Source of the DNA: Strigamia acuminata
Taxonomy: Eukaryota > Arthropoda > Chilopoda > Geophilomorpha > Linotaeniidae
NCBI GenBank assembly: GCA_949358305.1
Contig: OX442314.1
Coordinates: forward strand, 33,349,608-33,413,607
Length of the DNA: 64,000 bases
Direction: 5' to 3'
A program made the translations under genes and the position numbers. Below the pieces are notes generated by a model. It saw only the letters and a list, made by a program, of their open reading frames with translations. It was not told where the DNA came from and did no database searches. The first letter of the stretch is position 1, and every line of letters begins with the position of its first letter. Shown here piece by piece: positions 1 through 64,000 of the stretch.

Positions 1-1
1 T

Positions 2-1630
2 TACGGTATCCGTAAATTTCACCATCATCTTTTTGGTCGTAGATTTATTTTGCGCACAGATCACAAACCCTTGGTCTCCATTTTCGGAGACAAAAAGGGT
101 TGTAATCAAGTTGTCGCTGCACGTTTGCATAGGTGGGCAGTATTTTTGTCTGCCTACGACTATGTGATCGAGCACGTGCCGGCCGCCGACAATGCCATTG
201 CTGATGGCTTGTCGCGCAATCCTCAACCGATTGTTGACTTGAAGGAGAGAGCTGAGTTGGGCATTGACTTAATTTTTCAAGCTTCAGTTTCAGATTTTCC
301 CGTTTCCAGTACAACGCTGAACACAGCCTACAAAGAAGATGCATTGTTGCAAGCCGCATTGCATTGCTTGAAGAACGGATGGACGAATCGTTCCCCCGAC
401 TTGGCTGCTTATTTTAAGCACCGAGACTCGTTTTCAACCTATAACGATGTGCTTTTTCTCTTTGACAGGCTCGTTATTCCGCTCACTTTGCGCCCAGCCG
501 TCCTCATTGAGCTACATGCGGGACATTTTGGCATGGTGCGCACCAAATCGCTTGCTCGAGCAACCGTTTGGTGGCCAAACATAGATTCCGACATCGAGGC
601 AACAATTCGAGCCTGCTCAGTCTGCCAACACGCTTTGCCGGATCCGGCCAAAATTTCGAACGTTAAGTGGCCCATTCCAAGCTCTGTCTGGGGTCGCGTT
701 CATTTGGACTTTGCGGGACCGTTCCACAACCAAATGTTTTTGCTGGCTGTCGACGCGAAGTCGAAGTGGTGCGAGGTGCAACTGATGCTGTCTACGACAT
801 CCAGTGCCACGATTAAAGTGATTAAATCGTGGTTCGTTCAGCACGGACTTCCGCTCCATTTTCACACGGACAACGGTCCGCAATTTACGTCGACAGAATT
901 TCGCGATTTTCTCGCTTCAAACGGCATACGGCACACATTTTCACCGCCGTATCACCCAGCCTCTAATGGCGCTGTTGAGGGTTTTGTCCGAACCTTCAAA
1001 ACGCAAATTGATAAATACATGGCTACTAATTTGCCATTGCTCGAGGCATTGGCACAATTTTTGTTATCCTACAGGTCGACCCCGCACGTTACAACCGGAA
1101 AATCGCCTGCCATGTTATTTAAAGGACAAGACATGAGAACTCGGTTGCATTTATTGAACCCAAAGTTGGCACTTGAAACATTGCCATTCGAAACAAAACG
1201 TAATTTTGACGTCAATGATTTAATTTTGGCACGCGACTACCGTAGCGTGAACAAATGGGTGGCTGGCAAAGTCATTCGCAAGACGTCTACAACCACTTAT
1301 GACGTTGAAGTCGGAAATGGCATCGTTTGGAATCGTCACATTGACCAGCTACGCGGTCGTGTGAGCGGGTTGTCGTCTCCTCCTCGAGGGGGGGAAGGTG
1401 TGTGGGACTTTACACCCAACTTACACGATGTAGACCCGCCAGTTACTCCGCCAGTCGTCGCTGTCATTCCACCTGCAGTTTCAGTGCACCCAGCTTTATC
1501 GCCCGTTCCGCAGGTCGTACAACAACCAAATCCGCCGGTTGTCACTCAACCGACTGTTACGCCGATACCACGTAGTAACCAGCGACCATTACGCACTAGA
1601 AAAAAGACACAGTTCTATGGTTTTCCCTAA
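2..1630 (+). CDS. Ty3/Gypsy pol, C-terminal part (RNase H end, integrase), cut by the window edge
   Basis: The frame is open from base 2, so the 5' part of the gene lies outside the window. The first residues are the end of the reverse-transcriptase-linked RNase H domain, with the TDHKPL motif near base 58 and a D-G-L-S-R motif near base 205. Next is an integrase zinc-binding domain (H..H then C-S-V-C near bases 510-635). The integrase core follows, with its D-D-E residues in LDFAGP (about 703), TDNGPQF (about 868) and NGAVEGF (about 965). The last 100 residues are proline and valine rich. The family is the Gypsy type often annotated as K02A2.6-like. The frame has no stop up to TAA at 1628-1630, so this part looks intact. 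It would cut and join retrotransposon cDNA into the genome. Whether the whole element is intact cannot be seen. Confidence 0.93.
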   Translation, partial: YGIRKFHHHLFGRRFILRTDHKPLVSIFGDKKGCNQVVAARLHRWAVFLSAYDYVIEHVPAADNAIADGLSRNPQPIVDLKERAELGIDLIFQASVSDFPVSSTTLNTAYKEDALLQAALHCLKNGWTNRSPDLAAYFKHRDSFSTYNDVLFLFDRLVIPLTLRPAVLIELHAGHFGMVRTKSLARATVWWPNIDSDIEATIRACSVCQHALPDPAKISNVKWPIPSSVWGRVHLDFAGPFHNQMFLLAVDAKSKWCEVQLMLSTTSSATIKVIKSWFVQHGLPLHFHTDNGPQFTSTEFRDFLASNGIRHTFSPPYHPASNGAVEGFVRTFKTQIDKYMATNLPLLEALAQFLLSYRSTPHVTTGKSPAMLFKGQDMRTRLHLLNPKLALETLPFETKRNFDVNDLILARDYRSVNKWVAGKVIRKTSTTTYDVEVGNGIVWNRHIDQLRGRVSGLSSPPRGGEGVWDFTPNLHDVDPPVTPPVVAVIPPAVSVHPALSPVPQVVQQPNPPVVTQPTVTPIPRSNQRPLRTRKKTQFYGFP

Positions 1631-1872
1631 GATTGTTTGTTGTGTTGTTTTATCTTATAGTGCATATTTTAGTGATTTTAGTATTAATCCATTTGTTTAC
1701 TTTTACATCTTTTGACATTTTTCAATGTTTATTATTGCCCAATGTATTTCATTGTTGTTTGTTTATTTTTGTATTTGCTCTTAACGTGTCTTCACGTCAT
1801 GTTTATGTAATCACATTCCGATTACCCCTTTTCCTTTCCCTTTTCAATTGACTTCACCAATTAAGGGGATAC
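1631..1872 (+). other. T-rich 3' untranslated stretch of the Gypsy element
   Basis: There is no credible gene here; the sequence is rich in T and TTT-containing words. It ends in a short purine run (AAGGGG at about 1863-1869), which could be the polypurine tract that primes plus-strand synthesis just before the 3' LTR. Confidence 0.4.
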
Positions 1873-2024
1873 TGGGGTGTTCTACCCCCACATCTGGCAA
1901 CTGTAACAGAGTCAACTTTTATTGCTCTGACCGCTCCCTCTTCTTCCCCTCTCAAAAATAAAACGCAGTTTATACTCACCAACGCAACTACATGGATGCT
2001 TAGTTATTCAGCCTTGCTGTAACA
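1873..2024 (+). mobile_element. putative short 3' LTR of the Gypsy element at the window start
   Basis: The segment starts with TG directly after a purine run, has an AATAAA signal at 1957-1962 and ends in TGTAACA. Position and order fit a 3' LTR of about 150 bp. The 5' LTR lies outside the window, so the boundaries cannot be checked by comparison, and no target duplication is visible. Confidence 0.35.
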
Positions 2025-2081
2025 CAAAGGAAAGTTCCAAAAATACAATACAATTGAAGCTATTACTTATGACCCATCTCA

Positions 2082-2709
2082 TCAAGTTAATAAGCAATTA
2101 GAATTTACTTTGGAAATCTCCGCCAAGACATTGATAGTTTTTCCACAGTTCGGGCAATAGTTCGCACGGGCCCTGCATGATTGACAAATCAAATGTCGAC
2201 ATGCAAGTAAAATATCGCATTTCCTCACCGTGCAGACTTCGCACATACTGTCGTTTGCTTTCTCTGCTGATGCAGCTAGAAAAGAAATTAATTTTACATG
2301 AAATTTCTAAATTAAAAAAAAAATGTATTTTTAAAAAAAAAAATTTTAAGAAAGCTATTACCGACAAGTTTGTTTGGTCCGATTGGTTGATTGGTGGTAC
2401 CAAACACTCCAACAGGTTGAATGATGGGAGCAATCGGTCTAATCGGTTGAATGATGGGAGCAATCGGTCTAATCGGTTGAGGGATCGGAGTAAACGGTCC
2501 AATCGGTGGATGGATCGGAGTAAACGCTCCCATCAGATTATGGATGAGAGCAAATGCTCCACTCGGAGCGATTGGGTGATCAGACCCAACGCTTTGTTGA
2601 TCGGATCTAACATTTGAGTGATGCGATCTGCTGCTGCATTCACTTTGCCCAGACACCGTTGATGTCGTTGGGCTAAGTAACGGTGGCACTTCACTTAGCC
2701 AGTTTTTGT
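2082..2709 (-). CDS. RING-finger protein, last two exons (3' partial gene)
   Basis: Two minus-strand exons are supported, 2709-2362 and 2275-2082, joined by an 86-nt intron. The donor is GTAATAG and the acceptor TTTCTTTTCTAG, and the splice keeps the reading frame (one base plus two bases form an Ala codon). The first exon has an AG acceptor after a pyrimidine tract and encodes a Ser-rich stretch, then Pro/Ile-rich repeats of the type PIGPFTPI and PIRPIAPII. The second exon encodes a C3HC4 RING: CEVC, LLACRH, ICQSC and YCPNC supply the eight zinc ligands in order. It ends at a TGA at 2082-2084, 18 codons past the last ligand. A C-terminal RING is typical of E3 ubiquitin ligases, so that activity is a family-based inference. 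Upstream exons were not found, so the start and N-terminal domains are unknown. A direct neighbour is the Gypsy element. Confidence 0.75.
2411..2530 (-). repeat. 30-bp coding tandem repeat within the RING gene exon
   Basis: A 30-bp unit (AATGATGGGAGCAATCGGTC and onward on the plus strand) is present about twice almost perfectly and twice in diverged form. The period is a multiple of three, and on the minus strand it encodes the Pro/Ile decapeptide repeats, so copy number can change without breaking the frame. Confidence 0.7.
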
Positions 2710-2886
2710 CTTTAAAAAAGAAATAAATTAAATCATATAAATAAATTAAATTGGGTTCCATTTATTTGTACAATATTTTTCCTTATTTTTACACTAAATA
2801 AAAACTAAATTTTACCTAAACCAACCTAACCTAACATAAACCAGTCTTTGATGTGTTAGAATTTTTTAGTGTGTGTGCATATCGTC

Positions 2887-2952
2887 GTGTATAAGCCGCC
2901 CAATTTATTCTGAAATTCGGACCTCTAATTGGGGGGGTCGGCTTATACGCAC
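2887..2952. repeat. short inverted repeat (GTATAAGCCG ... CGGCTTATAC)
   Basis: GTGTATAAGCCG at 2887-2898 is mirrored by CGGCTTATACGCAC at 2939-2952, with CCC..AATT also mirrored inside. It looks like a tiny MITE or hairpin. The rest of 2710-3246 shows no gene. Confidence 0.55.
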
Positions 2953-3246
2953 TGTGTATTCAAAAAAAATGTAACGTACGTGCTACGTTCGTTACATTTT
3001 GTATTGTATATAAGACCAACCATCAAACAATCAGTCAATTTCATCAATTTTCGACTAAATTGTAGTCAATTTCATCAATTTTGTAAAAACTGATGAATAG
3101 AGTGAAAGAAAAATAAGTGATGCCGTGGATGTGTCTTCTTTTGACGTGGTATGTTGCGGTTTGGCTTTAATCATCGCAGTGAGTAGTGACCATCTGTTGT
3201 GGACATACCACATAAAGAGTGACAAATGGACACTTATAGCTGGTCC

Positions 3247-3401
3247 CAGTGCTGGACTGGCCCAGCGGGCTACCGGGAGTTTCCCGGTGGCCCGTGGCCG
3301 CTGTGGCCTGTCACGGCCCGCTCCAGCCTGTCCCGACTTTATTAATTGTGGCCCGGACACCCAGATTTCCCGGCAATAAATTTGTTCCCAGTCCAGCCCT
3401 G
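3247..3401. mobile_element. 155-bp hAT-type MITE with perfect 8-bp target duplication
   Basis: Terminal inverted repeats CAGTGCTGGACTGG (3247-3260) and CCAGTCCAGCCCTG (3388-3401) match at 13 of 14 positions. The flanks are an exact 8-bp direct repeat, GCTGGTCC (3239-3246 and 3402-3409). An 8-bp target duplication and a CAG-type terminus are marks of the hAT superfamily. The element is GC rich and non-coding, so it depends on a transposase supplied elsewhere. Confidence 0.88.
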
Positions 3402-3640
3402 GCTGGTCCTAAACTCAATCCCCAACACAAACACTTCATAGGTCTACGTGTTAGATACTAATTAATTAATTTCGTACTTTTGTAATGTATGGCTGGCGCC
3501 GAGCTTCCAAACCGTGCATTAACAATATACAACTCATTTAATTAAAACAAATCATTTAATCAAACATGAATTAACGAAAAAGAAGCATATGAAAAAAAAG
3601 CAATAAAACGTATTTTATTCAATGACACACTTTCAAAAGT

Positions 3641-4467
3641 TGTGGTGACCCAGTTGGATATGTGTCCCCCCAGGGCGGATACTTGTCCTCTGAGTCACTA
3701 TGATTGAAGAGTCGTTCCCCCCCCCCCCCGAGTTGGCTCCACCTCCCCATGGCAGGTGTGTGCCCCGAGGGGGAGGAAGCGGCTGGTGGTCAGCCCCCAT
3801 TGGTTGATCGCCGGCCCTTCACCCCACTGCATAAAAGGCTGTGTTTCCCGCCTAAAAGACAGAACTTACACAAACGACACCAAGAACACAGCAACTACCT
3901 CACTGTCAGGCCAACTTCAACTACAAGTTAGGATTGATCGAGGATCGCTGAGTAAAGTGCAAACTGTAACTCTCACGAAGTCACTTGCGAGCTATTCCTG
4001 CGAAAGCAAGAGAATAGCCCTTGTGAAATCACCCCGAATAATCGCCCAGACGATTATTCGCCGAAGTAAGTGTCCGAGTGCTTTGTAGGGAACCCCAAAG
4101 TTCCTAGACGAGGCCTCTGCGACGCTAAACCAAACCCTAGACAACAGGCACGGATAGAAGACTCGAAAGAGCATTCCACCGCGTCCGTGAAGACGAATCC
4201 GTGACGAATTAACGACAACTCGAGACGCCGCCTTTGTTCCGCCGACCACGCGGAACCGACGACGCCATCTTGGGAAATCCTTTGTTCGACTCTGACCAAG
4301 TCGACTTTAGTTGTATACTGAGTGTATTTTAAAGGCATAAAGCCTAGTGAATAAATTACCTGTTTATTTACATACATTTAGTATTCATTTGGGTATTTGC
4401 ATAATTGATCACAGGTAAAGTATTACACGTTAGCGCTATTTAAACCTATACCAAGTAGGACGCGACA
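3641..4467 (+). mobile_element. solo LTR of a Gypsy family (relative of the element at 30011)
   Basis: It begins TGTGGTGACCC and ends CGCGACA, the same termini as the 5' LTR at 30011-31006. Internal parts also match, for example the AACCCTAGACAACAG block and the GACGCCATCTTGG block. It is flanked by a 4-bp direct repeat AAGT (3637-3640 and 4468-4471), the usual Gypsy target duplication. Promoter-like ATAAAAGG (3831-3838) and a polyadenylation signal AATAAA (4350-4355) are present. No internal region or second LTR lies beside it, so this is a solo LTR left by LTR-LTR recombination. Confidence 0.85.
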
Positions 4468-5303
4468 AAGTTCTACTTAAGTTTTGTTTGAAGATCTTGA
4501 AGATGGTGTAGATTCCAATGATATCCGTCTACAGTGTTCCATCCAGAACGGCTCCAATACTATTGCATTATTGTTCACTTTTAGTCCATATTTAGTTCAT
4601 ATTTAATTCATGTTTAGAGAACAAGACAGGAAACGAAATCTGCGTGTAAGTCACAGCGAGAAGCAACGTGTGTGTGTTCTGTCTCTCTGGAAATCAAGTT
4701 GATATATCAGTTCTCACTCATGAATCATCATGACTCATTGAAACAATACAATACAATAGAATAGAGTATTTCAATCCACCTTCTTCCATTATATTCATCT
4801 TGTTACACTTGATCATATTAAGAATTATAAAGCTTCAATGTATAATAATATATAATATATAATATTATACTAATATAATAATATAATAATATAATAATAT
4901 ATCAGACCTGCAACCATGTCACACTTTAAAGTAAAACTTTTTTGAGAAATAAATTTTAAGAAGTAAAAGTTGTCCGACAGAGCGAAAATTCAAAGCAGAT
5001 TTATTATAAAAATAGATGAAAGAAGCCAACTTAAAGTTATGCTGCAATTTCTAAGGGGGTAGAACTGAGTGTGCTTCTATCCATCACACAAGGATTAAAT
5101 GTCCTCCATATTGGATTTTTAGCAAAGTTATAATTTTGCTTTTATTCCACTCAACATTCACTTGAAATGCGCCACTGTAAAAATAATGACTAGAGAATTC
5201 TATGTTCAAAAATCAATTTTCCTGGACAATTCTTTTTATTCCATTTTTATATTTATAAAAAATAAATTGAAAACTTTTCATGACAATCATCATTTGTCTT
5301 CTT
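4468..5303. other. AT-rich intergenic stretch with an AT microsatellite
   Basis: No gene is recognised. A degenerate AATAT/ATAAT microsatellite occupies about 4836-4905. Short open frames here have no recognisable content. Confidence 0.6.
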
Positions 5304-6075
5304 CAGCATCGAAGATTGGTTCATTATCTGATAAAAGATTCGTTCTACTTGTAAATAAATAACCGTGTTTAGAAATGTAGACCCCGTAGAATGAATCGTG
5401 TCTTTGTTTGTTCTGCTCGCCTCGTTTGCTACGTCTCCGGTTTGGCTCGTTGATGGCGAAATTTTAACTAGGTTTCAGTTCGAATTCGGTTGTTATCGGT
5501 GAAAATTATCTATTTCTTCAATGTGCATTTAAGTATTATGTAAGTTCTCGTTTTTTTCATTCCAATCGAAACGTTTCGTGTAAAATTTCCATTTTTTCGG
5601 ATCGGTGTTGAGGGCTATTCTTTGACCGAAGCTGAATGACAGATTTGTGCTCTTGTGACTTCTGCTAGGCTGTACAAAATTACATTGTGAAGAATTGAAT
5701 TTTTTTGGAGCAAATTTTCCATTTTTCTTCATTTAAGTTTTAATTTTAGATGACATAATGGTCATTTGATCATGTCGTGACGTTTAAAATCTTCAGCATC
5801 GAAGATTCGTTCTACTCGTAAATTCCTATCCGTGTTGACAAATGTAGACCCCGTAGAATGAATTGTCTTTGTTCTGCTCGCCACGTTTGCTTCGTCTCCG
5901 GTTTGGTTCGTTGATAGCGATATTTGAACTAGATTTTCAGTTCGAAATCGGTTGTTCTCTGTGGGAATTATCTCCTGCTTCCATGTGCATTTAAGTATTT
6001 TGTAAGTTTCCATTTATTTCATTCCGATCGAAATGTTTCGTGTAAAAATTTCCATTTTCTCGGATCCGTGGCCTA
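5304..6075. repeat. diverged direct duplication, two copies of about 280 bp
   Basis: Copy 1 (about 5304-5610) and copy 2 (about 5795-6075) share GATTCGTTCTACT, GTAGACCCCGTAGAATGAAT, CGTCTCCGGTTTGG and GTGCATTTAAGTATT in the same order, separated by about 180 bp of unique sequence. No target duplication or coding content was found. Confidence 0.75.
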
Positions 6076-6275
6076 TTCTTTTAATATTTCGCCAAATTGT
6101 TGTATTTTTATTTATAATATTATCTGGTGATAAGATATAACGATTATCTCTTTGATCAAACCATTTAAATTTCAATAGCCCGCCTACTTGAGTTGTTCGA
6201 ACCGCACGCCAGCATTTTCTGTTCGATTTATTTCGTTTTTTTCATTTTTCTTTCATCTCAGAATTTTTTTGGTGT

Positions 6276-6885
6276 TGTAAACCCACATTTCCGACATGAA
6301 AGTGGCTTTTACACCATTTCGTTCTGTAAACCCGCATTCTTATGTGGTTGTGGGATTTTTTACGCGCTTGTATTGTAGGCCCGCATTCGTAAATGTGTGC
6401 GGCATTTACATGATTTTATATAGTAAGACTGCATTCCTACATGAATGTTGCATTTACATTTTCTTGTGCTTGTTTTTGAATCACAATGTCAGTTCTCTGT
6501 ATTCTTAAGTGGTCGTTTGGTCACTTGTGGGACTCGACAAATTTATTTAAGATCTTCTACTTTTATTTTTCCTCAATTTCTTTGTATTTACTCCCTCATA
6601 AGACGCTGCACTTGCAACATCGTTTCCGCACCACTCCTAAAATTACCCAACCATTTACTCAATTTTAATTAGTTTTTAATTAACTTGACTGCCACTTGTA
6701 TTGTAAGTCCACATTACACGAGTTCGTTCTGTAAGCCTACATGTATTTTAGGCCCGCATTCGTAAATGTGTGTGCGGCATATACATAATTTTGTATTTTA
6801 AGACTGCATTCCTATACGAATTTTGCATTTACATTTTTTTGCATGTTAATCACGTTGTTAGTTCTCTGTATTCAGTATTATAAAT
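6276..6885. repeat. degenerate 49-bp tandem repeat, two blocks
   Basis: Units starting TGTAAACCC / TGTAGGCCCGCATTC occur at 6276, 6325, 6374 and 6422, a period of 48-49 bp. A second block at about 6700-6885 repeats the same words (GGCCCGCATTCGTAAATGTG, AGACTGCATTCCTA). The blocks flank 200 bp of unique sequence. Confidence 0.7.
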
Positions 6886-7589
6886 GCAATGTAACTTTTC
6901 ATTGGAACATCCAATCCCTCTTTAAAATACTTGCACCCTGATTGCACACAAACAGCTTCACAGTTAAGTTTGCTTCTTTTAACAATTGAAGGGTTTCTTT
7001 CAATGTTTCACTTTAACTGCTGGTTGGTGACTGCTTGCTTCCAGTTCATGTTTAATCCCCTCGTCAAAGTTACATTGCTGTGTGTGGTCACATTTCCGGT
7101 GGAATTTTCTAGACCTAAAATAGTTTCAATAAACTGTTGTGAACGTTTGACACTTCTAAAACTTGTAATGGAGCTCTTTGGACTCTTAATTTGGTTGAAG
7201 ATCCAAAATAAGGTGTGTGTATGGTCCTCAAGTGGAATAATGATAGTTCTTGTATACGAGAATCTACTACCAACACAACTGTCTTGGTCAACCAAACCTC
7301 CGGTATTCTATCACAAGGAATGATCATGCATTGTTCTTGCATAGCAGGCTTGGTAACTCCTCTTATCTTCATATTCCACATAGACTCCCTCAAAGTTTGC
7401 ACATAGTCGAAGCTGCAAACGCCAATCTGTGTGGTGTAGTAAGAGAAGGATGGACACTTGTGTTTGTAAAAGGTTGATATTCCTAATTTTATACTGCGAA
7501 CCTTATTGAGCACCATTAGTTCATTACTCCATTGTTGCATGGCTGTTTCTTGTATGTATTTAACAGCTTCCATTTCTTTCATTTCTTAC
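6886..7589. other. unassigned stretch downstream of the hAT pseudogene
   Basis: Open frames exist on the minus strand (up to 155 codons), but they contain no motif I recognise. They may be the decayed C-terminal part of the neighbouring hAT transposase. Confidence 0.3.
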
Positions 7590-9130
7590 ATTATATCATT
7601 TCACGTTTTTTCTTTGCTGCTGGAAGTGATGGCTCACTCAAACTTGATGTGTCCTTTACAAACTTAAATGTCTTTCTGATGAGCTCTTCGACCATGTCAG
7701 GCAATAGACTATGGCACTTTTCTATTGTCTGTAAATAACAGACGAAACCAAGGATCCAAAAACGTTGCTTTACACAAAACAAATGCATCTCCGCTATGAT
7801 CATTGCCGTAATACCTGTCGATGATAAAAGCGGGTCCAATCGTTTAGTCGACTGTCGTCTAGTCGACGACAGCGACTAAACTATCATTTAGTCGGCAAAA
7901 TGTTTAGTCGACTGTCGTCTAGTCGACGGTTTTACTTCTGGTCGCCTAGTCGACCAACTCTTTAGTGACGTCTAGTCGACGTTACGCCTAGTCGACGTAA
8001 GCAGCTTGTGTCATCAGTATATAACCACAGCTAATGTTCGAGTCATTCAAATAAAACTCACTAAAAACAAAACAGAAAACGCGTTCATAAAGTCATCTTT
8101 ATGCTGTTACGCATGTTCTGTTGTTTAAATATCGTGCGCATGCCCACTGAGACTGAAAACAGACTAAATCGGCCGCCATTTTTGAAGTTAAAAGTTTATA
8201 TTATTTTAAAAATATGGCTAGGGTAATAACATGTAGAAGAACTGCTTCTTTGCAGCCATTTGATGCTCTAGTTTTATATTCTTTTCTTTTTTTTCTTTGT
8301 TTTTTAAAGTGTAGTTGCCAGTAATTTATGCTGCAATCAATCCTTGTGTCAAGACTTCTTTAACTTACAATATGTAAATCTACACTGACCGATTACTCTG
8401 TTCCCCAACCCCATAAAAGAAAATCATTACTTCCTAACAGTTCCTCCCAAAAGAACAAGAGAAGGAAAAAAAATTCTATACACTTAGTCGACGCCGTTTA
8501 GTCTACGCCGTTTAGTCGACCAGGTCACTTAGTCATCAAAAATCGTCGACTAAGTGACCTGGTCGACTAAACGGCGTAGACTAAACGGCGTCGACTACGT
8601 GAATTACGACTAAACGACCCGACCTCGATAAAAGCAATATTGTTGTGGATAATAGCAATAAACTTTTCGTGGAAGTTTAGTTGTTTCGTTGTCTTCCTCG
8701 ATAATAGATTCCAACTGCTTAGAAATGTGGGCAATAACCGGCAGTACGAATGATACGGACACTACTGTTCACCACTTAACTCTGCTGTAATTTCCTCAAT
8801 CAGCTTTAGCTGACCTCGAGGAACTTCTAAGATTTCCAAATCACTGCTGTTTGATGTTAAAGCAGAGTATTTTCCACGTTGGTATCCCTGGAGAAGGCAG
8901 ATGTAACGCACTACAATTATCCAAGTAACGGTCGTACAGGCACAATGTCAACCAGCATCGTATGGCAATATCTGCAGTTGTTGAGTATGAAAAACTCTGC
9001 GCAATGGGCGATCGCACGCTGGGCTTTCTTGGCATTATGGTGCACGAGTTTAATATTGTTTGCAGCAAAAACCCTTTTGATCGCTAGGTTGACGACGTGC
9101 CCAAAGCAAGGAAGCAGAAACCTATTTCTC
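7590..9130 (-). pseudogene. hAT transposase remnant, C-terminal half
   Basis: Read on the minus strand, conserved hAT (ZBED-type) landmarks occur in the correct order but in different frames. First is a CFGHVVNLAIKRVF-like segment (about 9100-9060), the equivalent of the family's C-x-A-H-x-x-N-L motif. Next is an EEITAELSGE segment with a following V-L-P-V-I stretch (about 8800-8720), and then ATFLDPWF-like residues (about 7770), matching the family's A-x-x-L-D-P-R-F. Frameshifts and stops separate them, so the gene is dead. A MITE (7831-8626) interrupts it. The N-terminal half lies at 11558-11845, beyond another insertion. Confidence 0.7.
7831..8626. mobile_element. GTCGAC-rich MITE inserted into the hAT pseudogene
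   Basis: It is flanked by an exact 8-bp direct repeat GATAAAAG (7823-7830 and 8627-8634). The ends are inverted but imperfect: CGGGTC..CGTTTAGTCG on the left and CGACTAAACG..GACCTC on the right. Inner flanks are full of TAGTCGAC / GTCGACTA words, many of which pair with each other, for example around 8485-8600. The middle is AT rich and non-coding. The 8-bp duplication points to hAT mobilisation. Confidence 0.72.
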
Positions 9131-10310
9131 TTATTTCTGTCCTATCACTAAGTTGAAAAGAACCCAGCTATGTACTGTATGTATCCAGAACCAAGAAACT
9201 GCCTGACAAGACAAACTGTGATGTTGTGTACCGCATGCTTCTGGAGGAACTTCACGTAATCCATTTGAACAAAGTGGGATTACTAAGAACGAGATTGTCA
9301 CCATCCAGGAGAACAAGGAACTCAAAAAAGGAGATTGCTGTGTGCCTCTGGAAGACCCACCTACACAAGCTCTTGGGCTTCTTCTTGGGTGTAGGGGGAT
9401 GCCAGGAGGGCTTGTAAGAAATGGACAATGCTATCGGTGTCTAAACATCATGGAACAGAGTGGCTATTCAGAAAACTAAAAGGAGTAAAAGTTTTCTAAA
9501 GAGATTCTTTGACTAGATAAGATGGCTTTTCTAAACTCCCATACCAAAGTATGGCATGTACGAAGAGCAAAGAAAAATAATTTGCGAACTAGGTATTGGA
9601 AAACCCACGAACTGTAAGGAATGTTCCATGACGTGAAATAGTCTGAGCTAAATAAGAACTGAAGATATAAGTTTCAAAGAATGCGTTGGGTTCCCGGGAA
9701 AGCCCACCCAAAACGCTTAAGAAGGAAGGACTTTCTTAGGAGGTTTCTATATGGAAACTACAACCTAAAATGGAAAATGCATTCTAATGTAATGTCGACT
9801 TAAATTGACAGAACTGTGCATCTAAAGACTATTAGTATCCCATTGACGGATCAACCCAAGGAAAGGGCACCGCAGCATCTCAAACTATGTCTAAACTGCA
9901 AGAAAGAGTCATCTTAACGACGAGAAGTAAGCGGTCACCAGTGTGGACCAGCTTACGACGTGCCCCCGAGTGCAAATCGCCAATGATTCGAGGGGTTCGA
10001 ACAATTGAACAAAGAGAGGAGAGAGAATGGACGCCAAGTAAAGGCCAGTCCGTCACCCCATCTGTGGCAAAGCTATCTGAATGAAAGAGTTATTTGCGAA
10101 ACAAATTGATTGAACCGTAACTTATCTTTCTTGTGTTGAAAGAAATATCACTAAGGGAGCGTCGCGAGGGGACGTTGAGAGAATGTCGAGAGGAAGACCG
10201 CTATCCACTAAAAAGAATGAATATCGCTGATTGTGCTCCAGGCAAGAGACCAGGCGCACCGGTCAATGCTCAAGAGGGGAGTCACAAACAGGAAAGTGCC
10301 TCGTAAACAG

Positions 10311-10557
10311 GTCTGGGCCCATCCAGTGGCCTTTAGCAGGTCGTACACACCTAGAAAATAAAGAAAAACGATGAAAAACGATCAAAATTTGAAAAAAAAA
10401 CTTAAAAAATAGATAAAAACAAATTTCAAAAAATGCCTTCTGACCTTTCATGATGTCCAGTGTGGCCTGGGTGAGTTCGGGACCCATCCACTGGCCTTTA
10501 ACAGGTCGTGAATACCTAGAAAATAAAGAAAAAAGATGAAAAACGATCAAAATTTGA
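10311..10557. repeat. pair of direct repeats of about 78 bp
   Basis: GGGCCCATCCAGTGGCCTTT and the following AGCAGGTCGT..ACCTAGAAAATAAAGAAAA at 10311-10395 recur with few changes at 10480-10557. The offset is about 170 bp. Confidence 0.75.
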
Positions 10558-11308
10558 ATCAAGCACTCAGTGTGCAAGACGGATAGAAATGCCCCAACCC
10601 AACCTCATGATTGAGTTGTAAAATCAAAAGAGAAGCAGCTAATGTGACTGCGCGCGTCGACTCACGCTGACCACACTCATGCCTAAACTCTAAGAAATGG
10701 GACAAAACTTCTCTGCACCGTGGTGCAACGTGAGCAAAGAACTCAGTCCCTTGAACAGCTCACGCTTGCTTGCCTGTCAGAACACGGCGGGGCTCGTAGA
10801 CTGAACAACCAAAACTAGAAAGGATGACCCTTTGCCGCTTGGCAGCAGTAGTAGGGCGCGTATGTGTCCCTCGGGGCAGTGGAAGCACGACGTGCAACAA
10901 ACCGCTGTGGGACAAAGAAGAAACTCGAAGAACCACCGCCCTAGGGACGGCGTTCATTTCCGTGTAGACTGACCATGTGACTGGTCAAGATCTAAGACAG
11001 GAGACATGCTCAAGGGACATGACCCGAGCGTCTCAGTGCTCTGTGAGAGCGCAAACAACACAAAAAACGTTTTCTCTTGAAAGGGAAACCAAGAGGAGGA
11101 GGAGGGAGGTGGTCACTGTTCCGGACACAATTTCACTCTGGTCAGTAAAGACGCTAGACACTCAAGAGAAACCGCATTTTTCACTCACGTTTTGTGAAAA
11201 ACCAAAGATGTCCTTGACGATGTCGCATCGACGCATCTGAACGTTGAGCGCAGCCAACTCCCGGCTGAGTTGATTCAGCCATCGCTGACCGCAAGAACCG
11301 CGAGCTCG

Positions 11309-11327
11309 ATCCTGGGTCACGGTACCA
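11309..11327 (-). promoter_or_regulatory. candidate tRNA primer-binding site of a BEL/Pao-like element
   Basis: On the minus strand TGGTACCGTGACCCAGGAT follows nine T residues and an LTR-like end in CAACA. A TGG start just after LTR-terminal CA, preceded by a T run, is the usual BEL/Pao arrangement. The matching tRNA was not determined. Confidence 0.4.
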
Positions 11328-11335
11328 AAAAAAAA

Positions 11336-11560
11336 TGTTGCGGGCCGTGAGATGTACCGGCTGCACACATCAAGCTTGACGGGCGAGTTGCGCTTTGCAG
11401 CTCGCGCCCGTGGTCCTCGGTGTAGGCACGCAAAGGAGAGCGCGGTGACCTGCAGCTAGCTTTTGTAGAGCGACTCCAACACGACCCACGGCCTTGGTGC
11501 CTGGCGTCCAGTTCAGGTGCAGATTAGATATCTGCACGGCTCAAATGGAGAACTGGATCA
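11336..11560 (-). mobile_element. candidate 225-bp LTR (BEL/Pao-like), minus strand
   Basis: It starts TGATCC at the breakpoint inside the hAT transposase reading frame and ends CAACA next to the candidate primer site. No second LTR copy is present in the window, so the assignment rests on position and termini only. Confidence 0.38.
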
Positions 11561-11845
11561 GGTGGAGAAACTCTTAAGTTGTGCCTGGTTTATGCCACTG
11601 ACCATGCTGGATGCATTATTGGTTGTTGCAACAACACCTTTACTGCGCTGAATGCTCCAAACTTTTAGCATAGCGTCCAACGTATGCTGCAAATTTTCTC
11701 CAGTATGGTTTTCTGGTATGTGCTGACAATTCAGAGTAACTGGTTTCAACTCCCAATCCTTCGAAACGAAATGCACAGTTAGTGACATGTACGGCTCCAT
11801 CACAACGGATGTCCAACAATCCGTTGAGATGCAACAAATCTCCAT
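11558..11845 (-). pseudogene. hAT (ZBED-type) transposase remnant, central part
   Basis: The minus-strand frame begins near the family's T-x-D-x-W-T-S motif (STDCWTS), followed by MSLTVHF, KDWELKPVTL and the NNASSMV segment, which is the T-D-N-A-x-N-M motif with the first Asp changed to Asn. This order is diagnostic of ZBED-like hAT transposases, which cut and paste DNA by a D-D-E mechanism. The frame runs into the LTR-like insertion at its 3' side. The continuation is found at 9130 and below. Upstream, at 11846-12100, only short, frame-broken resemblance is seen. It is non-functional. Confidence 0.75.
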
Positions 11846-14530
11846 CTAGCTTAAAATTTCCTTGACTGATGCTACAATATCAATGTCCAACAAATTGAAA
11901 AAAAATGTCATTTGGTGTATCATATTTTTTGGAAATCCAGTGCTCAACGTCTTTGAGCAGATAATTGCAACCTATAACAATAGGTACATTAGAGGTAAAC
12001 TTACGCATTGCTGAAACCGTCCCTTGTTTACAAACTGCAAAGATTTTTCAAGACAGCTGGCAAATTTTCTTTCATGCAGCATAAATGCTACCGGAAAGAT
12101 TGGATTTCCCCCATCATTCTAATATTTTTCATGACTAGCGTTGAGACATAAAAATCCCCCATTTGGAAAATTGTGTTATATGTAGCAACTTGTGGTAATG
12201 CTTTGGTTTTGTTGCTTAAAGCAACGATGCTTCTTCCATACTTGATTGTACTTAGAAAAGCACAAACAACAACCATATCTGGAAACATTTGGATAGAATC
12301 AACAAATGGTGAAAACTGATGTGCTAATTTAATCAAACCAAATGAGGATTCATTTGAAACACACTCTCTCTCTCTCTTTAACTCAAGTTTTGGACTTGAA
12401 CCAAATCCTTGGGGCGATCGACAGACATGTGCTAAATCACTAACAACATTTTGCTTTGCAAATCAACAATGGGTCTGCAGCTTTGGCAAGGTGAGAATTC
12501 AAAACTTTTCTCCAGCGTCTCGTGGTCCTCCCTTAACCACGTGCCGTCTGTCCGAACACTCACAAAATTAAACAACACAGTGGTGTGTTTAGTGCTCTCG
12601 CGAAAAAAAAACTCAAACGCAAGGATGCGTCTTGAAAGCAATATGACAGCTGGGCACTTGTTAGAAATAGTGATGTCATTGGTCAGATGACCAACTTTTA
12701 GACATCTCGATGCCACCTGTCGTAAAAGACCACACACCCAAAACAATAACAAGAGAGCGCAAAGAATAATATTTAAAAATGAACAATAAGAATCAAATTA
12801 AAAACCTAACTTTTATATTTCAGAAATTAACCATCAAGAAAAACATGAAAGAACCGACATTGATGCAACAAAATGAGAAAAAATTCTCCACATTGCAGGC
12901 AACAGATGTCGATGGCATGGCCAGACTATCTTCAACACTTTCACTATTCAAATTAATAGGGTTCTTGACTGTATCATTATTGGATTTACTTACATTTTCT
13001 GAATTTGAAACTATATCATTATTATGATTCATTTTTTGTTTTTAAAATCTAATTGTTACCCTCAGGTGTTTCCTTAACTCCATTTTTACAAACTAATCTT
13101 GGTGTGATTGCCTCTGTTGATCCCATCAGTTCTTGTAAGATGTAATAAAAAGGACCCCTTTTTATTACAAACTTTGAAAATAAACATCTCCATGTAACAC
13201 CATTCCCAGTTGTTTTTATCCATTTCTTAGTTTCCAAGTATGTCTTCTACAAACTACCTTTGGAGTTCGTTGAATACTAGTATTTACTTCTGTGTTTAAC
13301 ATTGCACTCATCAAACCATCTTACAACATAATCTATTTGCTTTCAACTTTCAACTTTCAACTTTAAAATAATGAAGTGGTTACGTTTACGTTCGACGTGA
13401 ACGTATTGTTTTCAAGGCATGCTGTGATTGGTTGAGAGATGCATTGAATTTGATTGACGAAAGACCCCGCTCCGTCTACATTGCTAAATCTAACAAAATA
13501 ATCGATTATTTTCACACAAATAAAACCACACTACAGTATATGCTAACTTAAACAAATCCAAGAAAGTTGAAATTGCAATATAGATATACAGCACAAGCTG
13601 GCAAGAGTGCTGGAGCGTTAAAATGTTCCAGCCAAAATCTGAAATTAATTCCAGCAGGCAGTCGGTGTAATTCAAACTTATTATCAGCAAAAATATTTTG
13701 AAAAGCTTAAAAACACGGTATACATTCATTTCGAATATCACAACAACTACACTAAGCTGCTTATAACAAAAATAAAATTTGAAATCATGTGCAGATATAC
13801 TTACTTGAACAAGTCTGGGAGAATTAAACAGACTAGTGACGTTGGTATGACGAATAAGCACACTTTTTCTATCACGTCTGCCTGGTCACACGGGAACCAG
13901 TCCTGCGTTTAAATTTGTATTGGATGTATGAAATAGTGCTCTGAGCACATCCATCCACTAGTCTTTACAATTTATTTCTGTACTGTTTTGACGTAGAACA
14001 GAACTACTTGCACGTCATGGGATGACAGTCATGTTTGGCGTAAATGTAAATCAGTGCCAGCAATCTAACCACAAGTTCACGAGCAAACCTCACAATGAGA
14101 AACATTTCCCATCAAGAGACCAATACTGATAGTGTGGTGTATTGACACCACAAGGAATTATGCAATGTACAAGACATCATGCAGCTTCCATCTTTTCCCC
14201 CTAGTGACGGTTGGCCAGGTAACCATGCAATAAAGGAATCTACTTCTATTAGGGGAGTAGATCATGGAGGATGTTTAGGCCCAAACTCCTGGCTATTTAA
14301 TTTGTGTTATAGGACAAATACACAAAAGATAGCAAACACACCAACAAACTACAACAACAACTCCTAGCGCCACCTCCTGCACTTCGGCAGCATAGTAACT
14401 ACTATGCCCTTTTGTAGTTTAATTTCGAGTCTAAAGGAATGTTTGTTCAATTTTATAAACATGGAAATAAATCATTTGCCAGTTTATTGGACGAGCACGG
14501 CTGATAGAATACAAGAGATTGTGAGTTCAA
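11846..14530. other. unassigned stretch with an LTR-tail fragment and a promoter-like patch
   Basis: No gene is recognised. At 12509-12564 a short segment ending GTCTGTCCGAACACTCACA matches the last 55 bp of the LTRs at 20006, 27326 and 29850, so it is a fragment of that LTR family. A CT microsatellite lies at 12362-12379. At about 14130-14370 a GTGGTGT/ACACCAC hairpin, TATTTAAT and a CAACAACAAC leader look like an old LTR promoter, but no partner copy is present. Confidence 0.35.
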
Positions 14531-14537
14531 CGATTCA

Positions 14538-14543
14538 TTTATT
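14538..14543 (-). terminator. polyadenylation signal of the RhoGAP gene
   Basis: AATAAA on the minus strand, about 190 nt beyond the RhoGAP stop codon. It is the first such signal downstream in good position. Confidence 0.45.
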
Positions 14544-14730
14544 CCGATAATAGAAATAGAGAACAATTTTTACAATTTTTGCAATTTTAGCAACCGTTTG
14601 CACTGCTGTCATCTCCACAAGAAAATCCAGACTTGTATACTTGGAAACCAGCTGACGTTTAATTGGCACAACTATCATCATTGGAGTGGCACTTCTTAAA
14701 TAAATAAATAAATAAACATGCAAGGGAACT

Positions 14731-15914
14731 TCATGTGTTCATCTGTGTTCTTCTGTTTAAAAAACACTTGATCATTTCCCGAGTGTTGTCCTTTAAGTGT
14801 CCATTACTTTCCGGTTTAGAGTAAGTTTTTGGGGTAATTGTCGATATTTTTCTGCGTTGAAGAAATTGTCGAATCAAATCCCGTTCGAGTGAATTTTCAC
14901 TCTTCGGAACAACGGCGCTCGGAACGAAACCGATTTGATCGGCATACGTGATCAGAGTTCTAATAATTTCTGTTAAAATAAATTTTTTTTTCAAAAAAAC
15001 GTAAAAAAAATTTTATCCACTTTTTTTTGTGTTTTTCAATATTTTTACCCGAATGTGCGTAAACGTTTTCGCTGTAACTGTCATTTCCATCGAGCTGCAG
15101 TAAATCCGGAGTCAAAATGAGAGAAAGATGGCGCACGTCCATCTCGTTCGACGCACCAAACGAAAGCAATCGATTCAAAAACTTAAAAAAAAATATAAAA
15201 TAAAAATCGACATCAAAATCAACTTGCAATAATATTTATATTTACTAACCATCATGAAATAGCGAAGAAGGTTTAGATTTTGAATCGGCAGCAATGAACA
15301 CAACGACAAAGTGCATCTACGGCGCTCCTCTTCAGATTCCATATTCTGCGCCTTCAATAACGCACCGTGGAATTTCGCCAATATTAACGGTTCCGGTAAT
15401 TCTCTTAAGAATTGTTTGACTACGTCGCAAAGATCGTACACGGACACACGTTTTAAATCTAATCTTTGACTTTGAATGCTTTTCTGTTGATTAAAAACAA
15501 GATTTTAAACATTTTGAACGTCATTGTTTTTTTTTTTTTTAAATTTAATTTACTCTAAGTTGTTGTTGGATTGCAGACGATCCTTCCTTCCAAAACAGAT
15601 ATTGAGTTTCAAAATGTTTCTCTATGTTTGCCAGAATATGGACGAAAAATCTATATATGGGAAAATGAGAAAATTGTAAAAAGTTGTATTAATTTCTCTC
15701 TCCTTAAATGCACTTACGTTGGAATTGTTATTTGTTTTTGTTTGTCGACAATCGTGTGCGCCAAATGTTCGATCGGAACTCCAAACACTTTTTTAGTTGG
15801 TCGCAATTGGGCTCGTTTTCTCGTTCTGGGAGGTTTGATCCCCATACTGGTCAATTCTCCAACTGAAATTTGTCGCAGTTGTTCCCTCAAGATTTCCGTT
15901 ACGTATCCGTCCAT
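14731..15914 (-). CDS. ARHGAP11A: RhoGAP-domain protein, ARHGAP11A-like, five exons, 299 aa
   Basis: Exons on the minus strand are 15914-15718, 15650-15554, 15483-15250, 15181-15049 and 14969-14731. All four introns (67, 70, 68 and 79 nt) have GT-AG ends, and every junction keeps phase. The sum is exactly 900 nt, ATG to TGA. The product reads KKVFGVP (42-47), then the RhoGAP fold: LFWKEGSS (84-91), VVKQFLRELPEPL (119-131), ALLKAQ, LLRYF, NEM (188-190), LTPDLL, and IRTLITYADQIGFVP after it. The order and spacing, especially ALLKAQ and the L-I-x-Y-A-x-x-I-G-x-V-P segment, resemble ARHGAP11A, a RhoA GAP that acts in the nucleus and in cytokinesis. It is far shorter than the roughly 1000-residue vertebrate protein and keeps only the GAP domain and a basic tail. 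The catalytic arginine finger is Trp86 and the conserved Asn of the N-L-A motif is His194, so GAP activity is doubtful. No nearby gene shares its direction. Confidence 0.85.
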
Positions 15915-16203
15915 TCGTAATAATAATTTCTACGACAATATAAGTGACAAGCAAAAGCAATGCTGTTCACTTGAAGCGTGTGTGCTGGAAAATTCAAACT
16001 GACAAGTGAATCGACCCCGCCCCGTGCATATCATATCAACAAAAGTGACTATCAATCAATTGGACCTGGGGTCGTAGAGGTCAAGAAGATTAGATTTTAA
16101 TTGGTGACTGAATTATATCGAGAAATAAATTAGATAAAAGTTGGAATTGATTATATTTTATTGAGGTTGAGGTGTGGCGTTAGATTAGGCGTGCTTTTTG
16201 GGT

Positions 16204-16608
16204 TTAATCTTTAAACGCGGTGTTGTGCTTGGTCGCGTTGAATATGTCGACGTATTTGGATACGATTCCTGTGCGGTTGGTATTGGGCTTGGATGAGGTA
16301 GACCAATCAGCTGCTTTAAGAATGCAGTCTATCAAAACTCCTCTGCCCGCTGCAAACGAGGTAGAGGCAGCTCGTGTCGAGTGCGCTGAAAAAATAGATG
16401 TGTCCACCCCAGCTTCAGAAAGGAAGCTCTTGATCCAACGCGCAATGGTCGTGGACGAGACCGGCCCAAACGGCGGCGAGGCCGACAGAAACAGCTGTTT
16501 TGCAGCACCCCTATAGGGCTTGGAAAAATCCAAATAACACATATCTTTATCCCATTTTGATGCAACGTGGAAGGGGGCGATAGAGGCAGACTTTCGCGAA
16601 CCAATCAA
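16204..16608 (-). pseudogene. tyrosine recombinase, C-terminal catalytic fragment
   Basis: A minus-strand frame of 134 codons carries a C-terminal tyrosine-recombinase signature: TTIARWIKSFLSEAGV, then FSAHSTRAAS (the H-x-x-R box, His76 and Arg79) and ILKAADWSTSS. After that the usual region with the nucleophilic Tyr is altered; a Tyr occurs in VSKYVD, but the context is not typical. The first catalytic Arg lies upstream and is not in this frame. Such domains occur in DIRS, Ngaro and Crypton elements and in related genes of animals. It is a broken fragment lying directly next to a Copia gag remnant. Confidence 0.65.
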
Positions 16609-16675
16609 CGGAACGACGCAAAAAAGGAAAGATCTGCAGAAAGCAACTTAAGATCGGCTGCCCTGCCTGCCAAAG

Positions 16676-17196
16676 CTACGGCCAACAGTGTAGAGAGAAT
16701 GTCACTTGGGAATACTCCGACGGCAATAAATTCAAATATTGGTACCCGTGATGAGTTTCCGAGACGTCTTCGCCTATGTCTTTTAACTGGCGAACGTGAT
16801 AATCAACGCGCCAAATAAAGTCCACCATTTCTTCATCGGACTCGAGACGTAATCTGAGGAATTCTCGCCTCATCGCGGCTTGATGTGCGCAAGAGCTAGG
16901 GGCATATATCTTTGCTAATGTGTCCCACGATTCCTTTGGAGTGTCACATCGGTCGAGGGCCGATTTCTATATAAGGGCAATATATAAGTCCGAGGGTCTT
17001 ATCTTTATGACAGAGGAACTTCTTTCATTCTTTTTTGGTGACAGAAAAGGAAGAACTCATTCATCAAGGCCTCTGTCACGTAATGCCAGAGTCCTTCGGC
17101 TTTCAATAACATCTTCATGGACCGCTGCCATGACTCATAATTGCCCACGGATAGAATTAGGACTTTTCCACTTGTATTGTCCGTTGCCTTTTGCAT
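16676..17196 (-). pseudogene. Ty1/Copia gag remnant
   Basis: Two minus-strand frames together resemble the Copia gag (UBN2-type) protein. The N-terminal part, 17196-17005, has VGNYESWQRSMKMLLKAEGLW. The second, 16873-16676, has MRREFLRLRLESDEEMVDF and LKDIGEDVSE..YLNLLPSEY. A frame break and missing sequence separate them, and no Copia pol follows in the minus direction. It is a dead fragment. Confidence 0.68.
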
Positions 17197-18930
17197 GACG
17201 AAATCCAGTGATCAACCGCAAAAGAGCAAACATCGTGGCACTATGAATGGCACAAAAGCGTAGAAAAATTTCACTCATGTGATGCACAATATTCGAACGA
17301 CAAAATGTCGGAGCACTAAGTGATGTTTGAAGCGGAAACCTTCAACGGGGCAAATCACTTCTGAAGTGACGAAAAACTTCAACCGGCCAACACACGAACC
17401 TTCGATCGACCACCTGGGGTCGCGGGACAGTTTGCTTGCCACGGTAAGCACCGGTTGAAAATACAATTTTCGCTTGGCCGGAATGATCGAAGGGCGAAAA
17501 CGATGCTAATAAGGTCCCACCAAAAACTTAATAATACCTTAAATTCTAACAAAAATAGTTTGACAACTGAAAAATAAAAATTAGGCGAAAAGTGATGAAT
17601 CGAGCACGGCAATTGTCCTTGCGCGTGCCTCGCGTGAAAAACGCGGAAAATCGTCGAAAAATCACCAAAAAAAATTGAAATTGACCGCACACTGGGATGC
17701 TAAGTCATAAATCCTTGGTCTGCTTGCTAAATGCGCCTTACCCGGAGTACTAAGCGCCGTTGACACACGTCGAATTGCCGAAAACCGGAAAATAAATAAA
17801 ATTATTGTGAAATTCGCGAAAAACGCGAAAAACTCGATTATGTTAGACAAAAATAAGCTAATTGTTGATTGTGGATAAATAAACTGGTTAGTCCTGTTTG
17901 TAATCTGTGGCAAAACTTTGCTCAAAACGAGCAGCCATGTTTTATTTGCAAAAACATAAAGCCAAGTGGCAAATCGTACAGAGAAGAACAAATCTTACAT
18001 AATTTCCTCCAATGCGTGATGGAAAATCCATGTCAAGCCGTAGAGACTTCTTCAAGACGAACACTAAGCCTTTTTGCATTGCCCTTCTGACCGCAAGCAT
18101 TCAAGTCACGTGACCCAATGACCTCCCAAGTAAGCGGATGCCTGCAACCTATCTGCACACTGCCTGATGACACCTGTCATACTACAAGACCCCTTTCGCG
18201 CAAATAAGATTGCTTTCAACGTACACACTATTTCCCCCTCTTCTATTCAAGTACAGTACCGCATCTTAACTATACAACATATTACCCATGACACCTTGCC
18301 CTTGACAGAACCTAAAGGATTATATATCCAAAAGATATGATTCACCGAAACGAGTCTATTTTCCCGCTCCTCGACTCTTTTTCCATTCCAAAATAACTAA
18401 ATGCAAAAAAGAAAAAAAGAAAAAAAAAAAATGAGAAACTGACACAGATATACGTAACCAAGGTTTCAGATTGAATTAAATCGCCAGCCGTACAAAACTG
18501 ATGGAAAACTTCTTCACGGAATCCATGCTAATCTTAGCTTGCCGCCTTTTTCACATGTCAGGTGACACTCCCTGACCTTTGAGACGAGCGCCTTCTTTCC
18601 CAATCCTCCGTGCCAAACCTTTTAAATCCGAAAAGGAGGAAAGTGGAAAGTGAACCATAACAAGGGAAACACGCCATCGTCATGGAAACGGATGCAAAAA
18701 TAACTACATGTATCATACCACTTGGAAAAGAAAATAAACAAAATTTGCCTCCATTTATACAAAAAAATTTTTCTCAGAAACTAATGGATAGATTTTGATA
18801 AAATTTTAGGTGAATAAAGTAGGATGTTCTACAAGCATCCAGTTAAAATTTCATTAATTTTCCTCTATTTTTTCCCGAGATACAGCCGGGAGAATCAACA
18901 TGATGCGTTAGTAAACTTACTTTTGCCCCC
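17197..18930. other. unassigned intergenic stretch
   Basis: No gene, RNA or full element is recognised. Repeated AAAACGCG(A)AAA words occur at 17620-17850, and a poly-A/G run at about 18405-18435. The last 200 bp may belong to a Tc1/mariner-like end (next entry). Confidence 0.5.
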
Positions 18931-18951
18931 CACTGTATATATACAGGGTGG
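18931..18951. mobile_element. two Tc1/mariner-like ends facing outward across a TA run
   Basis: Leftward from TATATATA (18936-18943), the sequence read on the minus strand is CAGTGGGGGGCAAAAGTAAG. Rightward, it is CAGGGTGGAAGAAAAGT. Both start CAG next to TA and resemble Tc1/mariner inverted-repeat ends. Full elements or matching opposite ends were not found. Confidence 0.4.
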
Positions 18952-19598
18952 AAGAAAAGTCTGTTCCCCTCAAATATTTCCTCAGCAATTGCATCTAGGC
19001 CAACTTTGATAAAGCGATTGTATAGGAAGTTGGGTGAGAGCAATCCATTGGTGTCATCAAATTTGACCTTGGGGGCCATTTTCAAAGTCATTCACTTGCT
19101 AACTTCTAAACCAATCAGGTTAGAGAAAAATTTCCAATTACAAAGTTGTAGAGCACCATCTAATTAGTACTATCCAATTTATCTTAGTCATCTTAAGTTA
19201 AATGTTTTCTTTTTAAAAAGGAGACAAATCAGAAAATAAATCAGCGAAACAAAATTTTTTATTCTTGTGATAAAATAATTATTGAGGCATTAAAAAAAGG
19301 CAGTGGTTTTTCTTGTTTGCTTGCATAATAATGCACACTTGAATACGTTTATTTAAGTAATTTAGTATTTTTCTAGTAGAAATTTAAGTTTTGTCACATT
19401 TAGGCTGGCTTTATTTTAGCTGATTTGTCTCCAAATAATTATCATAATTTACATCTGTATTTTTCTTATTTTCTAGCTTATTATGATTAAAACCAGAGTT
19501 GATGTATTGGTCTTTTAAAGGCACAGAAAAAACACTATTTGAAATTGGACCAGCACTTGGTAATGTTTGGTTATTCTCAGCATTCATTAATCATTACA
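18952..19598. other. AT-rich stretch, no gene recognised
   Basis: It contains only short AT-rich frames. It separates the mariner-like end from the endogenous viral element. Confidence 0.5.
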
Positions 19599-20005
19599 CT
19601 AAAATTGTGCACTTTGCAGACCTGGATTCCATGGCACTTGACTTGATGTTTGTGCATCCGTATAATAATATTTGCGAGAGTATTCATATAAGTATTTTGA
19701 CACCCAAGATTCTTCTTTTTTTACTTGCATTCCGCACTTGTCAGCATTGTTGGCTAATTGACTAACAAAAGAATCTATATATTTTTCACGTGTTAGACCT
19801 AAATCATCCAAATCTATTTCTTTGGGTATACGCAAGCAAACAACTTGATTGACGCCTTGTCCTAATTACGACGCTACAGTTACATTCTTCTGCTGTAAGA
19901 AGAATTAATAAAGTGGTTAACAAGGTCCATCCTTTTTGTCTTAACCCTTCTAGCCATGCTTCACTTCCTTGTTGATACCTTGGTCCTTGTAATGGGTCAC
20001 CATTA
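19599..20005 (-). pseudogene. endogenous viral element: mononegavirus-type L polymerase, catalytic-core part
   Basis: On the minus strand the segment carries landmarks of the L (large) RNA-dependent RNA polymerase in the correct order: an EGLRQKGW block (about 19950-19927), the site of the GDNQ motif (19862-19842, here with Val instead of Asp), and then VKKEESWVSKYL (about 19715-19680), which fits the family's K-x-E-E-T-W-x-S region. The parts lie in different frames, with stops between them. Family knowledge: L copies and transcribes negative-strand RNA genomes in the cytoplasm. Here the copy is broken, and the changed catalytic motif and frameshifts make it inactive. Its 5' side is cut by the LTR retrotransposon at 20006. 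The other half lies at 27955-29176. The host virus group (rhabdo-like or another) is not resolved. Confidence 0.75.
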
Positions 20006-20634
20006 CGTGACCGGCTGCCCACACAGTCTGTCACTTCACTGCAACACACGGCGCTTCCCAGCTCTCGCGCACCTCGTGTGTTTCTCGTGCGCGACCTGGC
20101 GCGGTCCCCGCACCAGATGGAGCTGTTGGTCATTGGCTCCGGCCAATTGGGAACCGGAAGTGCCCCTTCCGGAAGTGGTGGGCCCCGCAGTAGCCTGACA
20201 GTTGATTCTTGACCAGCATGGCGAACGGTCGTGTTCCGACCTTCTTCGCAATGCCGATCGTAGGAGAGACCCGAAGGACCGACGCAGCAATGCTGTCGCC
20301 GGTCGGGACCTGAGCGTCCAACACGCCGTGTTCGCCGCACGTTTCTAAAGAACGTTGCGACGACGCGGCACAAACTGCAATAACCGATCTCGCGTGTCAT
20401 GGCGATCTACCGATTGCCGTGACACGTGGTCAATCAGGAATAGCGGCAAAACCGCTATTACATTTGGGAAATACACCTTGAGACACCATATCATACCCCT
20501 AGACAACAATAAAGCAATAACCAAAACCTAAACTTGTGTCTTTCGTGTATTTCGTGGATTTAATCATCGTGTGTGTTGCGTCCAGCGCCTCGCGGTCCTC
20601 CCCAGACCACGTGGCGTCCGTCCAAACACTCACA
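20006..20634 (+). mobile_element. 5' LTR of the 7.95-kb element
   Basis: It begins CGTGACCGG where the 3' copy has TGTGACCGG, so its first base has mutated from T to C. It ends CGTCCAAACACTCACA. AATAAA occurs at about 20508-20513. Confidence 0.88.
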
Positions 20635-20638
20635 ATTG

Positions 20639-20656
20639 TGGGCCCGTCCGAGATTT
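20639..20656 (+). promoter_or_regulatory. primer-binding site of the 7.95-kb element
   Basis: TGGGCCCGTCCGAGATTT begins four bases after the LTR end. The TGG start pairs with a tRNA CCA end, and G-C-C-C-G-T-C-C-G is close to the tRNA-Pro-type site at 31009. It is absent after the 3' LTR, as expected. Confidence 0.6.
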
Positions 20657-22301
20657 TGAACTCTCTGGCGAAAAATTTTTGTTTACTGATGGTGCAAAAC
20701 ACCATATTAGACAAATCTCTTTTCTTTCAAAAGAGGGGGAAACTTCTTTGATCATGGTTGTGACAGGGGGTCAGCAAGCGAAACGGCCGCTAATCGCTGA
20801 CCATTGGACCCTGATTTGACAAAAACTTTTGGCTGTGCATGTCCAGCTTGCCTGGGTAATGGCAAGCAGGGACTTACATTAGCCATACTTTCCAAAAGTC
20901 TCCTATTTCTCTCTAGCTCAGCTTAAACAACTGGGTGGTTGGGAGGGAAATATGATTCTGAACCTTCATTTTTATTTTTATTTTTCTTGGTGCGAAGCCC
21001 AAGTGAAGTAATGAAACTATAACTGCAGAGTTTTGAACCCGATTAGAGGAAGAGGTGCGCTGGCGACGGCTGGCAATCCAAAACACACGGGGGATAGGCG
21101 GTTACGCTAAAACCAATGCGGGCATAATCCAATTGCCACATTGCAGCCAATGGTTCCATTATGGGCCGGGCGAGGAGACGAGAATGGACTGAGCTTTGAG
21201 CACAAAGACCTTTTGAAGACCGGGGTATTACCCGGTATCCAGGTTGCTATTACGGGGAAGTTGCATGGCATGGAACGTTCAGGATGCACTGAGCGGTTGT
21301 CAATAAATGGGATCCGGGTAGCAGCGAAGTGCTGGCAAGCATGGGAAAAGTGGCTTGGAGGTTGCTGTGGCGATTCATAAGCTCTGAATTGCCCTGCTGC
21401 TGCTCAAGGCGCTCATCCGGGTTCATTTCGTATAACTCCTACCCTGTCCCAAGTACTGGTCAGAAACAGTTGCAAGTTGGTGTACACAACCCAAGAACTG
21501 TGGAGACTGGGACTTGGACAGCGGGGCGGGCTGCCGGAGGTACGGGGATACCGATGGTGAAGTGCCCAAATGATACAGAGAGCTCGTTAGGGCGTAGGAA
21601 CGATATCTGTATATTCAGGTAGCTACCAGCTTTGAAAAAGGACTGGGAATCTAGCCTGTAACTGTATTTTCAATTTTTTATTCATCTTTTTGAACTTTTC
21701 GAATTGTTGCTGGTTGTTCAGGGACTGTGCTCGAACCACAGTTCTAAGCAATCTCTGCATTTTGGGAATTTTATATTTTGTGTTTACACTTTTCTCATTT
21801 TTCTTTCTCTTCAATTTTTTCTTCTCTATCTATTATTTTCATGGTTTCTTTGGGACTCCACATCCGACAGTAGTTACATGTATCTTAAATGCCGGGCGGT
21901 ATACAGCACCAAATGGAGGGTGATATGGCTTCGAGATGGCAGCTGAAAGATTGGACCCAGGGAGACTAGGGACGACGGGTGCGTTTGCCTCTTACTTTTC
22001 AGATGTACCTGATTGTCTCAAACAAACAACCACTTCATTGGGATGAGCAGACATTCCAGTGTAAGCACGTTTCTGTCGAGAAGGCAGCCTCGTGCAGACT
22101 GAGGTGAAGGCCTCAGCGTAGGCGAGCGGGCGCAATTGCTATTTTCTTGGGGCAGAAGGAGAGAACTAGTAATATCCCTGTTTATTTCTGCAGACTTCTG
22201 CTAAAAATCGTAAGTTTTGGGGTGATTTTCTTTAGGAAATTCACACATCTTTTATCATTTTTCATTGTATTTTTTCTTGTCTTTCTTCTTTTTAAATTGT
22301 G
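20657..22301 (+). other. untranslated leader of the 7.95-kb element
   Basis: No coding domain is recognised over 1.6 kb. It includes a T-rich patch (about 20970-20990) and several short frames without motifs. Confidence 0.5.
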
Positions 22302-22445
22302 AATTCTACTTCTTTGTTGCAAAACAATAAAGTTGTGGGATTATTTTGTGTATTCTACTTCTTTGTTGCAAAACAATAAAGTTGTGGGATTATTTTGTGT
22401 ATTCTACTTCTTTGTTGCAAAACAATAAAGTTGTGGGACTAATTA
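22302..22445. repeat. three-copy 49-bp tandem repeat
   Basis: The unit TATTCTACTTCTTTGTTGCA plus 29 bp occurs three times, almost without change; the first and last copies are slightly altered at their outer edges. Confidence 0.9.
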
Positions 22446-22459
22446 ACGCTTTTGCGTGT

Positions 22460-25060
22460 CACTTTACCGTTGTTTTAAACAATGGTAAAAACCATTCGTT
22501 TGGTAATTCCGAAGCTTTTGAGACATGGTTTGAGTGCTTTTAAAAAGTACAAAAGTTATGTTTCTTTGGTATCAGACCATTTATGATCTGGTTCTATGGC
22601 TTCTAGTACCAAACAATCACCTTCTGTTGTTTTCAAAATGTTGGTTTTTCTGCAAAAACAGAAATAATCAAATCATTTTTTGTGGTCAAAGTTTTTATTT
22701 TTTCAAAAATCAAAGATGGCGACCTGGAAACAATAGGAAAACCATGTGGAAATCTAAGATTTTTCCAGAAATTCTGGAATTTCGAGAAACTAAAAGTTTT
22801 TGGAACTCTGGGAAATAACTTCTGGGAATTTCGAACCAATCACGTGATTTATGGGGATAATGGGGGGGAGTGACATCACTAATCCCTCCCCCATGAATGG
22901 CTAAAATTTACAACATCGCTGACCTCTAATTGGTTGCAAACTAATTCTTTGCGTCCATTTTGTTTTTCTGCGGACCTGTCTTCTGGCACAGTTCGGCCAA
23001 TGCCACACACCAGATCAGGCAAGCCCACGTGGAAATCGCCAAGCGACCAAAACCGTTACAAGAGAAGAAGATTCCGACGCCGATTCGAACGATTCACCCC
23101 TGAATTTGACAATCGAAGAAGAAATGGCGAATGGAGGTAACAAAACGTTGGACCAAGCAATGCTTGAGACAACATGCGAAATTTTCGATCTAAAAATCGA
23201 GAATATAAACACGTACGCCGTATGGGAAAGCACGCTGCTTGCAGTGGCCAATCATACAGTGGAAATCGAACATGAAGCTGATGTTGCAAAACGACAATCA
23301 GCGGACCTTTCCGCAGAAATTGACGACCTAACCAGCCGTCTCAAAGAAGCGGAAATAGCAAATCAAACCCATTTGCGATCAATAAAAACCTTTTCTGAAC
23401 TGTTAAACCAACAGAAATCAGTCATGGATAGCGTGACAGCGGCGGGCCAAGCAATGGTCGAAGCCAACAAATTGGCGACTGCTGCAAAAACAGTTGTGTC
23501 GTACACGCGTTCAAACCAACCAGTAAATGTGAACGGCAATACGCAAAACGTAACGCCGCAAGCAGTTACTACGAATTCGACACTTTTGGCCTGGGGTAAT
23601 ACCTTCGGCCAAGGAGTGGACAAACCACTAGGCGACTTTAAACCCAAAGACGCGATAACGGTATCACGCACTTTAAGCAATTTTGAATTGAGTAAGCGCG
23701 TGAATGCCATCTGTTTGGAACCGTTTCTTGGTGACAAAATGGAAGCTCACGACTTCTTAATGGATTTGAAAGGGGCTCTTGCTTTTGCAGAACCTTCTAT
23801 CAACCAGGTGCTCAAAGAGCATCTATTTAAGTTTTTCAAAGGTGAAGCAGGAACATGGTTCTCTTCGACTGCTAAAAATACTTGGCAAGAATTTGAAAAC
23901 GAATTCCTTCTACATTTCAGGCCAAGCGACGCATTGTTACTGGCAGAAATAGACAAGATGCAACAGGCATCACATGAGTCTGCCACTCAAGTAGTGTTTA
24001 GATTGGAGAGGCTGTATACACAGCTGGCTATTCCAGTCCATGAGAGCCTACAACTCCGTAAGATTTTGACTATTTTGCGACCGGCAGCGAGACATGGCAC
24101 GTACTGCATTACATGCGGATAATACGTGGGCAGCTCTCAGAAAAGCTTGTGTAGCAACAGAAGCTTCGATCCTCAACAAGGAAGCGATAGCAACTTCAAA
24201 AGCTGAAAAAGCAAGACTGTTTTTTCAAACTTTGATGAAACATACTGGATTGCTTGTTTGCCTTTCAGTTTGTGCAATACATCTTGTGCATTTTAGAGGA
24301 CGATAAACAAAGTTCTAGAAACTGCACAGAACATGGACTCTTGCCTGAATTTGGACATCATCATTTATGATTGAGTCCATGACAGAGCTTCTCCAAGATC
24401 TAGGTGAAATTGAATCGATGGCTAGCCCATTGAAACCGTTTTTTCCTATGCCCAGAAAAGATTGATTTTTTCTTTCTCAAATTATTACTGAGTCTGATGG
24501 GAGTTATAGCCCAAAAATGACAAAGTCCAAGCAGATTTTGACTGGATGCTGACTATCCTTTGTTGCAATACGACAAGGATTGTTTTTTATCTGCGCACTA
24601 GCTCGGGTAAATTTATTGTTGCAAAACAACGATAAAAGTCTCTGGTTTGAAAATTTAGAAGTTCTTTGGACATGATTTCGTGCTTTTTTAGGGCACAAAA
24701 GTCATGTTCTCATGGAATCAGACCAATATTTGATCTGGTTCTGAACTTCTAGTTCCAAACAAATTTCTATTTGCTTTCAAAAATTGTTGCTTTTCTTCAG
24801 AAATGGAGAAATTTTGGCATCTATTGAGTCAATATTGTTGGTTTTTCATAAAAATACAAAATGGCGACCAGAAAACAATGGAAAAACATGTGGTGATCAC
24901 AGATTTTTCGGGAAAGATTTGATTTTCAAACAAATTTTCGAAAATCGTGGGATCTCTGAGAATTTAATTACACAAAATTAAATAAATTCACTACCAATGA
25001 GAGAACAGGGGGGGGGAAGTGACATCCCTAATCCCTCTCTCATGAACAATTACACTCACT
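22460..25060. repeat. diverged direct repeats of about 450 bp flanking gag
   Basis: The left copy (about 22460-22900) and right copy (about 24600-25060) share in order: TCAGACCA..GATCTGGTTCT, CTTCTAGT-CCAAAC, AAAGATGGCGACC / AAAATGGCGACCAG, and a G-run followed by AGTGACATC-CTAATCCCTC. They enclose the gag ORF. They may be the ends of an older nested element, or an internal duplication. Confidence 0.6.
23106..24250 (+). pseudogene. retrotransposon gag, frameshifted near its 3' end
   Basis: The frame is open from upstream of 23106 through an acidic stretch; the first ATG is at 23124, but the true start is unclear. The first half is alpha-helical and probably coiled-coil (bases about 23280-23460). 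The second half matches the retrotransposon Gag capsid fold, with FLGDKMEAHDFLMDL, FFKGEAGTWFSS, WQEFENEFLLHFRP and FRLERLYTQLAIP. At about 24090 the frame runs to a stop (24120-24122), but the next frame continues the same protein (RTALHADNTWAALRKACVATEA), so one indel broke the gene. No zinc knuckle is seen. Gag would form the particle that packages element RNA. It is the only structural gene of this LTR element. Confidence 0.7.
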
Positions 25061-25429
25061 ACAAATAAAAAGTTGTTAGACCTGTGGTGGCAGACATTTT
25101 CAAAACAAGGAATGTCCCACGAGGTGAAAACAGCAGCAATCAGAAGAATGCATCTGCATTTGAGTTTGAGAACCAATTTGCAGAAAGAATTATGCTGTCT
25201 CTGCCTGATTCGCTCGCACTTTGTCACCCTTACGGATGCAAAAGTAGCAGCTGGCTCGAAGCAGTCTTTCTACAAATGGACGACCAAGATGCTTTGGTTT
25301 AAAGACTAAGGTAGTTGTTTTTGTAATAGGACGCTGAAACGCGCAGAAAGCAACTACAAGCACCACGAATTTGGAAAACTTTCAGCTGTGATTTGACAAG
25401 TTCAGACCACACTGAGAATTCTAGATTTG

Positions 25430-25888
25430 AAGTTGGAAATTTAGTATCACTAAAAATCCATCATTTGAGGAAAATAGCTATACCATTAGCTACGTCTCGC
25501 AAAGACCTTTTCAAAGAACCAGGTATAATCACTAAAATGACCAATACAAATGGTTTTACAACATTGTGAAACACAGGAGATTTATTCCTTCAGATGAAAA
25601 TACCAAGTGGCCTATTCCAGATGAAAGAGATATAGAAGTCCCTGAAAATCAACCAAAAAAGATGCTGAATTGACAACAAAATTGCCAATTTCAACACAAC
25701 CAGAGAAAGCCAGTACAGCAACCAAATTGCTAATACCAGCGCAACCATTGAATATTTTGAATCAAAATGTGGTTTTGCCTCTGCCAAATGTAATTTCAAA
25801 ACAAACTACAAATATTTGGCCAAAACCACAACAAACTTCCGGTCGCCCTCAAAGAAATCGAAGACCACCGGCAAGATTACTCGATTAA
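25430..25888 (+). pseudogene. remnant of pol 3' end (integrase C-terminal tail)
   Basis: Broken plus-strand frames read FEVGNLVSLKIHHLRK and, at the end, SGRPQRNRRPPARLLD before a stop at 25886-25888. A VG(D/N)LV box and an R-P-x-R-x-R-R-P-P tail are common at the C-terminus of Gypsy integrases. The rest of pol is missing, which explains the lack of autonomy. Confidence 0.45.
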
Positions 25889-27075
25889 ACACCAGGGGGA
25901 CACCCCTGAACTCAAGAAACCGATTTTGGACCAATCACAGATCGTCTAGAAAACGTCTGCAGTACTTTCCAAAATACGCCATTAACACGTGTACGAAATT
26001 CGTATATTTAACGAGCGCTGATTCGGTCTACAAATCATTCTGTTCACCAACAGCGACCGACCACCACAGTTCTCGCATTCAAACGATTCTCGAAGGAATC
26101 CAGAATTTCATTGTTTCCGAAATCGATAAGTTTTGCTGTAAAATGGATCAACGATTATTGTCGACACACACGACATGCACAGTATGCATGGGCGGAGGAC
26201 TCACGCACTACCCGAATTTGCAGGTAACGGCATGTATGAACTGCAACGGAAAGAAGATTGTTTATCTTTATCGACCGGTGGAGAATTTTTTTAAATTTTT
26301 CATGCGGCCAGAACATTTGCTTCCCGATCACAAACGCGTCTTGACGTGGGGGAAAGTTCGAAGCGAAGCCGACAGGGAAAGGGACGCGAAAATCTACTTC
26401 AAGGGACTTTCCGCATCCTCTACCCCAACGCAACCGCCAAGAAAAAAGGCGAAGATGTCGAACAAAAATTCGTCATTTGAACCACAAACACTAGTAGAGG
26501 CCACGAGCAACAACTCGACGGTCGATACAAACAAAACGGCGAAGCAATCGAGCAAAAACTCGACAGCCAAACCAATACTAAAAGGAAATGGTCCAAAGAC
26601 CTTTTCCGCAACAACGAAACAAATGGGTATTTCCATGGAAACTAACATTTCCGCGGAGCTACTGGAGCTTCGGTTGGCTGTTCGTACGGAACACCCAACT
26701 TGGAGTGAGAAAGAAGTAAAGGACGAAGCCAAGAAGCGTCGTCAATTACGAAAAGCGGCCGATTACCAACGGCACACAAACGCCATCGCCAATACCACGT
26801 CGAAGACACCGGCGGCGGCAACGATCACGAGCGAGACAGCCAAGACTGTTTCACCAAAAATAATGCGGACGGAGAAAACTCCGGAAGAACTGAAAGGGGT
26901 TTGGAGTCAAATATTGCCTGCCCCGCTCTCTTCTTTGAAAGCAAAGAGTCTCGTCCAGGTCTTTTTAGACCTACATCAAGTGTTTTTATTGTTTAATTAC
27001 AAGTTTTTTCACATTTATTTTTTGTTTTTCAACTTACCCTTAAAGTTTTTCCATTTAAATAACCACGAGTTATAA
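25816..27075 (+). CDS. unrecognised ORF with paired CxxC motifs, next to the 3' LTR
   Basis: The frame runs 419 codons without a stop; the first in-frame ATG is at 26143, giving 310 residues if used. I do not recognise the family. Visible features are two cysteine pairs, CTVCMGGG and CMNCNGKK, about 18 residues apart (bases about 26176-26255). They resemble a C-x-x-C-x-G-x-G zinc site, but there is only half of what a DnaJ domain would have. A basic PPRKKAK cluster (possible nuclear signal) lies near 26430, and there is a long Ser/Thr/Asn/Lys-rich tail with a helical, charged segment (WSEKEVKDEAKKRRQLRK). The last 40 residues are hydrophobic and AT-rich in DNA, so the real end may be spliced earlier. 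In the element it sits where an env or accessory gene would be. It could also be a captured host exon. Confidence 0.5.
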   Translation: MAKTTTNFRSPSKKSKTTGKITRLNTRGTPLNSRNRFWTNHRSSRKRLQYFPKYAINTCTKFVYLTSADSVYKSFCSPTATDHHSSRIQTILEGIQNFIVSEIDKFCCKMDQRLLSTHTTCTVCMGGGLTHYPNLQVTACMNCNGKKIVYLYRPVENFFKFFMRPEHLLPDHKRVLTWGKVRSEADRERDAKIYFKGLSASSTPTQPPRKKAKMSNKNSSFEPQTLVEATSNNSTVDTNKTAKQSSKNSTAKPILKGNGPKTFSATTKQMGISMETNISAELLELRLAVRTEHPTWSEKEVKDEAKKRRQLRKAADYQRHTNAIANTTSKTPAAATITSETAKTVSPKIMRTEKTPEELKGVWSQILPAPLSSLKAKSLVQVFLDLHQVFLLFNYKFFHIYFLFFNLPLKFFHLNNHEL

Positions 27076-27313
27076 GTTTTAAAAATCAAATAGCATTTTA
27101 TTCATGTTCAAAATTTACAAGTGTTTTTTACAAATTATTTATTATACAGTGTATTTCAAATTTTCTGTCTTTCATCCTGGGGGTAAGTGTGGTCCTTGAG
27201 TGTGTGTTTCCCGCAGTGTTTTCCTGTAAAAAGAGAAGTAATATACAATTAACTTTTCAAACCACTTTCGTGAAGTGTGTTGTCAGTTCTCCTTCTAAGA
27301 ATTACCTCTTTTT

Positions 27314-27325
27314 AGGGGGGGGAGA
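27314..27325 (+). promoter_or_regulatory. polypurine tract before the 3' LTR
   Basis: A run AGGGGGGGGAGA lies directly against the TG that starts the 3' LTR. It would prime plus-strand DNA synthesis. Confidence 0.8.
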
Positions 27326-27954
27326 TGTGACCGGCTGCCCACACAGTCTGTCACTTCACTGCAACACACGGCGCTTCCCAGCTCTCGCGCACCTCGTGTG
27401 TTTCTCGTGCGCGACCTGGCGCGGTCCCCGCACCAGGTGGAGCTGTTGGTCATTGGCTCCGGCCAATTGGGAACCGGAAGTGCCCTTTCCGGAAGTGGTG
27501 GGCCCCGCAGTAGCCCGACAGTTGATTCTTGACCAGCATGGCGAACGGTCGTGTTCCGACCTTCTTCGCAATGCCGATCGTAGGAGAGACCCGAAGGACC
27601 GACGCAGCAATGCTGTCGCCGGTCGGGACCTGAGCGTCCAACACGCCGTGTTCGCCGCACGTTTCTAAAGAACGTTGCGACGACGCGGCACAAACTGCAA
27701 TAACCGATCTCGCGTGTCATGGCGATCTACCGATTGCCGTGACACGTGGTCAATCAGGAATAGCGGCAAAACCGCTATTACATTTGGGAAATACACCTTG
27801 AGACACCATATCATACCCCTAGACAACAATAAAGCAATAACCAAAACCTAAACTTGTGTCTTTCGTGTATTTCGTGGATTTAATCATTGTGTGTGTTGCG
27901 TCCAGCGCCTCGCGGTCCTCCCCAGACCACGTGGCGTCCGTCCGAACACTCACA
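27326..27954 (+). mobile_element. 3' LTR of the 7.95-kb element
   Basis: It begins TGTGACCGG, ends CGTCCGAACACTCACA, and is the same length as the 5' copy. Differences from that copy are single-base transitions only. Confidence 0.9.
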
Positions 27955-29176
27955 ATTATGATCTTGATCTGGTGGATTCAAGCAAACTTGAAATAATAAA
28001 TCTGCTTCCATAGGGAATAAATGTGTATAAGCAAATACATTTTTAACCCAAATAATTGATCCAATAGTTTAAAGACTGGGGTTGCTAATTCAAAACGGAA
28101 ATTTGAGCACCATGAAGAAAAGTCAATAGCAAGTCACCTATAATTTTAGTACCCGGCCATTTTTTCCTTTGTTTGAAATACTGACGACAAAAAGATAATT
28201 TAAAAACATTTGCCAGCTTGCTTCTGTACTCATCAAGATCTAATTTGAGTAGGCATCCCTTGTCTCTCCAGTTTTTGCAACTTTCTTCCATGTAATTATT
28301 GGGATGACCAAATACAATCCACTTAATTCTAAAAACATGTGGGCATCGACGCGATTGTGTATATTCTCTGTTATGTATTTTACAAAAAGAGACTCTTTAA
28401 GATTCTCATCCAAGGATGCTATTAAACTATTAAAAAATTCAGGGTTCCCTTCCAAATTTTTCTGTACAGCACCTATTGTCAAAGAAGGCCATATCTTAAA
28501 GATTTGATATGCTGAATCTCGATACTGACCTAATAAGTCCAATCCACAATGTATTACATTCACAACAGTGGTGTAAAGATCATGACCTGGGTGTTTTGTG
28601 TCACCCCATAACCAGGCGTAGAGTTTATACAGTCTCTTAGTCCTGCCAAATGGGCATGTGTGATCAAAAAGAAGATTTCATTACGTTCAATTAGGCGTAA
28701 ATTTCCAAAACAAAACCCGACAAATTGACCTAGTTTGAAATTATCAAACATTTTGTCACTAAATGTGACTTTATCAAACAAATTGTCAAATTCAGTTTTG
28801 ATGTTGTGTAATTGGTATATCAAATCTGGAACATGCTTGAGTTTATCAGAGTATCTCTGTGGAATGTCTCTCTTGCTCCAGTTTAGTTTTCCAACTCGTA
28901 GTGTAGTGTAGTGTGGGCTATTTCAATCTCTATGTTTAGTTCTTGTCTAGTATCCCTGGTAGTAGTTAATAAATTTACTCAGTTATTTAAGAAATATGGA
29001 TAGAAATGGTATGACGTATAATAAGTCTTATCAGTCTTGGTCATATGTTGAAGGATGTGCTTGTGTTCAATTTTCAAAGTTTCATCTTTATCTGCATTTT
29101 GAAATAAATAATCTATTTCACTAGTATTTAAAGCTGATGATAAATGTTTGTCCTTCCTAAAAACAGATGAAGCCAT
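27955..29176 (-). pseudogene. endogenous viral element: mononegavirus-type L polymerase, N-terminal part
   Basis: A minus-strand ATG at 29176-29174 opens a frame with a KHLSSALNTSEIDYLF stretch like the start of L proteins. Further down come a KHPGHDLY block (28600-28571), an ELSGLY stretch followed after a frame change by a G-H-P triplet (28309-28301), and KKWPG (about 28166-28152). These fit the order in mononegaviral L proteins. At least three frame changes or stops break the gene (about 29000-28980, 28620-28560 and 28310), and the interval between KKWPG and the catalytic core is mostly missing, so there is also an internal deletion. The downstream part continues at 20005 after the LTR element. 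Nothing else of a viral genome is seen nearby. It is a fossil that cannot make polymerase. Confidence 0.72.
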
Positions 29177-29459
29177 TTTGTTTGTTTCAAAGCAAACCCT
29201 CTTTAGGGTTGTATTCATAAGTATGGAGTTGAAATAAAACCGACTTTGCTTGATGAATTTAATGAGTCGACTGACTGTTTATTGTATAACGAAAGAAGGA
29301 GGTTGCCAGGTTTTCCCCTGGCAACTTACAATAGAAAAAGGTGAATATATTATTGAAACAATTCGTGAGTATCGAAATATTGTAAGAAAGTCAAATATGT
29401 ATTCATGGCGGACGTAGCAGTAAGCCTTGCAGAGGCCAAGTAGTTCTCTCCTAGTAGTA

Positions 29460-29850
29460 GTTTTTAGTCAGCAAGGCGAACGGTCGCTTTCGTGATCGCT
29501 CCCCAACACTAACTATGATAGCGACCCAATTGATCGGCGTGGCGACGCTGTTGCCCACCGGGACCTGAGCGTCCAAGTACGCCGCGTTTGTCCAACGTTG
29601 CGGCGACGCGGCCGAACATGCAATTCTGATTACTCGATCGTGTCATGCGGTCTAGTTAGGGATGGCTGTTCGCAGCCATCGCATTGGGAAATGCACCATG
29701 AGACACGACATCATACCCCTAGACAACAATAAAGCTTACATTAAACTAAACCTGTCTCCTGTGTATTTTGTAGTTAATCTTATCGTGTTTCTTGTGTCCA
29801 ACGTCCCGTGGCTCTCCACTGACCATGTGGCGTCTGTCCGAACACTCACA
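29460..29850 (+). mobile_element. diverged LTR related to the 7.95-kb element's LTR
   Basis: AGCAAGGCGAACGGTCG, GGGACCTGAGCGTCCAA, CATCATACCCCTAGACAACA and the end GTCCGAACACTCACA match the LTRs at 20006 and 27326 in order, with many substitutions. The start is unclear; a GTTGCCAGG hairpin at about 29305 may lie inside it. With no partner copy nearby, it is probably an old solo LTR. Confidence 0.65.
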
Positions 29851-30010
29851 GGTGCCACGACTCAACTTATTCCTAACATTGCTTTGTTTCAGCCAAAGCT
29901 GTAGTATACAATTTCGTAGATTATCAGATAATTGCTTCAATTTTGTCATTTTTTATTTGGAAACAACTATTTTCCAAATGTATTCACTCTTTATTTTAAG
30001 CACAACAGGT

Positions 30011-31006
30011 TGTGGTGACCCGACTGGGGTGGGGCACGAAGAGTTTCTCTCGTGGCCTACATACGGGTAAAGAAGGGGAGTCGCACGCGCGCCTCCCTTC
30101 CCTCAGAGCATTGACATCCAGTCAATGGACGGGCGTCTGCCCTGGGGGAGTGGGGGAGATTCGTCTTCTCCACTATTGGGTGGCTTTAGTCACCTGTCAC
30201 CCCCCGCTTTGTGCAAAGGAATTCGCCTTGCACTGAGCGGGCAGAACCAACACAAAAATCAACCAAGATACACGTAAAAGCCAAACGTCCTAAAACGATC
30301 AAGCCTAAGTACAAAGACTTCAGGAGTGACCTAGGACAAGGGACTTTCAACGTGAGTACGATTGATTTGTGTTAACCTCCGCAGAGTAACCTGCGAAACA
30401 AGATTACCACACTATTTTAGCAAGCCAGCTAGAAATAGTAAACCTACTCCAATTTAGCGAGTTGTGCAGACAAACGGTCGCACAAGCCTAAATTGCAGTA
30501 ACCACGACGAGCGTTCCCGCCGCTGTGTGTATCGCCGGGAACCACCAAGCGTCCGCCGCTGTGTGATCGCCGGACACCTACAAAAAACCCTAAACCTAGA
30601 CAACAGACCAGAAGTAAGACCTTTCAGGCATTCACTCGCGCCCGACCAGCGTGAGCCCGAAGGACCGAACGAGAAACGTGAGACGAGGACGCCATTCATT
30701 GCCACGCCGGCCCAAGACGACACCACGTTGCCACGCGGACGCCATCTTGGATCCACAGCGACAAAGGACGACCTCGACCAGTTTCCCGCCAACTTCACAC
30801 CCCTTTCCTTTTACCTTTTTATTCCCTTACATATTTTATTCCCTTTTAACTGTATATTCCCGTATAATAAATACATTTATTATATTTACCTTTTACATTG
30901 TCTTGCCGTGTTACATTATTTGGGTAACCGCTTGAGTAAAGCGGTATTGCGAGATCAGAGAGTGACTCATACCACGTATCAGCGACAGACCGAGTTGAGC
31001 GCGACA
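30011..31006 (+). mobile_element. 5' LTR (996 bp) of a large Gypsy element
   Basis: It starts TGTGGTGACCC and ends GAGCGCGACA, two bases before a primer-binding site. It shares termini and internal blocks with the solo LTR at 3641. AATAAA near 30868 could serve as a polyadenylation signal. The 3' LTR must lie beyond 64000. Confidence 0.85.
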
Positions 31007-31008
31007 CG

Positions 31009-31026
31009 TGGGGGCCTGTCCGGGAT
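31009..31026 (+). promoter_or_regulatory. primer-binding site, tRNA-Pro type
   Basis: TGGGGGCCTGTCCGGGAT differs by two adjacent bases from the tRNA-Pro primer site known from murine gammaretroviruses. It lies two bases past the LTR end, where reverse transcription would start. Confidence 0.78.
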
Positions 31027-31074
31027 CGATTTAAACGACTCGAATAGAACTTGAGATCATTTTCATACCCAAAA

Positions 31075-34000
31075 ATGGCAGACAATATCCGAGTAACGGA
31101 TTCCGACTCCGACGCGAACAAGAGAGCCGGCAGTCGTAAAGGCGCCGACTATCACTTGCGATCTGGAGGTCCCTTACCCAAAGCCTCAGCGCACGAAGCG
31201 AGGCAAAAACGGCGCAAGCCTAAACCCGATCGCAGAAGCGCATCAGAGGCATCGCACCCGTCTCGTTCCGAGACGAGGCAGCGATTGGACGAGACAGAGC
31301 GGGGTGAAGAGCAATCTCACTCCAAACTGCCGCGTTCTAACCGTGACGGCGAGACGAGCGGAAACGAGGTTTTATCCCGTAACCCATCGCCTCGTCTAAC
31401 GCACGACACCGAGGTGGGCAGTCCGAAAGCGGCGTCTCCGATACAAAAGACGGCCTCAAACACGACAGCTAATTCGGCACTAAACACGCCAATTACGCAA
31501 AGCCGCCCAGCTTCGGTCAGGTCCGAAGGACACAAGTCCAATGCGTCAAAAACTGAGCGTGTTCCGAGCCAGCCTTACAGCGTCTCGGCCACATTGGTTG
31601 ACACGATGCAGTTGGCACAGGCAGAAGGTGTACGATACACTCTGCCAACGGGAAAAATAACTGTGTACGAAACATTACAAATCGTACGTGCAGCTTTAAG
31701 AGCGCACAGGTTATCCCCGGAAATCACCGTTGTTGAAGGCGCATACGCTCAACAAATGGTAGACTCCGCTCAATTCGAAGCGGATGCCGAGAATGAGGCC
31801 CGACAAGCCATCCGCGAGAGAAAGCGGAAGCTGGCGGAAAGAGAAGCGCGAGCTCTCGAGTACGGCAAATCCCAGCGCGTTCCGACTACCCCAGAAGAAG
31901 TCGAAATAGTTGATCGAGCCTTACATGCACATCGTTATGCATTCCGTTCTCAACAAGAAGCTGAACAAGCTTTCATGACTAGGCTGCAACGAGACAAACC
32001 AAAATCCGTTCGCAAGCCAGAAGTTAGCTCGTCCGAATTGTCCGACGAGAGCGTAGAAGGCGACCCGAAGCGCACGCCGAAGGTCAGCCCCAAACCCGAG
32101 CGAAAAAAGGAAGTGCCAGTCACTCCACGCAAACGGGAAGTCTCGACCGAACAACGCGTTCGACCTCGCATGATGGCGTTAGACGATAACACTAACAACG
32201 CTATCAACCGATTAATAAATGCGAACAACGCGCGTCGTAACGAAGAACAGACTCACACGAGCCGACAACGCGACGACCCGCGGGGTAACGACTGGCAACA
32301 GCCGGTACCCATCCTCAAAGACGACGGACCTTCGAGAAAACCTTCCGAAGACCGCACATCGTCACGAGAGGAACGTCAACGCGAAAGAGGACAGCAACAG
32401 TATCACTACGGAAACAGTGATTCGTCGTCGGATGAACTGGAGTCGAATGCACCCAGTCATCACGATTCGGAGAGAGGTTCCGGAGAAAGACGAAGGGAAA
32501 GAGAACGCGATGAACGCAGGGAAAGGGAACGTGACGACCGTCGTAGGGGCCGGAAAGAGTCAAACTCTTCACGGCGCAACCCGCCACGCCGCTCACCGTC
32601 TCCCGACCCCAGCTCCGACCCCTCGTCCAACGACGACAGACGAAATGATAAGTCAAGTAATCGCCGGAAGAGATCCAACTCTCCGCGCGATAGAGAGAAA
32701 CGACGTCGATCGGAAAATAGCGACCACCGACGGGAGGAGTTTCAGGACCTTCCCCGACAAAGCGCGTTTACCGATTCGACGGGTCGGCAGTATACGATGG
32801 GAGAGCTTGGAAGAGCCCTGCTTGGCTCGTTAAAAGCCGAAGGAATCGATCTGAGCAAACGAAATGATCGTAATCGTAACACTGGTGACCGCGTAAAGAA
32901 AAAATACGCTGTCTCCCGACGTGACACCATGAGTGTTACCGGGAATATTAGGTGGCAATTTTATATTCAGAACCGTTTCGACGGGTCATGGAAAGCGGGA
33001 GATCGCTTCCTTGACGAAGTAATTCGGATTAAGACTGCCACTAAAGCCACCGTAGGAGACATGCTCACCCACGGTATTGTCGAGCTAATGACAGGCTCGG
33101 CACGTGAGTGGTACCAAGGATTGAAAGGCGTCAATTGGGACGACTTTTTAATGAGATTCGACCTGCGCTACGGCGAGACACCCGAAGAGGTGAGCCGAAA
33201 GATGCGAGGTCTTCGCCAGATGCCTGGTGAAACCATAATGGATTACGACATTCGCGCCAGATTGTTGTTCGAAAAGGCCCCGATGGAATTTCATGCCACG
33301 GGATTCAACCTTTTCTTTCTCGGCGGTTTGTCGGAATACTCGCAACGGGTGCTACTTGAAGAAAGGGCACCGACAGGAGGCAGCTACGAAGAAATGAGCG
33401 CCTTCCTGTTCGAGAACACGATAGATATCGAGAAGAGATATTATTCCGCTTTACCAGAAGCGGAGAAAGCAGCAACCGCTAAACGTCTCAAGTTGAGTGC
33501 GGAAAGATATGGGGCGACAGACAAAATCATGCGCCCTACTGAATATCTTAGCGGTATAATGGAGCTGGCAGAAGCTAGCGTTGGTTTACAAATAAAAAAT
33601 AAACTGACATCCACGCTGCCTTCCAACCCATTGGCCGCCCCTAAAAAGGCACCGACAGCGTCAGCCATGCAAGCGACACTGGAGGAGGTCAAGGAGGGGG
33701 AGGAAGCCGAACAAAATGTCGGAAAATCAGACGAAAAAGAAGAAAAAGACGATTATTCGACGGACGAAGAAATACGAAGCTATCGCGATACCTTATCAAC
33801 GGGTTGCGATGAGGAAGGACCGCTAGTACATCTCATCCATCGAGATAGAGCGGTAGAAGAATTTCGCGCCAGGTTAAAACCAAATGCCGGCCGAATTCCG
33901 AAGTATTTTCGAAAAAATTACACGCCACCGTCGAAAGTAGACCCTGAAAAAAAGAAATCGATTGAAGCCCCAAGAGACAAATCAAATATTCGTTGTTTTA

Positions 34001-34155
34001 AGTGTAACCAACCGGGTCACTATTCCAATGAGTGCCCAAGAACAGCGAAAGAAGACGCTAAGTTTGACGCGATAATGAAGCAGATGGCAGAGATTAAACT
34101 CGCCATGGCAAAAAACGAGTCAAAAAACGAGTCAGCGCAGGCGGCGAAGAAATAA
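31075..34155 (+). CDS. gag: Gypsy gag polyprotein, 1026 aa, intact
   Basis: I chose the ATG at 31075 (AAAAATGG context); the frame then runs to TAA at 34153-34155. The first 450 residues are charged and low in complexity. Residues about 460-560 are extremely Arg/Glu/Ser rich (RRERERDERRERERDDRRR). A capsid-like retrotransposon-gag region spans about 635-790 (FDGSWKAGDRFLDEVI, SAREWYQGLKGVNWDDFLMRF). One CCHC zinc knuckle, CFKCNQPGHYSNEC, is at about 974-987 and would bind element RNA. The protein would assemble the cytoplasmic particle. It is longer than most Gypsy gags because of its N-terminal half. The C-terminus overlaps a -1 frameshift signal leading into pol. No stop or frameshift breaks it, so the element was active recently. 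Confidence 0.9.
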   Translation: MADNIRVTDSDSDANKRAGSRKGADYHLRSGGPLPKASAHEARQKRRKPKPDRRSASEASHPSRSETRQRLDETERGEEQSHSKLPRSNRDGETSGNEVLSRNPSPRLTHDTEVGSPKAASPIQKTASNTTANSALNTPITQSRPASVRSEGHKSNASKTERVPSQPYSVSATLVDTMQLAQAEGVRYTLPTGKITVYETLQIVRAALRAHRLSPEITVVEGAYAQQMVDSAQFEADAENEARQAIRERKRKLAEREARALEYGKSQRVPTTPEEVEIVDRALHAHRYAFRSQQEAEQAFMTRLQRDKPKSVRKPEVSSSELSDESVEGDPKRTPKVSPKPERKKEVPVTPRKREVSTEQRVRPRMMALDDNTNNAINRLINANNARRNEEQTHTSRQRDDPRGNDWQQPVPILKDDGPSRKPSEDRTSSREERQRERGQQQYHYGNSDSSSDELESNAPSHHDSERGSGERRRERERDERRERERDDRRRGRKESNSSRRNPPRRSPSPDPSSDPSSNDDRRNDKSSNRRKRSNSPRDREKRRRSENSDHRREEFQDLPRQSAFTDSTGRQYTMGELGRALLGSLKAEGIDLSKRNDRNRNTGDRVKKKYAVSRRDTMSVTGNIRWQFYIQNRFDGSWKAGDRFLDEVIRIKTATKATVGDMLTHGIVELMTGSAREWYQGLKGVNWDDFLMRFDLRYGETPEEVSRKMRGLRQMPGETIMDYDIRARLLFEKAPMEFHATGFNLFFLGGLSEYSQRVLLEERAPTGGSYEEMSAFLFENTIDIEKRYYSALPEAEKAATAKRLKLSAERYGATDKIMRPTEYLSGIMELAEASVGLQIKNKLTSTLPSNPLAAPKKAPTASAMQATLEEVKEGEEAEQNVGKSDEKEEKDDYSTDEEIRSYRDTLSTGCDEEGPLVHLIHRDRAVEEFRARLKPNAGRIPKYFRKNYTPPSKVDPEKKKSIEAPRDKSNIRCFKCNQPGHYSNECPRTAKEDAKFDAIMKQMAEIKLAMAKNESKNESAQAAKK

Positions 34156-34173
34156 CTTCTCGACCGTCTGCGC
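34110..34173 (+). promoter_or_regulatory. -1 programmed ribosomal frameshift signal, gag to pol
   Basis: Two slippery heptamers A AAA AAC lie in the correct gag phase, at 34110-34116 and 34122-34128. After the second comes a 6-nt spacer and then a stem: GCGCAGGCGG (34135-34144) pairs with CCGTCTGCGC (34164-34173) over 10 bp with one G-U. An inner GAAG/CTTC pairing extends it. The gag stop TAA lies in the loop. A -1 slip at either site enters the pol frame, which stays open to 36834. Confidence 0.85.
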
Positions 34174-36834
34174 CATTCATGAAGAAGAAGGGGTTTAACA
34201 AAGGGTTCGATAAACCGCCACCAGTCAAAGAAATGGGTAGTGACATAGCTAACGCCCAGATCCAAGACAGGGCCAACAACGCTTTGCAGGTAATTACCGC
34301 AAACGCTGAGGCTGAGGCGGAAGAACCAAACCTACTGCTTGAAGAATTACCTCAAGTAGTCGAAGACACAGAAGAATTTCGTGTTTTCATGTGCAACGTG
34401 GCGGTCGAATATACCAGCCGCCTATGTATGCTGCCCATGACAATAGAACGCGAAAAAATTATGGGACTGCTAGACTCGGGAGCAGATCGCTCGTTCGTTT
34501 CCGAAGACATAGTAGCATCATTGGGTCTCACCGATAAGATAAAAGGCGTTAATAAAAATGTACGTCTAAAAACCGCCAACGGAATGGCGCGTCCAAAAGG
34601 AGTTATATTATTGACCATGGAGTGGCTCGGAGGGGTAGAACAGCACCCTTTCCTGGTCCTGCCCACGTGCGACAGAATTTTTCTGTTGGGCTTAGACCTC
34701 ATGGCGTCAATGGAAATACAACCAAATCCAATAACGAAATCTTGGAATTATATCAGAAATGATAGAGAAAGACCCGCAATTGTCGTGCCACCAGCTCTTA
34801 TCAAAGAAGCGGCCGACAAGACACAGTGGGAGAAAGGCCTAAAGAAATTCGTTCAAGACTACAATTTTAAAGCATTCGTAGCAGAATTGCAACGGGACAA
34901 TGTAGTGGAAACGCTTGTCGCCGACGCCGCTTTAGAATTAAACGAAGCGGCAGCCCTACGAAGGGTCCTACTTAAATATGAGGGGATCCTGTCGAAAAAA
35001 CCGGGCCGAACGAATAGGGCTATTCACGAGATTAAATTGACGGATAATAAACCTATACGAGTTGCGTATAAGGGAATGAATCCGCAAAAACGTGAAATAG
35101 TGCAAAAAATGTGCCAAGAAATGCTAGACAGTGGCATTGTCTCCGAGGCCCAGGGAGAATACGCGACGCGAGTTGTGCTCGTGATGCGCCCGGGCTCGGA
35201 CCCACGCCTATGCATTGATTACCGCCCATTAAACGCGGTGACAGAGATAGATCCCATACAGATGCCGTCTATCGAATCCATTTTGAGAGAGCTTAGCCCC
35301 TTTTCTTGGGTTACGACGATGGATCTGTCGAAGGGATACTGGCAAGTTGAGATGAGGCCAGAGGATAAGCTAAAAACAGCATTTTACTCGCCAATTGGAC
35401 GGTTGATGTTCAACGTCATGCCGTTTGGTTTAGTGAATGCTCCCAGTACCTTTCAGAGACTAATCGAAAGCGTATTGGGTGATATCCTGCATCAGTTCGT
35501 GTGGGCATACCTAGATGACATAGTTATTGCCTCTAAAACATTCGAAGAGCACATTGAGCACATCGACCAAGTGCTCACCCGGCTGGCGAAAGCTGGGTTA
35601 CACGTTCATCCGGGCAAGAGCAAGTTCTGCCGAAAGGAGCTTGCCTTCCTGGGTTATCGCATTGGAGTCAACGGTTTAGCTATTGGCCCCGAAAAAATCG
35701 ATGCGATTAATCGTTTCCCACCACCCGAGGACGTTAAAGGTGTCCAACGGTTTATGGGAATGATAAACTTCTTCGGCAGGTTGCTACCGGGTCTAGCTGA
35801 AGTGGCAGCCCCAGTTACCGACCTCCTGAAGAATGAAAACGAATTTGTATGGTCAAATGAGTGCAACATCGCATTTAATGCGATAAAGAGGATGCTGACG
35901 GAAGTCGGCGTAATGCCTCTACCCGACTTAAACCGGCCGTTCATATTACATACGGACGCCAGCAGAGTTGGGTTAGGAGCGGCGTTGCTCCAAACACACG
36001 TGCGCGACGGAGTCGAACAAGACCTGCCGTGCATGTTTATAAGTCGCAAACTCCAAGGCGCTGAAAAAAATTACAACGCCACAGAGTTGGAGTGTTTGGC
36101 AGTTGTGTGGGCTATAAGGAAATTCAGAGATTATCTCGAATATACCAAATTTGTAGTCCACACAGATCATCAAGCGTTACAATGGCTGATGAAATTAAAG
36201 GAGCCAGCCGGTCGACTAGCCAGATGGCAGTTAGAACTGATGGCATGCGACTTGACCATTCAATACAAGCCCGGCAAATATAACGTCGTGGCTGACGCTC
36301 TATCAAGGGCACCAGTGTCAGATCCTATCGACGCTGACGATGATGGCGAGGATGATTCCCGCATCATTTACTGCCCGACGAGTTGTCACCGTTGGGATTT
36401 AAGGAAAATAAATGAAATTCCCACCGCGTCTCCAGCAGATGTAAAATTCTGTGGATTCTGGACGCGGTTATACCAACCAGCTGCTGACAATTACCCAAAT
36501 GCAAAGAAGGAATTTAAGCTAGAGCGGAGAATAAATGACCCGCTTCTAAGCGCCTTCCACACTCATGTCGGCAAGCAAATGCGAAGCAATCCCCCGACAA
36601 GGGAGGAAATAATTGTGCAACAAAAATTAGACAAGAAATGTCAGGATAGAGCTAGATTCGTACTGACAGGAAAATATCCGCCCAACTTAACCAGAAGGCA
36701 GAAGCGTCGTTATGCACACGAATCCATAGATTACCTATTGGATGACGGCCTTTTGGTGAAACATCACCCAAATCACCAAGATGACTTGAGTGAATCGGAC
36801 ACCGCAGTAAAGGTAGTAATACCTGCTTCCTTAA
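34128..36834 (+). CDS. pol: Gypsy pol, 5' part (protease, reverse transcriptase, RNase H), interrupted
   Basis: The frame is -1 relative to gag and is open from the slippery site; the first ATG is at 34179. Counting from it, an aspartic protease active site LLDSGADRSF lies at 97-106. Reverse transcriptase follows, with FSWVTTMDLSKGYWQV, MPFGLVNAPSTFQR and the YLDD box at 444-447. RNase H follows, with ILHTDAS, the E in ATELECLAV, HTDHQALQW (about 660) and ADALSRAPV. The order PR-RT-RH is that of Ty3/Gypsy. The frame would continue into integrase but is cut at TTAA (36831-36834) by a 25.3-kb insertion. Read through, the insertion adds 17 unrelated residues and a stop at 36885-36887. Removing the insertion with one TTAA puts 62177 in frame. 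No other break is present, so the element was probably intact when hit. Confidence 0.93.
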
Positions 36835-37844
36835 CCTTATGGCGCGCATGCGGATTTCTCGGAGTGCGAAAGGGACCCTATTTTTAACATTACGGCGGCC
36901 TATACCTTGACCCCCTGTTCGCAGTCTCATGGCTGATTTTGCGGATTTCACTTATTTGTATATTCCGCACGATCGCGCGCGTTTTATCAACCTTGGGAAA
37001 GCCGCTTTCTCAAATTTGCAAATTCCACATTGTGTGAACATGCTACAACGCTTCTGTGCGCGTCAATAAAAAAAAAAACCGATTAGAAATGAAATTCAGG
37101 GTTTTGTTAAAATAAAAATTATACAATATAATCAGTCTATAATGCTTCTATAATGCTGTTGGTTTAATCAGCACATTGTAATCGTGTGAAAACACGCGCG
37201 CTCGCAATAATACATTACCCAATGTACTTGCACTGGCATGGACCCATCAGTGCGCACTTTCCCGTGCGTGCTGCTTGCACTATTTACATCAATTGTTGCT
37301 CCACAGGTTGCGCGACCTGCCGGGCAGTTAAGACGTACTAGAATAACCTCAGGATTTGATAAAACCTGATTTTTGGATGACACTAAGTAAATGGCAGTGA
37401 ATGTGAGATGTGAGATACACGATGAATTTAATAAAATTTATATTTCCTAATCATGGGATTGGTTTCACGTTTCATAATCCAACAATTAAGTAGAATATCA
37501 TTATTGCAATTGATTAAAACAAATTTTTTTTACAAATTCTTTGGTTTTACATTTTAAATTTATTTTCCAATAGTTGGCACCATCGCAATTGCTGCGAGTT
37601 TAAAACACTGCATTCAGCAGAATTTACTGCACTTTCAAATCAAGGCCAGGCATACCTACTGCAAAGTAATGTATAAACCATAAAGAAGCCTTTGATTCGG
37701 AATTGCCTGTAGGTAATTCTGCGCTGGTCTCCAATGGAAATGTCCGCGCCGGTCTTCCGTGCACGGGAAGTCCACAGAAAGTCCGTGCATTCCGTGCGCT
37801 GGGAGTCCGTGCGTCGTACCGCGTGATCTTGCATTGTTTTTTGT

Positions 37845-40800
37845 GGGCTTTTCCTGATTAGGATTACTTCCTTTTTAACTCTTGAAGAATTAAGTTTGTT
37901 TTTTTTGCTCCAAAACGTCCCAAAACGCCTGAAAATCGCGCAACTCGAGGCAAAACATTACAGTGTGTATTCAAATCAAAACTAGCTACAAATACATGCT
38001 GAAATTAGCTAAATTTTCAAATTTTTTGGCTTTCAAGAAGTAATGGAAACATTTGACATAACGTGGATCAGTTGCATTCAAAAACTAAAATATTTTGTGT
38101 TTTACTTCAATTTTAAACTAAAAATGATGTCATTTTCTGTTTAAACCCCTGTTAAAGCTTGAAATACATTTTAACTAAAAGAAATAAGTTTGTTTTTTTC
38201 TTCGGCAGTGACGTGTACACACGAGCACGCCTGAGAACGCCAAAAAATGCTAAAAAACGCTCAAAAACGCCTGAAAATCGCGCAACTCGAGGCAAAACAT
38301 TAATTTTTCATCTTTATTTCAACTTTTGTGACGTTTAAAATTGTGTTCTCATGTTTTTTGCCTCAAGTTGCATTGTCATCTGGCGTTTTGGAGTGTTTTT
38401 ATGTGTTCGCAGGCGTTCGCAGGCGTTTTTTGGCGTTGTCACTCACTCAAGTGGCCAATTTTAGCATTTTCCGTAGTAAAAATGGCCGTTTTTCGTCAAA
38501 ATGGCCATTTTTAGCCATTTTTCAGAGTAAAAATGTTTTTTTTTCACCGTTTTTATAGTAAAATGGCCATTTTTAGTCGTTTTTTTAATCAAAAATGGCC
38601 GTTTTTATCGTTGAAACGTTATTAAAATGTAACGTTTCAATGGCGTTTTGATCTCGCCTCATTTCCGGTTTTGAAAATTAATAAACGCCCCGGCGTTTAT
38701 TCGAGGCAACACCCAACTTGGGCTTTTATTCGCGTCGCACCGCATCATCATCTCACCTTGCCTCCCGTCTTGAAAATTTATAAACGCCCCGGCGTTTATT
38801 CAAGGCAAACCATTGTTTATGTAAGTTTTTCCTGATTAGGGTTACTTCCTTTAGAAGAAACACGTTTATTTCTTCTCGCTTAATCTTGAGTCGTGATCTC
38901 GCCTCGTTTCTGGTCTTAAAAATTAATAAACACCCCGGCTTTTATTCAAGGCAATACGGTACGTTTATGAAACCCAACTTGGGCTTTCATTTTAAAAAAA
39001 GCGCGTGTTCTTACGTCGAACTAAGAGATACAGGTGAATTAGCAACGCCTAATTTGATTTAATAAATAAAGCAAACAACATCTCGCCTCACTTCTGGCGT
39101 TTGTTCGAGGCAAGCCATTGTTTTTGCATTTTTTTTCCTGATTAGGGTTACTTCCTTTTTAACTCTTGAAGAAATAAGTATGTTTTTTTTACTCGGCAGT
39201 GACGTGTACGCGCGAGTACGCCTGAGAACGCCAAAAAATACTCCAAAACGCCTGAAAATCGTGCAACTCGAGGCAAAACATTAATTGTTTATTTTTGTTT
39301 CAACTTTTGTAACGTTTACAATTGTGTTCTCATGTTTTTTGCCTCAAGTTGCATTGTCATTTTGCGTTTTGGGGCGTTTTTAGGCATTTTTAGGCATTTG
39401 CGGGCGTTCTTGGGCGTTTTTTGGCGTTGTCATTCAATCAAATAGCCATTTTTAGCCATTTTTACCCATTTTTCATAGAAAAATGGTCATTTTTAGCCGT
39501 TTTTCATCCAAAATGGCCGTTTTTCATCCAAAAGGGCCGTTTTTCATCCAAAATGGAATAATTGTTGTGTCCGGATTTTATGTCATTTATTGTCTTAATT
39601 AAAGTTAACAAAGTGTCTTTAATTTTTGCTTTTCTTGAATTTCAGCTTTTTAGATATTTTTACATATTAAACTTTCATTTTTTGTGATTTATTAAAAGTT
39701 ACAGTGTTTTCATGAATTTTAGTGTCTATGATATTGATATTATCTTTATTCATTGCTATTTAAAGTTTTATTACTTCTCTGTGTCTTATTTCTTTAATTC
39801 TTGCTCATTTTGTGTGATTTTGGATGATTTTTAGTGCATCCGTCGATTTACAGATCACTTGCGTAAGACGCGTGACGTCATATTTCTTAATCTAGTTCGG
39901 TTGTGTTCAAACTTCTAACCTTTTGTTTGGACCTTATTCTTGTGTTATGGATAGGTTTTAGAATTGATTTAGACTAATTTGGGGGTGATCTGTCGATTGG
40001 TTTGCTTTATTTTTGTCCCGGAACGGTCGTTTTGTCGTTTCGAGCGTTTGTTGTCGGTACGCACTTGTGCGCTGCTGACCGAGTTCATTCCGTTCGGCAA
40101 ACGATTATTTTCAAGTGTTCTTTTAATAAATAGTGCTTTTGTTGTAGGAAATTACATTTCCTAATGTTATTTTATTCAATACAGTGTGTATTCTTGATTT
40201 TATTCTTGTGTTGAAATTCAAATGTCGTGTTTTGCCGCTCTAGCGGATTTGAAGTGGGCGCCATGTTGGATTTCCCCGCTAATTTCTTTATTTATCCATT
40301 TCATTTGTCTTTTTGAAAATGAATAAACGCCCCGGCGTTTATGCGAGGCAAGCCATAGTTTTTGTAGGTTCTTTCCTGATTAGGGTTACTTGTGACGTGC
40401 ACGCGCGAGCTCGCCTGAGGACGCCAAAAAAAGCTCAAAAACGCCCCAAAACGCCTGAAAATCGCGCAACTCGAAGCAAAAAATTACAGTTTGAATTCAA
40501 ATCAAAACTAACCACAAATACATGCTACAATTAGGTAAATTTTCAAATTTTTTATCAATAAATGATGACTTTCAAGAAGTATGACAACATTTGACAAAAT
40601 TTAGACCAGTTGCATTTAAAAACTAAAATATTTTGTGTTTTACTTCAATTTTAAACCAAAAATGACGTCATTTTTTGTTTAAACCGGCGTTTATTTGAGG
40701 CAAACACGCCGCTGAGAACGCCAAAAAATGCTCAAAAACACTCCAAAAGACCTGAAAATCGCGCAACTTGAGGCAAAAAATTAATTTTTCATCTTTGTTT

Positions 40801-42060
40801 CAACTTTTGTGACGTTTAAAATTGTGTTTTCAAGTTTTATGCCTCAAGTTGCATTGTCATCTGGCGTTTTGGGGCGTTTTGGGGCGTTCGCAGGCGTTTG
40901 CACGCGTTTTTTGGCGTTGTCACTCACTCAAGTGGCCATTTTTAGCCAATTTTCGAAGTAAAAATGGCCTTTTTTTATTAAAATGGCCATTTTCAGCCAT
41001 TTGTCATAGTAAAAATGGCCATTTTCAGCCATTTTTTATAGTAAAAATGGCCATTTTTCATCCAAAATGGCCGTTTTTCATCCAAAATGACCATTTTTAT
41101 CATTGACACGCTATAAAAATGTAACGTTTCAATGGCGTTTTGACGGAACCGGTAAGTTTTGAAATTTCCCGTGTCCCGTTATTGTGACTCCTCGTCCGGT
41201 TTCTCAGAACCGAAACCCTAATACAGGTGAATTAGTGACGCCTAATTTGTTTTAACAAATAAAGCAAACAACATCTCGCCTCACTTCCAGTCTTGAAAAT
41301 TAGTAAACGCCCCGGCGTTTATTCGAGGCAAGCCGTTGTTTTTACAGTAATTTCCTGGTTAGGGTTATTTTTTTTTTAACTCTTGAAGAAATAAGTTTGT
41401 TTTTTTCTCGCCTGCACGCGCGAGCTCGCATGAGAATGCTAAAAAATAAGCAAAAACGTTCTAAAACGCCCCAAAACGCTTCAAAATGCTCCAAAAAGCC
41501 TGAAAATCGTGCCACTCAAAGCAAAAAATTATGTTCGCATGTTTTTTGCCTCAAGTTGCACGGTTATCTGGCGTTTTGGTGCGTTCTTGGGGCGTTTTGG
41601 TGCGTTCTTGGGGCGTTTTCGGGCGTTTTTTTGGCGTTGTCACTCACTCCCACACTTTGCTGTCTTGTTTATTACAATTTGGTTTAGCTGTTGTATTTAT
41701 TTTTATTTGTTTTATGGTTATTTAATGTGTTTTTGTAGCATTCAAAATGTTTTGTTGCCTAATTTCTCGTTTTGGCGCCAACTGTTTGTTTGACAACGCC
41801 GTGTCAGAATTTAGGGATGATTCTGCTTTGGTTTCTAATTAAAAAAAAAATGTTGTTTTAATTTCAATTGTAACTGCTTATTATAACGTTATTATTAGTA
41901 TTTTGTAAAGGTTCATTCTTTTTCCATGTTAATAAAAAATGAAGTAACTTTCGGTGAAAAAAAAAACAGTTAAATGCGGATCAAAATTAAACACACACGA
42001 GAAGTTTAATAAACGTCCCGGCGTTTATTCGAGGCAATACGGTACATTTGTGAAACCCAA
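37845..42060 (+). repeat. ACGCC hairpin modules and AAACGCC/GGCGTTT palindromes, unit 1
   Basis: A module recurs about five times (38.2, 39.2, 40.4, 40.7 and 41.4 kb). Its left arm is rich in ACGCCAAAAA / CTCAAAAACGCC and ends CAACTCGAGGCAAAA. Its right arm starts TTTTGCCTCAAGTTGCA and is rich in GGCGTTTTGG and GGCGTTTTTTGGCGTTGTCA. The arms can pair. AAACGCCCCGGCGTTT with a trailing ATTCGAGGCAA occurs at about 38684, 38784, 40324, 41304 and, with a change, 42010. Blocks of ATGGCCATTTTTAGCC repeats follow some right arms. Confidence 0.8.
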
Positions 42061-43328
42061 CTTGGAACCCGAAAATAACGTGGGGCCGTCTGAACACCTG
42101 GATTTGAATTTTCGTCTACGCGCGCGCCGACGCATGGGGAATGCGGGGTGGGGTTCCTTCCCAGTGTTCCGAACGAGTCAATTTCACCCCGAAAATATCC
42201 CGAAATTGCTGATACATGCATTTCGAGCCAGAAATATTGATCTTCATGTAAATTTTGATTGTTTAGCTTTTTTTTGAAATTTTACAAATTTTTCTCATCT
42301 CCTGCCTTCCTCGCTCATTTAACACCAAAATGGCCTGCATTGAGGATTTTTCCCATAATCCTTTTCACACGTATGGAGCGCAAACAGTCGCAATAAATGA
42401 AATCAGCGGAATTCGGCCTTGAGTTTGCGACGCCATCTTGAATACGAGTAACAGCACAGTATGGTGTCAATTATTCGAACTGATCGTAAGGCATGGGACA
42501 AAAATTGATTAAAAACGAACAAACATGATTAAAAATCAACAAAAATCGACTGAAATCGGACAATAATCAATTCAGAATGACAAATAACGATTAAAATTGG
42601 CAAAAATTGTCACAAATAGAGAAAAACCGATTAAAAATCAGCAAGAAACCAATAGAAATTGATAAAATCAAATAAAAATTAACAAATATCCATTTTGTTT
42701 GCTTTTAAACAAATTAAGAACTTTGAAAACACACGACAATTTTAAACAGTAAACACCGGGGTCAAATAAGCGCCGCTACTCGTTTAAACACCGGGGAGGT
42801 GTTAGTGAAGTGCCTCGAGTGGAGAAATTAATAAACGCTCGAGGCACCACGGTAGGCTTATTAAACACAAAATATGAAACGCTCGATCTTCAACAGGCGC
42901 ACACGCCCGAGAACACCTCGGCATGCCTCAGCACTCTCCAAGAAACGAGAAAAACCAAGGCAAAAAAAAAAAAATACACCAAAATTAGGACTAAAATCAA
43001 ACACACATGGGGCCCGGAAGATTGATAACATCCCGGCATATATTCAAGGCAGTACGCCATGTTTTTTCCACCATTTTGTAAGTTTATTTCAATATTCATA
43101 AAGTTTATTGCTTTTTGTATCATTAGTAGTATTCCCTTGTGTGATGTGGTTTTATAAATATCACACACAACTGCTTCTGCTGTTTTCTTCACGTTTATGC
43201 TTCGTGTATGCACGTGAAGCCCTCGCACATCTTTTGAGCACCTGTACACATTTGGACACGCTCAAGGTGCTACATCGCGCGCTCAAACGCACTAGATCGC
43301 GCGCGCAAACGCGCTACATCACGCATAT
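42061..43328. other. AT-rich filler of unit 1
   Basis: No gene. Degenerate GATTAAAAATCAACAAAAA-type words fill 42500-42670, and CGCGCTCAAACGC / CGCGCGCAAACGC repeats precede the MITE at 43270-43320. Confidence 0.5.
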
Positions 43329-43720
43329 TAGGGATAAGAACGGACCGGGATAGGGACTGGACTGGTAATGTTTGCCCTATGCGGATACGGGACGGGACGG
43401 GATTACAGTTGCTAAATTCGTACTGCGAGGCGGAGACAATTTTCTAATTCCAGTTGTTATTTATCACTATTAAGCCTAATATTGAGCCTGATAATGCTAA
43501 AATAAAGTAAATAAACAACAACAACAAACTCATTATTAAAAGTAAATTACACTGTATGACCAAAATATTGTTGTTTCTTTACTTTATTTTAGCATTATTA
43601 GGCCTAATATTAGGCTTAATACTGATTTATTTCAATTATGCAATCATACGCGCGTATTACGCTAACGTAATGGACCCGGGACGGGTCGGGACCCGAAAAT
43701 TGGTCCCGTTCTCATCCCTA
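43329..43720. mobile_element. 392-bp snapback hAT MITE inside unit 1
   Basis: The ends TAGGGATAAGAACGG and CCCGTTCTCATCCCTA are inverted, and the interior is also self-complementary (GCTAAAATAAAGTAAA against TTTACTTTATTTTAGC). An exact 8-bp duplication ACGCATAT flanks it (43313-43328 region: 43321-43328; and 43721-43728). This is the hAT pattern. Confidence 0.88.
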
Positions 43721-43728
43721 ACGCATAT

Positions 43729-45590
43729 ATATCGCAGACATATCGCGCCCACGACAAAGCACAAACCCATGGCAGTCACCAAAGAATATTTACGCCGCTT
43801 CCACGCACGTTTTATTTTCTCACAGGCCTCTACACATTTAACTTGCGCGCGCACTTGCTACGTGCTCGTGTGGTCACAATAAATACCTAATTTTCATTAA
43901 AATAACGAATGAACGAAATCACTTCAACCACACTTGCTACGGTCGACGCATCGACGGCGATTCGCATGCGTTACCCCAAATACCGATCAAAAATCGCAGA
44001 AAACACTAATCCCGACCCAAAAACCGCCAAAATTACCCTCAACACACCCCAACAACCTTCCACCACTTAAATTACACCGGAAAAAAAACAATTTCAAACC
44101 GAAAAATCAACAAAAAAGGCCAAAAAAATATTGCAAACAAAGAGAAAAGATCAATTATCGAGGCAAATCCCCACCACAAAACAACGCATCGCCGGTAAAC
44201 ACTTAAGCGTACAGTGCACAACACTACTGTTTATTTTCAATGATCCAATAAATAAAATTTGAAACAAAGTTGAGTGGAATTGTACGTTTCTTGTATATTA
44301 AAGTTTTTATTTTGTTTGTTTACACTTAATTTTTTTTTTCCATCATAGAATGGCGACTCGATACTTTTGTAGCTCGAATTCACTTCGTAAACGTAATCGG
44401 TGTTCATCACGCGTCAATGCGCTCGTGCAATAGTATAGGCGCGCATACGATTTGATGCGCGCAAAACTTGCAAAACTTGCACGGAATTTGGGCAATTTTT
44501 GACAATTTTCAGCAGATTTTTGCCTGTATTTGACAAATTTCAGAAGATTTTTGCCTATATTTGACAAATTTCAGAAGATTTCCTCAATCCTCAAACATTT
44601 GCTGAAATTTCTCATAAAATTTCTAAAATTAATTGAAATTTGTCTGAAATTTGTCTGCAATTTGTCAAATATTGTCAAAAATCCGTGGAAATTTGTCAAA
44701 TACTGGCAAAAATCCATGTAAATTTGTCAAAAATTGCCATAATTCGGTGCAAATTGTGTTAGACATTGGAAAAATTTATTTTAACGCTTCCAACGCGCCA
44801 GTAAATCGCGCGTGCACACGCGTGGATTTTTCGTCATAGTTGGATGCGCGCAAACCTCACGTAACTTGCGCCAAAATTTGGCAATTTTTGACAAATTTCA
44901 GCAGATTTTTGCCAGTATTTGACAAATTTCCACTGATTTTTGACAATATTTGACCCAACAACTGCGCCACGTTCCAGGCGCCGGTTTAGGCATTTTAGAC
45001 CCGTTTTAGACCGTTTTAGATGGCGAAAACGTTCTCTCCATCATTTTCTACCCCTGGGTGAGGTTTTCAGCGTTCATGATTGATGAAAAAGCTGTTTTCT
45101 AACTAGCTGTCCCATTGCTAGTTTTGGCGTCAGGTTTTAGCAACCTTCCGATCCGACTCTGTCGTCTGCACGACCTCCAAGACCGTTTTAGGGTTAATTT
45201 GAGTCAAATAATTCATTCTGGGATTGTTTTGGGTTTTTTACAAGTGTGTTTTTGTAGTTTTTATTGGTTTCAAACATTGTCAATTCTTTATACAAGTGTA
45301 ACTTTCATTTCTCTGTATTTTGAGAACTTTGCATTGCAGCAAAGTTCATTTCTTGCCCCTTAATTATTGTGTAATTGTTGGTTTTCAAGCCCGTTTTTTA
45401 ACAATAACTTTATTTGAAGTGCCTATTGTTTCAGGCACGTGCTTCCACGTGCCTTTTATTGTTGAGCAATTTCTTGGGCAGTTGCGCTCCTGTTGCTAGC
45501 ATTACCGCGCGTTCTCCGCGCGCGTACTCGCGCGTTTCGCATCACACACATTCGGGTTCAATGGCCTATCGCGGCGGCACATTGTGTGGC
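43729..45590. other. non-coding middle of unit 1 with TTTGACAAATTTC repeats
   Basis: From 44480 to 44960 the words TTTGACAAATTTCAG and ATTTTTGCC recur at a period near 35 bp. Short frames elsewhere show no recognisable protein. Confidence 0.5.
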
Positions 45591-45594
45591 ATAG

Positions 45595-45690
45595 CGCGGC
45601 ACGTTGCAATTACGTGACGTGGCACGTTGCTGTTACGTGACGCAATAGCCAGTATTTAAGCAGGGGATTCCATCATCGTTTACACAAATG
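45595..45690 (+). promoter_or_regulatory. promoter-like patch before the palindromic block, unit 1
   Basis: Two TTACGTGACG-type sites (45610-45620 and 45633-45643, CRE/E-box-like), a GGCACGTTGC repeat, and then TATTTAAG (45653-45660) about 30 bp ahead of a TTCCATCATCG start-like site. Transcription from here would run straight into the hairpin-forming repeats. Confidence 0.4.
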
Positions 45691-45744
45691 CGCATTGCAA
45701 CGTGGAGGCGCATTCGAGTCCTTTTCCCAAGCGTTGAAAAAGGA

Positions 45745-46060
45745 CAAAACTCGTATTCGATTCGAAAGCGAATCGAATACGATTTTTGTCCTTTTTCAAC
45801 GCAAAATTGTATTCGATTCGCTTTCGAATCGAATACGAGTTTTGCCCTTCTTCAACGCGAAATCGTATTCGACTCGTTTTCGAGTCGAATGCGAATTTTG
45901 CCCTTCTTCAACGCGAAATCGTATTCGACTCGCTTTCGAATCGAATACGAGTTTTGCCCTTCTTCAACGCGAAATCGTATTCGACTCGTTTTCGAGTCGA
46001 GTACGAATTTTGCCCTTCTTCAACGCGAAATCGTATTCGATTCGCTTTCGAATCGTATAC
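45745..46060 (+). repeat. 56-bp palindromic repeat array, left arm, unit 1
   Basis: About five units, each with ATTCGACTCG-TTTT-CGAGTCGAAT (a near-perfect palindrome) joined by TTTTGCCCTTCTTCAACGCG. The orientation is opposite to the array at 48349. Confidence 0.88.
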
Positions 46061-46069
46061 GAGATGGTC

Positions 46070-48330
46070 GATTTTTGTTTCCCGGACTTTGATTCGTATT
46101 CGAGTTGTTACGAGTTCGTATTTTGATCGTATTCGTATTCGAATCGAATTCGAATCGTATTCGAATCGAATACGAATCGAATTCGAGTCGTATTCGAGAT
46201 GGTCGATGATTTCCACTCGCTCGTATACGCGTTGTATACGAGCTCGTATTTTGATCGTAATCGTAAACGAATCGTTTACAAGTCGTATACAAGTTGTATA
46301 CGACGTGTATACACCTCGTATACGAACGAAGTTTGTGAAAACACAATTTCCAAATAAGACGTATGTGACTACTATGTGTTTTCATGTCGTAGTAAGTATC
46401 CGGTGGATTTTCCAAACTTCGTTCGTATACGAGGTGTATACACGTCGTATACAACTTGTATACGACTTGTAAACGATTCGTTTACGATTACGATCAAAAT
46501 ACGAGCTCGTATACAACGCGTATACGAGCAAGTGGAAATCATCGACCATCTCGAATGCGACTCGAATACGATTCGAATACATCTCGAATACATCTCGAAT
46601 ACGAGTCGTACGAGTCAAAGTCCGGGAACGGGTCATCGACTATCTCGTATTCGAGTTGTTACGAGTTCGTATTTTGATCGTATTCGTATTCGAATCGAAT
46701 TCGAATCGTATTCGAATCGAATACGAATCGAATTCGAGTCGTATTCGAGATGGTCGATGATTTCCACTCGCTCGTATACGCGTTGTATACGAGCTCGTAT
46801 TTTGATCGTAATCGTAAACGAATCGTTTACAAGTCGTATACAAGTCGTATACGACGTGTATACACCTCGTATACGAACGAAGTTTGGAAAATCCACCGGA
46901 CACTTACTACGACATGAAAACACATAGTAGTCACATACGTCTTATTTGGAAATTGTGTTTTCACAAACTTCGTTCGTATACGAGGTGTATACACGTCGTA
47001 TACGACTTGTATACGACTTGTAAACGATTCGTTTACGATTACGATCAAAATACGAGCTCGTATACAACGCGTATACGAGCGAGTGGAAATCATCGACCAT
47101 CTCGAATACGACTCGAATTCGATTAGTATTCGATTCGAATACGATTCGAATTCGATTCGAATACGAATACGATCAAAATACGAACTCGTAACAACTCGAA
47201 TACGAGATAGTCGATGACCCGTTCCCGGACTTTGACTCGTACGACTCGTATTCGAGATGTATTCGAGATGTATTCGAATCGTATTCGAGTCGCATTCGAG
47301 ATGGTCGATGATTTCCACTCGCTCGTATACGCGTTGTATACGAGCTCGTATTTTGATCGTAATCGTAAACGAATCGTTTACAAGTCGTATACAAGTCGTA
47401 TACGACGTGTATACACCTCGTATACGAACGAAGTTTGGAAAATCCACCGGACACTTACTACGACATGAAAACACATAGTAGTCACATACGTCTTATTTGG
47501 AAATTGTGTTTTCACAAACTTCGTTCGTATACGAGGTGTATACACGTCGTATACGACTTGTATACGACTTGTAAACGATTCGTTTACGATTACGATCAAA
47601 ATACGAGCTCGTATACAACGCGTATACGAGCGAGTGGAAATCATCGACCATCTCGAATACGACTCGAATTCGATTAGTATTCGATTCGAATACGATTCGA
47701 ATTCGATTCGAATACGAATACGATCAAAATACGAACTCGTAACAACTCGAATACGAGATAGTCGATGACCCGTTCCCGGACTTTGACTCGTACGACTCGT
47801 ATTCGAGATGTATTCGAGATGTATTCGAATCGTATTCGAGTCGCATTCGAGATGGTCGATGATTTCCACTCGCTCGTATACGCGTTGTATACGAGCTCGT
47901 ATTTTGATCGTAATCGTAAACGAATCGTTTACAAGTCGTATACAAGTCGTATACGACGTGTATACACCTCGTATACGAACGAAGTTTGGAAAATCCACCG
48001 GACACTTACTACGACATGAAAACACATAGTAGTCACATACGTCTTATTTGGAAATTGTGTTTTCACAAACTTCGTTCGTATACGAGGTGTATACACGTCG
48101 TATACGACTTGTATACGACTTGTAAACGATTCGTTTACGATTACGATCAAAATACGAGCTCGTATACAACGCGTATACGAGCGAGTGGAAATCATCGACC
48201 ATCTCGAATACGACTCGAATTCGATTCGTATTCGATTCGAATACGATTCGAATTCGATTCGAATACGAATACGATCAAAATACGAACTCGTAACAACTCG
48301 AATACAAATCAAAGTCCGGGAAACAAAAAT
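46070..48330. repeat. 551-bp repeats rich in GTATAC and TTCGAATACG palindromes, unit 1
   Basis: The marker GAAAATCCACCGGACACTTA occurs directly at 46887, 47438 and 47989 (period 551) and inverted at about 46395-46415. Between markers are GTATACGAGGTGTATACACG and TCGAATTCGATTCGAATACG words that pair within and between units. The segment at about 46566-46745 is inverted relative to unit 2. Confidence 0.88.
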
Positions 48331-48348
48331 CGACCATCTCGTATACGA

Positions 48349-49030
48349 TTCGAAAGCGAATCGAATACGATTTCGCGTTGAAGAAGGGCAAAATTCGCAT
48401 TCGACTCGAAAACGAGTCGAATACGAATTCGCATTCGACTCGAAAACGAGTCGAATACGATTTCGCGTTGAAGAAGGGCAAAATTCGCATTCGACTCGAA
48501 AACGAGTCGAATACGATTTCGCGTTGAAGAAGGGCAAAACTCGCATTCGACTCGAAAACGAGTCGAATACGATTTCGCGTTGAGAAAGGGCAAAATTCGC
48601 ATTCGACTCGAAAACGAGTCGAATACGATTTCGCGTTGAAGAAGGGCAAAACTCGCATTCGACTCGAAAACGAGTCGAATACGATTTCGCATTCGACTCG
48701 AAAACGAGTCGAATACGATTTCGCGTCGAAGAAGGGCAAAATTCGCATTCGACTCGAAAACGAGTCGAATACGATTTCGCGTTGAAGAAGGGCAAAACTC
48801 GCATTCGACTCGAAAACGAGTCGAATACGATTTCGCGTTGAGAAAGGGCAAAATTCGCATTCGACTCGAAAACGAGTCGAATACGATTTCGCGTTGAAGA
48901 AGGGCAAAACTCGCATTCGACTCGAAAACGAGTCGAATACGATTTCGCATTCGACTCGAAAACGAGTCGAATACGATTTCGCGTCAAAGAAGGGCAAAAT
49001 TTGCATTCGACTCGAAAACGAGTCGAATAC
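48349..49030 (-). repeat. 56-bp palindromic repeat array, right arm, unit 1 (about 12 units)
   Basis: Units read GATTTCGCGTTGAAGAAGGG, CAAAATTCGC, then ATTCGACTCGAAAACGAGTC and GAATAC. Variants alternate AATTCGC/ACTCGC and GAAGAAGGG/GAGAAAGGG, suggesting higher-order units, and a shortened unit lacking the GGGC spacer recurs. The period is not divisible by three, and all three minus frames stay open for long stretches. Confidence 0.9.
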
Positions 49031-49392
49031 GAGATCATTTTTTGATCTGGGTCGTGAATGCGTCCGTATGTCACGCGAACGCGTGTTGGAGTCGATTCCG
49101 AGTTCGTATTCCATCTTGAACGCGCATTGGAGACGTAAACCAGTTTATTTTACCCACTCTCGCTCGATCCCGCTTCATCGCTCCTTGTCGCTCCTGTGAA
49201 AAAAAATACATGAGAATGTGCAGAAATGAACCTTCCAATACTCACATGAAAATTGACAACCTTGACACAAAACAGTCTATTGACACTCCCAACACCACCC
49301 CGGACGTTTTCCGGAAGAGTTTGGTCCACCCGGAATCCCCAGAATAGTCGCCCCCGAAATGCGGATTTCACGGAAGCCAATCCGCGAAAAGG

Positions 49393-49446
49393 ATATGTTT
49401 TTAGCGGCGCGCCGACGCGTCCGCCACGCCCGTCTGGAGAGCTTAA
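49393..49446. other. 54-bp spacer between the two units
   Basis: The spacer starts ATATG directly after unit 1 and ends in TTAA directly before unit 2. It is GC rich in the middle (GCGGCGCGCCGACGCGTCC). It is not found at either outer edge of the insertion. Confidence 0.75.
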
Positions 49447-50456
49447 CCTTATGGCGCGCATGCGGATTTCTCGGAGTGCGAAAGGGACCCTATTTTTAAC
49501 ATTACGGCGGCCTATACCTTGACCCCCTGTTCGCAGTCTCATGGCTGATTTTGCGGATTTCACTTATTTGTATATTCCGCACGATCGCGCGCGTTTTATC
49601 AACCTTGGGAAAGCCGCTTTCTCAAATTTGCAAATTCCACATTGTGTGAACATGCTACAACGCTTCTGTGCGCGTCAATAAAAAAAAAACCGATTAGAAA
49701 TGAAATTCAGGGTTTTGTTAAAATAAAAATTATACAATATAATCAGTCTATAATGCTTCTATAATGCTGTTGGTTTAATCAGCACATTGTAATCGTGTGA
49801 AAACACGCGCGCTCGCAATAATACATTACCCAATGTACTTGCACTGGCATGGACCCATCAGTGCGCACTTTCCCGTGCGTGCTGCTTGCACTATTTACAT
49901 CAATTGTTGCTCCACAGGTTGCGCGACCTGCCGGGCAGTTAAGACGTACTAGAATAACCTCAGGATTTGATAAAACCTGATTTTTGGATGACACTAAGTA
50001 AATGGCAGTGAATGTGAGATGTGAGATACACGATGAATTTAATAAAATTTATATTTCCTAATCATGGGATTGGTTTCACGTTTCATAATCCAACAATTAA
50101 GTAGAATATCATTATTGCAATTGATTAAAACAAATTTTTTTTACAAATTCTTTGGTTTTACATTTTAAATTTATTTTCCAATAGTTGGCACCATCGCAAT
50201 TGCTGCGAGTTTAAAACACTGCATTCAGCAGAATTTACTGCACTTTCAAATCAAGGCCAGGCATACCTACTGCAAAGTAATGTATAAACCATAAAGAAGC
50301 CTTTGATTCGGAATTGCCTGTAGGTAATTCTGCGCTGGTCTCCAATGGAAATGTCCGCGCCGGTCTTCCGTGCACGGGAAGTCCACAGAAAGTCCGTGCA
50401 TTCCGTGCGCTGGGAGTCCGTGCGTCGTACCGCGTGATCTTGCATTGTTTTTTGTG

Positions 50457-53400
50457 GGCTTTTCCTGATTAGGATTACTTCCTTTTTAACTCTTGAAGAA
50501 TTAAGTTTGTTTTTTTTGCTCCAAAACGTCCCAAAACGCCTGAAAATCGCGCAACTCGAGGCAAAACATTACAGTGTGTATTCAAATCAAAACTAGCTAC
50601 AAATACATGCTGAAATTAGCTAAATTTTCAAATTTTTTGGCTTTCAAGAAGTAATGGAAACATTTGACATAACGTGGATCAGTTGCATTCAAAAACTAAA
50701 ATATTTTGTGTTTTACTTCAATTTTAAACTAAAAATGATGTCATTTTCTGTTTAAACCCCTGTTAAAGCTTGAAATACATTTTAACTAAAAGAAATAAGT
50801 TTGTTTTTTTCTTCGGCAGTGACGTGTACACACGAGCACGCCTGAGAACGCCAAAAAATGCTAAAAAAACGCTCAAAAACGCCTGAAAATCGCGCAACTC
50901 GAGGCAAAACATTAATTTTTCATCTTTATTTCAACTTTTGTGACGTTTAAAATTGTGTTCTCATGTTTTTTGCCTCAAGTTGCATTGTCATCTGGCGTTT
51001 TGGAGTGTTTTTATGTGTTCGCAGGCGTTCGCAGGCGTTTTTTGGCGTTGTCACTCACTCAAGTGGCCAATTTTAGCATTTTCCGTAGTAAAAATGGCCG
51101 TTTTTCGTCAAAATGGCCATTTTTAGCCATTTTTCAGAGTAAAAATGTTTTTTTTTCACCGTTTTTATAGTAAAATGGCCATTTTTAGTCGTTTTTTTAA
51201 TCAAAAATGGCCGTTTTTATCGTTGAAACGTTATTAAAATGTAACGTTTCAATGGCGTTTTGATCTCGCCTCATTTCCGGTTTTGAAAATTAATAAACGC
51301 CCCGGCGTTTATTCGAGGCAACACCCAACTTGGGCTTTTATTCGCGTCGCACCGCATCATCATCTCACCTTGCCTCCCGTCTTGAAAATTTATAAACGCC
51401 CCGGCGTTTATTCAAGGCAAACCATTGTTTATGTAAGTTTTTCCTGATTAGGGTTACTTCCTTTAGAAGAAACACGTTTATTTCTTCTCGCTTAATCTTG
51501 AGTCGTGATCTCGCCTCGTTTCTGGTCTTAAAAATTAATAAACACCCCGGCTTTTATTCAAGGCAATACGGTACGTTTATGAAACCCAACTTGGGCTTTC
51601 ATTTTAAAAAAAGCGCGTGTTCTTACGTCGAACTAAGAGATACAGGTGAATTAGCAACGCCTAATTTGATTTAATAAATAAAGCAAACAACATCTCGCCT
51701 CACTTCTGGCGTTTGTTCGAGGCAAGCCATTGTTTTTGCATTTTTTTTCCTGATTAGGGTTACTTCCTTTTTAACTCTTGAAGAAATAAGTATGTTTTTT
51801 TTACTCGGCAGTGACGTGTACGCGCGAGTACGCCTGAGAACGCCAAAAAATACTCCAAAACGCCTGAAAATCGTGCAACTCGAGGCAAAACATTAATTGT
51901 TTATTTTTGTTTCAACTTTTGTAACGTTTACAATTGTGTTCTCATGTTTTTTGCCTCAAGTTGCATTGTCATTTTGCGTTTTGGGGCGTTTTTAGGCATT
52001 TTTAGGCATTTGCGGGCGTTCTTGGGCGTTTTTTGGCGTTGTCATTCAATCAAATAGCCATTTTTAGCCATTTTTACCCATTTTTCATAGAAAAATGGTC
52101 ATTTTTAGCCGTTTTTCATCCAAAATGGCCGTTTTTCATCCAAAAGGGCCGTTTTTCATCCAAAATGGAATAATTGTTGTGTCCGGATTTTATGTCATTT
52201 ATTGTCTTAATTAAAGTTAACAAAGTGTCTTTAATTTTTGCTTTTCTTGAATTTCAGCTTTTTAGATATTTTTACATATTAAACTTTCATTTTTTGTGAT
52301 TTATTAAAAGTTACAGTGTTTTCATGAATTTTAGTGTCTATGATATTGATATTATCTTTATTCATTGCTATTTAAAGTTTTATTACTTCTCTGTGTCTTA
52401 TTTCTTTAATTCTTGCTCATTTTGTGTGATTTTGGATGATTTTTAGTGCATCCGTCGATTTACAGATCACTTGCGTAAGACGCGTGACGTCATATTTCTT
52501 AATCTAGTTCGGTTGTGTTCAAACTTCTAACCTTTTGTTTGGACCTTATTCTTGTGTTATGGATAGGTTTTAGAATTGATTTAGACTAATTTGGGGGTGA
52601 TCTGTCGATTGGTTTGCTTTATTTTTGTCCCGGAACGGTCGTTTTGTCGTTTCGAGCGTTTGTTGTCGGTACGCACTTGTGCGCTGCTGACCGAGTTCAT
52701 TCCGTTCGGCAAACGATTATTTTCAAGTGTTCTTTTAATAAATAGTGCTTTTGTTGTAGGAAATTACATTTCCTAATGTTATTTTATTCAATACAGTGTG
52801 TATTCTTGATTTTATTCTTGTGTTGAAATTCAAATGTCGTGTTTTGCCGCTCTAGCGGATTTGAAGTGGGCGCCATGTTGGATTTCCCCGCTAATTTCTT
52901 TATTTATCCATTTCATTTGTCTTTTTGAAAATGAATAAACGCCCCGGCGTTTATGCGAGGCAAGCCATAGTTTTTGTAGGTTCTTTCCTGATTAGGGTTA
53001 CTTGTGACGTGCACGCGCGAGCTCGCCTGAGGACGCCAAAAAAAGCTCAAAAACGCCCCAAAACGCCTGAAAATCGCGCAACTCGAAGCAAAAAATTACA
53101 GTTTGAATTCAAATCAAAACTAACCACAAATACATGCTACAATTAGGTAAATTTTCAAATTTTTTATCAATAAATGATGACTTTCAAGAAGTATGACAAC
53201 ATTTGACAAAATTTAGACCAGTTGCATTTAAAAACTAAAATATTTTGTGTTTTACTTCAATTTTAAACCAAAAATGACGTCATTTTTTGTTTAAACCGGC
53301 GTTTATTTGAGGCAAACACGCCGCTGAGAACGCCAAAAAATGCTCAAAAACACTCCAAAAGACCTGAAAATCGCGCAACTTGAGGCAAAAAATTAATTTT

Positions 53401-54672
53401 TCATCTTTGTTTCAACTTTTGTGACGTTTAAAATTGTGTTTTCAAGTTTTATGCCTCAAGTTGCATTGTCATCTGGCGTTTTGGGGCGTTTTGGGGCGTT
53501 CGCAGGCGTTTGCACGCGTTTTTTGGCGTTGTCACTCACTCAAGTGGCCATTTTTAGCCAATTTTCGAAGTAAAAATGGCCTTTTTTTATTAAAATGGCC
53601 ATTTTCAGCCATTTGTCATAGTAAAAATGGCCATTTTCAGCCATTTTTTATAGTAAAAATGGCCATTTTTCATCCAAAATGGCCGTTTTTCATCCAAAAT
53701 GACCATTTTTATCATTGACACGCTATAAAAATGTAACGTTTCAATGGCGTTTTGACGGAACCGGTAAGTTTTGAAATTTCCCGTGTCCCGTTATTGTGAC
53801 TCCTCGTCCGGTTTCTCAGAACCGAAACCCTAATACAGGTGAATTAGTGACGCCTAATTTGTTTTAACAAATAAAGCAAACAACATCTCGCCTCACTTCC
53901 AGTCTTGAAAATTAGTAAACGCCCCGGCGTTTATTCGAGGCAAGCCGTTGTTTTTACAGTAATTTCCTGGTTAGGGTTATTTTTTTTTTAACTCTTGAAG
54001 AAATAAGTTTGTTTTTTTCTCGCCTGCACGCGCGAGCTCGCATGAGAATGCTAAAAAATAAGCAAAAACGTTCTAAAACGCCCCAAAACGCTTCAAAATG
54101 CTCCAAAAAGCCTGAAAATCGTGCCACTCAAAGCAAAAAATTATGTTCGCATGTTTTTTGCCTCAAGTTGCACGGTTATCTGGCGTTTTGGTGCGTTCTT
54201 GGGGCGTTTTGGTGCGTTCTTGGGGCGTTTTCGGGCGTTTTTTTGGCGTTGTCACTCACTCCCACACTTTGCTGTCTTGTTTATTACAATTTGGTTTAGC
54301 TGTTGTATTTATTTTTATTTGTTTTATGGTTATTTAATGTGTTTTTGTAGCATTCAAAATGTTTTGTTGCCTAATTTCTCGTTTTGGCGCCAACTGTTTG
54401 TTTGACAACGCCGTGTCAGAATTTAGGGATGATTCTGCTTTGGTTTCTAATTAAAAAAAAAATGTTGTTTTAATTTCAATTGTAACTGCTTATTATAACG
54501 TTATTATTAGTATTTTGTAAAGGTTCATTCTTTTTCCATGTTAATAAAAAATGAAGTAACTTTCGGTGAAAAAAAAAACAGTTAAATGCGGATCAAAATT
54601 AAACACACACGAGAAGTTTAATAAACGTCCCGGCGTTTATTCGAGGCAATACGGTACATTTGTGAAACCCAA
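50457..54672 (+). repeat. ACGCC hairpin modules and palindromes, unit 2
   Basis: Copy of the 37845-42060 block in the same order. One extra A occurs in the first GCTAAAAAAACGC word (about 50862). Confidence 0.8.
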
Positions 54673-55940
54673 CTTGGAACCCGAAAATAACGTGGGGCCG
54701 TCTGAACACCTGGATTTGAATTTTCGTCTACGCGCGCGCCGACGCATGGGGAATGCGGGGTGGGGTTCCTTCCCAGTGTTCCGAACGAGTCAATTTCACC
54801 CCGAAAATATCCCGAAATTGCTGATACATGCATTTCGAGCCAGAAATATTGATCTTCATGTAAATTTTGATTGTTTAGCTTTTTTTTGAAATTTTACAAA
54901 TTTTTCTCATCTCCTGCCTTCCTCGCTCATTTAACACCAAAATGGCCTGCATTGAGGATTTTTCCCATAATCCTTTTCACACGTATGGAGCGCAAACAGT
55001 CGCAATAAATGAAATCAGCGGAATTCGGCCTTGAGTTTGCGACGCCATCTTGAATACGAGTAACAGCACAGTATGGTGTCAATTATTCGAACTGATCGTA
55101 AGGCATGGGACAAAAATTGATTAAAAACGAACAAACATGATTAAAAATCAACAAAAATCGACTGAAATCGGACAATAATCAATTCAGAATGACAAATAAC
55201 GATTAAAATTGGCAAAAATTGTCACAAATAGAGAAAAACCGATTAAAAATCAGCAAGAAACCAATAGAAATTGATAAAATCAAATAAAAATTAACAAATA
55301 TCCATTTTGTTTGCTTTTAAACAAATTAAGAACTTTGAAAACACACGACAATTTTAAACAGTAAACACCGGGGTCAAATAAGCGCCGCTACTCGTTTAAA
55401 CACCGGGGAGGTGTTAGTGAAGTGCCTCGAGTGGAGAAATTAATAAACGCTCGAGGCACCACGGTAGGCTTATTAAACACAAAATATGAAACGCTCGATC
55501 TTCAACAGGCGCACACGCCCGAGAACACCTCGGCATGCCTCAGCACTCTCCAAGAAACGAGAAAAACCAAGGCAAAAAAAAAAAAATACACCAAAATTAG
55601 GACTAAAATCAAACACACATGGGGCCCGGAAGATTGATAACATCCCGGCATATATTCAAGGCAGTACGCCATGTTTTTTCCACCATTTTGTAAGTTTATT
55701 TCAATATTCATAAAGTTTATTGCTTTTTGTATCATTAGTAGTATTCCCTTGTGTGATGTGGTTTTATAAATATCACACACAACTGCTTCTGCTGTTTTCT
55801 TCACGTTTATGCTTCGTGTATGCACGTGAAGCCCTCGCACATCTTTTGAGCACCTGTACACATTTGGATACGCTCAAGGTGCTACATCGCGCGCTCAAAC
55901 GCACTAGATCGCGCGCGCAAACGCGCTACATCACGCATAT

Positions 55941-56332
55941 TAGGGATAAGAACGGACCGGGATAGGGACTGGACTGGTAATGTTTGCCCTATGCGGATAC
56001 GGGACGGGACGGGATTACAGTTGCTAAATTCGTACTGCGAGGCGGAGACAATTTTCTAATTCCAGTTGTTATTTATCACTATTAAGCCTAATATTGAGCC
56101 TGATAATGCTAAAATAAAGTAAATAAACAACAACAACAAACTCATTATTAAAAGTAAATTACACTGTATGACCAAAATATTGTTGTTTCTTTACTTTATT
56201 TTAGCATTATTAGGCCTAATATTAGGCTTAATACTGATTTATTTCAATTATGCAATCATACGCGCGTATTACGCTAACGTAATGGACCCGGGACGGGTCG
56301 GGACCCGAAAATTGGTCCCGTTCTCATCCCTA
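55941..56332. mobile_element. 392-bp snapback hAT MITE inside unit 2
   Basis: Same ends and the same ACGCATAT duplication (55933-55940 and 56333-56340) as in unit 1, so it inserted before the unit was duplicated. Confidence 0.88.
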
Positions 56333-58206
56333 ACGCATATATATCGCAGACATATCGCGCCCACGACAAAGCACAAACCCATGGCAGTCACCAAAGAATA
56401 TTTACGCCGCTTCCACGCACGTTTTATTTTCTCACAGGCCTCTACACATTTAACTTGCGCGCGCACTTGCTACGTGCTCGTGTGGTCACAATAAATACCT
56501 AATTTTCATTAAAATAACGAATGAACGAAATCACTTCAACCACACTTGCTACGGTCGACGCATCGACGGCGATTCGCATGCGTTACCCCAAATACCGATC
56601 AAAAATCGCAGAAAACACTAATCCCGACCCAAAAACCGCCAAAATTACCCTCAACACACCCCAACAACCTTCCACCACTTAAATTACACCGGAAAAAAAA
56701 CAATTTCAAACCGAAAAATCAACAAAAAAGGCCAAAAAAATATTGCAAACAAAGAGAAAAGATCAATTATCGAGGCAAATCCCCACCACAAAACAACGCA
56801 TCGCCGGTAAACACTTAAGCGTACAGTGCACAACACTACTGTTTATTTTCAATGATCCAATAAATAAAATTTGAAACAAAGTTGAGTGGAATTGTACGTT
56901 TCTTGTATATTAAAGTTTTTATTTTGTTTGTTTACACTTAATTTTTTTTTTCCATCATAGAATGGCGACTCGATACTTTTGTAGCTCGAATTCACTTCGT
57001 AAACGTAATCGGTGTTCATCACGCGTCAATGCGCTCGTGCAATAGTATAGGCGCGCATACGATTTGATGCGCGCAAAACTTGCAAAACTTGCACGGAATT
57101 TGGGCAATTTTTGACAATTTTCAGCAGATTTTTGCCTGTATTTGACAAATTTCAGAAGATTTTTGCCTATATTTGACAAATTTCAGAAGATTTCCTCAAT
57201 CCTCAAACATTTGCTGAAATTTCTCATAAAATTTCTAAAATTAATTGAAATTTGTCTGAAATTTGTCTGCAATTTGTCAAATATTGTCAAAAATCCGTGG
57301 AAATTTGTCAAATACTGGCAAAAATCCATGTAAATTTGTCAAAAATTGCCATAATTCGGTGCAAATTGTGTTAGACATTGGAAAAATTTATTTTAACGCT
57401 TCCAACGCGCCAGTAAATCGCGCGTGCACACGCGTGGATTTTTCGTCATAGTTGGATGCGCGCAAACCTCACGTAACTTGCGCCAAAATTTGGCAATTTT
57501 TGACAAATTTCAGCAGATTTTTGCCAGTATTTGACAAATTTCCACTGATTTTTGACAATATTTGACCCAACAACTGCGCCACGTTCCAGGCGCCGGTTTA
57601 GGCATTTTAGACCCGTTTTAGACCGTTTTAGATGGCGAAAACGTTCTCTCCATCATTTTCTACCCCTGGGTGAGGTTTTCAGCGTTCATGATTGATGAAA
57701 AAGCTGTTTTCTAACTAGCTGTCCCATTGCTAGTTTTGGCGTCAGGTTTTAGCAACCTTCCGATCCGACTCTGTCGTCTGCACGACCTCCAAGACCGTTT
57801 TAGGGTTAATTTGAGTCAAATAATTCATTCTGGGATTGTTTTGGGTTTTTTACAAGTGTGTTTTTGTAGTTTTTATTGGTTTCAAACATTGTCAATTCTT
57901 TATACAAGTGTAACTTTCATTTCTCTGTATTTTGAGAACTTTGCATTGCAGCAAAGTTCATTTCTTGCCCCTTAATTATTGTGTAATTGTTGGTTTTCAA
58001 GCCCGTTTTTTAACAATAACTTTATTTGAAGTGCCTATTGTTTCAGGCACGTGCTTCCACGTGCCTTTTATTGTTGAGCAATTTCTTGGGCAGTTGCGCT
58101 CCTGTTGCTAGCATTACCGCGCGTTCTCCGCGCGCGTACTCGCGCGTTTCGCATCACACACATTCGGGTTCAATGGCCTATCGCGGCGGCACATTGTGTG
58201 GCATAG

Positions 58207-58302
58207 CGCGGCACGTTGCAATTACGTGACGTGGCACGTTGCTGTTACGTGACGCAATAGCCAGTATTTAAGCAGGGGATTCCATCATCGTTTACACAAA
58301 TG
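58207..58302 (+). promoter_or_regulatory. promoter-like patch before the palindromic block, unit 2
   Basis: Identical copy of the ACGTGACG pair and TATTTAAG arrangement (TATTTAAG at 58265-58272). Confidence 0.4.
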
Positions 58303-58356
58303 CGCATTGCAACGTGGAGGCGCATTCGAGTCCTTTTCCCAAGCGTTGAAAAAGGA

Positions 58357-58672
58357 CAAAACTCGTATTCGATTCGAAAGCGAATCGAATACGATTTTTG
58401 TCCTTTTTCAACGCAAAATTGTATTCGATTCGCTTTCGAATCGAATACGAGTTTTGCCCTTCTTCAACGCGAAATCGTATTCGACTCGTTTTCGAGTCGA
58501 ATGCGAATTTTGCCCTTCTTCAACGCGAAATCGTATTCGACTCGCTTTCGAATCGAATACGAGTTTTGCCCTTCTTCAACGCGAAATCGTATTCGACTCG
58601 TTTTCGAGTCGAGTACGAATTTTGCCCTTCTTCAACGCGAAATCGTATTCGATTCGCTTTCGAATCGTATAC
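58357..58672 (+). repeat. 56-bp palindromic array, left arm, unit 2
   Basis: Copy of 45745-46060, with about five units and no visible change. Confidence 0.87.
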
Positions 58673-58681
58673 GAGATGGTC

Positions 58682-60942
58682 GATTTTTGTTTCCCGGACT
58701 TTGATTCGTATTCGAGTTGTTACGAGTTCGTATTTTGATCGTATTCGTATTCGAATCGAATTCGAATCGTATTCGAATCGAATACGAATCGAATTCGAGT
58801 CGTATTCGAGATGGTCGATGATTTCCACTCGCTCGTATACGCGTTGTATACGAGCTCGTATTTTGATCGTAATCGTAAACGAATCGTTTACAAGTCGTAT
58901 ACAAGTTGTATACGACGTGTATACACCTCGTATACGAACGAAGTTTGTGAAAACACAATTTCCAAATAAGACGTATGTGACTACTATGTGTTTTCATGTC
59001 GTAGTAAGTATCCGGTGGATTTTCCAAACTTCGTTCGTATACGAGGTGTATACACGTCGTATACAACTTGTATACGACTTGTAAACGATTCGTTTACGAT
59101 TACGATCAAAATACGAGCTCGTATACAACGCGTATACGAGCGAGTGGAAATCATCGACCATCTCGAATGCGACTCGAATTCGATTAGTATTCGATTCGAA
59201 TACGATTCGAATTCGATTCGAATACGAATACGATCAAAATACGAACTCGTAACAACTCGAATACGAGATAGTCGATGACCCGTTCCCGGACTTTGACTCG
59301 TACGACTCGTATTCGAGATGTATTCGAGATGTATTCGAATCGTATTCGAGTCGCATTCGAGATGGTCGATGATTTCCACTCGCTCGTATACGCGTTGTAT
59401 ACGAGCTCGTATTTTGATCGTAATCGTAAACGAATCGTTTACAAGTCGTATACAAGTCGTATACGACGTGTATACACCTCGTATACGAACGAAGTTTGGA
59501 AAATCCACCGGACACTTACTACGACATGAAAACACATAGTAGTCACATACGTCTTATTTGGAAATTGTGTTTTCACAAACTTCGTTCGTATACGAGGTGT
59601 ATACACGTCGTATACGACTTGTATACGACTTGTAAACGATTCGTTTACGATTACGATCAAAATACGAGCTCGTATACAACGCGTATACGAGCGAGTGGAA
59701 ATCATCGACCATCTCGAATACGACTCGAATTCGATTAGTATTCGATTCGAATACGATTCGAATTCGATTCGAATACGAATACGATCAAAATACGAACTCG
59801 TAACAACTCGAATACGAGATAGTCGATGACCCGTTCCCGGACTTTGACTCGTACGACTCGTATTCGAGATGTATTCGAGATGTATTCGAATCGTATTCGA
59901 GTCGCATTCGAGATGGTCGATGATTTCCACTCGCTCGTATACGCGTTGTATACGAGCTCGTATTTTGATCGTAATCGTAAACGAATCGTTTACAAGTCGT
60001 ATACAAGTCGTATACGACGTGTATACACCTCGTATACGAACGAAGTTTGGAAAATCCACCGGACACTTACTACGACATGAAAACACATAGTAGTCACATA
60101 CGTCTTATTTGGAAATTGTGTTTTCACAAACTTCGTTCGTATACGAGGTGTATACACGTCGTATACGACTTGTATACGACTTGTAAACGATTCGTTTACG
60201 ATTACGATCAAAATACGAGCTCGTATACAACGCGTATACGAGCGAGTGGAAATCATCGACCATCTCGAATACGACTCGAATTCGATTAGTATTCGATTCG
60301 AATACGATTCGAATTCGATTCGAATACGAATACGATCAAAATACGAACTCGTAACAACTCGAATACGAGATAGTCGATGACCCGTTCCCGGACTTTGACT
60401 CGTACGACTCGTATTCGAGATGTATTCGAGATGTATTCGAATCGTATTCGAGTCGCATTCGAGATGGTCGATGATTTCCACTCGCTCGTATACGCGTTGT
60501 ATACGAGCTCGTATTTTGATCGTAATCGTAAACGAATCGTTTACAAGTCGTATACAAGTCGTATACGACGTGTATACACCTCGTATACGAACGAAGTTTG
60601 GAAAATCCACCGGACACTTACTACGACATGAAAACACATAGTAGTCACATACGTCTTATTTGGAAATTGTGTTTTCACAAACTTCGTTCGTATACGAGGT
60701 GTATACACGTCGTATACGACTTGTATACGACTTGTAAACGATTCGTTTACGATTACGATCAAAATACGAGCTCGTATACAACGCGTATACGAGCGAGTGG
60801 AAATCATCGACCATCTCGAATACGACTCGAATTCGATTCGTATTCGATTCGAATACGATTCGAATTCGATTCGAATACGAATACGATCAAAATACGAACT
60901 CGTAACAACTCGAATACAAATCAAAGTCCGGGAAACAAAAAT
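58682..60942. repeat. 551-bp palindromic repeats, unit 2
   Basis: Markers GAAAATCCACCGGACACTTA at 59499, 60050 and 60601. The segment at about 59178-59357 reads in the opposite direction to its unit 1 counterpart, with matching flanks on both sides. Confidence 0.87.
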
Positions 60943-60960
60943 CGACCATCTCGTATACGA

Positions 60961-61810
60961 TTCGAAAGCGAATCGAATACGATTTCGCGTTGAAGAAGGG
61001 CAAAATTCGCATTCGACTCGAAAACGAGTCGAATACGAATTCGCATTCGACTCGAAAACGAGTCGAATACGATTTCGCGTTGAAGAAGGGCAAAATTCGC
61101 ATTCGACTCGAAAACGAGTCGAATACGATTTCGCGTTGAAGAAGGGCAAAACTCGCATTCGACTCGAAAACGAGTCGAATACGATTTCGCGTTGAGAAAG
61201 GGCAAAATTCGCATTCGACTCGAAAACGAGTCGAATACGATTTCGCGTTGAAGAAGGGCAAAACTCGCATTCGACTCGAAAACGAGTCGAATACGATTTC
61301 GCATTCGACTCGAAAACGAGTCGAATACGATTTCGCGTCGAAGAAGGGCAAAATTCGCATTCGACTCGAAAACGAGTCGAATACGATTTCGCGTTGAAGA
61401 AGGGCAAAACTCGCATTCGACTCGAAAACGAGTCGAATACGATTTCGCGTTGAGAAAGGGCAAAATTCGCATTCGACTCGAAAACGAGTCGAATACGATT
61501 TCGCGTTGAGAAAGGGCAAAATTCGCATTCGACTCGAAAACGAGTCGAATACGATTTCGCGTTGAAGAAGGGCAAAACTCGCATTCGACTCGAAAACGAG
61601 TCGAATACGATTTCGCGTTGAGAAAGGGCAAAATTCGCATTCGACTCGAAAACGAGTCGAATACGATTTCGCGTTGAAGAAGGGCAAAACTCGCATTCGA
61701 CTCGAAAACGAGTCGAATACGATTTCGCATTCGACTCGAAAACGAGTCGAATACGATTTCGCGTCAAAGAAGGGCAAAATTTGCATTCGACTCGAAAACG
61801 AGTCGAATAC
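60961..61810 (-). repeat. 56-bp palindromic array, right arm, unit 2 (about 15 units)
   Basis: Same unit types as in unit 1 with three more units. The extra units sit among the GAGAAAGGG variants around 61440-61620, where unit 1 has fewer. Confidence 0.88.
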
Positions 61811-62176
61811 GAGATCATTTTTTGATCTGGGTCGTGAATGCGTCCGTATGTCACGCGAACGCGTGTTGGAGTCGATTCCGAGTTCGTATTCCATCTTGAA
61901 CGCGCATTGGAGACGTAAACCAGTTTATTTTACCCACTCTCGCTCGATCCCGCTTCATCGCTCCTTGTCGCTCCTGTGAAAAAAAATACATGAGAATGTG
62001 CAGAAATGAACCTTCCAATACTCACATGAAAATTGACAACCTTGACACAAAACAGTCTATTGACACTCCCAACACCACCCCGGACGTTTTCCGGAAGAGT
62101 TTGGTCCACCCGGAATCCCCAGAATAGTCGCCCCCGAAATGCGGATTTCACGGAAGCCAATCCGCGAAAAGGTTAA

Positions 62177-63591
62177 TCGGTCGCGTGCTGTGGTTGTTAC
62201 ACGGGCACCCGCTTGCGAGCCATGCGGGAGTAAGCAGAACACTCTATCGTGCTACACAGCTTTTTCACTGGACAGGGATGAAAAAAGATATTGCTCTTTT
62301 TGTCCACCAATGTCAGCGATGTCAAGCGTGCAAGCCGAGGAGTAAATCACCATTCGAAACTATTTTCTTAGGGCCTTACGTGCCTTTTGATTGTTTAAGT
62401 GTCGATGTGATGGGCCCAAAACCCGTTACGGGAAATAAAAATGCGTACATTATCGTTATAATGGACGTGGCGACTCGTTGGCCCGAGTTGTACGCCGTCG
62501 CTAGACCTTCAGCAGAAAAAATCGTTGAATGTATCTACGACGTAGCGTTACGTTACGGATTTCCACGTAAAATGATATCCGACAACGGACCCCAATTTAT
62601 CTCGAAAATTTGGGGTAAGTTTTGTGAGAAATTCGGGATTGTGGCGTCACATACTTCGACCTACAATCCCAGAACAAATCCCGTTGAGCGACTCAACAGG
62701 GACATTAAATATGCACTAAGTATATTCACTGACATCCACAATAGGTGGGATGAATACTTGAGGGAGATCGCGTTCAGCATACGAACAACAGTCTCGAGGA
62801 CGAGAGATTTTTCTCCGGCCTACCTCAACTTCGCCCGGGAGCTACGAGTGCCTTGGGACCCACGAGTGGCAGAGTCAGTAAATGTGGTGGACCCCGAGAA
62901 ACCACATGAGTACGTGTATAAATTGGAGCAAACCATCTCCAACACGTACAAGCACATGATGGCGCACATTTTTAACATGCGCGACCGCATTTTACAAGAT
63001 AAAAGCGGTGGAAAATTCGTGAATTTCGAGATTAATGATTTAGTGTGGAAGGACACACACATCCTCTCAAATGCAGCGAGAGGAATCACCGCCAGCTTGG
63101 CCGACAAAAGAGACGGTCCGTATGTGATCATCGGCAAGCATGGCGGTAACGCGTATAAATTACGTAAGCTCGAGGACAATACCGAGCACAAATCGATCCA
63201 GGTACGAGAGTTAACTCCGTACATTCCGGAATTCCCGCAAGAAATGTGGGCCAAGGGCCAAGTCAAGTCAAAAACTGACGGCCAAATCGTCGATATGTTC
63301 GCTGGCGAGTCGGAAAAAGCACCGCCAAGTGACAACGAGGAGTATTTCGACGCCCCTTCACCACCGGTAAACGAGATAGTTGAATCCGTTCCGGATCCAA
63401 TTTTGGTCGGGGGGGAAACAGGAGAAACTCCTGAAACAAACACAAAAAACACGGATAAAAAAGAAAACAATAATGAGGAGGTACAGACACAAAAAACAAC
63501 AAAAAATATCGTACCTGTCTCGACTCATCACCTGCGGCCCCGTGGAAGTAATCCGTTTATAAAAGACGGAAAGGTCGTAGGAAAGGAGTAG
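62177..63591 (+). CDS. pol: Gypsy pol, 3' part (integrase), continuation of the gene at 34128
   Basis: The frame continues that of the 5' part once the TTAA insertion is left out. It opens with an integrase zinc-binding domain (HGHPLASHAGVSRTL, then CQRCQAC). The core has its three acidic residues in SVDVMGP (about 62405), SDNGPQF (about 62581) and NPVERLNRD (about 62690). A C-terminal segment with VNFEINDLVWK, then RDGPYVIIGK and HKSIQVRELTPYIP, is a GPY/F-type DNA-binding module. The last 110 residues are acidic and Asn/Thr rich. It ends at TAG 63589-63591. The integrase alone has no natural start here, so the insertion separates it from its promoter and frameshift signal. It would insert element cDNA. 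No internal stop or frameshift is seen. Confidence 0.92.
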
Positions 63592-64000
63592 AAAACGTTA
63601 CGAGTCGATGGCGACGCTGAAAAACAAAAAAATTGACCGATCGACAGCGCTAGCCATCAAAATCCGAGACTCTGAAAATTTCGCTAAGTCCAACAAAGCG
63701 GATATCGGTCGAATTCGCGTCACGAGATGGCGTGGAAACGCGGGACCCGTAGCAAAATTATCGGCACGGGTCGGATACCGCGTGCAAAAGACCCCGTAGC
63801 AGCGATCGCGCACGGGCGTAGAAACAAAGGAGCCCCGTAGCGTAACATGCGCACGGGCTGTTGCGCACAGTCATAAGCACCTGGTTCTGGAGTAAAATTA
63901 CCCAGAACCCACCACGATTGCCTCGTTTTCACCCGGACTTCCGCTAAAATCAGCTGATCGTCGTCCGCACGTGATACACAGCGAGTGCATTTTTAACCAA
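63592..64000 (+). other. downstream of pol, with a small basic ORF
   Basis: A 63-codon plus-strand frame at 63608-63799 (ATG-GCG start, Lys/Arg rich, VTRWRGNAGPVAKL) follows pol by 16 nt. It has no recognised motif and could be a small accessory gene or chance. CCCGTAGCA / CCCCGTAGCG words repeat at 63747-63840. The 3' LTR is not reached within the window. Confidence 0.35.

Follow-up and report, generated by a model that had tools for sequence, protein, structure and literature searches.

The genome searched was the Strigamia acuminata assembly (237,517,015 bp in 157 contigs), and the window, the whole 64,000-nucleotide stretch of DNA that was analyzed, corresponds to C1:33349608-33413607. 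It contains a Gypsy element whose pol gene is interrupted by a composite insert of two long noncoding units. The features are as follows:

34098..36834, + strand: 5' part of the Gypsy pol gene (protease, RT, RNase H) of the interrupted element
36831..36834, + strand: left target-site copy TTAA
36835..49392, + strand: unit 1, 12,558 bp, noncoding, from CCTTATGGCGCG... to ...CCGCGAAAAGG
45748..49033, + strand: satellite/palindrome block of unit 1, with TCGAATACGA-type repeats and near-palindromes about 551 bp apart
49393..49442, + strand: 50-bp junction spacer between the units, variant V1
49443..49446, + strand: internal TTAA preceding unit 2
49447..62172, + strand: unit 2, 12,726 bp, near-identical to unit 1, with 168 bp more satellite and an inverted loop at about unit position 9734-9908
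58360..61813, + strand: satellite/palindrome block of unit 2, with inverted arms of up to 643 bp
62173..62176, + strand: right target-site copy TTAA
62177..63591, + strand: 3' part of the Gypsy pol gene (integrase), resuming in frame, the frame being taken from the joined flanks

One TTAA lies outside each edge of the composite insert, which begins with CCTTATGG... inside the left TTAA and ends with ...CGCGAAAAGG inside the right one. Joining the flanks (VVIPASLIGRVLWLLHGHPLASH) restored the Gypsy pol frame, which bears out the first-pass annotation of a 25.3-kb noncoding insert at TTAA splitting this gene. A protein search with the gag ORF near the insert returned nothing at E 0.001.

The two 12.6-kb units described in that annotation were also recovered; they are arranged head-to-tail and could be aligned end to end, with CCTTATGGCG at the left end and CCTTTTCGCG at the right end. 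Outside two larger differences, namely the inverted loop block and the 168-bp satellite copy difference, they are separated by 2 substitutions and two 1-bp indels. The interior is rich in palindromes, as previously proposed, and its longest inverted arms (643 bp) are 97% identical. The earlier picture of tandem units inserted at TTAA was confirmed, with a difference at the inner join, which is not a plain TTAA: the spacer starts with ATAT, and TTAA follows only after its 50 bp.

The longest stop-to-stop frame per unit measures 126 aa outside the satellite and 137 aa across the junction, while the satellite frames of up to 462 aa are translations of the repeats, the Pfam scan covering the frames outside the satellite. 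None of the 13 unit ORFs scanned (one spanning the junction) reached the Pfam cut-off and no transposase was detected among them, in agreement with the initial claim that the insert has no coding capacity. As no DDE transposase was found inside the element, it was classed as non-autonomous; longer unit variants elsewhere are known from partial sequence only, and the absence of genes applies to the scanned unit ORFs. An Rfam search of the whole window at gathering scores gave no match, and two IMG/VR scans with the unit ends gave 0 matches. One fragment within the unit resembled THOC7 (E 8e-4, below the Pfam cut-off) and had no match in PDB. Since the two THOC7 matches of the genome both lie on C3, a captured THOC7 exon is unproven.

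Copies with the same unit ends next to TTAA, both single and tandem, are present elsewhere in the genome. A 26-base query of the left end plus TTAA, at up to 2 mismatches, hit 283 genomic places, 100 of them listed with positions, with 0 matches of the reversed control; a 21-base query of the right end plus TTAA, at up to 1 mismatch, gave 176 matches (control 0). Among 53 copies of the left-end 1.4 kb, a sample biased to the best matches, the mean divergence was 0.093% and the maximum 0.29%; loci kept out of this set were L022 and L039, both rearranged, six duplicate entries for one place, and the window's own copy, L036. With a mean divergence of 0.09%, the sampled copies are very young, and the insertion had rightly been called recent. 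At 30 left-end loci, cut out from 40 scored left-end places (of 542 candidates), the left end followed a spacer junction in 16 cases and other DNA in 13, and the remaining locus is itself a rearranged joint.

The right ends were more varied. Among the 100 matches listed, 53 had an exact TTAA, 30 had ATAA, 15 had another change of the first or last base of TTAA, and 2 had a change in the body, with the inner TA altered in none; all 15 listed one-letter departures other than ATAA changed an outer base and kept TA, as is typical of piggyBac (PMC6651600, PMC3983033). Thirty of the 53 exact right ends were cut out, among which L072 and L075 are rearranged joints and not outer flanks, and the flanks of L062 and L067 were left out. 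ATAA proved to be the internal join of longer units at four places read (L091, L102, L104, and L112); L103 also has ATAA, but a different sequence follows. Eight of the 15 other departures were read: L098 proved to be a fusion of a right end with a left end, and at L094, L095, L096, L097, L099, L100, and L101 the right end runs on into other sequence, which we read as host DNA. The left partner was read for two loci (L093 for L094 and L110 for L103), and both have TTAA.

On C1, 12 of 24 countable outer right flanks were TTAA and 12 were NTAA or TTAN (8 read, 4 unread), a count that leaves out two rearranged or fused joints and 15 ATAA places, of which 4 were read, all internal joins, and 11 were unread. 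The non-TTAA share of about half exceeds the 2% and 7% given for piggyBac in two papers (PMC6651600, PMC3983033), one of which also records many other sites in mouse pancreas. The first-pass annotation had proposed a search for other copies ending at the same TTAA boundaries; such copies were found, with the difference that an exact TTAA is lacking at about half of the outer right flanks countable on C1.

Both unit ends carry CCTT and the termini read 5'-CC ... GG-3', which follows the CCYT rule for piggyBac ends (PMC5601938). A TTAA target duplication is present at the window and at other loci, and the departures on C1 (NTAA/TTAN in 12 of 24 countable outer right flanks) are of the kind known for piggyBac, such as CTAA/TTAG and ATAA/TTAT (PMC6651600, PMC3983033). 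Membership of the piggyBac superfamily is supported by the TTAA target, the CCYT ends, and the kind of off-target flanks. The terminal inverted repeats are minimal, with 8 of 10 end bases agreeing by eye. The terminal inverted repeats of the piggyBac superfamily measure 12-19 bp, and the S. acuminata unit differs from piggyBac in being almost without an inverted repeat beyond 10 bp. The description of the insert as piggyBac-like held for TTAA and the CCTT ends; the 80-bp inverted-repeat comparison was at chance level. At 12.6 kb, the unit is also too long to be classed as a MITE, which is a short element.

A 180-bp query across the junction had 799 candidate places, and the 40 that were scored all matched over the full length at 96-100%. 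Four spacer variants were seen, all with the constant 17-bp core GCGGCGCGCCGACGCGT; V2 differs from V1 only beside the right end, and V3 and V4 differ only beside the left end. V2 accompanies a second right-end type that is 90% like that of the window over 342 bp, so the spaced junction probably predates the recent burst. A third type of right end, 91% alike over its final 274 bp and unrelated beyond, was seen at 8 outer ends and at 0 junctions, the latter within a junction set that was found with a query holding the window-type right end.

On C1-C9, the 99 exact left ends included 20 same-strand neighbor pairs at distances of 10-25 kb, and neighboring left ends elsewhere were 11.5-22.1 kb apart. 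The array at C1:28.86-28.90M, 38,175 bp long, contains three left ends and has TTAA at its end, the structure of all arrays being that given by the assembly. A unit at C1:61.94M, with no neighbor listed, measures 15,981 bp, which is the length of the second unit of the dimer at C1:24.39M. Frames were tested at five flank joins: the Gypsy pol of the window and a Copia RT at C1:64.2M were restored, the join at C1:58.1M left a single open frame, and those at C3:3.82M and C3:28.64M were uninformative.

The end sequences, flanks, restored frames, copy number, shared junctions, and youth of the sampled copies were all observed directly, and the unit behaves like a TTAA-type cut-and-paste element. 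The family to which it belongs is a giant, non-autonomous, tandem-forming one of the piggyBac type. We consider it likely that the window holds a recent insertion of a two-unit array from a very young, high-copy, non-autonomous piggyBac-type family in S. acuminata. A transposase made elsewhere, presumably a piggyBac acting in trans, would cut the array at its outermost ends, left and right, and its full length (25.3 kb in the window) would enter a TTAA as one piece. Because ATAT, and not TTAA, comes after the inner right end, the array would tend to be treated as one element. The number of units would then change in place via recombination between units.

The dimers at C3:28.64M and C8:11.71M have the same first-unit length of 13,360 bp and lie in different flanks. 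Their unit-1 right segments (1,400 bp) are mutually identical, unlike any other of 76 segments compared (from L001-L090, with one locus counted twice), and carry a SNP that is absent from the unit-2 right segments, which are themselves identical in both loci; the second-unit lengths differ by 534 bp. Since the first-unit length and the unit-1-only SNP are shared at unrelated sites, dimers probably move as one piece of 25-27 kb. The units had originally been suggested to have moved or been duplicated as one, and these matching dimers favor the pair moving together. The dimer at C1:60.39M, in other flanks, has the 12,612-bp first step of the window and a total of 25,178 bp, which is the 25,346 bp of the window minus 168. 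Both of its units equal unit 1 of the window at the sites read, which makes this locus uninformative on unit order.

Other loci carry the marks of growth in place. The C1:58.07M dimer has two identical right segments (1,400 bp), and all the other segments compared lie at least 161 edits away from them, which points to a local duplication; two adjacent right ends in the C1:64.17M array are identical and one SNP off the common form. Thus, both movement of the array as one and growth in place are seen among the loci. It is possible, if less probable than joint movement, that single units insert and dimerize later and that the 25-kb piece never jumps, the routes being a unit-sized circle (unit plus spacer) recombining into a monomer or unequal crossing over. 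The identical right segments at C1:58.07M and C1:64.17M fit such a course, as do lone units like that at C1:61.94M and the slippage blamed for small piggyBac MITE arrays (PMC2872659); the first-unit length and unit-1-only SNP shared between C3:28.64M and C8:11.71M at unrelated flanks argue for transfer of the pair instead.

The array at C1:64.17-64.21M was inserted in the Copia RT whose frame was restored by joining the flanks. At C1:64.20M within it, units A and B have no spacer between them, and an inversion covers the first 595 bp of B. Each of the two new joints shows TTAA together with the exact end sequence; in the simplest reading, the right end of A and the left end of B would have been inserted into a TTAA of B. 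The locus at C3:6.607M (L075) has two right ends placed tail to tail, the first being followed by TTAA and then by an inverted spacer that leads to the second. Both the inversion bounded by TTAA with intact terminal sequence and the tail-to-tail joint at TTAA would suit a transposase that acts on internal array ends (reversed-ends transposition) and so builds and reshapes arrays in place of plain recombination. In maize, this process makes tandem direct duplications (PMC3744419), and it shares with the present cases the use of the ends of two adjacent copies and target duplications at the new joints, although the maize elements are of the hAT type with 8-bp duplications, whereas the S. acuminata unit uses TTAA. 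We regard it as an unlikely builder of the arrays, as the cases number two and the 40 scored junction places retain the spacer across the whole match.

A profile search of the genome with PF13843 (DDE_Tnp_1_7) gave 131 matches, with 116 of 346 candidates scored. The piggyBac genes fell into four nearly whole compact genes (three without internal stops) and two large near-identical groups. Six small contigs carry two same-direction piggyBac copies 49-59 kb apart, and other such pairs are spaced by 28.5 kb on C61 and 31.8 kb on C5. On C1, 5 of 23 group 2/3 piggyBac genes were within 60 kb of a unit end, versus 8% at random, with no constant layout. The search for an autonomous piggyBac with the same ends, which the first-pass annotation had proposed, yielded many piggyBac genes but, among the PF13843 matches found, none tied to the unit ends. 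A compact piggyBac family (open 632-aa frame) was rejected as a helper, its left end TTAACACTAGAACGG (starting TTAACACTAGAA) being unlike the unit ends in a comparison that covered the left end only, the right end lying beyond the 551 bases read.

There is a slim chance that the unit lives as a satellite on some larger DNA, mobile or virus-like and equipped with a piggyBac transposase, with this helper inserting the concatemers of the unit at TTAA. The spacer core and the palindromic block would then serve the replication or processing of head-to-tail concatemers, in a manner that might be likened to defective amplicons following a helper. The near-identical piggyBac groups, with paired copies 49-59 kb apart, could be a hint of such DNA, and no link between them and the unit ends was found.

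The usual length of HiFi reads is close to 12.6 kb and the units differ by very few bases, so near-identical units might be chained by an assembler. Such an artefact is highly improbable given 98-fold HiFi coverage at QV 59.6 (PMC10556566), the spaced junction at 40 of 40 scored places, and the outer ends of several arrays in other DNA. A Kolobok-type element, which TTAA and multimers would also suit, was rejected as scarcely credible since the termini are 5'-CC ... GG-3' and not the 5'-RR ... YY-3' of Kolobok, and since a 50-bp spacer connects the units, in place of shared direct repeats of 450 or 660 bp (PMC9587614).

KolobokP resembles the S. acuminata arrays in its composite build and in multimers whose target duplications are confined to the outer edges, and differs in its end type, its 450/660-bp direct repeats, and the transposase and nuclease that it carries (PMC9587614). 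With piggyBac and piggyBac-type MITEs, the unit shares the TTAA target, the CCYT ends, and the departures from TTAA. In coral, a full-length piggyBac example measures 3,668 bp and the MITEs about 100 bp (PMC2872659), compared with 12.6 kb of noncoding DNA here. The coral CMITE arrays are likewise piggyBac-related tandem elements with similar sequences in between; their units measure about 100 bp, and movement of an array in one piece is not claimed in the sections of that paper at hand (PMC2872659), which also cites piggyBac arrays in Aedes (Adelman 2004). Teratorn shares piggyBac-type ends on a very large element and internal copies of the ends, but it carries a transposase and herpesvirus genes (PMC5601938), and no such gene was found in the scanned S. 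acuminata unit.

Literature searches that covered giant, tandem, and long non-autonomous elements of the piggyBac type, as well as piggyBac in Strigamia, listed no description of the element. As tandem piggyBac-type elements are already known at about 100 bp, the variant is new and the kind is not. Gene-free cut-and-paste elements are normally tiny, which makes a multiplying gene-free unit of 12.6 kb unusual. The units of the family measure at least 12.6 kb, yielded no gene, and often form arrays of 25-38 kb. With 283 countable left ends and about 0.1% divergence among sampled copies, the family is a natural test case for the limits on cut-and-paste element size and for the origin and movement of tandem arrays. 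At 283 copies of 12.6 kb, it is estimated to occupy about 3.6 Mb, or about 1.5% of the genome.

At the outer right ends on C1, the contig that carries the window, the flanking DNA showed TTAA with its first or last base changed (NTAA or TTAN) in 12 of the 24 countable cases among the right-end matches listed. The left partners at loci L093 and L110, also on C1, were both read as TTAA (2/2).

The unit array at C1:64172737-64213528 (L021, L022, L052, L071, and L072) was inserted in a Copia RT, and between two of its units a 595-bp segment was inverted, with TTAA at both joints. At L075 (C3:6607214, on another contig of the assembly), two right ends stood tail to tail with TTAA and an inverted spacer in between. 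At L108 (C1:45735128), the spacer in front of a left end was represented by its right half alone.

At least 131 piggyBac DDE matches were found genome-wide, with 116 of 346 candidates scored. The matches included two large groups of near-identical copies; on small contigs, some of these copies were arranged as direct repeats separated by 49-59 kb.

Within the insert, window 55365-55637 gave a weak THOC7-like match (E 8e-4, below the cut-off), and this stretch is possibly a captured exon. A longer unit variant with an ORF was noted at L112 (C1:24401001-24406000); its translation was similar by eye to that of the ORF at window 3708-4088, which lies outside the insert.

The window also contained the following features:
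20007-20640 and 27327-27960, direct repeats of 634 bp, 99% alike
22923-24122, gag-like ORF between these repeats
The repeats flanking the gag-like ORF are probably the LTRs of another retrotransposon.
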